Below are positions 1 to 40,140 of a stretch of DNA of 40,140 nt, piece by piece. How positions within the stretch are numbered: the stretch's first letter is position 1; every line of letters starts with the position of its first letter. The translations under genes were made by a program, and so were the position numbers. The notes beneath the pieces are model-generated. The model was not told where the DNA came from. It did no database searches and saw nothing but the letters and a program-made list of their open reading frames with translations. This stretch comes from Bordetella genomosp. 4 (GTDB lineage Bacteria; Pseudomonadota; Gammaproteobacteria; Burkholderiales; Burkholderiaceae_B): positions 1 to 40,140 of the forward strand of contig NZ_NEVQ01000014.1 of NCBI RefSeq assembly GCF_002261185.1, in the 5' to 3' direction.

Positions 1-590
1 AAACGCTGCAAATAGCGATGCAGACTGTCTTCTGAGCGCCCCAGCACGACATCAAAGACCTTATGGTTCTTTAAATCCACCAGCGTCGTGGCGTAGCCCT
101 TTTTACGACTGAAAAAGTGTTCATCGACCCCTAACACCTGCGGGCAAGCCCGGCTCGAGAGCTCTGAGACGCGCTGCCTCACAAACGATTGATACCAGCG
201 CTCGACCGTCGCACTGCCGATCCGGTGTGTGACCGTCAGCTTGCGTTGACTAACGCCGCCCTCGTGGGCCTCAAATACCTCCAGCCGATAGGCCTCGATG
301 GCCCGAAGCCGAGGGCGAATCCCAGAGAATCGATGCCGGAAATAGCGATGGCAGTCAGTACAGTGGTACTTGGGCACGCTCAGGTGCAACACCATCAACT
401 GATTACCCTGACGGGTGTGTTTAACGGTGCGCCGATGCGTGGCCTTAATGCGCAATCCGTCGTGCGAACAATACTCGCACACCGGACGTTTGGCCGGCCT
501 GGCCCAGACGTGGATGTCTCGGCGACGCTCCACCCGTTGAACTACTAAATCCCGAAACCCTAAGATAGAATCGACTGGGGACATCGGCAT
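1..590 (-). CDS. ISL3-family transposase, N-terminal 196 residues (truncated by window edge)
   Basis: Reading the minus strand from ATG at 590 (a second in-frame ATG lies at 584) gives an uninterrupted frame to the window edge. The N-terminal part has a zinc-finger-like arrangement, CEYC near residue 40 and CTDC near residue 77, typical of ISL3 transposases. A helix-turn-helix region follows, then the start of the DDE catalytic domain with LGVDEHFFSRKKGYAT and LVDLKNHKVFDV, where the Asp of GVDE is the expected first catalytic acid. The protein should catalyse cut-and-paste movement of the element. No stop or frameshift is visible, so the gene may be intact beyond the edge. Confidence 0.85.
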   Translation of the reverse strand, partial: MPMSPVDSILGFRDLVVQRVERRRDIHVWARPAKRPVCEYCSHDGLRIKATHRRTVKHTRQGNQLMVLHLSVPKYHCTDCHRYFRHRFSGIRPRLRAIEAYRLEVFEAHEGGVSQRKLTVTHRIGSATVERWYQSFVRQRVSELSSRACPQVLGVDEHFFSRKKGYATTLVDLKNHKVFDVVLGRSEDSLHRYLQR

Positions 591-591
591 T
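577..591 (+). repeat. internal copy of the IS terminal repeat over the transposase start
   Basis: The plus-strand stretch GGGGACATCGGCATT at 577-591 matches 13 of 15 bases of the terminal repeat read inward on the minus strand (GGGGACACCGACATT at 647-633). The two copies are inverted relative to each other, about 41 bp apart, and the internal one spans the transposase start codon. It could be a second transposase-binding site; that is inference. Confidence 0.5.
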
Positions 592-648
592 GCCTCCATT
601 AAACCTGTTTCTTCGCAAAAACAAGTCTAATGAATGTCGGTGTCCCCC

Positions 649-833
649 GTTAATGATGTAGAGCCTGTTTTTGTTTGGTATTACGGCTCGTAGTTAGGCG
701 GCAAACCCCACATCGAGGTACCCAATGAAGACACAGCCAGACCGTTCCTAATGTTCCAAGACGGCGTTGCGCAAGCCACATTGGACCTCTACTTTGCCAC
801 CTTCCCTGACTGCCGCATGGTGCGAGTCGAGCA
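649..833. other. gene-free stretch between IS end and GGDEF gene
   Basis: Short open frames exist on both strands (for example 751-942 plus and 650-874 minus), but none has a convincing ribosome-binding site or recognisable domain. The plus frame overlaps the 3' end of the GGDEF gene. This may be the remnant of whatever gene the insertion interrupted. Confidence 0.4.
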
Positions 834-2141
834 TTACGCCCTGTCCAGCCGGCTCCCAGGCTCTCTGATGTCACTTACCACACGGTTTCGGCCTGCCGTC
901 TTGGCTTGGTACAGTAGGCCATCTGCCCGTTCCAATGCCTGAGTTAAAGGCTCATGCATGTACCACTGTGTTGCGCCTAGGCTCATCGTTACTGATATGC
1001 GCTGCCCGCGGACAGGCAACGCTGAAGCACGCAGTTGCGCACGCAAGCGCTCCGCCACCGTCATAGCGTCGCTGGCATCCTTTACACGTAGTAGAGCTGC
1101 GAACTCTTCACCTCCCAAGCGCGCGACCAGATCACCTTGCCTGACGCTGCCGCGTAACGCTTGACCGACCAAACGCAGTATCTCATCTCCAGCAGCATGG
1201 CCATGCTGGTCGTTGATAGACTTGAACCAATCGATATCACACATCAGCACGGCGCTGCACCCCTCGCATCGACGCTGCCATGTAGCCGCATTCTCCTCGA
1301 ACCCTCGACGGTTCAGTAACTGCGTCAGTGCATCGTGGTTTCTCTCCCATTTGAGTCCGACCACCAGATCGCGAACGGCCGCGGCTAGCCATAGCATCGC
1401 GAAGAGCACGGCAAAGAGCAGCATGCTCATTTGCATGACCAGCCAGAACAGACTGCGCTCAAATCGCGCAGTATCTAGGGGCTCCCAAGGCCACGGCACT
1501 GTCAGTATGGTGCGAAGAAAAAAGCTCAGACCCAGGCACCCGAAAATCCACAGTAGCGACCGGTCAAGGTAGGAGACAGTCCGTACCCGAGCCAGACGCC
1601 AGGCAGGTAGCAGCAAAACCGAACCCAGACCAAAGTTCAGCGCGTAAATGCGGGCGGAATGGTTGAAGCTGACTATCTCGAAGTAATAGCGCACGGACAC
1701 AGTGAGCAGCACTAGAGCGCAAGCCTTTCCCCAGTCATACTTGACCCGAAAGCGCAAGGACAGACTATGGCTTAGCAGAGCAACACCGACCAGGTAAATA
1801 GCGGCCATAGCGTAGGATAGTTCGCCGCTACGCTCTCGCAACAACTGTAGACACAGGCCTAGACCGAGCACCGCGTAGGCCGCGCCAGCCCAAGCCGGAT
1901 CGCGAGATCTGCGTGACGCTAGCCAACCAACCGTGAAGGTACCTGCCAGCAGCAGGATAACTAAGGGCAACGCCAACACGAAAAAAGAAGAATGGTCGAG
2001 ACTCAAAACATCTAACCAGCGGTGCCTAGAAATGATGAAAATCCACGAAGGTTGGCATCTCGCGAAGATTCTGAGCAGACCGTGCGTTGCTCGTAACGAA
2101 TGCGTCGTTGACCCAGACGTGGGAAATAGCTTCGTAGACAT
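834..2141 (-). CDS. membrane-bound diguanylate cyclase (GGDEF protein)
   Basis: The protein should make cyclic di-GMP from two GTP at the inner membrane. From about residue 52 to 255 there are six or seven hydrophobic segments (for example FFVLALPLVILLLAG and LLFAVLFAMLWLAAAV), forming a membrane sensor of no named family. The C-terminal GGDEF domain (about 265-425) has the active-site motif GGEEF at 343-347, the metal-binding CDID at 301-304, and an inhibitory I-site RQGD at 334-337, five residues before GGEEF, so product inhibition is likely. The first ~45 residues look unlike the rest and the start at 2141 has a weak ribosome-binding site. The true start may be the in-frame TTG near 2006. 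Signal and target are unknown. Confidence 0.85.
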   Translation of the reverse strand: MSTKLFPTSGSTTHSLRATHGLLRIFARCQPSWIFIISRHRWLDVLSLDHSSFFVLALPLVILLLAGTFTVGWLASRRSRDPAWAGAAYAVLGLGLCLQLLRERSGELSYAMAAIYLVGVALLSHSLSLRFRVKYDWGKACALVLLTVSVRYYFEIVSFNHSARIYALNFGLGSVLLLPAWRLARVRTVSYLDRSLLWIFGCLGLSFFLRTILTVPWPWEPLDTARFERSLFWLVMQMSMLLFAVLFAMLWLAAAVRDLVVGLKWERNHDALTQLLNRRGFEENAATWQRRCEGCSAVLMCDIDWFKSINDQHGHAAGDEILRLVGQALRGSVRQGDLVARLGGEEFAALLRVKDASDAMTVAERLRAQLRASALPVRGQRISVTMSLGATQWYMHEPLTQALERADGLLYQAKTAGRNRVVSDIREPGSRLDRA

Positions 2142-2409
2142 CTTACGCGGTAATCGTGTCCAGCTTCGGCACCTCCGCCACAGGCACCGCTGTCAGGCAA
2201 GCGAAGAAGACATGCAATAGGCTATCCACCTGGCGCGATAACCACGACGTCACATCCCGCCGCCCCTTTCCGGCTATCCCACCCGTTGTAACTCCAGCTA
2301 AACGCGCGGCACGTTGAAAACTCACCACATTTCACTCGCCATCCGTCCACGACACTAGCATTATTCGGCGCGTAGGGCACACGAATAAATATTGAACAAG
2401 GAAAAAAAA
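2142..2409. other. intergenic region between divergent genes
   Basis: This region separates the GGDEF gene (minus) from the lipoprotein gene (plus) and should contain both promoters. A GTG-started 61-codon frame on the minus strand (2143-2328) ends two bases before the annotated GGDEF start, but it has no recognisable domain and a poor initiation region, so it is not called as a gene. Confidence 0.4.
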
Positions 2410-2817
2410 GTGCGATCCAGTTTTCTGAAGGCCCTGCTGGCCTGCCTGTGCAGCGTCACGGTCACCGCTTGCACTACCTGGGATGCGGCGATGCTGCGAC
2501 ATAAGGGCAAGCCCGTCAACGACATCGTGGCCGAATGGGGAGTTCCCGACCGCGTCTATGCCAGCGAAGACCTGCCGGTCGGGCAGTTGGTCTACATGTG
2601 GCAGACCTCCGGCGAAGTCTCGTGGAACGAAGCCGTTGGCACGTTCTACGTACCTCCTCCCGGCGGCGTCAGCTACGGTTTCGGCAACAACACCGGCACC
2701 ATCTACGAACGGCGCACAGGCATCGCCAGCTGCTACACCATGCTCCACGTCGACGAAAAGGGCATTGTGGTCGGTGGAGACCTCGTCAACAACGGCACGA
2801 CCTGCAAAATGTGGTGA
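2410..2817 (+). CDS. small outer-membrane-type lipoprotein of unknown function
   Basis: I chose the GTG at 2410 because AAGGA sits just upstream at 2398-2402; an in-frame TTG at 2392 would add six residues across that site. The N-terminus is a lipoprotein signal: basic VRSS, a hydrophobic stretch, and lipobox VTAC with the acylated Cys near residue 21. The mature part of about 115 residues contains GKPVNDIVAEWGVPDRVY, which resembles the start of SmpA/OmlA-like and related small envelope lipoproteins that pair 'W-G-x-P' with a following beta strand, then a Gly-rich segment and two further Cys (SCYTM and TTCKMW) that could form a disulfide. Specific function is not recognised. The next small secreted protein follows 73 bp downstream on the same strand. 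Confidence 0.8.
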   Translation: MRSSFLKALLACLCSVTVTACTTWDAAMLRHKGKPVNDIVAEWGVPDRVYASEDLPVGQLVYMWQTSGEVSWNEAVGTFYVPPPGGVSYGFGNNTGTIYERRTGIASCYTMLHVDEKGIVVGGDLVNNGTTCKMW

Positions 2818-2890
2818 TGGTGGCATGACTCGGGTCGCACACACGACCCTCTAGCCTGCCCCCATCGAACAACCAGCAAGAGACATCCTA

Positions 2891-3223
2891 ATGATGAACA
2901 TGAAAACCTCCCTTGTCCCGTTGCTCGCCCTGATCTTGCTGTCTGGGCCGACTCTAGCTGCCGAGAAAGCACCCACGCCCGGCGACACCTCCCGCGCCAT
3001 CGCCTACGCCGACGTCATGCGCGCCTACGCCTATGGCAAGCAGGCCAATGAATTCAAGGCGCTCTATGACAAGATCGGCCCCGGCCCCGACGGCCTGGAA
3101 GCAATGACCAACGCCGCCAATCTCATGACCCTGGCCAACCAGGCCATGCGCGCGGCCTGCGCACGCGAACCGCACTACGTGGAAAAAGGGATTGAGGCGT
3201 TTCGCTGCAGCAAGATTAAATAA
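2891..3223 (+). CDS. small secreted (periplasmic) protein of unknown function
   Basis: The protein has 110 residues. The N-terminus is a clear Sec signal peptide: MMNMKTS, then a leucine-rich core, with cleavage expected after TLAA near residue 23. The mature part is about 87 residues, mostly helical in character, with Tyr-rich YADVMRAYAYGKQ and two Cys (RAACARE, FRCSKIK) that could pair in the periplasm. The ribosome-binding site is modest (AAGAGA at 2878-2883). It lies on the same strand as the preceding lipoprotein and may share its transcript. No domain is recognised. Confidence 0.7.
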   Translation: MMNMKTSLVPLLALILLSGPTLAAEKAPTPGDTSRAIAYADVMRAYAYGKQANEFKALYDKIGPGPDGLEAMTNAANLMTLANQAMRAACAREPHYVEKGIEAFRCSKIK

Positions 3224-3310
3224 GATGGTCGACACCCACGGCATGATGCGTCATTGCTTTGATAGCCCCCCCGCCTGCTCGTCCTGATTATCTTTGCACC
3301 TGCCCGCGAT

Positions 3311-4204
3311 CTAGCGACCGCTCCCGCGCAGATACGGAGCCTGTTCGAAATACTCGATCAGCAATTCGATCAAGACTCGTATTTTTCGCGCGGGATGTTG
3401 CCCAGGCGGGCGAATGACATAGATACCTGCTGGTGGTGGCGGATAGCCTGTCATGACAGGAACTAGCGCACCCGAAGCCACATATTCATAGGTTACGCAG
3501 TCAGGCAGCCAAGCGATGCCCAATCCCGCCGCCGCAGCTGCAGCCAGCGCGATGCCGTTGTCGGCTTTGAACCGGCCCTGCGGACGAACGCTGACGATCT
3601 TGTCGCCGTCCAGGAATTGCCACGCTTCGGTGCCTTGCATGAGCGCTTGATGATCGAGCAGATCGTCTGGCGTCTGGGGCGCGCCATGCGCGTCGATATA
3701 GTCGGGACTCGCGACGAGCTTGCCATAGAGCGGCGCGACACGTCTGGCAATCAAGTTGGAGTCCTGCAGATAGCCGACCCGTATCGCACAATCAAAACCC
3801 TCTGCGATGAGGTCAACAAAGCGATCACTGTACGAAGCATCAATATGCAACTGCGGATGACGGCGTCCCATGTCGGCGAGCACAGGAGCAAAATGATTGG
3901 GCCCCAAAGAAACCGGCACGGCCACTCGCAAGCGACCGCGAAGGTCACCATCGGGCAGGATCGTTTCCCTCGCTACGTCAATCTCGATGCAGGCCCGCGC
4001 AGCATGATCTCGAAACGCACCGCCCGCCTCTGTTAAAGCAGCGCCGCGCGTGGTGCGTGCCAGCAGCTGGATACCCAGCTCTGCTTCCAGCCGCAAAAGC
4101 CGACGGCTGACGATTGATTTAGAGACGCCGAGCCGGCGTGCAGCGGAAGACACGCCCCCCGCGTCTGCAACGGCGACAAAGGTCTGCAGGTCTTCGATAT
4201 CCAT
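3311..4204 (-). CDS. LysR-family transcriptional regulator
   Basis: This is a 297-residue protein of normal LysR length. The N-terminal winged helix-turn-helix (residues ~1-60) begins MDIEDLQTFVAVADAGG and contains SSAARRLGVSKSIVSRRL, the recognition helix region. The substrate-binding domain follows from about residue 90, with VAVPVSLG and the CAIRVGYLQDSNL stretch typical of the CrgA/AaeR-like branch. It is divergent from the isochorismatase-like gene, with 141 bp between the two start codons, the classical arrangement for a LysR regulator controlling its neighbour. The inducer is unknown. Confidence 0.9.
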   Translation of the reverse strand: MDIEDLQTFVAVADAGGVSSAARRLGVSKSIVSRRLLRLEAELGIQLLARTTRGAALTEAGGAFRDHAARACIEIDVARETILPDGDLRGRLRVAVPVSLGPNHFAPVLADMGRRHPQLHIDASYSDRFVDLIAEGFDCAIRVGYLQDSNLIARRVAPLYGKLVASPDYIDAHGAPQTPDDLLDHQALMQGTEAWQFLDGDKIVSVRPQGRFKADNGIALAAAAAAGLGIAWLPDCVTYEYVASGALVPVMTGYPPPPAGIYVIRPPGQHPARKIRVLIELLIEYFEQAPYLRGSGR

Positions 4205-4345
4205 TCAGCGTTCCTTGTTCGGCGACACAGCGTAACAAAACTGGCCGGTACCGCATCATAAATACAGATGCCAGAATCCATTCAGGCAGCACGACAACTC
4301 GAGCGTGGCTGCCGCCCCCCTTCACCTACCGCAGAGGATGTATCA

Positions 4346-4999
4346 ATGACCTTCCGTAACGGCTTGGCTTCGCTTCTTCGTCCCGAGGATTCAGTACTCG
4401 TTCTGATTGATCACCAACCTTACCAGCTTGCGAACGTGAACAGTCACGAGCCGCAGATGGTGGTCAACAATTCAGCCGCGTTGGCAAAAGTCGCCAAGGC
4501 CTTCGGCGTGCCCACCATCCTGACAACCGTGATCGCCAAACAAGGCGGCCTCCTCTTCCCCCAGATCACCGATGTGTTTCCCGGCCAGGAAGTCATCGAC
4601 CGGACGCTCATCAACACCTGGGAGGATAAAAAGGTGGTAGATGCCGTGAAAGCAACGGGCCGCAAGCAACTCATCATCGCTGGCCTGTGGACGGAGGTCT
4701 GCGTTGCGATGCCCACCATTCAGGCGCTGGGCGAAGGCTGGGATGTGACCGTGGTCACCGATGCATCCGGCGGCGTGTCGGTCGAGGCGCACGAGGTCGC
4801 CATCCAGCGCATGATCGCAGCCGGTGCAAACATGATGACGTGGCTGGCGGTGGCATCCGAATGGCAGCGCGATTGGGCTCGCACCGAACACGTCGCCGAT
4901 TTGACGGAAGTCGTTAAGCACCATGCTGGCGGCAGCGGCATAGCGTTTTTATGGGAACAGCAGTTGCTCAAAACGCCTGCGCCGAGCACTGCTCGCTGA
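4346..4999 (+). CDS. isochorismatase-like cysteine hydrolase (YcaC type)
   Basis: I start at ATG 4346 because AGAGGA at 4333-4338 precedes it at good spacing; the frame is open upstream to 4268 but without a ribosome-binding site. The 217-residue product has the cysteine-hydrolase fold: catalytic Asp in VLVLIDHQPYQ near residue 21, and nucleophile Cys in GLWTEVCVAMP near residue 120, with the preceding ATGRKQLIIAG strand. The family hydrolyses amides or related C-N bonds, but substrates of YcaC-type members are mostly unknown. The LysR gene upstream on the opposite strand probably regulates it. Confidence 0.88.
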   Translation: MTFRNGLASLLRPEDSVLVLIDHQPYQLANVNSHEPQMVVNNSAALAKVAKAFGVPTILTTVIAKQGGLLFPQITDVFPGQEVIDRTLINTWEDKKVVDAVKATGRKQLIIAGLWTEVCVAMPTIQALGEGWDVTVVTDASGGVSVEAHEVAIQRMIAAGANMMTWLAVASEWQRDWARTEHVADLTEVVKHHAGGSGIAFLWEQQLLKTPAPSTAR

Positions 5000-5018
5000 T
5001 CTCGTATCAATAAAAAAA

Positions 5019-5058
5019 CTTCCCACGCACATACCGGACAACGGTATGGCGTGGGAAG
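5019..5058 (-). terminator. rho-independent terminator for the Hint-domain gene, possibly bidirectional
   Basis: Arms 5019-5036 and 5042-5058 form a long, nearly perfect stem (CTTCCCACGC paired with GCGTGGGAAG, plus CATACCG with CGGTATG and one bulge). On the minus strand it is followed by TTTTTTT. On the plus strand it is followed shortly by a TTTT run, so it may also stop the hydrolase transcript. Confidence 0.8.
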
Positions 5059-5073
5059 CCAGTTTTCTATCAA

Positions 5074-5104
5074 CATCGGCGCCAGGACCAGCCTGGCGCC
5101 GATG
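5074..5104 (-). terminator. second hairpin just after the Hint-domain stop codon
   Basis: A perfect 13-bp stem (CATCGGCGCCAGG at 5074-5086 and its complement at 5092-5104) has a 5-base loop and begins 5 bases after the stop codon at 5109. No U-run follows directly. It stands in tandem with the terminator at 5019-5058 and may reinforce it or protect the mRNA 3' end. Confidence 0.55.
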
Positions 5105-5108
5105 AAGA

Positions 5109-6344
5109 TCAGCCGTAAGCGACCATCAACTCTTGGTCTTGTTCTTGCTGCAGCTTTTCAGCGCGGGCAGCGTAGACGGCTTGCAGACGCTCGAGTTCGG
5201 CACCCTTGCGCAGAGCGACGAAGCCCGGGCGGTCAGCACGGCGACGCTTGCGGTCTTCCGGACGCAGAGCGGTGACGTCGGCGTTCTGGAAGTAGTCGCG
5301 GTTGCCGCCGTCGGCCCACGATTCGGACATCAGGCCATGGGCGCTGATCACGTCGAACTGATCCAGTTCAACGTGGAAGTACTCGTAGCTGACGTGGTGC
5401 GTTTCTTGGTAGATCGTCTTGCCGTTGACCAGGTCTTGGGCGCGGACCAGTTTGCCTTCGACCAGGATGTGGTGTCCCGGCGAAACCACGATGTCCTTGC
5501 TCGGCACGTTTTCAGCGATGGCATCGCGCACGATGCGGATGGGCATATGCTCGGCACGGCGATCGGCCGGGATGCGCTTGGTGTAGGTCTTGCGGAAGCC
5601 GACCCACTTGACGGTGCGCTCGCCGGATTGGCCGATGACGACATCGCCCGGGACCAGGTCTTCGATGGCGACTTCGCCCTTGGTGGTCTGAATCATGGTG
5701 CCACGCAGGAAGCACACCGGCGAAACGAATTCGCCGAAACCGGTGTTGCCGCCATGGTCAGCGACGATGGCGTCGTAGTCTTCCTGGGTCATGCCCTGGA
5801 TATTGAACGTGACGGGACCGCCACCCACGAGCGGCAATGCGCCATAGGTGAGGGTGCCGGTTTGCGTTTCTGCGTTGTACGTCAGTACGCCGTTGGTACG
5901 CGTGCCCACTGACAGCGTATCGCCAACGCCGAGGCTTTCAACGTTGAAAGTCTGGCCCGTCGACAGCAAAGAGGACGGCTGATAGGAAAATACGCCGCCG
6001 CCATCACCAGTGAAATTGATGGTTTGATTGTTGATCAAGCCAACAGACGCCGTAGGCGCATTGATGGTCAGCTCAGAGCCATCACCGATATTGTAGTTAA
6101 CGCTGCTGAGCGCACTCAGGTTGGCCAGACCCGAATTGATCGTCAAGCTTCCGCCGTTGATCAAGTTGTACGTGGGTGATCCGGCCGCGGTGACGCCCGC
6201 TCCAAAGTTGGCGGTTGCGTCGACGCCATCGATCGTCAGCGTGTTGCTGCCAAGCACGTTCAGCGACAGCGTATCGCCAGCGTCATAGTTACTTTCATCA
6301 ATTGTCTGATCGCTTGAACCAATATCTATACCAATGATCGCCAT
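5109..6344 (-). CDS. Hint-domain (hedgehog/intein-like) protein with beta-rich N-terminal region
   Basis: The start at ATG 6344 is preceded by GGAG at correct spacing; the frame is open upstream to 6416 but without that site. The 411-residue product has two parts. Residues 1-205 are acidic, rich in Gly, Asn, Thr and Leu-Thr-Ile repeats (LTIDG, LTINS, LTINA), as in secreted repeat or adhesin-like proteins, with no Sec signal. Residues ~208-350 form a Hint_2-type domain: presumed nucleophile Cys211 in VCFLRGTMIQ, the IEDLVPGD turn, the VVSPGHHILVEGKLV block with His291/292, and HGLMSESW near 336. The tail is helical and basic. Hint folds carry out self-cleavage or ligation in inteins and hedgehog, but the role of this stand-alone family is unknown. 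Export by a type I route is a guess. Confidence 0.85.
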   Translation of the reverse strand: MAIIGIDIGSSDQTIDESNYDAGDTLSLNVLGSNTLTIDGVDATANFGAGVTAAGSPTYNLINGGSLTINSGLANLSALSSVNYNIGDGSELTINAPTASVGLINNQTINFTGDGGGVFSYQPSSLLSTGQTFNVESLGVGDTLSVGTRTNGVLTYNAETQTGTLTYGALPLVGGGPVTFNIQGMTQEDYDAIVADHGGNTGFGEFVSPVCFLRGTMIQTTKGEVAIEDLVPGDVVIGQSGERTVKWVGFRKTYTKRIPADRRAEHMPIRIVRDAIAENVPSKDIVVSPGHHILVEGKLVRAQDLVNGKTIYQETHHVSYEYFHVELDQFDVISAHGLMSESWADGGNRDYFQNADVTALRPEDRKRRRADRPGFVALRKGAELERLQAVYAARAEKLQQEQDQELMVAYG

Positions 6345-6382
6345 GACATTCTCCGACGCAAAAGTTGCAAAAAGAAAGCATC

Positions 6383-6720
6383 CGTGAAGAACATCTTCAC
6401 GAACCGCAAAAAACAATACCGGACTTGCCTATTCAACAGCAGCATTCTCAGATGATTTCAAATATTTTTGAAACTGTTTTTTATTTCAAGTTGTTAAAAA
6501 CAACACAATAAGAGTCGAGAATCTTTCAGCAGGCTAAATTATCACAGCTAAATGCACAAATACATGTCATTAACCCCTATATTGTCATAGTTAATTGCAT
6601 ATCGACTTCGCATAGATATTTCCATTGCAATTTAACTGACACAATTCAGCAATATTTCAGGCAGAAATATTTGGCACATTAATTGCATGTACCGACAAGA
6701 AAGATGACTAGAAAAAATAC
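6383..6720. promoter_or_regulatory. AT-rich upstream region of the Hint-domain gene with several dyads
   Basis: From about 6420 to 6720 the DNA is clearly more AT-rich than its surroundings and has no gene. It contains the inverted repeats CGTGAAGA/TCTTCACG (6383-6401, inside the leader), TTTCAAA/TTTGAAA (6456-6473) and GTTGTT/AACAAC (6490-6504). This is probably the control region of the Hint gene; the regulator is unknown. Confidence 0.5.
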
Positions 6721-7112
6721 GTAGAAACAGGCAGAAATTTCGAGAAACCACCTCGTAGGCGCCGCTAACGACGGTCTTTTTGTCTGAGTTTCTCCACCTT
6801 CGAGCCAATTGAACTCAAGGATCTCGAGCGGATACAAGGGAGCCGGCGTTCTGTCGCCAGACTCCCCAAGCAGCATGCAAAGGAGCGCCTGCTGCGCTCT
6901 TTTTCGAGTGATTTGGTGCACCTCGGTGAGGCTTTCGTTCGATATGTCTGTCGAGCGCGGCCGAGGGGCGGCCTAAACCGGAAGCCCCGAGATGTAAAAA
7001 CATCGGCCATAATGTGACATGACATGAAAGAATTGCACAACCCGCTGCACAATCACGAACATGTCGCGAACCCGGCAAATTGATTTCAGCGCCTACTCCA
7101 CGGAGCCCTTCT
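6721..7112. other. gene-free region containing an orphan terminator-like hairpin
   Basis: No supported coding sequence was found. Short minus-strand frames across 6679-7165 overlap each other and have no domains. The notable structures are the hairpin at 6883-6904 and the palindrome GATGTAAAAACATC at 6991-7004. A small RNA or a decayed gene would fit. Confidence 0.4.
6883..6904 (+). terminator. terminator-like hairpin with no assigned gene
   Basis: A GAGCGC/GCGCTC stem (6883-6888 with 6894-6899), 5-base loop, is followed directly by TTTTT at 6900-6904. No plus-strand gene ends nearby, so it may end an unannotated small RNA starting in the AT-rich region upstream. Confidence 0.5.
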
Positions 7113-7247
7113 ATGCGTTTCGCTGCTTTGCTGTCTCTCACCCTCTTGGCCGCCTGCGCCAGCAAACCTCCGACACCAGTAGTGATTCCGTCAGAATCTC
7201 AGGTCGACCAAGGCAGTGCACCGCCTGCGGAGCTGCCTCGGAAATAG
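7113..7247 (+). CDS. 44-residue small lipoprotein
   Basis: ATG at 7113 is preceded by GGAG at 7102-7105. The peptide begins MRFAALLSLTLLAACAS, a complete lipoprotein signal with lipobox LAAC and the acylated Cys at residue 15, followed by a Pro-rich mature tail of about 30 residues (SKPPTPVVIPSE). It is short but has all parts of an entericidin- or small-lipoprotein-like product. Function is unknown. It stands alone, between the gene-free region and the minus-strand sulfur cluster. Confidence 0.65.
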   Translation: MRFAALLSLTLLAACASKPPTPVVIPSESQVDQGSAPPAELPRK

Positions 7248-7282
7248 ACATCATCTGATGCCCATGCCATTGCTACAAAGAC

Positions 7283-7320
7283 ATCTGCCTGCGGTAGCGT
7301 CAGCGCCGCCGCAGGCAGAT
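7283..7320. terminator. strong hairpin between convergent small genes
   Basis: A perfect 12-bp stem (ATCTGCCTGCGG at 7283-7294, complement at 7309-7320) with a 14-base loop sits between the plus-strand lipoprotein gene and the minus-strand small membrane protein. On the minus strand it is followed by the T-rich GTCTTTG only, so it is a weak terminator candidate serving both sides. Confidence 0.5.
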
Positions 7321-7379
7321 CAAGCACGATGGCGTCGCAAGAAGCTATGCCGCAACCGTAGCGAACAGGTTTAAACGTC

Positions 7380-7550
7380 TCAGAACGTCGACGCGCAATG
7401 CCCGCCACTCGGAGCATGGCCTGAGCCCGCTGCGATGAGCGGCGGCTCCAATCGAACGTTGACGGGCTTGGACACCGCCCAGTCCCAGGCAAAAAAAGCG
7501 ATCAAACCCAGCCAAAAGACCAGCGTGAGTGAAGATAGATTTCTTTTCAT
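7380..7550 (-). CDS. 56-residue membrane-anchored peptide, last gene of the sulfur cluster
   Basis: ATG at 7550 lies 16 bases after the stop codon of the YeeE/YedE gene, so the two are probably cotranscribed. The peptide begins MKRNLSS and then has one clear hydrophobic helix (residues ~8-27, containing VFWLGLIAFFAWDW), followed by a Pro/Gly-rich tail with one Cys at residue 52. The ribosome-binding site is weak (AGGG about 10 bases upstream). The tight spacing and the membrane segment support it as real; no family is recognised. It could be an accessory subunit of the transporter. Confidence 0.5.
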   Translation of the reverse strand: MKRNLSSLTLVFWLGLIAFFAWDWAVSKPVNVRLEPPLIAAGSGHAPSGGHCASTF

Positions 7551-7566
7551 GATCTGCACGCCCTAC

Positions 7567-8646
7567 TTAAAACGCAAAATGGCGACGGACCCGCACGCCA
7601 ATCAATGACCCGCAAAACGCTAATGGCACCCAGATCCACCCGTGCAAACTGCCGGTGGAAATCCCACTGACCATGGCGCCGATATTGCAGCCAAATGCCA
7701 GGCGCGAGCTATAGCCGAGCAAAAAGCCCGCGATGATGCCGACCAGCCATTGCTTGCCCGTCAAGGGAGCACGCTGCGCGGCGGTTTGCCCCGCGGCGAC
7801 AAACAAGGCGCCCGCCAAGATACCGATGTTGGTGATCGACGTGACGTCGAGGAATACCGATTGCGACAGGTTATTCAGGTTAACGGGCTGACTCCAGAAA
7901 GCGTTCGCCGTGGGATCGAATAACCCTGCGGCAGTCGCGAGCTTTGCGGCCCACAGGCCGAAGCCATACACCACCCCCCAAGGTTGACCGGCAATGACCA
8001 GGTTTAGCAACGCCAATACCGCCAACAATACCGCGCCGATCAGCAGGCGTCTGTTAAGCCAGCTGGCGCCCTTACCCACCCAGGCGCGCGCGGCCAGACC
8101 GAACACCACCAAGCCAATCAATGTCAGTCCAAACGCCTCGCCTGCGCCAAACGTTTTCACCAAGCTGACGGGAGCCGTCGCACCCAGTTGCAGCCATTGT
8201 TCCAACTGCGCCGAACCCAGGAAGCTGCCGATTGCGAACACCGGCAATATCGCCATATTCAACGGCACGCCCATGCCAGCCTTGTACAGCGTGCCGGAGC
8301 CACAGCCATCTGCAATCTGCATTGTGGCGCCAAATACAAACGCGCCTATTAACAAACTGATACTAGGTGGGCCCAGAGCCGCCCCTAGATCGGTCGGATA
8401 TTCGGCCAGCAACGGCATACACACCGCCGCCGCGATCGCCAACAGTACCAATTGCGCCATCACGCCGCTGGGATCACGCTGCTCGATCAGACGCCGCCAC
8501 CCGGTCGTAAATCCGAATCGCGCGCCGGCCAGCACGCCGCCCATGCCGATGCCAACGAGAAATAAGGCCGCCTGACGTAGCGATACGAACCAGGCCAGTG
8601 CCAAGAAAAACGCGGCGAATACTGCCGCCAACGGGAAACGGGTCAT
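7567..8646 (-). CDS. YeeE/YedE-family sulfur-compound transporter (TsuA-like)
   Basis: The product is an inner-membrane protein of about 359 residues with roughly ten hydrophobic segments. Diagnostic motifs are DGCGSGTLYKAGMG in the middle and FGCNIGAMVSGISTGS near the C-terminus; the conserved Cys in these motifs relay thiosulfate through the membrane in the characterised TsuA homologue. Sulfur-substrate transport is therefore established for the family, but the exact substrate here is inference. I prefer ATG 8646 (GTG at 8649 is also possible), with AAGG eight bases upstream. A terminator-like hairpin lies directly before the gene. The gene upstream encodes a periplasmic rhodanese, which fits processing or use of thiosulfate or persulfide sulfur. 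Confidence 0.88.
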   Translation of the reverse strand: MTRFPLAAVFAAFFLALAWFVSLRQAALFLVGIGMGGVLAGARFGFTTGWRRLIEQRDPSGVMAQLVLLAIAAAVCMPLLAEYPTDLGAALGPPSISLLIGAFVFGATMQIADGCGSGTLYKAGMGVPLNMAILPVFAIGSFLGSAQLEQWLQLGATAPVSLVKTFGAGEAFGLTLIGLVVFGLAARAWVGKGASWLNRRLLIGAVLLAVLALLNLVIAGQPWGVVYGFGLWAAKLATAAGLFDPTANAFWSQPVNLNNLSQSVFLDVTSITNIGILAGALFVAAGQTAAQRAPLTGKQWLVGIIAGFLLGYSSRLAFGCNIGAMVSGISTGSLHGWIWVPLAFCGSLIGVRVRRHFAF

Positions 8647-8657
8647 CACATGCCTTG

Positions 8658-8682
8658 AAAAACCCCGGCGCTCAAGCCGGGG
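8658..8682 (-). terminator. terminator-like hairpin between rhodanese and transporter genes
   Basis: On the minus strand CCCCGGC (8682-8676) pairs with GCCGGGG (8669-8663) over a 6-base loop and is followed by TTTTT (8662-8658), a textbook intrinsic terminator. It ends only 11 bases before the YeeE/YedE start, so it would either cut off that gene from the rhodanese transcript or act as an attenuator. Confidence 0.75.
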
Positions 8683-8802
8683 AAAAGGACGCAGCCAAAG
8701 CGCTGCGGAAAAGCCCCCATGCCGTGCCTGCGGCCTGCTGCCCGGGAAACGGGGCGTCTTGCCTTGGGGGCTGGGGTGACAAAAACCAGATCAGACCTGC
8801 GA

Positions 8803-9738
8803 TCAGCCCGCCAAATCCTTCAGGCTTTTCCAGATCTGCTGCCCTCTGCTAGGCACATTGTCCATGGGCAAGGCCTCCTGGGATTGTGTCCAATCGGCCA
8901 GCGATGCCGGATAGAGCATCACGTTCTTTTGGCCGACCACCTCCGACAGGGCGAACCAATCAGTCGCAGCCCAGTGGCCGGTATTGCAGAAAGAAATGGT
9001 TTCATCTGCAGGTTCGGGCAAAGACTGCGACGCAATCGTTTTCGCCTCGTCCGCCGACACAAAGATCGACGTGCCGGGCTTGAACCATTTGCTGTGCTCG
9101 AGGTTGAGCGCGTTGTGGATCGTGCCGGGGATCTTGGCAGTGGGCGCCTTGACCTCGCCGCGGAAGAAATTCGATGGGCGGGCGTCAACCAAGTGCACTT
9201 TAGGATTGTCGATCTGGGCCAGCACCTGCTCTTGAGTCGCGATCAGAGATCGATTCAGCACCGGCGTATAGGTGCTGGCCGCGACAGTCGGCACCGTTTG
9301 ATCCTGGGGCAAGCCGGCGTCAACCCAGGCCTTCACCCCGCCGTTCAAGATCGACAGCTCGGACAAGCCCAGATACTTCAGCGTCCAATACACCCGGGCG
9401 GAGCTGCCGAAATCGGTGGCGTCAGCGCCCGACGATACGACGACAGCATGGGTGTTCTGATCCACGCCCAGTTTGCGCACCAGGTCAGCGAGTTTTTCCA
9501 CGGGCGGCAGCAGGCCCGGATTGTCCGCCGGCCCCCGCCATTGGCCATAGGGAGCCGACAAGGCGCCGGGAATATGGTTGGCAGCATAGTCCTGCGGCGG
9601 CCGTATATCGATGATGCGCACGGCAGGTTCGCTACGCACCGCGTTCAGCTCGGCGGGCGTCAACAAGGGCTGAGCGGCGTACACCGCCGAGCCCGCCATC
9701 ATCGCCGCGGCGGAAAAAAGAAGGAGAAGACGCTTCAT
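8803..9738 (-). CDS. periplasmic two-domain rhodanese (thiosulfate/3-mercaptopyruvate sulfurtransferase)
   Basis: The 311-residue protein starts with a Sec signal peptide (MKRLLLLFSAAAMMAG, cleavage expected after VYA), placing it in the periplasm. The first rhodanese domain (about 25-145) contains RIIDIRPPQDYAANHIPGA but lacks the active-site Cys (VVVSSGADATDFG). The second (about 160-305) has LVDARPSNFFRGE and the catalytic CNTGHWAATDW. One inactive plus one active domain is normal for this family, which moves sulfane sulfur from thiosulfate or mercaptopyruvate to an acceptor. It is the first gene of a minus-strand cluster with the YeeE/YedE transporter. Paired AT-rich palindromes lie upstream. 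Confidence 0.9.
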   Translation of the reverse strand: MKRLLLLFSAAAMMAGSAVYAAQPLLTPAELNAVRSEPAVRIIDIRPPQDYAANHIPGALSAPYGQWRGPADNPGLLPPVEKLADLVRKLGVDQNTHAVVVSSGADATDFGSSARVYWTLKYLGLSELSILNGGVKAWVDAGLPQDQTVPTVAASTYTPVLNRSLIATQEQVLAQIDNPKVHLVDARPSNFFRGEVKAPTAKIPGTIHNALNLEHSKWFKPGTSIFVSADEAKTIASQSLPEPADETISFCNTGHWAATDWFALSEVVGQKNVMLYPASLADWTQSQEALPMDNVPSRGQQIWKSLKDLAG

Positions 9739-9791
9739 GGTGATACGTGCCTGAAAGGAGTAAGCCCAGCGGCCATTCTTTCATTATTTAT

Positions 9792-9830
9792 TTATATATA
9801 AAAATACATTTTAATCATCTTTATATATAA
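9792..9830 (-). promoter_or_regulatory. paired TTATATATAA palindromes upstream of the rhodanese gene
   Basis: The 10-base palindrome TTATATATAA occurs at 9792-9801 and again at 9821-9830, 29 bp apart (about three helical turns), 54-92 bp before the rhodanese start. Paired palindromes at this spacing look like operators of a dimeric repressor. AT-rich dyads are used by sulfide-responsive ArsR-type repressors such as BigR, but no such gene is in the window. Confidence 0.45.
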
Positions 9831-9936
9831 GAAAGTAAGAACGACCCGCGCGCTCTTTATTAGAGGACGAACACCCACGAAACGGCCGCCATCAGGATGG
9901 CAATGCCGTTCAACCCCAGAAAACCGGACCTATTGA

Positions 9937-10824
9937 TCAGGCCAGATATCGCTGGAACCAGGCGATGGTACGGTCCCATGCCTGCTTGGCCGCCGCCTCG
10001 TCGTAGCGAGGCGTGGAGTCGTTGTGGAACCCGTGGTTGGTTCCGGGATAAATATAGGCTTCGTATTTGGTGCCCGCGGCCTTGAGCGCCGCCTCGTAGG
10101 CTGGCCATGTCCCGTTGACGTTGGGATCGGTCTCGGCAAAATGAAAGAGCAGCGGCGCCTTGATGCGTCCTACGTCCTCGGGTTTGGCCTGCCGGCCATA
10201 GAACGGCACGGCCGCGGCGAGTTCAGGATAAGCGACAGACGCTGCATTGCTGACACCGCCGCCGTAGCAGAATCCCGTGATGCCGACCTTGTCGGTGGTC
10301 AGATCGCTGGCGCGCAGATACTCGATCGCGGCAAAGAAATCATTCATCAATTTCTGCGGATCGACTTTTTGCTGCAATTCGCGGCCCTTGTCGTCGTTGC
10401 CGGGATAGCCGCCGACCGAGCTCAGGCCATCAGGGGCCAACGCGATAAAACCGGCCTTGGCCACACGGCGCGCCACGTCCTCGATATAAGGATTCAAGCC
10501 TCGGTTTTCGTGCACGACGACGATGCCGGGCACCTTGCCTTTGGCGGCCTTGGGACGCACCAGATAACCGCGCACCTGACCGTGCCCGTTAGGCGATGGG
10601 TACTCGATGTATTCCGCCACGATATCGGGATCGGTGAACTGTACCTGCTGGGCCATCGCGTAGTCGGGACTCAAGGACGCCAGGATCGTTGCGGCCGTCA
10701 GACCGCCCACAGCATATTTCGCCGCGCGATCGAGAAAATCTCGCCGGCTGATCCGGCCATGCACATAGCCGTCATAAAGCTCAAGCAATTCAGGGGAAAA
10801 GTCGCGGGCGGTGAGGCGGCTCAT
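9937..10824 (-). CDS. dienelactone-hydrolase-family protein with a Tat signal
   Basis: The product has 295 residues. An N-terminal segment of ~27 residues is followed by SRRDFLDRAAKYAVGG and a hydrophobic stretch ending near AMAQQ, a twin-arginine export signal. The alpha/beta-hydrolase domain (about 75-295) has the dienelactone hydrolase features: HENRGL, nucleophile Cys in GFCYGGG, Asp in HFAETDPNVNG and His in NHGFHND. Family members hydrolyse lactones and esters; the Tat-exported YghX-like members have no agreed substrate. It is not clearly in an operon with the rhodanese, which starts 198 bp downstream. The ATG at 10824 is preceded by GGAG. Confidence 0.87.
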   Translation of the reverse strand: MSRLTARDFSPELLELYDGYVHGRISRRDFLDRAAKYAVGGLTAATILASLSPDYAMAQQVQFTDPDIVAEYIEYPSPNGHGQVRGYLVRPKAAKGKVPGIVVVHENRGLNPYIEDVARRVAKAGFIALAPDGLSSVGGYPGNDDKGRELQQKVDPQKLMNDFFAAIEYLRASDLTTDKVGITGFCYGGGVSNAASVAYPELAAAVPFYGRQAKPEDVGRIKAPLLFHFAETDPNVNGTWPAYEAALKAAGTKYEAYIYPGTNHGFHNDSTPRYDEAAAKQAWDRTIAWFQRYLA

Positions 10825-10975
10825 GGCGGAGGATCTCCGAGGCAGTGACGCACTGACGGGAGCACCCTGCGCCCGGGCGCGGTAGCAATGAGAGGCGGAT
10901 CCTCACGGGCCAAGGGCATCAAAGTGCCTAAAGGTGATATACGCGAAGTATTCACAAGCAACCGGAGGATCCGTC

Positions 10976-11062
10976 ATGAAGTTTACGCCAGTTGGCGCCA
11001 CCGTTGCAAAGTTAAGTCTGAAGTTGATCATCGAAGGCTGCGTGCGCAGTCAGAAACGATGA
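10976..11062 (+). pseudogene. 28-codon frame with a strong ribosome-binding site; possible IS110-type transposase remnant
   Basis: ATG at 10976 follows GGAGGA at 10963-10968. The first residues MKFTPVGATVAK resemble the N-terminus of IS110-family transposases (MKF-x2-VG-x-D-x-AK type), but the Asp is replaced and the frame ends after 28 residues. It may be a decayed transposase start or a short real peptide. The rest of the 10825-11084 interval holds nothing recognisable. Confidence 0.25.
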
Positions 11063-11084
11063 CACTCGCCCCTTCCCTGTGAAC

Positions 11085-11564
11085 TCAAGCAGCATCATCC
11101 ACGGCTCCGTCGCTCTGGTCCGCTACAGGCTCGTGCCAATGCATCAGCGTCTTTAGCATTTCGACAAAAGAGGCCGCGCGCTCCGGATCAAATGACGCCA
11201 GTATTTCACGTTGATGGGCCATCGCCTGATCGCACAAGCTGCCGATCAATCGCCGTCCCGCCGCGGTAATCCGCACCTGAGTTTGCCGGCGATCCGCTCG
11301 CACGCCGACGCGTTCTACCCAACCGTCGATCTCCATACGCTGCACCACTTTGCTCAACGTAGGCTGTTTGGTGATGGCCAGGCGCGCCAAGGATCCGATG
11401 GTTTCGCCCGTGCCGCCCATCAAGCTCGCCAATACGCGCCACTCCGTCACCGAAAGCCCTGCCGCATTGACCTGCAAGTGGAAGTCCGCCGAGATGCGAT
11501 GGCTGGCCTGCGCCAATAGATAAGCCAGATATTCGTCTACAAAACGCGTCGATGGCGGATTCAT
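11085..11564 (-). CDS. MarR-family regulator of the adjacent aromatic catabolic operon
   Basis: This 159-residue protein has the MarR winged-helix layout: a dimerisation helix (RFVDEYLAYLLAQASHRI), then LSVTEWRVLASLMGG, recognition region ITKQPTLSKVVQRME near residues 63-77, and the wing GVRADRRQTQVRITAAG with the conserved DRR. It is divergent from the 14-gene operon that starts at 11877. MarR repressors are known to govern auxin (indole-3-acetate) catabolic loci in several plant-associated proteobacteria, and its placement suggests the same role, released by an indolic ligand. Its start codon overlaps the stop of a 66-codon upstream frame (ATGA). Confidence 0.88.
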   Translation of the reverse strand: MNPPSTRFVDEYLAYLLAQASHRISADFHLQVNAAGLSVTEWRVLASLMGGTGETIGSLARLAITKQPTLSKVVQRMEIDGWVERVGVRADRRQTQVRITAAGRRLIGSLCDQAMAHQREILASFDPERAASFVEMLKTLMHWHEPVADQSDGAVDDAA

Positions 11565-11761
11565 TCGGCCTCATCTTTACTTCGAAACCAGGCACGGTTC
11601 GCACCTGCACCAACATGACTGCCGGATGCTGTGCCGCACCATACCGCGATGCCCTGTTTTAGCATGCCATGCACCAATTCGATACAGGGTAAACCTGGAT
11701 ATAAATCATCTTCCCAAGCCATATACACCCTTGTTTCTAAGTGATATTTTGTCTTTTCCAT
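11561..11761 (-). CDS. 66-codon leader frame overlapping the MarR start
   Basis: This frame begins at ATG 11761 (MEKTKYHLETRVYMAW) and its TGA overlaps the MarR ATG by the ATGA arrangement, as in translationally coupled genes. The product has no recognisable domain, two Cys, and no signal. The ribosome-binding site is not obvious. It could be a genuine small protein, a translated leader, or chance. Confidence 0.3.
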   Translation of the reverse strand: MEKTKYHLETRVYMAWEDDLYPGLPCIELVHGMLKQGIAVWCGTASGSHVGAGANRAWFRSKDEAE

Positions 11762-11779
11762 GAAAAATCATATTTTTTG

Positions 11780-11808
11780 TTGACAGTTATATAGTTGACT
11801 CCTAAAGT
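11780..11808 (+). promoter_or_regulatory. candidate sigma-70 promoter and operator of the catabolic operon
   Basis: TTGACA at 11780-11785 and TAAAGT at 11803-11808, spaced by 17 bases, make a credible promoter 68 bases before the first gene. GTTGAC occurs twice (11779-11784 and 11794-11799), the second copy lying in the spacer, and TATATA lies between. A MarR protein bound here would block RNA polymerase. The operator assignment is inference. Confidence 0.5.
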
Positions 11809-11876
11809 ATTTATTCGTGACGCGATCGCGGCAAAAAACACGGGCTCTCGACAGCTCCGGACTCAGGGAAAACGGC

Positions 11877-14252
11877 ATGGCTGAAAGATCTTTCAAGAAA
11901 GAAGTCCAGCAGTTGCGCATCGGCGCCGGCACGGAATTCCGCGGCGAAGGCATTCTGGCTGTGACCAAAGGCCTGCTGCAGGCCGGCGTGGGCTACGTGG
12001 GCGGTTATCAGGGCTCGCCGATTTCGCACTTGATGGATGTCTTGGCCGACGCAAACGAGATCCTGCAAGAGCTGGGCGTGCATTTTGAGGCCAGCGCCTC
12101 CGAGGCCACTGCCGCCGCGACGCTCGCCGCCTCAGTCATGTATCCGATTCGCGGCGCCGTCACCTGGAAATCCACCGTCGGCACGAACGTGGCCTCTGAT
12201 GCGCTGGCCAATCTGGCCTCGGGCGGCGTCACGGGCGGCGCGCTGATCATTGTGGGAGAGGACTACGGCGAGGGCTCCTCCATCATGCAAGAGCGCTCGC
12301 ATGCTTTTGCAATGAAATCGCAAATCTGGCTGCTGGACCCGCGCCCCAATCTGGAAAGCATGGTCAAGGCGGTCGAAGACGGATTCGAGCTGTCCGAGGC
12401 CAGCAATACCCCTGTGATGCTGCAACTGCGCATCCGCGGCTGTCATGTGCATGGGCGATTTATTGCCAAGGACAACAAACGCCCCGCATTCACGCTGGCC
12501 CAAGCGCTGGAAAATCCCTCACGCGATACCAATCGCATCGTGTTGCCGCCCGCCTCGTTTTTGCACGAGCAGGAAAAGATCAAAAACCGCTGGCCCGCCG
12601 CGGTGCGCTATATCCAGGAACATCAGCTCAACGAATTCATGGACGATGGCGATCTGCAGGATATCGGTTTGATCCTGCAAGGCGGTCTGTATAACGGCGT
12701 CATCCGCGGATTGCAGTTGCTGGGATTGGCGGATCACTTTGGCAATAGCCGCATACCGCTCTACGTCATGAACGTCACCTACCCGGTCATCGAGGACGAG
12801 GTGCAGCGTTTCTGTACGGGCAAGCGCGCCGTGTTGATGCTGGAAGAAGGTCAGCCCGATTATCTGGAACAGAATCTGCACGCCATCCTGCGCAAGGCCG
12901 GCGTAGCCACTGCGTTGCATGGTAAAGATTTTCTGCCGATGGCGGGCGAGTACACCACGCAGGTGCTGCGCGATGGGATACGCGGGTTCCTGGCCAAGTA
13001 TCAACCCGAGGTGCTGCAGACGCATCCGGCAGTCGCGGCAGATGCCGGACCGCTGTCGGCCACACCCGTGAATCCGGCACACACTGACACCCGTCAGCAA
13101 TCGCTGCGGAACCTGGTGCAGGAAACCGTGCTCGATTCGCCGCAACCACACGCAGTGAAGCAGGCATCAATCAGCCCGGGCGCACCGGGAACAGGAGCCG
13201 CTCAGTCCCATACGGCAACACAGGTGCCCAGCGGTACGGGTGCCAAAGCGCTCCCTAAAGAACAACCCATCACGTTCCACAAACACATCGCGGATCTGGC
13301 TCAGGTCGTACCGCCCCGCCCGGCGGGCTTTTGTACGGGCTGTCCGGAACGGCCTATTTTTTCCGCGCTGACGCTGGCGCAGGAAACGCTGGGACAACAC
13401 CATATTTCCTGTGACATCGGCTGCCATCTGTTCTCGATTTTGCCGCCGTTCAATCTCGGCGCGACGACGATGGGGTATGGCCTGGGTGCATCCAGCGCAG
13501 CCGCTTTCAATGTTCCGGCAGCAAAGCGGCCCATCTCGATCATGGGCGATGGCGGTTTCTGGCATAACGGGCTGGCGTCGGGCATCGGCAATGCGGTATT
13601 CAACAAGTACGACGGCGTCATCGTCATCGTCGACAACTTTTATGCCTCAGCGACGGGCGGCCAGGACATCCTGTCCTCGCGCGCGCAGAACCCGGATCGC
13701 AGCACCAACAACCCTATCGATGCGGCCGTGCGCGGCGTGGGCGTCAAGTGGGTGCGCACGCTGGATCGCACCTACGACGTCGCCAAGGTCCGCGCCACGA
13801 TCGAAGAAGCCCTGACCACGGACGAAAAAGGTCCAAAGGTCATCATCGCGCAGTCCGAGTGCATGCTGAATAAGCAACGGCGCATCAAGCCGCAGTTCAA
13901 CCAGGCCGTCAAAGACGGCAAGCGCGTGGTGAAGGAACGTTTTGGCGTCGATCCCGATGTCTGCACGGGCGATCACGCGTGCATCCGCTTGTCGGGCTGC
14001 CCGTCGCTGAGCGTGAAAGACAGCGGGGATCCGTTGAAAGAGGACCCGGTGGCGCATGTGGAAAGCAGTTGCGTCGGCTGCGGTAATTGCGGTGAGGTCG
14101 CTCACGCCGCTGTGCTGTGCCCCTCGTTTTATCGCGCCGATATCGTGCATAACCCGACGAAATGGGATCTCACTGCTGCACGCGTGCGCGGCGCTGTCAT
14201 TGGTTTCTTGCAAAGGCGGCGCGCCAGACGCCTGGCACAGACCGCTTGGTAA
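11877..14252 (+). CDS. indolepyruvate:ferredoxin oxidoreductase-like alpha subunit (thiamine-diphosphate and iron-sulfur)
   Basis: The start at ATG 11877 has AGGGAA upstream; the frame is open to 11817. The 791-residue protein contains a pyrimidine-binding domain (about 15-200, with GYQGSPISHLMD), a domain III-like region (265-375), a Pro/Ala/Thr-rich linker (about 385-465), a thiamine-diphosphate domain with GFCTGCPERP at 484-492 and GDGGFWHNG at 557-565 ending in VDN at 585-587, and C-terminal iron-sulfur Cys (696, 702, 708; CVGCGNC at 732-738; C748). Such enzymes oxidatively decarboxylate aryl 2-oxoacids to acyl-CoA and reduce ferredoxin. In this operon the likely 2-oxoacid is isatinate (2-aminophenylglyoxylate) rather than indolepyruvate; that is inference from neighbours. 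The beta subunit follows. Confidence 0.88.
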   Translation: MAERSFKKEVQQLRIGAGTEFRGEGILAVTKGLLQAGVGYVGGYQGSPISHLMDVLADANEILQELGVHFEASASEATAAATLAASVMYPIRGAVTWKSTVGTNVASDALANLASGGVTGGALIIVGEDYGEGSSIMQERSHAFAMKSQIWLLDPRPNLESMVKAVEDGFELSEASNTPVMLQLRIRGCHVHGRFIAKDNKRPAFTLAQALENPSRDTNRIVLPPASFLHEQEKIKNRWPAAVRYIQEHQLNEFMDDGDLQDIGLILQGGLYNGVIRGLQLLGLADHFGNSRIPLYVMNVTYPVIEDEVQRFCTGKRAVLMLEEGQPDYLEQNLHAILRKAGVATALHGKDFLPMAGEYTTQVLRDGIRGFLAKYQPEVLQTHPAVAADAGPLSATPVNPAHTDTRQQSLRNLVQETVLDSPQPHAVKQASISPGAPGTGAAQSHTATQVPSGTGAKALPKEQPITFHKHIADLAQVVPPRPAGFCTGCPERPIFSALTLAQETLGQHHISCDIGCHLFSILPPFNLGATTMGYGLGASSAAAFNVPAAKRPISIMGDGGFWHNGLASGIGNAVFNKYDGVIVIVDNFYASATGGQDILSSRAQNPDRSTNNPIDAAVRGVGVKWVRTLDRTYDVAKVRATIEEALTTDEKGPKVIIAQSECMLNKQRRIKPQFNQAVKDGKRVVKERFGVDPDVCTGDHACIRLSGCPSLSVKDSGDPLKEDPVAHVESSCVGCGNCGEVAHAAVLCPSFYRADIVHNPTKWDLTAARVRGAVIGFLQRRRARRLAQTAW

Positions 14253-14263
14253 TACCGCAGTAT

Positions 14264-14291
14264 CGCGATGGGACGATCCAATCCCATCGCG
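14264..14291 (+). other. intercistronic hairpin between the two oxidoreductase subunit genes
   Basis: CGCGATGGGA (14264-14273) pairs perfectly with TCCCATCGCG (14282-14291) over an 8-base loop, in the 80-bp gap between the two subunit genes. No U-run follows, so termination is unlikely. Such hairpins often stabilise or define processing of the upstream message. Confidence 0.55.
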
Positions 14292-14332
14292 CCGAATGAT
14301 GATCTGTATGGTTTTCCCATCTCGAGACTCGC

Positions 14333-15877
14333 ATGCACACGAACGCTGTAACCGCCGCATCTCCGATCAAAATCGCTGTCCTCGCCATGGGCGGCCAAGG
14401 CGGAGGCGTGTTGGCTGATTGGATCGTGGATATGGCCGAACACGCAGGCTGGTGGGCGCAAACGACCTCCGTTCCGGGTGTCGCGCAGCGTACCGGAGCC
14501 ACGATTTACTATCTGGAGCTCTTGCCTGAATCCGCTGTGCAACAGGCCGGCCGCCAACCGGCTCTGGCCCTCATGCCTACGCCCGGCGATGTCGATCTGG
14601 TCGTGGCGGCGGAATTGATGGAAGGCGGCCGCGCCATTCAACGTGGTCTCGTGACGCCTGAACGCACGACGTTGATCTCTTCGTCGCATCGCAGTTTTGC
14701 GGTCAGCGAAAAATCTGCGCCTGGTAACGGGATTGCCGATCCGAACAAGGTGCTCGATGCTGGACGTGTCGCCGCACAGCGTTTTCTGTGCTTTGATTTG
14801 CAAGCGTTGGCGGATCAGGCCGGCAGTGTCATCAGCGCCAGCCTGTTTGGCGCCGTAGCGGGCAGTGGCGCCCTGCCCTTTAGCCGCCAGGACTTCGAGG
14901 CCACGATTGAGCGCGGCGGCCTCGGCGTCAAAGCGAGCTTGCGTGCATTCGCGCTGGGCTATGAGGCTGCCGCGACGGCTCCGGCCGTTCCTGCCCCGAT
15001 TGATCGCGTACGCGAAATGCCTGCGGTGCCGACGCGGGCCGCCACACCGGGCGCGCAGGCGCTGCTGGATCGCATCAAGCGTGATTTTCCGGGCGTGGCG
15101 CAGCCGCTGCTGGCCGCCGGGACACAGCGTACGGCCGAATTTCAAGACATGGCGTATGCCCGCGAATACCTGGATCGCATGGCAACGCTGCACGCATTGG
15201 ACGCGCAATATGGCGGTGCCGGTCACGATTGGGCATTGACCTGTGCAGCGGCGCGCTACCTGGCGGTGGCGATGGCGTACGACGACGTCATTCGAGTGGC
15301 CGATCTCAAAACGCGCGGCAGCCGATTCGATCGCGTGCGTACCGAGGTCGGCGCCAAAGCCGGTCAACTGGTGTACACCACGGACTATATGCATCCCCGC
15401 GTCGAGGAGATCTGCGGCACGCTGCCTGCAGGCCTGGGACGCTGGATCGAACGCTCGCCCAGCCTGTCGGGATTTGTCAGCCGCCGCCTGGGCAAAGGAC
15501 GCCGCCTGAACAGCGCCTCGTTGACGGGCTTTCTGATGCTCTATGGCCTCTCAGGCATGCGGCGCATCCGCCGCCGGACCTTGCGCCATCAGATCGAAAC
15601 GCAAGCCTTGCAGGAATGGCTGGATTTGATCACCGAGCTCGCCCCTCGCGATTACGCACTCGCCGTCGAGGTCGTGAACTGCCGCAGGCTCGTCAAAGGC
15701 TACAGCGACACGCATTCACGCGGCACCAGCAAGTACGGCACCTTGCTCGACACTGCCCGTCAGTTGGCGGGCCGCCCCGATGCCGCGCAAACGCTGCGCG
15801 GTTTGCGTGAAACCGCCCTGTCGCAAGTCGCCTGCGGCCCACTGGAAAACCAAGCCAAACAAGCGATCGCTGCATGA
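14333..15877 (+). CDS. indolepyruvate:ferredoxin oxidoreductase-like beta subunit with DUF6537-type C-terminal domain
   Basis: The 514-residue protein has the gamma/beta catalytic domain of 2-oxoacid oxidoreductases at residues ~12-210, beginning KIAVLAMGGQGGGVLADW, with SVPGVAQRTGATIYYLE. Residues ~235-500 form the long helical extension (DUF6537-type) seen in proteobacterial indolepyruvate oxidoreductases, including FQDMAYAREYLDRM and YTTDYMHPRVEEICG. With the alpha subunit it should form the CoA-dependent decarboxylating enzyme. The ribosome-binding site is poor, so translation may rely on flow from the upstream gene. Its stop overlaps a possible start of the reductase gene (ATGA at 15874). 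Confidence 0.87.
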   Translation: MHTNAVTAASPIKIAVLAMGGQGGGVLADWIVDMAEHAGWWAQTTSVPGVAQRTGATIYYLELLPESAVQQAGRQPALALMPTPGDVDLVVAAELMEGGRAIQRGLVTPERTTLISSSHRSFAVSEKSAPGNGIADPNKVLDAGRVAAQRFLCFDLQALADQAGSVISASLFGAVAGSGALPFSRQDFEATIERGGLGVKASLRAFALGYEAAATAPAVPAPIDRVREMPAVPTRAATPGAQALLDRIKRDFPGVAQPLLAAGTQRTAEFQDMAYAREYLDRMATLHALDAQYGGAGHDWALTCAAARYLAVAMAYDDVIRVADLKTRGSRFDRVRTEVGAKAGQLVYTTDYMHPRVEEICGTLPAGLGRWIERSPSLSGFVSRRLGKGRRLNSASLTGFLMLYGLSGMRRIRRRTLRHQIETQALQEWLDLITELAPRDYALAVEVVNCRRLVKGYSDTHSRGTSKYGTLLDTARQLAGRPDAAQTLRGLRETALSQVACGPLENQAKQAIAA

Positions 15878-15903
15878 ATTGCTGCGATCGCTACGGAGAC
15901 ATC

Positions 15904-16893
15904 GTGCAGACTTTGAACCTCATCATTCGCGACATCCAGCAGGCCACGCCGCTGGTGCGCACCTTTGTGCTGGAAAATACGGACGGCGACGCGCTGCCTG
16001 CATTCGAGCCCGGCGCGCATTTGAAAGTCCAGATCCCGGGCCTGGCCGAACCTCGTTGCTATTCGCTGATCGCAACGTGCGCTGATACCTCGGCCTTTGC
16101 CGCTCCTCGTCAATATCGCTTGGGGGTTCGCCTGGATGAAGCCGGCGGCGGCGGATCGCGCTACATGCATGGGTTAGCAGTCGGCGACACGTTGACGGTG
16201 CAAGGGCCGAAGAACGACTTCCCGCTGCACGCCTGCTCGTCACAGGAATCGGCTGAGCGCCATCGGACCGTGCTCATTGCAGGCGGTATCGGCATCACCC
16301 CTATCGCATCGATGGCTGCAGCACTGAAACACGCGGACCGCGAGTTCGTCTTGCATTATTGCGGACGCAGCCGCGATCAATTGGCCTTGGTCGAAGAACT
16401 GCACACCTTGGCCGGCGACGGTCTCAATGTACATGTGGACGACGATCCGCTGTCCGCGTTGAATGTCGGCGCATTACTGGATACCTACGCCCCGCATCAA
16501 CATCTGTATGTCTGCGGGCCACAAGGCATGATCGATGCAGTCATTGCGGGGGCACGCCAACGGCAATGGCCTGACACGCACATACATTTCGAGCTGTTCA
16601 CCACGGCTGCCCCGTTGGCGGGCGATCAGCCCTTTGAGGTCGAACTCAAGCAAAGCGGCATGGTGCTGACCATCCCCGCTGACAAAACCATCGTCGAGGT
16701 GATGGAGGAAGCTGGCTGCGATCCCATGTATGACTGCAAGCGCGGCGAATGCGGCGTCTGTCAGGCCACTGTCCTCGAGGGCACGCCCGATCACCGCGAC
16801 TATTACCTGTCGGACGCAGAAAAAGCCGAAGGCAAACTGATCCAGATCTGCATCTCGCGCGCGAAATCCGCACGCCTGGTGCTGGACCTGTGA
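15904..16893 (+). CDS. phthalate-dioxygenase-reductase-type ferredoxin reductase of the Rieske oxygenase
   Basis: I chose GTG 15904 because GGAG lies at 15894-15897; the alternative is ATG 15874, which overlaps the upstream stop but lacks a ribosome-binding site and adds ten residues. The protein of about 329 residues has a flavin domain with RCYSLIA near 55, an NAD domain with AGGIGITPIASM near 125 and YVCGPQGM near 205, and a C-terminal plant-type 2Fe-2S domain with CKRGECGVC and a distal Cys (IQICISRAKS). It should pass electrons from NADH to the Rieske oxygenase encoded next. In iad-type auxin loci a reductase of this kind partners the oxygenase. Confidence 0.88.
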   Translation: MQTLNLIIRDIQQATPLVRTFVLENTDGDALPAFEPGAHLKVQIPGLAEPRCYSLIATCADTSAFAAPRQYRLGVRLDEAGGGGSRYMHGLAVGDTLTVQGPKNDFPLHACSSQESAERHRTVLIAGGIGITPIASMAAALKHADREFVLHYCGRSRDQLALVEELHTLAGDGLNVHVDDDPLSALNVGALLDTYAPHQHLYVCGPQGMIDAVIAGARQRQWPDTHIHFELFTTAAPLAGDQPFEVELKQSGMVLTIPADKTIVEVMEEAGCDPMYDCKRGECGVCQATVLEGTPDHRDYYLSDAEKAEGKLIQICISRAKSARLVLDL

Positions 16894-16923
16894 CGCACAA
16901 GACGCACAAACAGGGGAAACATC

Positions 16924-18249
16924 ATGGGCCATTATCGCAACAACCCCGACGCCATCCGTGCCCTGGTGCGCGACACCGAGGTGCACAAAGACCTGTTCGT
17001 CGATCAAGAACTGTTCGAACTGGAAATGGAACAGCTGTATACCCGCACCTGGGTCTATGTGGGCCATGACAGCCAGGTTCCGAATCCCGGTGACTACATC
17101 ACCACGACAGTCGGCGACGAGCCGGTAGTCATGGTGCGCCATACGGATCGCAGCGTCCGCGTCTTGATCAATCGCTGTCCGCACAAGGGCACCATGGTCG
17201 CGGGCGACGCATGCGGCAATACGGGTAAATTTTTCCGCTGCCCCTATCATGCATGGACATTCAAAACCGACGGCAGCCCGTTGTCCATTCCGCTAAAAAA
17301 GGGCTATGAGAACACCGGCCTGGAACACTGCGAGGCCAGCAAAGGCATGGCCGCAGTCGCCAATGTCCGCAATCACCGGGGATTTGTGTTCTGCCGCCTG
17401 AGCGACGAGGGCGAGGACTTCGAAACCTTTTTTGGCGAGTCTCTGTCCACGCTGGACAATATGGTGGATCGATCGCCCGAGGGCCGGCTCGAGGTGGCTG
17501 GCGGCGTATTCCGTTATATGCATCGCTGCAACTGGAAAATGCTGGTCGACAACCAGACCGACACCTGCCACCCGATGGTGGCGCACGAGTCGTCCGCCGG
17601 CACTGCCGTACGTGTCTGGGAAAAGGCCCCAGAAGGCACGCCCAAGCCTATGGCGGTCGAGCTGTACGCGCCGTTCATTTCACCGTATGAGTTTTTCGAG
17701 GGGATGGGCATCCGTGTATGGGAAAACGGGCATGGGCACACTGGCGTCTCTGATTCGATTCACGCCTCGTACTCGGCGATCCCCGGCTATTGGGACGCGA
17801 TGGTGGCAGCCTACGGCGAGGATCGCGCAAAGGCCATCCTGGGCGATGTGCGTCACAACACCGTATATTTCCCCAACATCATGGTAAAGGGCCCGATTCA
17901 AACGCTGCGTATTTTCAAGCCGCTGGCGGCGGATCGTACGCTGGTCGAGTCTTGGACATTCCGTCTGGTCGGCGCCCCGGATCTGTTGCTGGAGCGCACG
18001 CTGATGTATAACCGCCTGATCAATGCCCCCACCTCGGTAGTGGGCCACGACGATCTGGAAATGTACGAACGCGCTCAGGACGGCCTGCGCACGCGCGCGC
18101 GCAGCTGGGTCAATGTAGGCCGCCTCTACGACCCTGCCGAACACAGTCAGAAGAATGCCGTCACCAACGGCACCAACGAATGGCAGATGCGTAATCAGTA
18201 TCGAGCCTGGGCACGCTATATGACCCAGGGCATGGAGGACGCAGCATGA
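16924..18249 (+). CDS. Rieske non-heme iron oxygenase, large (alpha) subunit
   Basis: The 441-residue protein follows the reductase by 30 bases with GGGGAAA before its ATG. The Rieske cluster is complete: Cys85, His87, Cys106 and His109 in CPHKG and CPYHAWTF. The mononuclear iron site has bridging Asp213, His216 and His221 (NQTDTCHPMVAH) and a carboxylate in GHDDLEMY near 376. Length and motifs fit a ring-hydroxylating dioxygenase alpha subunit. By context the substrate is an indolic acid; iad-type Rieske enzymes oxidise indole-3-acetate at the pyrrole ring, which I infer here. The stop overlaps the beta-subunit start (ATGA). Confidence 0.92.
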   Translation: MGHYRNNPDAIRALVRDTEVHKDLFVDQELFELEMEQLYTRTWVYVGHDSQVPNPGDYITTTVGDEPVVMVRHTDRSVRVLINRCPHKGTMVAGDACGNTGKFFRCPYHAWTFKTDGSPLSIPLKKGYENTGLEHCEASKGMAAVANVRNHRGFVFCRLSDEGEDFETFFGESLSTLDNMVDRSPEGRLEVAGGVFRYMHRCNWKMLVDNQTDTCHPMVAHESSAGTAVRVWEKAPEGTPKPMAVELYAPFISPYEFFEGMGIRVWENGHGHTGVSDSIHASYSAIPGYWDAMVAAYGEDRAKAILGDVRHNTVYFPNIMVKGPIQTLRIFKPLAADRTLVESWTFRLVGAPDLLLERTLMYNRLINAPTSVVGHDDLEMYERAQDGLRTRARSWVNVGRLYDPAEHSQKNAVTNGTNEWQMRNQYRAWARYMTQGMEDAA

Positions 18250-18752
18250 ACTCGTCAACGACCGCCGTGAGCGAACAGGACCTGCTCGACTTTGTCTATG
18301 CCGAGGCGAGGCTGCTGGATGAGCTGAAATTCGAGCAATGGCTGGCGCTCTATACCGACGATGCGTACTACTGGATGCCGCTCGCACATGACCAGCAGGA
18401 TCCTCGCCTGCACGCCTCGTTGATGTACGAGGACAAACTGCTGCTGCAAGTGCGCATCGAACGCCTGGCCGGACAACGCACGTTTTCGCAGCAACCCAAA
18501 AGCCGTTGCCACCATCTGCTGCAACGGCCCACGATCGAGCGCGATCATCCCGAACATGTGCCAGACCAAGGACGCTATGTCGTGCGCGTGGCGTTTCACT
18601 ATGTCGAGACACGGCAGGATGCGCAGCAGCTCTACGCGGGCTGGTCCACGCTGCATCTGGTCGAACACGAGGGCGCACTGCGCATCCGGCTGAAACGGGT
18701 GGACCTGGTCAATTGTGACGCCGCCTTTGGCAACATCCAGCTATTCATGTAA
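18246..18752 (+). CDS. ring-hydroxylating oxygenase small (beta) subunit
   Basis: The 168-residue protein has the NTF2-like fold of dioxygenase beta subunits: VYAEARLLDELKFEQWLALYTDDAYYWMP near the N-terminus and a C-terminal strand pair RIRLKRVDLVNCD followed by LFM. It has no cofactor motifs, as expected for a structural partner of the alpha subunit. ATGA overlap with the alpha gene indicates coupled translation and a fixed subunit ratio. Confidence 0.9.
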   Translation: MNSSTTAVSEQDLLDFVYAEARLLDELKFEQWLALYTDDAYYWMPLAHDQQDPRLHASLMYEDKLLLQVRIERLAGQRTFSQQPKSRCHHLLQRPTIERDHPEHVPDQGRYVVRVAFHYVETRQDAQQLYAGWSTLHLVEHEGALRIRLKRVDLVNCDAAFGNIQLFM

Positions 18753-18761
18753 GGGGGCCAC

Positions 18762-20396
18762 GTGAGCGCCACGGTTTACCACGCGTTTGTAGACGCAACA
18801 CAGAAATGGCCATCCAACGCGATGCTGTGTGTGCTGGAGGAAACGGCCGAGATTTACGACATTCCAGCCGGAGAAATCAGCTATCAGGATGCGGCAGCGC
18901 GTATTAACGCGTTGCGCGAGGCCTATCAGCAGGCGGGTTATGGACATGGCCATCGCGCCGGTTTGCTGCTGGAGAACCGGCCGGATTTCTTTTTGCATTG
19001 GTATGCGCTGAACGGATTGGGAGTTTCAGTCGTTCCTATCAACGGGGATCTGCGCGCAGCAGAACTGGAATATCTCATCGGCCATAGCGAGATCGCTATC
19101 GCCATCGCGCTGCCTTCTCGTCATCAAGAACTGCGCGCTGCGGCAGAGCGCGCAAATCGTCCGTTGCAAGTCATCGCTGCTGATACCGCGCCACCGCTTG
19201 CGCTATTTCCCGCCCCTTTAGCCGGGACGGCCCCCGGCATCATGACCGAATGCGCCCTGCTCTATACGTCCGGCACAACCGGGCGTCCCAAAGGCTGCGT
19301 TCTGCCCAACCGCTATTTCCTGCATGCAGGCAACTGGTACGCCAACATCGGCGGGCTCGCGACGCTGCATGAGGGAAGTGACCGCATGTTGACCCCTCTG
19401 CCTCTGGTCCACATGAACGCCATGGCTTACTCGGCGATGGCGATGTTGTTGACAGGCGGATGCCTGATTACTCTGGACCGTTTTCACCCGCAGACGTGGT
19501 GGGCCAACGTACGCGATTCGCGCGCGACGGTGTTGCACTATCTGGGCGTGATGCCCGCCATCTTGATGAAGGCAGCCCCAGGGCCGCAAGATCGCGATCA
19601 CCAGATTCGATTCGGCTTCGGCGCGGGAGTCGACCGGGCATTGCACGACCCCTTTGAGGCGCGCTTTGGTTTTCCGCTGCTGGAAGCCTGGGCGATGACA
19701 GAGACTGGCGCGGGCGCCGTCATCATCGCGAATCACGAGCCGCGTCACACGGGCACCAATTGTTTTGGGGCGGCCGAGGACGATGTGCGGGTTCGCATTG
19801 TCGATGACGCGGGCTCAGACGTAGCCGATGGCACGCCAGGCGAACTGCTCGTGTGCCATGCAGGCGATGATCCCCGTTACGGCTTCTTTGCCGGTTACCT
19901 CAAGGACGAGGCCGCCACGGCGGCCGCATGGCAGGACGGATGGTTCCATACCGGCGACCTGGTGCGTCGCGACGCCGATGGCAATATGCATTTCGTCGAT
20001 CGCAAGAAAAACGTCATCCGCCGCAGTGGCGAGAACATCTCTGCGGTCGAGGTCGAAAGCGTGCTGGCGCAACACCCCCTGATTAAAAGCGTCGCCGTGG
20101 CCGCAGTCCCGGATGCGGTGCGTGGCGATGAAGTCCTGGCCTGCGTCGTGCCCGTCACCATGCCCGCTGATGCCGACGCGATGCGGGAGGCGGCCCATGA
20201 CATCGTCCGCTGGTGCCTGACGCAACTGGCCTATTACAAGGCGCCGGGGTTCGTGGCTTTTGTCGAGGCCCTGCCCCTGACCACCACCAACAAGATCCAA
20301 CGCGGCGAGATGAAAGCCCTCGCGCCGACGTTGCCGGGCACTGCGCGCTGCGTCGATACCTGCGCCATGAAAAAGCGCCAGGAGGTCCCTGCATGA
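18762..20396 (+). CDS. acyl-CoA ligase (AMP-forming, aryl-acid type)
   Basis: GTG at 18762 follows AAGGGGG at 18751-18757. The 544-residue product has the adenylate-forming signature: LLYTSGTTGRPKG near 165, WAMTETGAG near 315, the GWFHTGD hinge region near 395 and the C-terminal DRKKNVIRRSGENIS. It should activate a carboxylic acid to its CoA thioester. Two substrates make sense here: the hydroxylated oxindole acetate produced by the Rieske enzyme (giving the substrate for the thiolase-like protein), or anthranilate. The gene overlaps the next one by ATGA. Confidence 0.9.
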   Translation: MSATVYHAFVDATQKWPSNAMLCVLEETAEIYDIPAGEISYQDAAARINALREAYQQAGYGHGHRAGLLLENRPDFFLHWYALNGLGVSVVPINGDLRAAELEYLIGHSEIAIAIALPSRHQELRAAAERANRPLQVIAADTAPPLALFPAPLAGTAPGIMTECALLYTSGTTGRPKGCVLPNRYFLHAGNWYANIGGLATLHEGSDRMLTPLPLVHMNAMAYSAMAMLLTGGCLITLDRFHPQTWWANVRDSRATVLHYLGVMPAILMKAAPGPQDRDHQIRFGFGAGVDRALHDPFEARFGFPLLEAWAMTETGAGAVIIANHEPRHTGTNCFGAAEDDVRVRIVDDAGSDVADGTPGELLVCHAGDDPRYGFFAGYLKDEAATAAAWQDGWFHTGDLVRRDADGNMHFVDRKKNVIRRSGENISAVEVESVLAQHPLIKSVAVAAVPDAVRGDEVLACVVPVTMPADADAMREAAHDIVRWCLTQLAYYKAPGFVAFVEALPLTTTNKIQRGEMKALAPTLPGTARCVDTCAMKKRQEVPA

Positions 20397-21568
20397 CCAC
20401 GCTGCGTCGCGGATACGAGGGTGTGGTCGCGGTATGCCCCGTGACGATACCCTATGCGCGCTACAGCACGCATAGCGCCCACTGGTGGCTGGGTCGCGCA
20501 TTGTATGAGTTGCTGCAAGCGTCGGGTCTGCAAAAGACGGATGTCGATGGCATGTGCGTCTCGAGCTTTACGCTGGCACCGGATACTGCGGTCGGCTTGA
20601 CTCAACATTTAGGCATGGCACCGCGTTGGCTCGACCACATTCCCATGGGCGGAGCGAGCGGCGTCGTGGCCCTGCGCAGGGCTGCTCGTGCCGTGCAAGC
20701 CGGTGACGCCGACGTCGTCGCCTGCCTGGCGGGCGATACCAATCATGTGGACTCGTTTCGCAACACGGTCAGCCAGTTTTCGCGCTTTGCCCAGGACGCC
20801 GTGTACCCGTATGGCGCCGGGGGGCCCAATGCGAGCTTTGCGCTGCTGACGGCGCACTACATGGCGCAAACTGGCGCCACACGCGAGGATTTCGGCAAGC
20901 TGTGTGTGGCTCAGCGCGACAATGCGCTGCGCTATCCCCACGCGCTGATGAAAAAGCCGCTGAGCCTGCAACAGTACATGGATGCGCGACTGATCACCGA
21001 CCCGATCCATCTGTTTGATTGCGTCATGCCTTGCGCGGGCGCGGATGCGTTCCTGGTGATGAGTACCGATCGCGCAAAGGCGCTGGGTCTGACCGGTGTA
21101 CGTATCCTGTCGACCATTGAGCGGCACAACGCCTGGAGCGACGATCCGATCCAGCAGCGCGGCGGATGGACCATGGACGTGGACGAGCTCTACGCGTTGG
21201 CAGGCCGTGGGCCGCAGGACATGGATTTTATGCAAGCCTACGACGACTATCCCGTCATCAACCTGATGCAGATCGAAGATCTCGGGTTTTGCGCCAAGGG
21301 CGATGCGCCGCAGTTTGTGCGCGACAACACGTTCACGGTAGATGGGACCTTTCCCTTTAATACCAACGGCGGCCAACTCTCTGTCGGTCAGGCTGGCGCG
21401 GCGGGTGGCTATCTGGGACTGGTCGAAGCGCTGCGGCAACTGACGGACACCGCAGGCGGCACGCAGGTCGCACAGGCACATACAGGACTGGTCAGCGGTT
21501 TCGGCATGATCAACTACGACCGCGGACTATGCACTGCCGCTGCGGTCTTGGCCAGGAGCGACGCATGA
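20393..21568 (+). CDS. thiolase-like protein without thiolase catalytic residues (candidate retro-aldolase)
   Basis: The ATG at 20393 follows AGGAGG at 20380-20385 and overlaps the ligase stop. The 391-residue protein is colinear with SCP2-type thiolases and lipid-transfer proteins (AGDTNH, YDDYPV near 283, GFCAKG). The nucleophilic Cys is absent: the site reads MGGASG at 85-90. The GHP histidine is also lost, reading GQAGAAGG at 332-339. Thiolysis or Claisen condensation is therefore unlikely. Ltp2-type proteins of steroid side-chain breakdown also lack the Cys and act as retro-aldolases with a DUF35 partner, and the next gene here encodes DUF35. I infer cleavage of a beta-hydroxyacyl-CoA to a ketone (isatin) and acetyl-CoA. 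Confidence 0.85.
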   Translation: MTTLRRGYEGVVAVCPVTIPYARYSTHSAHWWLGRALYELLQASGLQKTDVDGMCVSSFTLAPDTAVGLTQHLGMAPRWLDHIPMGGASGVVALRRAARAVQAGDADVVACLAGDTNHVDSFRNTVSQFSRFAQDAVYPYGAGGPNASFALLTAHYMAQTGATREDFGKLCVAQRDNALRYPHALMKKPLSLQQYMDARLITDPIHLFDCVMPCAGADAFLVMSTDRAKALGLTGVRILSTIERHNAWSDDPIQQRGGWTMDVDELYALAGRGPQDMDFMQAYDDYPVINLMQIEDLGFCAKGDAPQFVRDNTFTVDGTFPFNTNGGQLSVGQAGAAGGYLGLVEALRQLTDTAGGTQVAQAHTGLVSGFGMINYDRGLCTAAAVLARSDA

Positions 21569-22806
21569 CGCAACCGCTGAATCCTCCGGCCAAGAAAAAC
21601 CCTATCGCCCGGACACGACAGCCCACGCTGCCGCCCAACCCACGCAGCCGTTGCGCGCTCGGACTGACGCGCGCCGCCGCGTTGGGTCGATTCGAACTGC
21701 AGGTATGCTCGGCCTGCGAAACGGTGCAATATCCGCCGCGCGAAGTCTGCGGCGCATGCCTGTCGCATGAGTTGAGCTGGAGATCCGTCAACCCCGCAGG
21801 CGTATTGCTCGCGAGCACCACTTTGCACCATAGCAACGACCTGTATTTCCGTGAACGCCTGCCGTGGAGAGTCGGCACCGTGCGCATGGATGTGGGCCCT
21901 TCCGTAGTAGCGCATGTGCATCAAGACTGCGCCGATGGCGCACGCATACGCCTGACGTTGCGCCTGGATCGCTCCGGACAGGCCGTCATGATCGCTTTAC
22001 CCGAAAAGGACACGCCGCATATGGCTGACGATCCCGTTCTGCGCGAGACCTCGTGCGATCCCAAATACCGCCGCGTATTGATCACCGACGGTAAATCGAC
22101 TGCTGGCCGGGCCCTGGCCTCCGCGTTGCTGGATGCGGGCGCATCGACGATATTCCTCGGCGATCCGCAGCCCTGGCGTTCTGTCGAGGCCTATAACGCC
22201 CTGCTGCAAGACGAGCGCGTCCAGGCCGTCACGCTGGACATCACCGACACCGATTCGGTACAGCGAGCGGCCGCGTCTCTAGGGGGCAAGGTCGAGATTC
22301 TGATCAATACCGCCGACATGGAGCGCGAAGGCGGCGTCATGGCCTCCCGCGACGTCAACGTCGCGCGGGATGCGCTGGATATCAATGTGCTGGGCCTGAT
22401 GCGCTTGGCCCAACATTTCGGGCCGGCACTATGCGGGCGCGCTGCCGACGGAACACGCAATGCCGTGGCCTGGGTCAATATCCTGTCGATCTACGCCCAG
22501 ATGAACCTGCCCTCGCGCGGCATGTGGTCGGCGTCCAAGGCTGCTGCATTGTCATTGTCGCAATGCTTGCGCGCCGAGATGCGGCCATCGGGGATTCGCG
22601 TCATCAATGTATTTCCTGGGCCGCTGGATCACGAATGGGAACAACGCACGCCACCGCCACGCGTCACGCCGCAAGCGCTGGCGCAAGCGGTCGTCCGCAG
22701 TTTGAAACAAGGAATCGAGGACGTGTACGTGGGAGACGTCGCGCAGGAATTCTGCGAACGTCTGACAGAAAACCCCAAAGCGCTTGAGCGCGAATTGGGC
22801 GCCTGA
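21565..22806 (+). CDS. DUF35 (zinc ribbon plus OB-fold) protein fused to a degenerate SDR domain
   Basis: The start at ATG 21565 overlaps the thiolase-like stop and has AGGAG at 21554-21558. The 413-residue protein has two parts. Residues ~30-150 are DUF35: a zinc ribbon with Cys48, 51, 62 and 65, then an OB-fold. Residues ~168-400 have the short-chain dehydrogenase fold, but key positions are changed: the Gly-rich turn reads TDGKSTAG at 174-181, the NNAG motif reads INTAD at 247-251, and the catalytic Tyr is Trp321 in WSASK, although Ser308 and Lys325 remain. The SDR part is probably not a working dehydrogenase. DUF35 proteins dock on thiolase-like enzymes, so this likely forms a complex with the preceding gene product. 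Confidence 0.85.
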   Translation: MTQPLNPPAKKNPIARTRQPTLPPNPRSRCALGLTRAAALGRFELQVCSACETVQYPPREVCGACLSHELSWRSVNPAGVLLASTTLHHSNDLYFRERLPWRVGTVRMDVGPSVVAHVHQDCADGARIRLTLRLDRSGQAVMIALPEKDTPHMADDPVLRETSCDPKYRRVLITDGKSTAGRALASALLDAGASTIFLGDPQPWRSVEAYNALLQDERVQAVTLDITDTDSVQRAAASLGGKVEILINTADMEREGGVMASRDVNVARDALDINVLGLMRLAQHFGPALCGRAADGTRNAVAWVNILSIYAQMNLPSRGMWSASKAAALSLSQCLRAEMRPSGIRVINVFPGPLDHEWEQRTPPPRVTPQALAQAVVRSLKQGIEDVYVGDVAQEFCERLTENPKALERELGA

Positions 22807-22863
22807 GGCGGTCATTACGACGCACACGCCGCATTCCCCTATCGATTGATTGGAGCCTTGGTA

Positions 22864-23679
22864 ATGGATACCAATGTATTGACCCAGTTCATGAGCGAAT
22901 TGATGAGTGGCCGCATTCGCATCGTGGACCTGACCGAAACCCTGACGCCGGAGTTTCCGACCATCGTGCTGCCGCCGGAGTTCGGCCAGGCCTGGCCATT
23001 CCGTCTGGAGGAAATTTCCCGCTATGACGAACGGGGTCCGGCTTGGTATTGGAATAATTTCTCGTGCTCCGAGCATACCGGCACTCACTTCGATGCGCCC
23101 GCGCATTGGGTGTCCGGTAAAGATCAACCCGACAATACCGTCGACACCATTCCGATCGAATCATTCATTGCGTCGGCCTGCGTCATTGATTGCTCGGAGC
23201 CCGCTCGCGACAATCCCGATTTTCTGCTGACGATAGATTATGTGCGCGAATGGGAGGCCACTCATGGCCGCATTCCCGCGCGCAGTTGGGTCTTGATGCG
23301 TACAGATTGGTCCAAACGGGCCAAACCCGTGGACTATCTGAATATGCGCGAAGACGGCGCGCACTCGCCTGGGCCCGACGCCGACGTCGTACCGTGGCTG
23401 ATACGCGAACGCGACGTGCATGGCTTTGGCACCGAGTCCGTAGGCACGGATGCCGGACAGGCCCAGCATCTGGATCCGCCCTATCCCTGCCATTACTACA
23501 TGCACGGCAATAACCGCTATGGGCTGCAGTGTCTGACGAACCTGGACCAGTTACCGGCCACCGGTGCAGTCATTTTTTCGGCACCGCTGAAAATCCGCAA
23601 AGGGTCTGGCAGCCCGTTGCGGGTATTGGCCCTTACCCCATCCGCGTCCGCGCAGGCTACGCGGGATGCCACGCATTGA
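22864..23679 (+). CDS. isatin-hydrolase-like metal-dependent hydrolase (cyclase family)
   Basis: The start at ATG 22864 is placed 8 bases after GGAG; the frame is open to 22846. The 271-residue protein has the cyclase-family metal motif HTGTHFDAPAHW at 71-82 (His71, His75, Asp77, His81), shared with kynurenine formamidase and isatin hydrolase, and a second region GTDAGQAQHLDPPYPCHYYMHG. Isatin hydrolase opens the lactam of isatin to isatinate using manganese. The oxindole-type context favours that reaction over formamidase, but sequence alone cannot separate them. The expected product, an aryl 2-oxoacid, would suit the oxidoreductase that opens the operon. Confidence 0.85.
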   Translation: MDTNVLTQFMSELMSGRIRIVDLTETLTPEFPTIVLPPEFGQAWPFRLEEISRYDERGPAWYWNNFSCSEHTGTHFDAPAHWVSGKDQPDNTVDTIPIESFIASACVIDCSEPARDNPDFLLTIDYVREWEATHGRIPARSWVLMRTDWSKRAKPVDYLNMREDGAHSPGPDADVVPWLIRERDVHGFGTESVGTDAGQAQHLDPPYPCHYYMHGNNRYGLQCLTNLDQLPATGAVIFSAPLKIRKGSGSPLRVLALTPSASAQATRDATH

Positions 23680-23725
23680 CCTGCGGCAATTCGCACGAGA
23701 CGATATACAGATCACAGGGGAATTC

Positions 23726-24457
23726 ATGGAAAACAAGAACTATGTCGCGCTGGTCACCGGCGGCAGCGCCGGGATAGGCGCCGAAATCTGCCGCAGCATG
23801 CTCGATGCGGGCTGGCGCGTCGTGTCGTTGGCGCGGCGCGATCCCGATTTCACGCACGAACGCCTGATCAGTGTGCAGGCGGATTTACTGGATGCGAACG
23901 CTACTGCAAAGGCTGCCGCGCAAATCGCCCAGGACTATCCCGTCAGCCATATTGTGCATAACGCAGGCGTCATCTGGCCTAACCTGCTGCCTGACGTCAC
24001 GCAAGAACAATTGCATGGACTGACCCAATTGCATCTGGGCGCCGCCATCAGCCTGGTACAGGCGGCCTTGCCCGGCATGCAGGAGCGCAAGTTCGGCCGT
24101 ATTGTGTTGATGTCTTCGCGCGGCGCGCTGGGGCTGCCTACGCGCACGGCATACTCCGCCACCAAGGCCGGCATGATAGGCATGGCGCGCACGTGGTCGC
24201 TGGAACTGGCGCCGCATGGCATCACAGTCAACGTCGTCGCTCCGGGCCCCATCAAAACAGATATGTTCCACGATGTCATTCCCGCCGGCAGCGAGCGCGA
24301 ACAGCAGCTCGCGCGCGGCATCCCGGTGCAACGCGTAGGCCTGCCGGATGATGTGGCCCGCGCGGTGATGTTTTTTGCTGATCCCGCCAACAGTTTCGTA
24401 ACGGGGCAAACCTTGTACGTCTGTGGCGGCGCCAGTGTGAGTTCCATCACGATCTGA
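23726..24457 (+). CDS. short-chain dehydrogenase/reductase
   Basis: ATG at 23726 follows AGGGGA at 23716-23721; an upstream in-frame extension to 23666 lacks this. The 243-residue protein has intact SDR motifs: TGGSAGIG at 11-18 for the cofactor, NAG at 79-81, and Ser130, Tyr143 and Lys147 (YSATK) for catalysis. It therefore looks active, unlike the SDR domain fused to DUF35 upstream. It could oxidise or reduce a hydroxy/keto intermediate of the pathway; the substrate cannot be read from sequence. It is the last enzyme gene before the transporter genes. Confidence 0.9.
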   Translation: MENKNYVALVTGGSAGIGAEICRSMLDAGWRVVSLARRDPDFTHERLISVQADLLDANATAKAAAQIAQDYPVSHIVHNAGVIWPNLLPDVTQEQLHGLTQLHLGAAISLVQAALPGMQERKFGRIVLMSSRGALGLPTRTAYSATKAGMIGMARTWSLELAPHGITVNVVAPGPIKTDMFHDVIPAGSEREQQLARGIPVQRVGLPDDVARAVMFFADPANSFVTGQTLYVCGGASVSSITI

Positions 24458-24548
24458 CATCGCATCGCGCTCGTACCGCAGAGCAGTTCTGTCGTCGTCT
24501 TAACCCCTCATTGCAGCATTTGTTTCTCTCCCTCTCGGAGGATTTGCC

Positions 24549-25700
24549 ATGCATTCAAAGACTGTCTCGCTGGCGGCCGCTGCCGTCCTGGCCACCTTGT
24601 GTTCCCTGCCCGCCTGGGCGCAAATGAAGGTCGGCGTTGTGACGTCCTCGACCGGCCCCACGGCGCTGGTCGGGATCCCGCAAAAGAATACGGTACCGCT
24701 GTTGCCGAAAAAGATCGGCGATATCGACGTGCAGTACATTTCCCTGGATGATGCCAGCGATCCTACCGCCTCCGTCACAGCCTTCAAGAAGCTGATTTCC
24801 GAGGAAAACGTCGACGCGATCATCGGGCCCTCCGGGTCGCCGAATGCGATGGGCGTGATTCAATTTGTCGCCGAGGCTGGCGTGCCCATGTTGGCTCCTG
24901 TCGGCACTGCCGCGGTCGTGCTGCCGATGACGGACCAGAAAAAATGGGTGTTCAAGACCACGCAGAACGATGACATCATCGCGCGCGCGCTGGTCGATCA
25001 CATGGCCAAGACGGGTATCAAGACGGTCGGCTTCATCGGCCTGAACGATCCGTATGGCGAGAACTGGTACAAGGTTTTTTCCGGACTGGCGGCGGAAAAA
25101 GGCATCAAGATCATCGCCAACGAACGCTACATGCGTACCGACAGCTCGGTCACGGGCCAATCGCTGAAACTGCTGTCGGCACGGCCGGATGCGGTCTTGA
25201 TCGCTGCTCCCGGCGCAGCGAGCGTATTGCCCGAAGCCACGCTGTTCGATCAGGGATACAAGGGCAAGTTTTATCAGACCCATGGCGCCGCGCTGCCTGA
25301 TTTTCTGAAGTTGGGTGGAAAGAAAGTCGAGGGTACGATCCTGGCGGCCAGCCTGATGCTCGTATTGCCAGAGATTCCAGACAGCAACCCGTCAAAGAAA
25401 GTCGCCAGCGACTATATCGCCGCCTATGAAAAGCTGAATGGGTCGAAACCGGCTACGTTCGGGGCGAACGTGTACGACGCCGGACTGCTGCTGGAGAAAG
25501 CCGTGCCGATCGCACAAAAAGCCGGCAAACCAGGCACTAAAGAATTCCGCAGCGCGCTGCGCGACGCGCTGGAGCAAACCAAAGAACTGGTGGGTACCCA
25601 AGGCGTCTACAACATGAGCGCAGCAGACCATAGCGGGTTCGACGACCGTGGCCGCGAGTTGATCACAGTCAAAAATGGCCAGTGGGCGCTCGTGAAGTAA
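24549..25700 (+). CDS. Liv-type ABC importer, periplasmic substrate-binding protein
   Basis: The 383-residue protein has a Sec signal (MHSKTVSLAAAAVLATL, cleavage after WAQ near 25) and the type I periplasmic binding fold of the branched-chain amino acid family (VGVVTSSTGPTALVG, DDASDPTASV, GPSGSPNAMG, LNDPYGENW). Members linked to aromatic operons often bind aromatic acids, so import of the operon's substrate, probably an indolic acid, is likely. A strong ribosome-binding site (CGGAGGA) precedes the ATG. The 91-bp gap upstream is the widest in the second half of the operon and could hold an internal promoter, though none is obvious. Confidence 0.92.
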   Translation: MHSKTVSLAAAAVLATLCSLPAWAQMKVGVVTSSTGPTALVGIPQKNTVPLLPKKIGDIDVQYISLDDASDPTASVTAFKKLISEENVDAIIGPSGSPNAMGVIQFVAEAGVPMLAPVGTAAVVLPMTDQKKWVFKTTQNDDIIARALVDHMAKTGIKTVGFIGLNDPYGENWYKVFSGLAAEKGIKIIANERYMRTDSSVTGQSLKLLSARPDAVLIAAPGAASVLPEATLFDQGYKGKFYQTHGAALPDFLKLGGKKVEGTILAASLMLVLPEIPDSNPSKKVASDYIAAYEKLNGSKPATFGANVYDAGLLLEKAVPIAQKAGKPGTKEFRSALRDALEQTKELVGTQGVYNMSAADHSGFDDRGRELITVKNGQWALVK

Positions 25701-25737
25701 TGGCTACGCAAGCGATGCGACAACGGAGAGCCTTCGC

Positions 25738-26781
25738 ATGAATGCGCAGATCGCCTTGATCCTGGGGCAGGATGGCATTACCAACGGCGCGGTCTACGCG
25801 CTGTTGGCACTGTCCATCCTGCTGGTTTTCACCGTCACCCGGGTGCTGTTCATTCCGCAGGGGGAGTTCGTCGCTTTTGGTGCGCTGACCATGGCGGCGC
25901 TGCAAGCGGGCACGCCGACACGCATGGTGTGGTTGCTCGCAGGCTTCGCGGTGGCGGAATTTCTGGCCGATGTCATCGCCGCACGCCGGCGCACAGGGAA
26001 CCTGCGCATAGGTCCCTGGATGATCATCAAGCTGATCTATCCATTCGCGCTGGCCGTCCTGCTCTATGCCTTGCCGTTGGCCTCATTACCCATGGTGCTG
26101 CGCGCGCTGCTCGCATTGGCGATTCTCGTCCCCATGGGTCCGCAGCTCTACCGTTTGTTTTTTCAACCCATCGCATCAGCATCCACCTTGGTGTTGTTGA
26201 TCGTGTCCATCGCCGTACACCTGGCCCTGGTGGGTCTGGGTTTATTGATCTTCGGCCCCGAGGGCGCGCGTACCGATCCGTTCAGTGATGTCAGTTTTCC
26301 GCTGGGACCGATCAACATCAACAGTCAGGCGATCTGGGTCGTCCTCGTGTCCTTGATCCTCATCGTGGTGCTGTATACGTTCTTTGAACGCACCATGTAT
26401 GGCAAAGCCCTGCGAGCCGCGGCATTCAACCGCCTTGGCGCGAGACTCATGGGGATTTCGCCGACGCTGGCCGGCAAGGCTACATTTTTTTTGGCCGCGT
26501 TGATCGGCACGGTCTCGGGCATCCTCATCGCTCCGATTACCACCATCTATTTCGACTCGGGTTTTCTCATCAGCCTGAAAGGCTTTGTCGGTTCGATCAT
26601 CGGCGGATTGGTGAGCTATCCGATCGCCGCCGCAGGGGCTGTGCTCGTGGGGTTGATCGAGGCTTTCTCCGCATTCTGGGCCAGTGCCTATAAAGACATC
26701 ATCGTGTTCACGCTCATCATCCCCGTACTCGTCTGGCGTTCACTGAAAAGCCATCATGTCGAAGAGGAGGACGACGAGTGA
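25738..26781 (+). CDS. Liv-type ABC importer, permease (LivH-like)
   Basis: The 347-residue membrane protein has about nine hydrophobic segments and the LivH start pattern GITNGAVYALLALSILLVFTV followed by FIPQGEFVAFGAL. It is longer than the usual ~290 residues because of an extra loop and helices around residues 75-175. The EAA-like cytoplasmic loop is FNRLGARLMGISP. It pairs with the LivM-like half of the next gene; the genes overlap by GTGA at 26778. Confidence 0.9.
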   Translation: MNAQIALILGQDGITNGAVYALLALSILLVFTVTRVLFIPQGEFVAFGALTMAALQAGTPTRMVWLLAGFAVAEFLADVIAARRRTGNLRIGPWMIIKLIYPFALAVLLYALPLASLPMVLRALLALAILVPMGPQLYRLFFQPIASASTLVLLIVSIAVHLALVGLGLLIFGPEGARTDPFSDVSFPLGPININSQAIWVVLVSLILIVVLYTFFERTMYGKALRAAAFNRLGARLMGISPTLAGKATFFLAALIGTVSGILIAPITTIYFDSGFLISLKGFVGSIIGGLVSYPIAAAGAVLVGLIEAFSAFWASAYKDIIVFTLIIPVLVWRSLKSHHVEEEDDE

Positions 26782-28574
26782 AGCCGCGCCACATTGTCCT
26801 GATTTTCCTGGCGCTCTTGTTGCTGGCGCCGCTGGTATTGCCGCCGTTCTACGTCACGCTGCTGAACTACATCGGTCTGTATGCGATGGTGTCGTTGGGC
26901 CTGGTGCTGTTGACCGGTGTGGGAGGCCTGACGAGTTTCGGACAGGCGGCGTTCATAGGGCTGGGCGCATACACCACCGCGGTGCTGACCACGCAAGCCG
27001 ACAGCTTGCCTGCATGGCTGGCTTGGATGGGGACATCGCCGTGGATCACGTTGGTCGTCGGCCTGATATTGACCTTGATTGTTGCCTGGCTGCTGGGCGC
27101 GATCACCTTGAGCCTGTCCGGGCATTTTCTGCCGTTGGGCACGATCGCGTGGGGGCTGAGCCTTTACCTCGCGTTCGGCTCTGTCGAGGGGCTGGGCGGC
27201 CATACAGGCCTGCCCGACATTCCGCCGATTTCGCTCGGCAGCCTGGTATTGAATACCGGTCCAAGCATTTACTACCTGATCTGGGCGTTCCTGATGCTGG
27301 CTGTCTGGTGCACGCGCAATTTGCTGGACTCCCGCGAGGGCCGCGCTATACGCGCCTTGAAAGGCGGACGCATCATGGCTGAGTCCATGGGGGTGAACAC
27401 CACGCGTGCACGCATGGTGATCTTTCTCATCGCCGCGTTGCAGGCCTGCGCCTCGGGCTGGTTGTATGCCCATATGCAGCGCTTTGTTAACCCCCATCCG
27501 TTCGGCCTGCAAATGGGCATCGAATACATGTTCATGACGGTGATCGGCGGTGCGGGCCACGTATGGGGCGCGATTGCCGGTGCGGGGATTTTCACTGTGC
27601 TGAAGCAATGGCTTCAGGACTGGATGCCGCGTTTGCTGGGTCAAACCGGCAATTTCGAGATCATCGTTTTTGGCTTTGGCATGGTGCTCTTGCTGCACCG
27701 TGCGCGGGGCGGCGTATGGCCTGTTTTGGCGAAACTAGTTCCGGTCAAGAAGGCTCCGTTGCAGGTCAATCGGCAAGCCGAACCCCTGCCCCGCCGCGAC
27801 ATGCCCGCACCCGGGACGGTCTTGCTGGAAGCGCGCGACGTGACGCGCAAATTTGGCGGCCTGGTCGCCAACAACGCGATGAGCCTTACCGTTCATGCCG
27901 GCGAGATCCTGGCCCTGATAGGCCCGAATGGCGCGGGGAAAAGCACCATGTTCAACCAGATCAGTGGTGTTGATACGCCGACCTCTGGGCAAGTGCTGCT
28001 GCGCGGCGAATCTGTTGCTGGAACCGGTGCCCGGCACATTGCTGGCTTGGGCCTGTCGCGCACGTTTCAACACGTCAAGCTGCTGAGCCGCATGACGGTC
28101 TTGGAGAACGTCGCGATCGGCGCCCATCTACGTGGACATCGTGGCGTAATACAAGCTGCATGGCGACTAGATCGCCAGGAAGAACAACGCCTGCTGGCCG
28201 AGGCAGCACGTCAGATCGAACGTGTGGGGCTCGGCAAGCATCTGCATGACGAGGCGGGATCGCTGGCGCTGGGACAACAACGCATTCTGGAGATCGCTCG
28301 CGCTCTCGCATCCGACCCGTGCTTGCTGCTGTTAGACGAGCCCGCCGCCGGATTGCGTTATCAGGAAAAACAGGAACTGGGCGAACTCCTGCGGCGCTTG
28401 CGTGCCGAGGGAATGGGCATACTGCTCGTGGAACACGATATGGATTTTGTCATGGGCCTCGTGGATCGCGTCGTGGTTATGGACTTCGGCCAGAAAATCG
28501 CAGAGGGCCTGCCAGCGGAGATTCAATCGCATCCCGCCGTGCTGGAGGCTTATCTCGGAGGCATAGACGACTGA
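26778..28574 (+). CDS. fused LivM-like permease and LivG-like ATPase
   Basis: This 598-residue protein begins at GTG 26778, overlapping the LivH-like stop. Residues ~1-315 form a LivM-type permease (YAMVSLGLVLLTGVGGLTSFGQAAF; loop ESMGVNTTRARM). After a linker, residues ~350-598 form a LivG-type ATPase: Walker A GPNGAGKS, signature LALGQQR, Walker B LLLLDEPAAGL. Fusion of these two subunits recurs in aromatic-linked Liv systems. With LivH- and LivF-like partners it completes an inner-membrane importer. Confidence 0.92.
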   Translation: MKPRHIVLIFLALLLLAPLVLPPFYVTLLNYIGLYAMVSLGLVLLTGVGGLTSFGQAAFIGLGAYTTAVLTTQADSLPAWLAWMGTSPWITLVVGLILTLIVAWLLGAITLSLSGHFLPLGTIAWGLSLYLAFGSVEGLGGHTGLPDIPPISLGSLVLNTGPSIYYLIWAFLMLAVWCTRNLLDSREGRAIRALKGGRIMAESMGVNTTRARMVIFLIAALQACASGWLYAHMQRFVNPHPFGLQMGIEYMFMTVIGGAGHVWGAIAGAGIFTVLKQWLQDWMPRLLGQTGNFEIIVFGFGMVLLLHRARGGVWPVLAKLVPVKKAPLQVNRQAEPLPRRDMPAPGTVLLEARDVTRKFGGLVANNAMSLTVHAGEILALIGPNGAGKSTMFNQISGVDTPTSGQVLLRGESVAGTGARHIAGLGLSRTFQHVKLLSRMTVLENVAIGAHLRGHRGVIQAAWRLDRQEEQRLLAEAARQIERVGLGKHLHDEAGSLALGQQRILEIARALASDPCLLLLDEPAAGLRYQEKQELGELLRRLRAEGMGILLVEHDMDFVMGLVDRVVVMDFGQKIAEGLPAEIQSHPAVLEAYLGGIDD

Positions 28575-29374
28575 TGCTCAACTCACACACGCCCCCGGAC
28601 AGCCCCATGAACCGCACAAGCGCAGACGCGCTCGCGCATCCATCCGCCCCGCGCGACCTCTTGCGAGTCACGAACCTGCATGTCGCCTATGACAAGATCG
28701 AAGCGATCTCTGGCATCAATCTACGTGTAGGCGAAGGGCAGATCGTCACCGTGATCGGTCCCAACGGCGCTGGCAAGACCACATTATTGGCGGCCATCAT
28801 GGGCGTGTTGCCCTCACGCGGCGAGATCGTTTTTGATGGCCACCCTCACGTGCATGCCGAGATCGAGGAAATGGTCGCGGCGGGCATGAACCTGGTTCCT
28901 GAAAAGCGCGAACTATTCGCCGAGATGAGCGTGGAAGACAACCTGATGCTGGGCGCATTTCACCGCTATCGCTCGGGCCAGCGCGACCACCATGCCAGTC
29001 TGCAAGAGGTCTACGAACTATTTCCCAGATTGCGCGAACGCCGCACACAATTGTCCGGCACACTGTCCGGCGGGGAACGGCAAATGCTGGCCGTCGGACG
29101 AGCCCTGATGGCGAAGCCCAAGCTGCTGATGCTGGACGAACCGAGCCTGGGCCTGGCACCACGCATCGTGCGTGAGGTATTCCATATCGTGGCTGAACTG
29201 CGCCGGCGCGGTGTATCCATCCTGCTGATAGAACAAAACGCCCGCGCCGCCCTGCAAGTCGCCGACTATGCCTACGTACTGGAAACCGGCGCCATCACGA
29301 TCGACGGGTCGGCCGCGGATATCGCGCGGGATAAGCGGGTGATTGATGTTTATCTTGGGTTAGGGAAACACTGA
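28574..29374 (+). CDS. Liv-type ABC importer, ATPase (LivF-like)
   Basis: The start at ATG 28574 overlaps the stop of the fused gene (TGATG); another ATG at 28607 is possible. The 266-residue protein has Walker A GPNGAGKT, signature LSGGERQ and Walker B LLMLDEPSLGL, with the LivF hallmark VPEKRELFAEMSVEDNL. It closes the 14-gene operon. Transcription from the other side (codA) converges 74 bp away. Confidence 0.92.
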   Translation: MLNSHTPPDSPMNRTSADALAHPSAPRDLLRVTNLHVAYDKIEAISGINLRVGEGQIVTVIGPNGAGKTTLLAAIMGVLPSRGEIVFDGHPHVHAEIEEMVAAGMNLVPEKRELFAEMSVEDNLMLGAFHRYRSGQRDHHASLQEVYELFPRLRERRTQLSGTLSGGERQMLAVGRALMAKPKLLMLDEPSLGLAPRIVREVFHIVAELRRRGVSILLIEQNARAALQVADYAYVLETGAITIDGSAADIARDKRVIDVYLGLGKH

Positions 29375-29414
29375 CGGGCAGGAATTTCGCGGCTGCCAGC
29401 GGTCCCGCCAGTGT
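29368..29414. terminator. imperfect hairpin between convergent operons
   Basis: ACACTGACGGG (29368-29378) pairs with CCCGCCAGTGT (29404-29414) with one mismatch and a 25-base loop, spanning the LivF stop and the gap before codA. No U-run follows, so it is only a weak terminator candidate. Confidence 0.3.
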
Positions 29415-29447
29415 CAGGTACGGCATTACCAGAAAGTGGGCCGATGC

Positions 29448-30719
29448 TTACGCGCGAAAATCCACAGTCTGCGGTCGCCCGTCCAACGACAGCGTCGCCG
29501 TTGCAGGCGGCGTGCTGGCGATCTGCTTACCCGCGCGCCAGACGTTCAGCCGTGTAGCACGCAAACGCAGCGCCTCAACCGGATTACGAGCCTGCAACAG
29601 CACCATATCCGCACGCTTGCCGACTTCTATCCCGGTTTCGTCGAGCCCAAGAATTTTGGCAGGCGCACTGGTCACCGCCTCGAAACAGGCACGCATCGCA
29701 TCCTGTCCCGTCATCTGGCCCACATGCAATCCCATGTGCGCGACCTCCAACATGTCGCCCGAACCCAGGCTATACCAAGGATCCATCACACAGTCATGGC
29801 CAAACGCCACGGTCACGCCAGCCGCCATCAACTCAGGCACGCGCGTCATCCCGCGACGCTTCGGATACGTGTCGTGACGCCCCTGAATCGTGATGTTGAT
29901 CAGCGGATTGGCGATCGCTGAGACCCCTGCCTCGCGAATCAAGGGAATCAGCTTGGACACGTAGTAGTTGTCCATCGAATGCATGGACGTGAGATGCGAT
30001 CCCGTGACCCGGCCCTGCAGGCCTAGGCGTTGAGTGTGATACGCCAGGGTCTCGATATGACGCGACATGGGATCATCGGTCTCGTCGCAATGCATGTCGA
30101 CACGCAGCCCGCGCTCGGCTGCCAATTCGCATAACAGGCGCACCGATTCCGCGCCGTCAGCCATGGTGCACTCGAAATGCGGAATACCGCCCACCACGTC
30201 CAGCCCCATATCTAAGGCGCGCTTCAGGTTGTCCATCGCCCCTGGCGAGCGCAATACCCCGTCTTGCGGGAAGGCGACCAACTGCAGATCCAGATAGGGC
30301 TTCACCCGCTCGCGCACGTGCAGTAAAGCCTCTGTCGCCAGCAAACGCGAATCACAGACATCCACGTGCGAACGAATCGCCAACAGGCCGTTGGCCACCG
30401 CCCAATCGCAATACGCCAACGCACGCTCGACCAGCGCCTCCTGGGTCAACAGGGGCTTTAATTCGCCCCACAGCGCAATGCCCTCGAGCAAGGTGCCGGA
30501 TTGATTCACGCGTGGCAAGCCGTATGACAGCGTCGAATCCATATGGAAATGCGCATCGACAAACGGCGCGCTCAGCAATTGACCCTGAGCATCGACCACC
30601 TGGCCGGCCTCGGCCTGCAGCGCGGGCCGGATCGAGACAATGCGGCCATTCTGCACACCGACATCCACACCCGCCTGGCCGTCGGCCAGGTTGCAGTTCT
30701 TGATAATGAGATCGAGCAT
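29448..30719 (-). CDS. codA: cytosine deaminase
   Basis: The 423-residue amidohydrolase is close in length to E. coli CodA. Metal and catalytic motifs are in order: DAHFHMD (His57, His59), DMHCDETDD near 212, SHLTSMH near 245, and GHDCVMDPWYSLGSGDM near 312, the last being characteristic of CodA. It converts cytosine to uracil and ammonia in the cytoplasm. It is the last gene of a minus-strand operon with a BMP/nucleoside-type importer, 34 bp after a permease gene, with AAGG before the ATG. The pairing suggests uptake and use of a pyrimidine base or nucleoside, probably for nitrogen. Confidence 0.92.
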   Translation of the reverse strand: MLDLIIKNCNLADGQAGVDVGVQNGRIVSIRPALQAEAGQVVDAQGQLLSAPFVDAHFHMDSTLSYGLPRVNQSGTLLEGIALWGELKPLLTQEALVERALAYCDWAVANGLLAIRSHVDVCDSRLLATEALLHVRERVKPYLDLQLVAFPQDGVLRSPGAMDNLKRALDMGLDVVGGIPHFECTMADGAESVRLLCELAAERGLRVDMHCDETDDPMSRHIETLAYHTQRLGLQGRVTGSHLTSMHSMDNYYVSKLIPLIREAGVSAIANPLINITIQGRHDTYPKRRGMTRVPELMAAGVTVAFGHDCVMDPWYSLGSGDMLEVAHMGLHVGQMTGQDAMRACFEAVTSAPAKILGLDETGIEVGKRADMVLLQARNPVEALRLRATRLNVWRAGKQIASTPPATATLSLDGRPQTVDFRA

Positions 30720-30753
30720 ATAAAAACCTTTTGATTGACTGTGCCGGGTGGGT

Positions 30754-31704
30754 TCAGCGCTCGCCCTTGCGATAGGGCTTCATCAGTGCTTGAGGATACC
30801 CGGCGCGACGCGCCATCACGACCAGCGCCAAAATGGACAGCACGTATGGCAACATCAAATAGACCTGATACGGCAATTCGGGCAGGCCCGGCAGACTCGT
30901 GCCGCCCTGCTGCAACCGCAATTGCAGCGCATCAAAGAACGCGAAAATCAACGCACCCAGCAAAGCCTTGCCCGGCCGCCACGACGCAAACACCACCAAG
31001 GCCACGCATACCCAGCCGCGGCCATTGACCATATTGAAAAAGAAGGCGTTAAACGCGGCCAGAGTGAGGAAACTACCCGCAACGCCCATCAGCGCCGATC
31101 CCGCTACGATAGCGCCCATGCGCAGCTTGGTCACGGATAGGCCCTGGCCTTCGGCGGCGGCGGGATTTTCGCCCACCATGCGTATCGCCAGGCCCAGCGG
31201 CGTGCGGTTCAACACCCACGCGATCAAGGGTACGGCCACCAAGGCGATCAACGTCATCACTGTCTGGCCCGCCAATACGGGACCGATCACAGGAATGTCC
31301 TTGAAGAATGTCATCTCGGCAAACGGCGTGATCGTAGGCGGGGTATTCACGCTGGGGAATGTCACGCGATAGGCGAAATAACTCAGGCTCGTCGCCAGCA
31401 AGGTCACACCCAATCCGGACACGTGTTGCGACAGCCCTAACGGCACCGTCAACACCGCATGCAATAGTCCGAACACCATGCCTGCAAGTGCGGCTGCCAG
31501 CACGCCCACATAAAGCGGCGCGCCCAGATACACCACCAGCCAACCGGTAAAGGCCCCCGCCGCCATGATGCCCTCGATGCCCAGGTTCAACACCCCGGCA
31601 CGCTCGCACAAGAGCACGCCCAGCGTGCCCAGGATCAACGGCGTGGCCAAACGCAGCACGGCGACCCAAAACGCGCTCGAACTCAACAAATCCATCCATT
31701 CCAT
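30754..31704 (-). CDS. ABC importer permease (nucleoside/BMP type, second permease)
   Basis: The start at ATG 31704 has GAGGAG just upstream; the frame is open further to 31791 but inside the previous gene. The 316-residue membrane protein has 8-10 hydrophobic segments with ATPLILGTLGVLLCERAGVLNLGIEGIM, the signature start of the BPD_transp_2 permeases paired with BMP binding proteins, and GLAIRMVGENPAAAEGQG in the coupling loop. It forms the channel with the other permease; they are 10 bp apart. Confidence 0.9.
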   Translation of the reverse strand: MEWMDLLSSSAFWVAVLRLATPLILGTLGVLLCERAGVLNLGIEGIMAAGAFTGWLVVYLGAPLYVGVLAAALAGMVFGLLHAVLTVPLGLSQHVSGLGVTLLATSLSYFAYRVTFPSVNTPPTITPFAEMTFFKDIPVIGPVLAGQTVMTLIALVAVPLIAWVLNRTPLGLAIRMVGENPAAAEGQGLSVTKLRMGAIVAGSALMGVAGSFLTLAAFNAFFFNMVNGRGWVCVALVVFASWRPGKALLGALIFAFFDALQLRLQQGGTSLPGLPELPYQVYLMLPYVLSILALVVMARRAGYPQALMKPYRKGER

Positions 31705-31714
31705 GCGCGTCTCC

Positions 31715-32788
31715 TCAGGCCTGCTTGCGGCGCAGACGATACTGCGCGAACAGGGTGGCCACCAGCATGGACAACAGCGATGCGGCCACAATCACATCGG
31801 CAATATAGTTCGGCACGGCAATCGCGCGGCTCATGCTGTCGGCGCCCACCAACATCCCCGCAACGAAAATGCTGGCCACGACCACGCCCAGCGGATGCAA
31901 GCCCGCCAACATGGCTACCACCACGCCCGTATAGCCATAGCCAGGCGACATATCCAGCGTCACATAACTCGTGCGTCCTGCGACCTCGATCGCCCCGGCC
32001 AGTCCCGCCAGCGCGCCCGACAACATCGCTGTGCCCAGCATCACGCGCGTCACCGGCAGGCCCAGAAAACGCGAAGCATGGGCGTTCGCACCCACGGCAC
32101 GCATCTGCAGACCGAAAACCGTATAGCGATTGATCAGCCACAGGGCGACGGCGAGACCCAGCGCCCAGAGCAATCCCGTATGCGCGCGAGTCTTCGCAAT
32201 CAACTTGCCAAACTCGAGATCGGGATTCAGCGCTACCGATTGCGGCCAACCCATGGCCATCGGGTCTTTCATGATGCCGTCGAGCATCATCGAGACGAAC
32301 AACAGCACAATGAAGTTGCCGAGCAGCGTGGTCACCACCTCATCGACACCCAGACGGGTTTTCAGCAAGGCGGGAATCAACAGCAACAACGCGCCAGCCA
32401 ACGCAGCGGCGATCATCATGCCCGCGAACAGCACCGGCACCGGCAAATCAAAGCCGACGCCATCGTGCATCCCGCCCACTGCCACCGCAGCCAAGGCGCC
32501 CAGATACAGCTGCCCCTCGGCACCGATGTTGTAGAACCGCGCACGGAATGCCACCGCACAGGCCAATCCGGTCAACATCAACGGGGTCGCGCGCGTCAGT
32601 GTTTCCGACAACGCAAACCGCGAACCGAACGCGCCGTCGAACAACAGCGCATACGTCTGGCCCACCGGCGCACCGGCCCATGCCACCAGCAACGCACAGA
32701 TCAATAAGGTAAACACAATCGCCGCCAGTGGCGCTAACAGCAATGCCGTGCGGCTGGCTTCAGTGCGGCGTTCCAAATACAGATTCAT
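31715..32788 (-). CDS. ABC importer permease (nucleoside/BMP type, first permease)
   Basis: The start at ATG 32788 gives 357 residues beginning MNLYLERRTEAS and then a membrane helix; the upstream extension to 32857 lies within the ATPase gene. About ten hydrophobic segments, RATPLMLTGLACAVAFRARFYNIGAEGQ (the family's conserved entry) and AVGANAHASRFLG in the coupling loop mark it as the YufP/NupP-type permease. It lies 17 bp after the ATPase gene. Confidence 0.9.
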   Translation of the reverse strand: MNLYLERRTEASRTALLLAPLAAIVFTLLICALLVAWAGAPVGQTYALLFDGAFGSRFALSETLTRATPLMLTGLACAVAFRARFYNIGAEGQLYLGALAAVAVGGMHDGVGFDLPVPVLFAGMMIAAALAGALLLLIPALLKTRLGVDEVVTTLLGNFIVLLFVSMMLDGIMKDPMAMGWPQSVALNPDLEFGKLIAKTRAHTGLLWALGLAVALWLINRYTVFGLQMRAVGANAHASRFLGLPVTRVMLGTAMLSGALAGLAGAIEVAGRTSYVTLDMSPGYGYTGVVVAMLAGLHPLGVVVASIFVAGMLVGADSMSRAIAVPNYIADVIVAASLLSMLVATLFAQYRLRRKQA

Positions 32789-32805
32789 GATGTGATAAAT
32801 AGTCG

Positions 32806-34335
32806 TCAGGCAGGCACAGCGCCCGTCATAGCCAGGCCTACCGATGCAGGCGTCCATTCAGCCACAGGCTTCACGGCGATGATCTTGCCGCCGCACATGA
32901 CCGCAATGCGATCGGCCAAGGCAAAGATTTCCTCCAGGTCTTCGGACACCAACAGGATGCCTGCGCCCCGTTCGCGCGCAGCCAATAGCTGTTCACGTAC
33001 ATAGGCGACTGCCCCGATGTCCAGCCCCCAAGTCGGCTGGTCGGCCACGATCAACCTCGGCTGCCGGGCCAGCGTGCGGCCCAGAATCAGCTTTTGCATA
33101 TTGCCGCCGGACAAGCTGCGGGTGCGCACATCCAGCGAGGCAGCACGCACGTCAAATTGCTTGCTCAATTCACGGGCATAGGCGCGGCCAGCCTGCGCGC
33201 GCACCATCCCCAGGCGGGTAAAGCGCTTGTCGTTCAGGTCTTCGATGATGGCGTTTTCCCATAAAGGGCTATCGCCGATGACACCCTCGTGATGACGGTC
33301 TTCGGGAATCCGCCCCACACCCGCCGCCGTCCAGCCCGCAGGTGTGCGCGGCGCGGCTGCGTGGTCCGGTCCCAATCTGATGGTGCCATCGTCAGGCTGG
33401 CGCAATCCGTTCAGCACCGACACCAAAGCCTGTTGGCCATTGCCCGCGACACCGGCGATGGCCACGATCTCGTGGGTATGCACAATCAAATCGGCAGCGT
33501 CTAGCAGCGGCGCGCCGCCCTGACTGTTGCTTACGGTCACCTGCGACAGCGTCACCACAGGCGCTGCCTGGGCACGCGGTTCGGCGCTCTGCACACGCGG
33601 CATCACGACCTTGCGGCCGACCATCAGCTCGGCCAGTTCTGCCGCATTGGTCGATGCTGTATCGCGTTCGGCCACGAGCTTGCCTTGGCGCAGCACGGCC
33701 ACACGTTGCGATACCGCCATGACTTCATCCAGCTTGTGCGAAATGAAAATCACGGCAAGTCCCTCGGCCACGAAACCGCGCAGGGTCGCGAACAAGCCAT
33801 CGACCTCCTGCGGTGTCAACACGGCCGTCGGCTCGTCCAGGATGAGGATCCGCGCGCCACGGTAGAGCGCCTTGAGAATCTCGACGCGCTGCTTCTCGCC
33901 CACAGACAGGCTTCCTACGCGCGCATCGGGGTCCACCCCCAGGCCAAAGCGCTGGCCCAGCTCGATCAGCCGCTGCCGGGCCTGCTTGCGCCCGGAAGCG
34001 AGCCGCCACAGCGACTGCGTGCCCACCATCACGTTGTCCAGCACGCTCATGTTGTCTGCCAACGTGAAATGCTGATGGACCATGCCGACGCCCGCAGCCA
34101 GCGCGGCGTCGGGACGGCCGGGCGGCAACGCCTGGCCGTAGACCGTGATACGGCCGGCGTCGGCCACGTAATGCCCGAACAGAATGGACACCAACGTGGA
34201 CTTGCCCGCGCCGTTTTCCCCCAACAGGGCGAGCACCTCGCCCTGCTTCACGCTCAGCGAGACGCCGTCATTCGCCGTCAGGCTGCCAAAACGCTTGGTA
34301 ATGCCCTCGAGTTGCAGGGCCAGGGTATCCGTCAT
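32806..34335 (-). CDS. ABC importer ATPase with two nucleotide-binding domains (nucleoside/BMP type)
   Basis: The 509-residue protein is a tandem ATPase. The first domain has Walker A GENGAGKS, signature LSVGEKQR and Walker B ILILDEPTAVL. The second has a degenerate Walker A (GVAGNGQQ) and signature LSGGNMQK, as usual for this subfamily, where only one site is fully active. It powers the two permeases encoded next. Its start overlaps the binding-protein stop (ATGA at 34335-34332). Confidence 0.92.
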   Translation of the reverse strand: MTDTLALQLEGITKRFGSLTANDGVSLSVKQGEVLALLGENGAGKSTLVSILFGHYVADAGRITVYGQALPPGRPDAALAAGVGMVHQHFTLADNMSVLDNVMVGTQSLWRLASGRKQARQRLIELGQRFGLGVDPDARVGSLSVGEKQRVEILKALYRGARILILDEPTAVLTPQEVDGLFATLRGFVAEGLAVIFISHKLDEVMAVSQRVAVLRQGKLVAERDTASTNAAELAELMVGRKVVMPRVQSAEPRAQAAPVVTLSQVTVSNSQGGAPLLDAADLIVHTHEIVAIAGVAGNGQQALVSVLNGLRQPDDGTIRLGPDHAAAPRTPAGWTAAGVGRIPEDRHHEGVIGDSPLWENAIIEDLNDKRFTRLGMVRAQAGRAYARELSKQFDVRAASLDVRTRSLSGGNMQKLILGRTLARQPRLIVADQPTWGLDIGAVAYVREQLLAARERGAGILLVSEDLEEIFALADRIAVMCGGKIIAVKPVAEWTPASVGLAMTGAVPA

Positions 34336-35363
34336 TTGGCGCTGGACTTGGGTTCGCTGTTGTTCACTTTGACTTCAAAGCTGCCATCCAGGATCGCCTT
34401 TTGCTTGGCTTCGACCTTGGCTTTGAGCTCCGCCGGGATCTTCGACTCGAACGTGCCCAACGGCGCCAGCTCGGAGCCCTTGAACTTCATCAGCGAATAC
34501 TGGCCGTAGTCCTCCGCGGCGAACTTGCCTGCCTTGACCTGAGCCAACGCGTGCTCGATCGTCGGCTCCATGTTCCACAATGCCGACGCCACGACCGTCT
34601 CGGGGTATTGAGGCTGCGTATCGACCACGTTGCCGATCGCGAGCTTGCCGCGCTCCTTGGCCGCATCAGACACACCAAAACGCTCGGCGTACAGTACGTC
34701 AGCACCCTGATCGATCATCGCAAAGGCGGCTTCTTTGGCCTTTGGAGGATCAAACCACGAGCCGATGAACGACACAGTGAAGCTGACCTTGGGATTGATT
34801 TCCTGGGCACCTGCCATGAACGCCTGCATCAAGCGATTGACTTCGGGAATGGGATATCCGCCCACCAAACCGATCTTGCCCGACTGGCTCATGCCGCCGG
34901 CGATCATGCCGGTCAGGTACGCCGGCTCTTGAATATAGTTGTCAAACACCGAAAAATTCGGCTTTTGCGGTTTGGCCGACGAGCCCATCAGGAACGCGGT
35001 CTCGGGATAGTCCTTGGCGACCTTGCGTGCTGCGGCCTCTACGGCAAAGGCCTCGCCCACGATCAGCTTGTTGCCCTGCTCCGCATACTGGCGCACGACG
35101 CGCTCGTAGTCAGCGTTGCTGACGTTCTCGGAAAACACGTATTCGATTTCGCCCTTTTCCTTGGCGGCGTTCAGCGCCTTGTGAATGCGCGATACCCATT
35201 GTTGCTCGACCGGCACGGTATAGACGGCCGCGACTTTGATCTTGGCCGCGTCCTGCGCCTGGGCCCAGCCCGACATCACGAACACGCCCGCGGCCGCCAC
35301 GCCGAGTTTCAGCACGCTACGGCGGGCAAGTCCGGATACGGACGGGAGATTTTCAAACATCAT
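34332..35363 (-). CDS. BMP-family periplasmic binding protein of a nucleobase/nucleoside importer
   Basis: The start at ATG 35363 has AGGAG upstream; the longer frame to 35468 lacks support. The 343-residue protein has an RR-containing signal (LARRSVLKLGVAAAGV, cleavage after AQAQ near 35), which could be Sec or Tat. The BMP/PnrA fold follows: VAAVYTVPVEQQWVSRIH, FSENVSNADYERVVRQY, LIVGEAFAVE and NYIQEPAYLTGMIAG. Family members bind purine nucleosides and related ligands. The downstream codA suggests a cytosine-type ligand. A sigma-54-like promoter and NtrC-like sites lie upstream, so it is probably induced by nitrogen limitation. Confidence 0.9.
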   Translation of the reverse strand: MMFENLPSVSGLARRSVLKLGVAAAGVFVMSGWAQAQDAAKIKVAAVYTVPVEQQWVSRIHKALNAAKEKGEIEYVFSENVSNADYERVVRQYAEQGNKLIVGEAFAVEAAARKVAKDYPETAFLMGSSAKPQKPNFSVFDNYIQEPAYLTGMIAGGMSQSGKIGLVGGYPIPEVNRLMQAFMAGAQEINPKVSFTVSFIGSWFDPPKAKEAAFAMIDQGADVLYAERFGVSDAAKERGKLAIGNVVDTQPQYPETVVASALWNMEPTIEHALAQVKAGKFAAEDYGQYSLMKFKGSELAPLGTFESKIPAELKAKVEAKQKAILDGSFEVKVNNSEPKSSAK

Positions 35364-35535
35364 GGTTTCGGCTCCTAGGCGATATAAAAAGCCCTCAACC
35401 CGAACGCGGCACAGGTGCCCCTGCACAACTCGGGGCGCATCTGAACAACGAGGGAAAACGGCAGGCATCAGGCGACGTAGCGGGGCTACTGGTGTTAGTG
35501 ACCCGAGGGGTCAGAGTGAAAGTCGCCCGGAATCA

Positions 35536-35551
35536 AGCAAAATGCATGCCG
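35536..35551 (-). promoter_or_regulatory. sigma-54-like promoter of the BMP-codA operon
   Basis: On the minus strand CGGCATGCATTTTGCT (35551-35536) matches the -24/-12 consensus TGGCACG-N4-TTGCW at 10 of 12 positions, with the required GG-N10-GC spacing. The predicted start of transcription is near 35525, giving a leader of about 160 bases that contains the small hairpin TGACCC/GGGTCA (35499-35513). Confidence 0.6.
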
Positions 35552-35650
35552 CATGCTCGTGCCGCACGACCTGTCACACAAAAGCCCCGCCGCGGCCCGG
35601 CAACAAAAACCAGGCCGGACGGGATTGTAGTCAATCTATGAGGGGCTGAA

Positions 35651-35667
35651 CGCACTGTTTGGGTGCG
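35651..35667. promoter_or_regulatory. NtrC-like binding site, proximal
   Basis: CGCACTGTTTGGGTGCG keeps the GCAC-N6-GGTGC core of the NtrC consensus TGCACCA-N3-TGGTGCA. It lies about 130 bases upstream of the predicted sigma-54 start site and about four helical turns from a second site. The same bases could form a hairpin, so this is the weaker of the two. Confidence 0.45.
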
Positions 35668-35693
35668 TTTTACGAAAAAACAGCCGATCTCAA

Positions 35694-35710
35694 TGCACTA
35701 TTGCGGCGCA
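35694..35710. promoter_or_regulatory. NtrC-like binding site, distal
   Basis: TGCACTATTGCGGCGCA matches the NtrC dyad TGCACCA-N3-TGGTGCA at 11 of 14 fixed positions. Its centre is 43 bp from the centre of the proximal site, a near-integral number of helical turns, as in NtrC enhancers. Confidence 0.55.
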
Positions 35711-35733
35711 TTCAGTCTGCGCCGGGCGTGATG

Positions 35734-36975
35734 TCATGGCGCAGTGCATTCACGAGCTTGCCCAGCCGTTCCTTGCCCGCTCGGCATCCGGGCGGTCAGG
35801 CGCTGTGACGCAACCAGAGCGCCAAGCGCCAGCACCGTCAAGACCACCGAAGCCGGCGCCAACCACAGCAAACCAAGGTGGTCGGCCACGCGTCCGCCCA
35901 CGCCTGATCCCAACGCAATTCCTAAAAAGATGCCCGACGAATTCAAGGCGATCACCATCCCCCGATAGTCGGGTTCCAATGCGACGACACGGCGCAACTG
36001 GGACGGATAAAACACGTCCTGCATCACTGCCCAGATGACGAGCAGCAGGAACAATAGGCCCAGCCTGAGCAGATCCTCCCACAACGGCGCACCCAACACC
36101 GCAATTGCGATAAAGACCAGCACCACCGTCACCATCACGATGCGCAGCAGCCGATCGGCAGAATGATGCAACGATACCCGCTGCGCGATCAGATTTCCCG
36201 CAATGCCTGTCAGTCCAAACAACAACAAGGCGATGCCGCTCTCTGTGGCAGTCGCGCCGAAATGATGGGTGATCAGCGGCAAGATCAAGGTATAAGTCGC
36301 AAAAAACGCCGCGGTTTGCAATACCACCACAGCCAATCCCGCCGCCGTTGCCGGCCGCAATAGCAGCTGCAGTAATCCCCTCGGCCGCATCGGCTCCCCG
36401 TGCGACGTGTCGTGTACCGTAGCGATTATCCAACCTAGGCTCGCCATGGCAATCATCGTGAGTCCAATGAAGACCGCCCGCCAACCGAAGGCTTGGGCCA
36501 GCGCTGCGGCTACCGGCGCCGCCACGACGCTGGACAAAGTGACTCCGACGAACACGACGGCCAACGCTTTGCCTCGCCGCTCTGCGGGCGCCAGTCCCGC
36601 CCCGATCGCATTGGCCACCGGGCTGACAATCGCCGCGCCCAAGCCGGCTGCGATCCGCGTAATCAGCAACCAGACAAAGCTGCCCGTAAATGCCCCGGCC
36701 AACGTCGCAAGCAACATCACCACCAGACCGCTCAACAACAGCGTCCGCCTACGCGCGTGGCCGACCAGCACCTGCAGCACCGGCGCCCCGACTGCAAACG
36801 CAATCGAGAACGCCGTCATCAATAGCGCCGCATCGCCGGGCGAGATCTGCCAGGCCTCTACTAAAGCGGGCAAGGCGCCCACCACGCCATACGACATTCC
36901 GCCCACCGCAAAGTTTGCGCTGGCCAAGGCACGCAAGGCATGCCGCTCAGGCTCATCCGATTTTCTCGTCCGCAC
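35734..36975 (-). CDS. MFS transporter (12-helix exporter, AraJ/CmlA-like)
   Basis: The 413-residue protein starts at GTG 36975 with GGAG six bases upstream. It has about twelve hydrophobic segments, the motif A-like loop VGHARRRTLLLSG between helices 2 and 3, and the motif C-like RIAAGLGAAIVSPVANAIGAGLAPAERRGKA. These point to a drug- or sugar-type proton antiporter; the substrate is unknown. It is divergent from a LysR gene, which probably controls it. Confidence 0.88.
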   Translation of the reverse strand: MRTRKSDEPERHALRALASANFAVGGMSYGVVGALPALVEAWQISPGDAALLMTAFSIAFAVGAPVLQVLVGHARRRTLLLSGLVVMLLATLAGAFTGSFVWLLITRIAAGLGAAIVSPVANAIGAGLAPAERRGKALAVVFVGVTLSSVVAAPVAAALAQAFGWRAVFIGLTMIAMASLGWIIATVHDTSHGEPMRPRGLLQLLLRPATAAGLAVVVLQTAAFFATYTLILPLITHHFGATATESGIALLLFGLTGIAGNLIAQRVSLHHSADRLLRIVMVTVVLVFIAIAVLGAPLWEDLLRLGLLFLLLVIWAVMQDVFYPSQLRRVVALEPDYRGMVIALNSSGIFLGIALGSGVGGRVADHLGLLWLAPASVVLTVLALGALVASQRLTARMPSGQGTAGQARECTAP

Positions 36976-37049
36976 ATCCGACTCCGAATCATTCCGCGCC
37001 GAACTCCCAGTCCGGCCCTGTCAGACCATAGTGTGCTCAGACTGCTGCT

Positions 37050-37073
37050 ATATTTGAAATCGATTATTAATAT
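37050..37073. promoter_or_regulatory. candidate LysR operator between MFS and LysR genes
   Basis: The 24-bp interrupted palindrome ATATT-N3-AATCGATT-N3-AATAT (18 of 24 positions symmetric) lies in the 111-bp divergent region, 14 bases before the LysR start. Its position over the LysR promoter fits autoregulation. Confidence 0.5.
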
Positions 37074-37086
37074 CGGAGCCATCCAA

Positions 37087-38016
37087 ATGGCTGATACACC
37101 ATCGCCTTTGCGCGGATCGGATCTGGCGTTGCTGGGGTCCTTGGACGTGCTGCTTGAGGAAGCCAACGTCACCCGTGCAGCCGAGCGGCTGCACCTCAGC
37201 CAACCCGCGCTATCTGCACAACTCGCCCGGCTACGCGAGTTGACCAATGACGCGTTGCTGGTCCCGGCAAAACACGGCCGTGGCATGACGCCCACTGCCC
37301 GCGCATTGGCCATCCGCGAGCCCCTGCGAGCCGCATTGCACGAATTGCACGCTGCCCTCGCCCGCGGCGTGGATTTTGACCCCGCGCATGATTCACGCAC
37401 CTTTCAAATTCTGGCTAGCGACAATGGCTTTGTCATGGTCGGCCTGGATCTGGTCCGCCGCGTCGCCAGCCGCGCACCCCATGTGCAACTCGCATTTCAC
37501 ACGGTCCCTGCCGACACGGCGGGCGCCTGGCTCGCTAACGGCAAAGCAGATTTACTCATCGCGGCGGGTTTTTCAACGCCAGCCGACGCACGCCGCCAGC
37601 AATTATTGAGCGAACGTTATGTCATGGCGCAACGTAAAGCGCACCCTAGAGGGCTCACGCCGCCCGACCTCGATGACTATTGCGCCTTGGGTCACGTGAT
37701 TGTGTCAGGAGACGGCGGCAATTTTCACGGCTTTATGGACGATGTCATCGCTCGCCATGGCCGTACGCGCAACGTCGCCGTTTCCGTTCAACAGTATCAC
37801 TTGGCGCCGCTCGTGATCGAAGCCACGGATTATGTGTGCGCCCTGCCTGAACGCTTCTTGCAACGGTTCTCGGACCGGCTGGATTTGCTTCCATTGCCGG
37901 TGGAGGTCGGCGGATTTGGACTCACGGCCGCATGGCACCCTCGCCATGACGCCGATGCTGCGCATTCGTGGCTGCGCAATGAGCTATTTGCGGCGGCTGC
38001 GAGCCGCGCTCTCTGA
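37087..38016 (+). CDS. LysR-family regulator (divergent from the MFS gene)
   Basis: The start at ATG 37087 has CGGAG upstream; the frame is open to 36940 but overlaps the MFS gene and its promoter. The 309-residue protein has the LysR winged helix with EEANVTRAAERLHLSQPALSAQLARLREL, followed by the NodD/SyrM-like FTNDALLVP-type stretch (here LTNDALLVPAKHGRGMTPTARAL), and a substrate-binding domain from ~90. It probably controls the divergent MFS exporter. Confidence 0.9.
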   Translation: MADTPSPLRGSDLALLGSLDVLLEEANVTRAAERLHLSQPALSAQLARLRELTNDALLVPAKHGRGMTPTARALAIREPLRAALHELHAALARGVDFDPAHDSRTFQILASDNGFVMVGLDLVRRVASRAPHVQLAFHTVPADTAGAWLANGKADLLIAAGFSTPADARRQQLLSERYVMAQRKAHPRGLTPPDLDDYCALGHVIVSGDGGNFHGFMDDVIARHGRTRNVAVSVQQYHLAPLVIEATDYVCALPERFLQRFSDRLDLLPLPVEVGGFGLTAAWHPRHDADAAHSWLRNELFAAAASRAL

Positions 38017-38048
38017 ATCCACGCCGATCGCGCTCGCGGTATAAAACG

Positions 38049-38075
38049 GCAATGGGCGGAATTCCCGCCCATTGC
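38049..38075. terminator. terminator shared by convergent LysR and DoxX genes
   Basis: GCAATGGGCGG (38049-38059) pairs perfectly with its complement (38065-38075) over a 5-base loop. On the minus strand it is followed by CGTTTTAT, so it best serves the DoxX gene; on the plus strand no U-run follows. Confidence 0.65.
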
Positions 38076-38094
38076 TCATTGAACGTTATGCCGT

Positions 38095-38481
38095 TCAGGC
38101 TTTGCGCAGATTTCTCAACGCATCCAGACTCCACGCTCCCGCGCCCTGCGCAGCCAGGCTCAAGAACCCGCCCGCGATGGCGATGTTCTTCCAAAAATTA
38201 ATGGCTTGCATGGCGTCGCTGAAATTCGCGTGAAACACAACAGCCGTGGCAACGGAGAAAAGCGCAAACGCGATCGCGATCCAGCGCGTGAACAGACCCG
38301 CGGCAATCGCCAACCCGCCACCCAGTTCCAACAAAATGACCAGCGGCAACAAGGCGGGCGACACACCCATCGCGCTCATATATTGTTCAGCGCCCGCGTA
38401 GCCCGTGATTTTGCCCCAACCAGAAATAATAAAAATAAGCGCCAGGCCGATTCGGCCCAGCAGAGAGAGTGTTGCATTCAT
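38095..38481 (-). CDS. DoxX-family membrane protein
   Basis: The 128-residue protein has four hydrophobic segments. It shows the DoxX pattern: LGRIGLALIFIISGWGKITGY at the N-terminus, a central LPLVILLELGGGLAIAAGLFTRW, and the closing helix near FWKNIAIAGGFLSLAA. Related YphA/DoxX proteins are quinone-linked or redox-stress membrane proteins, but no reaction is established for this type. It is divergent from a LysR gene, 113 bp apart, a common pairing. Confidence 0.9.
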   Translation of the reverse strand: MNATLSLLGRIGLALIFIISGWGKITGYAGAEQYMSAMGVSPALLPLVILLELGGGLAIAAGLFTRWIAIAFALFSVATAVVFHANFSDAMQAINFWKNIAIAGGFLSLAAQGAGAWSLDALRNLRKA

Positions 38482-38594
38482 GGTGATTTCCTATTCGTTT
38501 GCCCGCGTTTCGGGATACGCACACTTTATTGACATTACTGGCAACGATAAATACGGAATAAAATGACAGTTTGTCCCAAAAACAGAGACAATCC

Positions 38595-39491
38595 ATGCTT
38601 GACCTCCAGCAGATCAATAGTTTTCTCGCCGTCGTCCGTCATGGAAGTTTTGTCAGCGCCGCCGAGGCCACCAACCTGTCCAAGGCCGCCATTTCGCGGC
38701 ATGTCGCTGATCTGGAGGCGCATCTGGGACTGCGTTTGCTGCACCGGACCACACGCCGCCTATCGCTAACTGAAGACGGACAGCGCTTTCACGCCAGGGC
38801 AGTCGAACTCGCGGCGGCGCTCGACGAACTGGAAACCGAAACCGTCTCGCATGGCGGCCACGCCGTGGGCATGCTGCGCATCAACGCACCGCTCTCCTTT
38901 GGCCTGTTGCATCTGGCGCCGTTATGGCCGCGATTTCTCGCCGAAAATCCCAACGTCTCGTTGGATATCGATCTGAACGATCGCATCGTCGATCTGGTGG
39001 ATGAGGGATACGATCTCGCGATACGCATTACCAACTTGCCGGACTCGCGCCTGATCAGCCGCCAGTTGGCGAGTACCCGGATGGCATTGTGCGCCTCACC
39101 GCAATACGTCAAAAAACACGGCCGTCCGAAAACGCCCGAGGACCTGGCTGATCACCACATCGTTTCTTATAGCTATCTGACCAGCAAAGATGACTGGCGA
39201 TTCGCCGGCCCTCATGGTGAGGTACGCGTCAGGGTCAATCCCCGGATTCGCACAAACAGCGGCGATACCTGCCGTCTGGCCGCATTAGCGCATCAGGGAA
39301 TCATCCTGCAGCCCGACTTTCTCATCGGCGAGGATCTCAAACAAGGCACGCTCGTCGAGCTGATGCCAGGATACGATGCGTTTACGCTTGGCATACATGT
39401 GGTCTATGCCAGCCGCAAACACATGTCGTTGAAGATGCGTAGGATGCTTGATTTTTTGGTCAATGCGTTTGAGAGTCCTTCGTGGGTGTGA
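38595..39491 (+). CDS. LysR-family regulator (CrgA-like) divergent from doxX
   Basis: I prefer ATG 38595 (MLDLQQINSFLAVVRHG) over the in-frame TTG at 38571. The 298-residue protein has the helix-turn-helix SFVSAAEATNLSKAAISRHV and LLHRTTRRLSLTEDG, then a binding domain with RINAPLSFGLLHLAP and LAIRITNLPDSRLI, typical of the CrgA/DmlR branch. The intergenic region contains TTTAT-N17-ATAAA (38525-38551), a possible site for it. The probable target is doxX. Confidence 0.9.
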   Translation: MLDLQQINSFLAVVRHGSFVSAAEATNLSKAAISRHVADLEAHLGLRLLHRTTRRLSLTEDGQRFHARAVELAAALDELETETVSHGGHAVGMLRINAPLSFGLLHLAPLWPRFLAENPNVSLDIDLNDRIVDLVDEGYDLAIRITNLPDSRLISRQLASTRMALCASPQYVKKHGRPKTPEDLADHHIVSYSYLTSKDDWRFAGPHGEVRVRVNPRIRTNSGDTCRLAALAHQGIILQPDFLIGEDLKQGTLVELMPGYDAFTLGIHVVYASRKHMSLKMRRMLDFLVNAFESPSWV

Positions 39492-39535
39492 TTGGCGTTT
39501 CAACGTGTGGGGCGGGGGTATGAGTGCTATTGGAC

Positions 39536-39687
39536 GTCGAGGCGGGGCAGTGACCGTGTTGGCGCTTCACGGAGTCGGTCGGCCGCCTGCGCGGCCGACA
39601 CCGCTTTGTCAACCTCGTCGCTACGCTCCTTCGGTTTCCCTCGCTCGACTCCGAGGCGCGCCAACACGGTCACTGCCCCGCCTCGAC
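39536..39687. repeat. long inverted repeat with 30-bp perfect arms
   Basis: The arm at 39536-39565 (starting GTCGAGGCGGGGCAGTGACC) is repeated in perfect inversion at 39658-39687. The 92-bp centre holds another hairpin, GTCGGCCGC/GCGGCCGAC (39578-39599). The inner end of the arm, CCAACACGGTCAC, occurs a third time at 40106-40118, so it is a repeated unit and not a chance palindrome. Confidence 0.8.
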
Positions 39688-39782
39688 TCGCAGTATCTCT
39701 GATTCCCTCCGTCACTGGCACGGCTGGTCTTCGTAGGCTTCGTAGGCACTGGCGTTTGCAAGGATGAAGATCTCGCAGGGCT

Positions 39783-39820
39783 GCTATTCATGGCCGCCTA
39801 CGGGCGCGGCCATGAATAGC
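39783..39820. repeat. hairpin repeat unit 1
   Basis: GCTATTCATGGCCGC (39783-39797) and its perfect complement (39806-39820) form a 15-bp stem with an 8-base loop. Confidence 0.7.
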
Positions 39821-40047
39821 GTGCGTGATCTGCATGCGAAGGCTTTGGCATCGGAGATGAACAGAAGATCTCTCGAGCTAGGGCGTCGTGACACATAGAG
39901 ACTTACTACGCATCGTCGGATGCGCCACATGCGTCATGCTCTACATCTCGTCGTACGTTCTACGTATCATCGTCGCATGCATCAACTCTAGCCAAGCAGA
40001 CCTTCCAACTTGGCACCACGCCACCCCGCCGCATGCCCGGACCGATC

Positions 40048-40082
40048 GCCATTTTCGGGGGTGCAGGGCACCCGAAAATGGC
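40048..40082. repeat. hairpin repeat unit 2
   Basis: GCCATTTTCGGG (40048-40059) and its perfect complement (40071-40082) form a 12-bp stem around an 11-base loop. Confidence 0.7.
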
Positions 40083-40140
40083 AGCCCTGCAAGATCTTCC
40101 TCTTTGCCAACACGGTCACAGAAAAACGCCAAGCAAGACA

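Follow-up and report, generated by a model that had tools for sequence, protein, structure and literature searches.

The iad operon of Bordetella genomosp. 4: comparative evidence for a proposed CoA-dependent retro-aldol route of indole-3-acetate degradation

Organization of the locus

The window analyzed here is a 40,140-nucleotide stretch of a Bordetella genomosp. 4 contig (NZ_NEVQ01000014.1). An ORF and domain scan of positions 11085-29374 identified a minus-strand marR gene opposite 14 plus-strand genes, iadA to iadN, extending from 11817 to 29374. A previous sequence-only reading had described 14 same-strand genes facing a marR and many 4-base overlaps. Coordinates, strands and domains confirmed the former, and the overlaps were found at iadB/C, iadD/E, iadF/G and iadL/M, and also at iadG/H if iadH starts at 21565. 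Related genomes show this gene order again, so it is not a matter of chance. The features were:

11085..11564, minus strand: iadR, MarR repressor (closest solved relatives 7KKI/7KFO)
11760..11771, no strand assigned: putative IadR operator, ATGA-N4-TCAT, in the iadR-iadA gap
11817..14252, plus strand: iadA, TPP/Fe-S alpha subunit of a TPP oxidoreductase (TPP_enzyme_C domain)
14333..15877, plus strand: iadB, POR + DUF6537 subunit (domains and PRK08312 match)
15874..16893, plus strand: iadC, oxygenase reductase, FAD/NAD/2Fe-2S (domains)
16924..18249, plus strand: iadD, Rieske alpha subunit (match to Variovorax IadD, 9O71)
18246..18752, plus strand: iadE, Rieske beta subunit (match to the 7YLS/8H2T/9O71 sequence)
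18762..20396, plus strand: iadF, AMP-dependent CoA ligase, proposed substrate dioxindole-3-acetate (AMP-binding domain)
20393..21568, plus strand: iadG, proposed thiolase-fold retro-aldolase (matches to Sal 9MYR and Ltp2 6OK1)
21529..22806, plus strand: iadH, DUF35 aldolase partner fused to a degenerate SDR (zf-ChsH2/OB_ChsH2_C and adh_short)
22846..23679, plus strand: iadI, proposed isatin hydrolase, cyclase family (matches to 5NNA/5NNB/5NMP)
23666..24457, plus strand: iadJ, intact SDR (domain), second oxidation step (role from passages of PMC12633357)
24549..25700, plus strand: iadK, periplasmic binding protein (matches to 3SG0 and 7YLT)
25738..26781, plus strand: iadL, permease (domain)
26778..28574, plus strand: iadM, permease-ATPase fusion (domains)
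28565..29374, plus strand: iadN, ATPase (domain)

The true start of iadA is probably the ATG at 11877; in the homolog alignment, strong conservation of IadA starts at residue 22. The true starts of iadH and iadN are probably the second ATG (21565) and the ATG at 28574, respectively.

Assignment to the iad locus type

The operon belongs to an established type of indole-3-acetate (IAA) locus, iad; neither the locus type nor the substrate is new. IAA is taken as the substrate because of orthology to the characterized Variovorax locus. IadD matched Variovorax IadD (9O71) with 653 bits over 436 residues, while the best non-IadD match had 157 bits, and the sole solved sequence matching IadE at E ≤ 1e-10 was that of 7YLS/8H2T/9O71. 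IadK scored 346 bits to 3SG0 and 282 bits to 7YLT, which we take to be IadK2. The closest solved relatives of IadR, 7KKI/7KFO (119 bits), are entries of the Variovorax MarR paper, just as 9O71 is given as Variovorax IadDE, and Ser25 and Arg43 of IadR align to Ser28 and Arg46 of MarR_73, the IAA-contact residues in the passages compared. In addition, iadA and iadB, the marker genes of iad loci in the passages compared (PMC9613470), adjoin iadR in the window. The Rieske proteins IadDE, the placement of iadA/iadB and the Ser/Arg pair of IadR all agree with the characterized loci, and the matches of IadD, IadE and IadR to solved Variovorax proteins support the earlier claim of an IAA pathway.

That isatin and anthranilate are iad intermediates, as the sequence-only reading stated, is already published in the passages compared (PMC9613470, PMC10374108, PMC12633357). 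The reading needs correcting at the oxygenase, for which a 2025 preprint describes, in the part compared, a Rieske monooxygenation followed by dehydrogenation by IadJ (PMC12633357). IadJ had the TGxxxGxG motif in 57/57 orthologs, with both SDR motifs intact in 56 of the 57.

One MarR was found among the 30 window ORFs scanned. The palindrome ATGA-N4-TCAT, the putative operator, occurred in 22 of 26 iadR-iadA gap groups, formed by merging gaps with a common 80-mer (31/35 before merging), compared to 0.13 expected from mononucleotide shuffling; it was absent from the gaps of L048, L139, L140 and L178.

IadG, IadH and IadI

The sequence-only reading called IadG a Cys-less thiolase. The catalytic Cys is indeed missing, the nucleophile position being occupied by Gly (Gly86-Gly87 in 81/81 sequences), but the protein carries other Cys residues. 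Also invariant in the 81 sequences were Tyr283-Asp-Asp-Tyr, with Tyr283 at the catalytic base position of Sal and Ltp2, and Gln333, as in Sal. Sal (9MYR) was the top match to IadG by both sequence and fold, and Ltp2 (6OK1) was second by fold. IadG shares with these aldolases a DUF35 partner and the YDxx-motif catalytic Tyr, but not the second catalytic residue, Cys304 in Sal or Tyr344 in Ltp2, in place of which it has Asp285 and Gln333. The Asp at the position of the essential Cys304 of Sal and of a His in Ltp2 counts against an aldolase, as does the weakness of the IadG structure model at residues 129-144 and 327-332 (pLDDT under 50). Judging from these residues, IadG may work like Sal and Ltp2 while belonging to neither clade, and in the best explanation it would not be a thiolase. 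IadH adjoined IadG in 79 of the 80 named loci and IadI was within 8.5 kb in 77 of the 80; the misses (L095, L097 and L108) lie at contig ends.

Cys60, 63, 74 and 77 of IadH were kept in at least 97% of 76 sequences. In contrast to IadJ (57/57), none of the 72 IadH SDR parts had the TGxxxGxG dinucleotide motif. The C-terminus of the window IadH lacks this motif together with the Tyr-Lys of SDR dehydrogenases, and has Trp333. In six named loci (L072, L087, L089, L091, L094 and L110) the DUF35 protein had no SDR domain. The SDR part of IadH therefore looks dead on sequence grounds rather than like a working dehydrogenase. Against this, Tyr and Lys were both found in 8/76 IadH sequences, or in 6/74 once L087 and L089, whose IadH matches read through a stop into IadJ, were dropped, and a fold search with IadH returned SDRs alone among the 50 best matches and no DUF35 protein.

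The best solved matches to IadI were the isatin hydrolases 5NNA/5NNB/5NMP (378-390 bits). His77, His81, Asp83, His87, Asp202 and His216 were found in 77/77 sequences and Gln228, where kynurenine formamidases carry Glu, in 72/77. By pairwise alignment, IadI has the Mn ligands of isatin hydrolase and the equivalents of His79, His207, Asp193 and Gln219.

IadAB and ACMR-like genes

IadAB has the TPP domain, Fe-S cysteines and POR subunit of a 2-oxoacid:ferredoxin oxidoreductase, with a Fer4_10 match of 20.5 bits, under its cut-off of 25.5. IadB matched PRK08312 with 712 bits, above the cut-off, and IadA matched IOR_alpha with 264.1 bits, below the curated cut-off (650.9) for an indolepyruvate:ferredoxin oxidoreductase.

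The 2-aminobenzoyl-CoA pathway is reportedly that of Aromatoleum (Azoarcus) evansii, in which 2-aminobenzoyl-CoA monooxygenase/reductase (ACMR) is said to have been discovered. Genes are termed ACMR-like here, a label given without a reference ACMR sequence; the NCBIfam name of the family, salicylyl-CoA 5-hydroxylase, counts against it. In seven loci an ACMR-like gene lay no more than 10 kb from both iadA and iadB, and in an eighth from iadB alone. Records of A. evansii and A. toluvorans placed an ACMR-like cluster ~3 kb from iadR-iadA. One of the seven, L143, contained a styrene-monooxygenase-like gene, a flavin reductase, iadI, iadA, iadB, an ACMR-like gene and downstream genes, with no iadD-H in the 20 kb fetched, and is apparently an indole operon. 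L151 contained iadA, iadB and iadI without iadG.

Among 61 relatives, ACMR-like genes were present in 14/14 genomes with iadG and 13/47 others, and among 300 order-level genomes in 7/9 with iadG and 35/291 others. The two order-level iadG genomes without one (G065 and G315) count against the association. The Bordetella genome itself had one ACMR-like gene above the family cut-off, inside a cluster.

A benzoate-CoA-ligase-like gene lay near the ACMR-like gene in 22/22 complete stand-alone clusters, compared to 2/8 IadAB-linked ones (p 5e-5); the former came from the subset of ACMR-like matches that was fetched, and were hand-picked before the ligase was examined. Three loci without such a ligase beside the ACMR-like gene were in neither group: L112, with a 37% IadB-like fragment at a contig edge ~9 kb away, and L146 (G285) and L141 (G036), with IadAB 15-17 kb off. 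G036 has a benzoate-CoA-ligase-like gene (59%) near its iadAB (L048). The incomplete L158 was dropped. Loss of the ligase with linkage is only a tendency, as A. evansii and A. toluvorans keep theirs. Two other patterns were rejected: an absence of IadAB from Alcaligenes-type loci, where it lies ~13 kb from iadG, past the first flank fetched, and a correlation of IadAB with the IadH SDR domain, since L110 has IadAB and a short IadH.

No match to anthranilate dioxygenase TIGR03228 was above the cut-off in the 61 relatives, nor did a control respond there. One of the 300 order-level genomes had one, so the search was able to detect it. Because the Bordetella genome has an AndAc-like match below the cut-off (443 of 750 bits), this enzyme may still provide the downstream route.

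Proposed pathway and alternative explanations

The gene content, residues, linkage and co-occurrence above were observed; all substrates and reactions that follow are our proposals. IadR would repress the operon and IAA would be imported. IadCDE and IadJ would convert IAA to dioxindole-3-acetate, as published for Variovorax in the passages compared, and IadF would then activate the latter to a CoA ester of the beta-tertiary-hydroxyacyl type. Together with the IadH DUF35 domain, IadG would split the ester into isatin and acetyl-CoA by retro-aldol cleavage, IadI would hydrolyze isatin to isatinate (2-aminophenylglyoxylate), and IadAB, as a TPP/Fe-S 2-oxoacid oxidoreductase, would oxidatively decarboxylate isatinate to 2-aminobenzoyl-CoA, which the ACMR-like cluster, encoded apart from the operon in this genome, would process further. 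We consider this model as a whole likely. The comparisons support the sequence-only reading of the operon chemistry as a whole: its CoA-dependent retro-aldol step agrees with the IadG residues and fold, the DUF35 partner and the degenerate IadH SDR, its hydrolysis of isatin to isatinate fits the catalytic residues of IadI, and its oxidative decarboxylation to anthraniloyl-CoA (2-aminobenzoyl-CoA) fits the linkage of IadAB to ACMR-like genes. With somewhat less assurance, we favor the view that isatinate is the point where the iad pathway meets a related indole pathway, that IadAB is a new kind of arylglyoxylate oxidoreductase leading directly to 2-aminobenzoyl-CoA, with free anthranilate a by-product, and that IadG-IadH forms a third, YDDY-type branch of the thiolase-fold aldolases that depend on DUF35, outside steroid catabolism.

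The published assignment makes IadG a ketothiolase and IadH an alcohol dehydrogenase. With IadF, these two would take off the side chain in a reductive reaction that yields dioxindole (C8H7NO2), which IadI then processes toward free anthranilate. Mutant metabolomics favor it in the passages compared (PMC12633357): the iadI deletion accumulates C8H7NO2, the dioxindole formula, instead of isatin, and C8H7NO2 also builds up with iadCDEFGH_JK2, so the proposed model needs a side reduction. However, a ketothiolase is at odds with Gly at the nucleophile position of all 81 IadG sequences, and a dehydrogenase with the missing dinucleotide motif in 72/72 IadH SDR parts and the six named loci without the domain, while IadI has isatin-hydrolase residues, including Gln228 rather than the Glu of kynurenine formamidases. 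We regard this assignment as improbable. About equally doubtful is that IadAB is an indolepyruvate:ferredoxin oxidoreductase feeding indolepyruvate into IAA metabolism, with free anthranilate as the end product. The published name iotA/iorB in the passages compared, the family names of the IadAB profile matches and the restoration of anthranilate by iadC-K2 without iadAB (PMC12633357, in part) point that way, and the last means that IadAB is dispensable for anthranilate. This explanation is opposed by L143, where IadAB occurs with iadI and an ACMR-like gene, and L151, where it occurs with iadI, both without iadG, and by the missing CoA-ligase-like gene in 6/8 IadAB-linked ACMR-like clusters.

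Neither C8H7NO2 in the iadI mutant nor anthranilate without iadAB follows simply from the retro-aldol model, and both count against it. In its favor, strong accumulation of C8H7NO3 and C7H7NO was limited to iadC-K2 overexpression, presumably in a strain lacking iadAB, in the passages compared (PMC12633357). A specificity for some other bicyclic aromatic acid, with IAA as a minor substrate, is very unlikely for this operon. It would fit the occurrence elsewhere of iadGHI modules that lack a Rieske gene (24/80 named loci, some incomplete, had no iadD at ≥40%) and the greater similarity of IadK to 3SG0 than to 7YLT, but both IadD and IadE, as well as the IadR residues that contact IAA, are in agreement with the IAA locus of Variovorax.

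Implications

The iad pathway is the auxin-degrading route by which Variovorax restores root growth, and it is now being built into root bacteria. The full cassette of the preprint is marR73 + iadC-K2 in the passages compared (PMC12633357). If the model is correct, such cassettes have no step converting isatinate to a CoA ester, and the names thiolase, dehydrogenase and formamidase would have to be changed. Two enzyme activities could then be tested directly, and the use of isatinate in indole degradation would gain a genetic basis. The comparison of clusters suggests that some published iad enzyme assignments should be replaced, with a steroid-type aldolase and a 2-aminobenzoyl-CoA end product.

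Comparison with known systems

The comparison was based on passages of PMC12633357, PMC9613470, PMC10374108, PMC12329534, PMC6117287, PMC8383072 and PMC6221969. No open-licence literature was found that calls IadI an isatin hydrolase or IadG an aldolase, or that names an isatinate oxidoreductase, a weak negative. The retro-aldol/CoA chemistry goes beyond the passages of the iad papers compared, and the comparison supports it.

Within those passages, the locus resembles the iad loci of Variovorax paradoxus CL14 and Achromobacter (PMC9613470, PMC10374108, PMC12633357) in having a MarR beside iadA, the Rieske proteins IadDE, the iadA/iadB markers, and isatin and anthranilate among the intermediates. 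It differs in that Variovorax has two MarR proteins and one was found among the window ORFs scanned, in the proposed assignments of IadG, IadH and IadI, and in the IadAB step, which was not found in the passages compared. IadG-IadH resembles the steroid side-chain aldolases Sal-Shy(DUF35) and Ltp2-ChsH2(DUF35) (PMC12329534, in part) in the thiolase fold, Gly for Cys, YDxx catalytic Tyr, DUF35 partner and beta-hydroxyacyl-CoA substrate, but has YDDY rather than YDCY/YDHF, a DUF35 domain fused to a degenerate SDR where those systems have a hydratase, and, as proposed, an oxindole substrate. IadI shares the Mn ligands, His-His-Asp catalytic set and Gln of isatin hydrolase A (PMC6117287, in part), but sits in an IAA operon. 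The 2-aminobenzoyl-CoA pathway, named in the part of PMC6221969 compared, has its likeness in the homologous ACMR-like cluster of the Bordetella genome. In A. evansii a ligase forms 2-aminobenzoyl-CoA from anthranilate, whereas the oxidation of isatinate is proposed here.

The iad operon and its putative operator

The window contained one tight run of 14 plus-strand genes facing a divergent marR:

11085-11564, minus strand: iadR, the marR gene
11760-11771: ATGA-N4-TCAT, in the iadR-iadA gap
11817-29374, plus strand: iadA to iadN
29448-35468, directly downstream of the operon: minus-strand amidohydrolase and another ABC importer, made up of two permeases, a double ATPase, and a Bmp-type binding protein
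5109-6416, upstream of the operon: Hint_2-domain ORF

Loci were taken from the best 80 IadG contigs of at least 452 confirmed relatives, and among these the gene order R / A B C D E F G H I J K L M N recurred in named Achromobacter and Bordetella contigs, with partial order in Aromatoleum, Pusillimonas, and other contigs. IadD matched Variovorax IadD at 653 bits (next-best solved protein, 157 bits), and for IadE the Variovorax protein was far ahead of every other solved protein. Because of these Rieske subunit matches, the operon was assigned as an iad locus for indole-3-acetate degradation. The sequence-only reading had described a marR-facing, 14-gene same-strand operon, which the layout and the repeated order in relatives bear out, and had suggested that it may be an iad-type auxin locus, which the comparison with the characterised Variovorax locus supports. 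This locus type, with isatin and anthranilate as intermediates, is already published and is not new. IadG at ≥ 60% identity was found in none of the eight same-genus genomes searched, indicating a patchy distribution across the genus.

The ATGA-N4-TCAT motif was present in 31 of 35 iadR-iadA gaps, many from Achromobacter and not independent, and in 22 of 26 groups after gaps with a common 80-mer were merged (0.13 expected). It was missing from four gaps (L048, L139, L140, and L178). We take the copy at 11760-11771 as a putative IadR operator.

IadG, IadH, and IadI

In all 81 aligned IadG sequences (the window's own plus those of 80 named loci, the best of at least 452), Gly-Gly occupied the position of the thiolase nucleophilic Cys and Tyr-Asp-Asp-Tyr was found at 283-286. 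Sal and Ltp2 are described in the available text of PMC12329534 as aldolases with a thiolase fold, held by a partner protein of the DUF35 type, in which the base is the Tyr of a YDxx motif, and Sal carries Gly at the nucleophile place. These two proteins were the top matches in a fold search with the IadG model (mean pLDDT 80.5; weak stretches 129-144 and 327-332). IadG would catalyze a retro-aldol cleavage of the CoA ester of dioxindole-3-acetate to isatin and acetyl-CoA, with the same bond logic as for a beta-hydroxy steroid CoA. It may act like Sal and Ltp2 from outside both clades, because its second catalytic residue is different (Asp285/Gln333 in IadG).

Conservation of the DUF35 cysteines of IadH was ≥ 97% across 76 sequences. 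None of the 72 named fused sequences had TGxxxGxG in the SDR part, and all 57 sequences of the adjacent IadJ carried it. Tyr and Lys occurred together in the SDR part in 8 of 76, two of which (L087 and L089) were matches reading through the stop into IadJ, and the DUF35 protein stopped without an SDR part in L072, L087, L089, L091, L094, and L110. No DUF35 protein was among the best 50 matches of an IadH fold search, in which the SDR part aligned to SDRs. These sequence features are best explained if IadH is the partner of the aldolase.

The closest solved relatives of IadI were isatin hydrolases, and IadI retained the residues to which the available text of PMC6117287 assigns Mn binding and proton shuttling in isatin hydrolase (six positions in 77/77, Gln228 in 72/77). 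Both a CoA-dependent retro-aldol to isatin plus acetyl-CoA and hydrolysis of isatin to isatinate by an isatin-hydrolase-like enzyme had been suggested earlier; the residues and fold match of IadG support the former, and the nearest relatives and residues of IadI agree with the latter.

IadAB and the ACMR-like gene

Isatinate is proposed as the substrate of IadAB, a TPP/Fe-S oxidoreductase pair, because it is the sole 2-oxo acid of the pathway and because of the gene linkage, the loci L143 and L151, and the co-occurrence described here. An ACMR-like gene (2-aminobenzoyl-CoA monooxygenase/reductase-like) lay no more than 10 kb from both iadA and iadB in L139, L140, L143, L144, L178 (Alcaligenes faecalis AU14), L179 (Aromatoleum evansii KB740), and L181 (A. 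toluvorans), and equally close to iadB in L170, where iadB stood without iadA at the end of a contig; these eight loci are not independent events, since L179 and L181 are congeneric and the same layout recurs in L139, L140, and L178. The distance was ~15-17 kb in genomes G036 and G285. L143 encoded a styrene-monooxygenase-like protein, a flavin reductase, IadI, an amine-oxidase-like flavoprotein, IadA, IadB, and the ACMR-like and downstream proteins, and from this gene content looks like an indole operon; iadD-H were not found in the 20 kb fetched. L151 carried A, B, and I, and IadG at E ≤ 1e-120 was absent from both genomes. A CoA-ligase-like gene was near the ACMR-like gene in 22 of 22 complete stand-alone clusters fetched (seven from the window's genus, its own genome's included) versus 2 of 8 IadAB-linked ones, with L112, L141 (G036), L146 (G285), and L158 left out of the comparison.

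Among 61 relatives, the ACMR-like gene was present in 14/14 genomes with IadG at ≥ 64% identity versus 13/47 others (p 9e-7), among 28 family genomes of other genera in 13/13 with IadG versus 3/15 others (p 1.5e-5), and among order-level genomes in 7/9 with IadG versus 35/291 others (p 2e-5), p values that are optimistic because genomes share ancestry. At the order level it was also present in 9/15 genomes with IadA (E ≤ 1e-180) versus 33/285 others, and in four of eight that had IadA and lacked IadG. Linkage and co-occurrence together support the oxidative decarboxylation to anthraniloyl-CoA that the sequence-only reading had placed here. The window's own genome had one ACMR-like gene above the family cut-off, clustered with SDR, enoyl-CoA hydratase, acyl-CoA dehydrogenase, and benzoate-CoA-ligase-like genes, and no anthranilate dioxygenase above cut-off (AndAc-like match, 443 of 750 bits). 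Two ACMR-like genes were found in Aromatoleum evansii KB740 (L078/L179), one ~3 kb from iadR of an iad operon; this is presumably the organism in which the 2-aminobenzoyl-CoA pathway was discovered.

Related loci

A second isatin-hydrolase-like gene (57%) in the window's own genome (L054, G000:C16 955200-975100) lay beside genes for a Rieske alpha/beta pair (44/42%), an SDR, an AraC protein, and a flavoprotein resembling amine oxidases, and is possibly part of an indole operon. L115 and L121 (~9-15 kb) had iadG-H-I without a Rieske gene, together with a gene of the Asp/Glu-racemase family and one resembling CoA ligases; L098 and L103 had this module, also without a Rieske gene, plus a flavin reductase. 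The iadI-iadB interval of L178 (10696-14764) encoded a gentisate-dioxygenase-like cupin (317 bits; cut-off 442), the ACMR-like protein, and a thioesterase-like protein (38% to that of the window's genome; no NCBIfam match). This gene set may be relevant to the long-standing question of an anthranilate-to-gentisate route in Alcaligenes, raised in the available text of PMC6221969.

Comparison with the published pathway

In the available text of PMC12633357, the IadCDE monooxygenase and then the IadJ dehydrogenase give C10H9NO4 (dioxindole-3-acetate), followed by IadF, IadG ('ketothiolase'), IadH ('alcohol dehydrogenase'), and IadI ('broad-specificity amidase'), with anthranilate as end product; its main text nowhere names iadA or iadB. 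Strong accumulation of C8H7NO3 (the isatinate formula) and C7H7NO was reported there only under iadC-K2 overexpression. This strain would lack iadAB, because iadA adjoins iadR in the published locus (PMC9613470, available text), iadC-K2 comprises nine genes, and the deletion spans the 25-gene locus. Overexpression alone could explain the accumulation, and two results in the same text of PMC12633357 count against the model proposed here: a strain without iadI built up C8H7NO2, not isatin, and anthranilate was still formed without iadAB. The proposed mechanism, retro-aldol cleavage followed by isatin hydrolysis and oxidative decarboxylation, would depart from the published one at IadG, IadH, IadI, and IadAB, and is supported by conserved residues and gene linkage.
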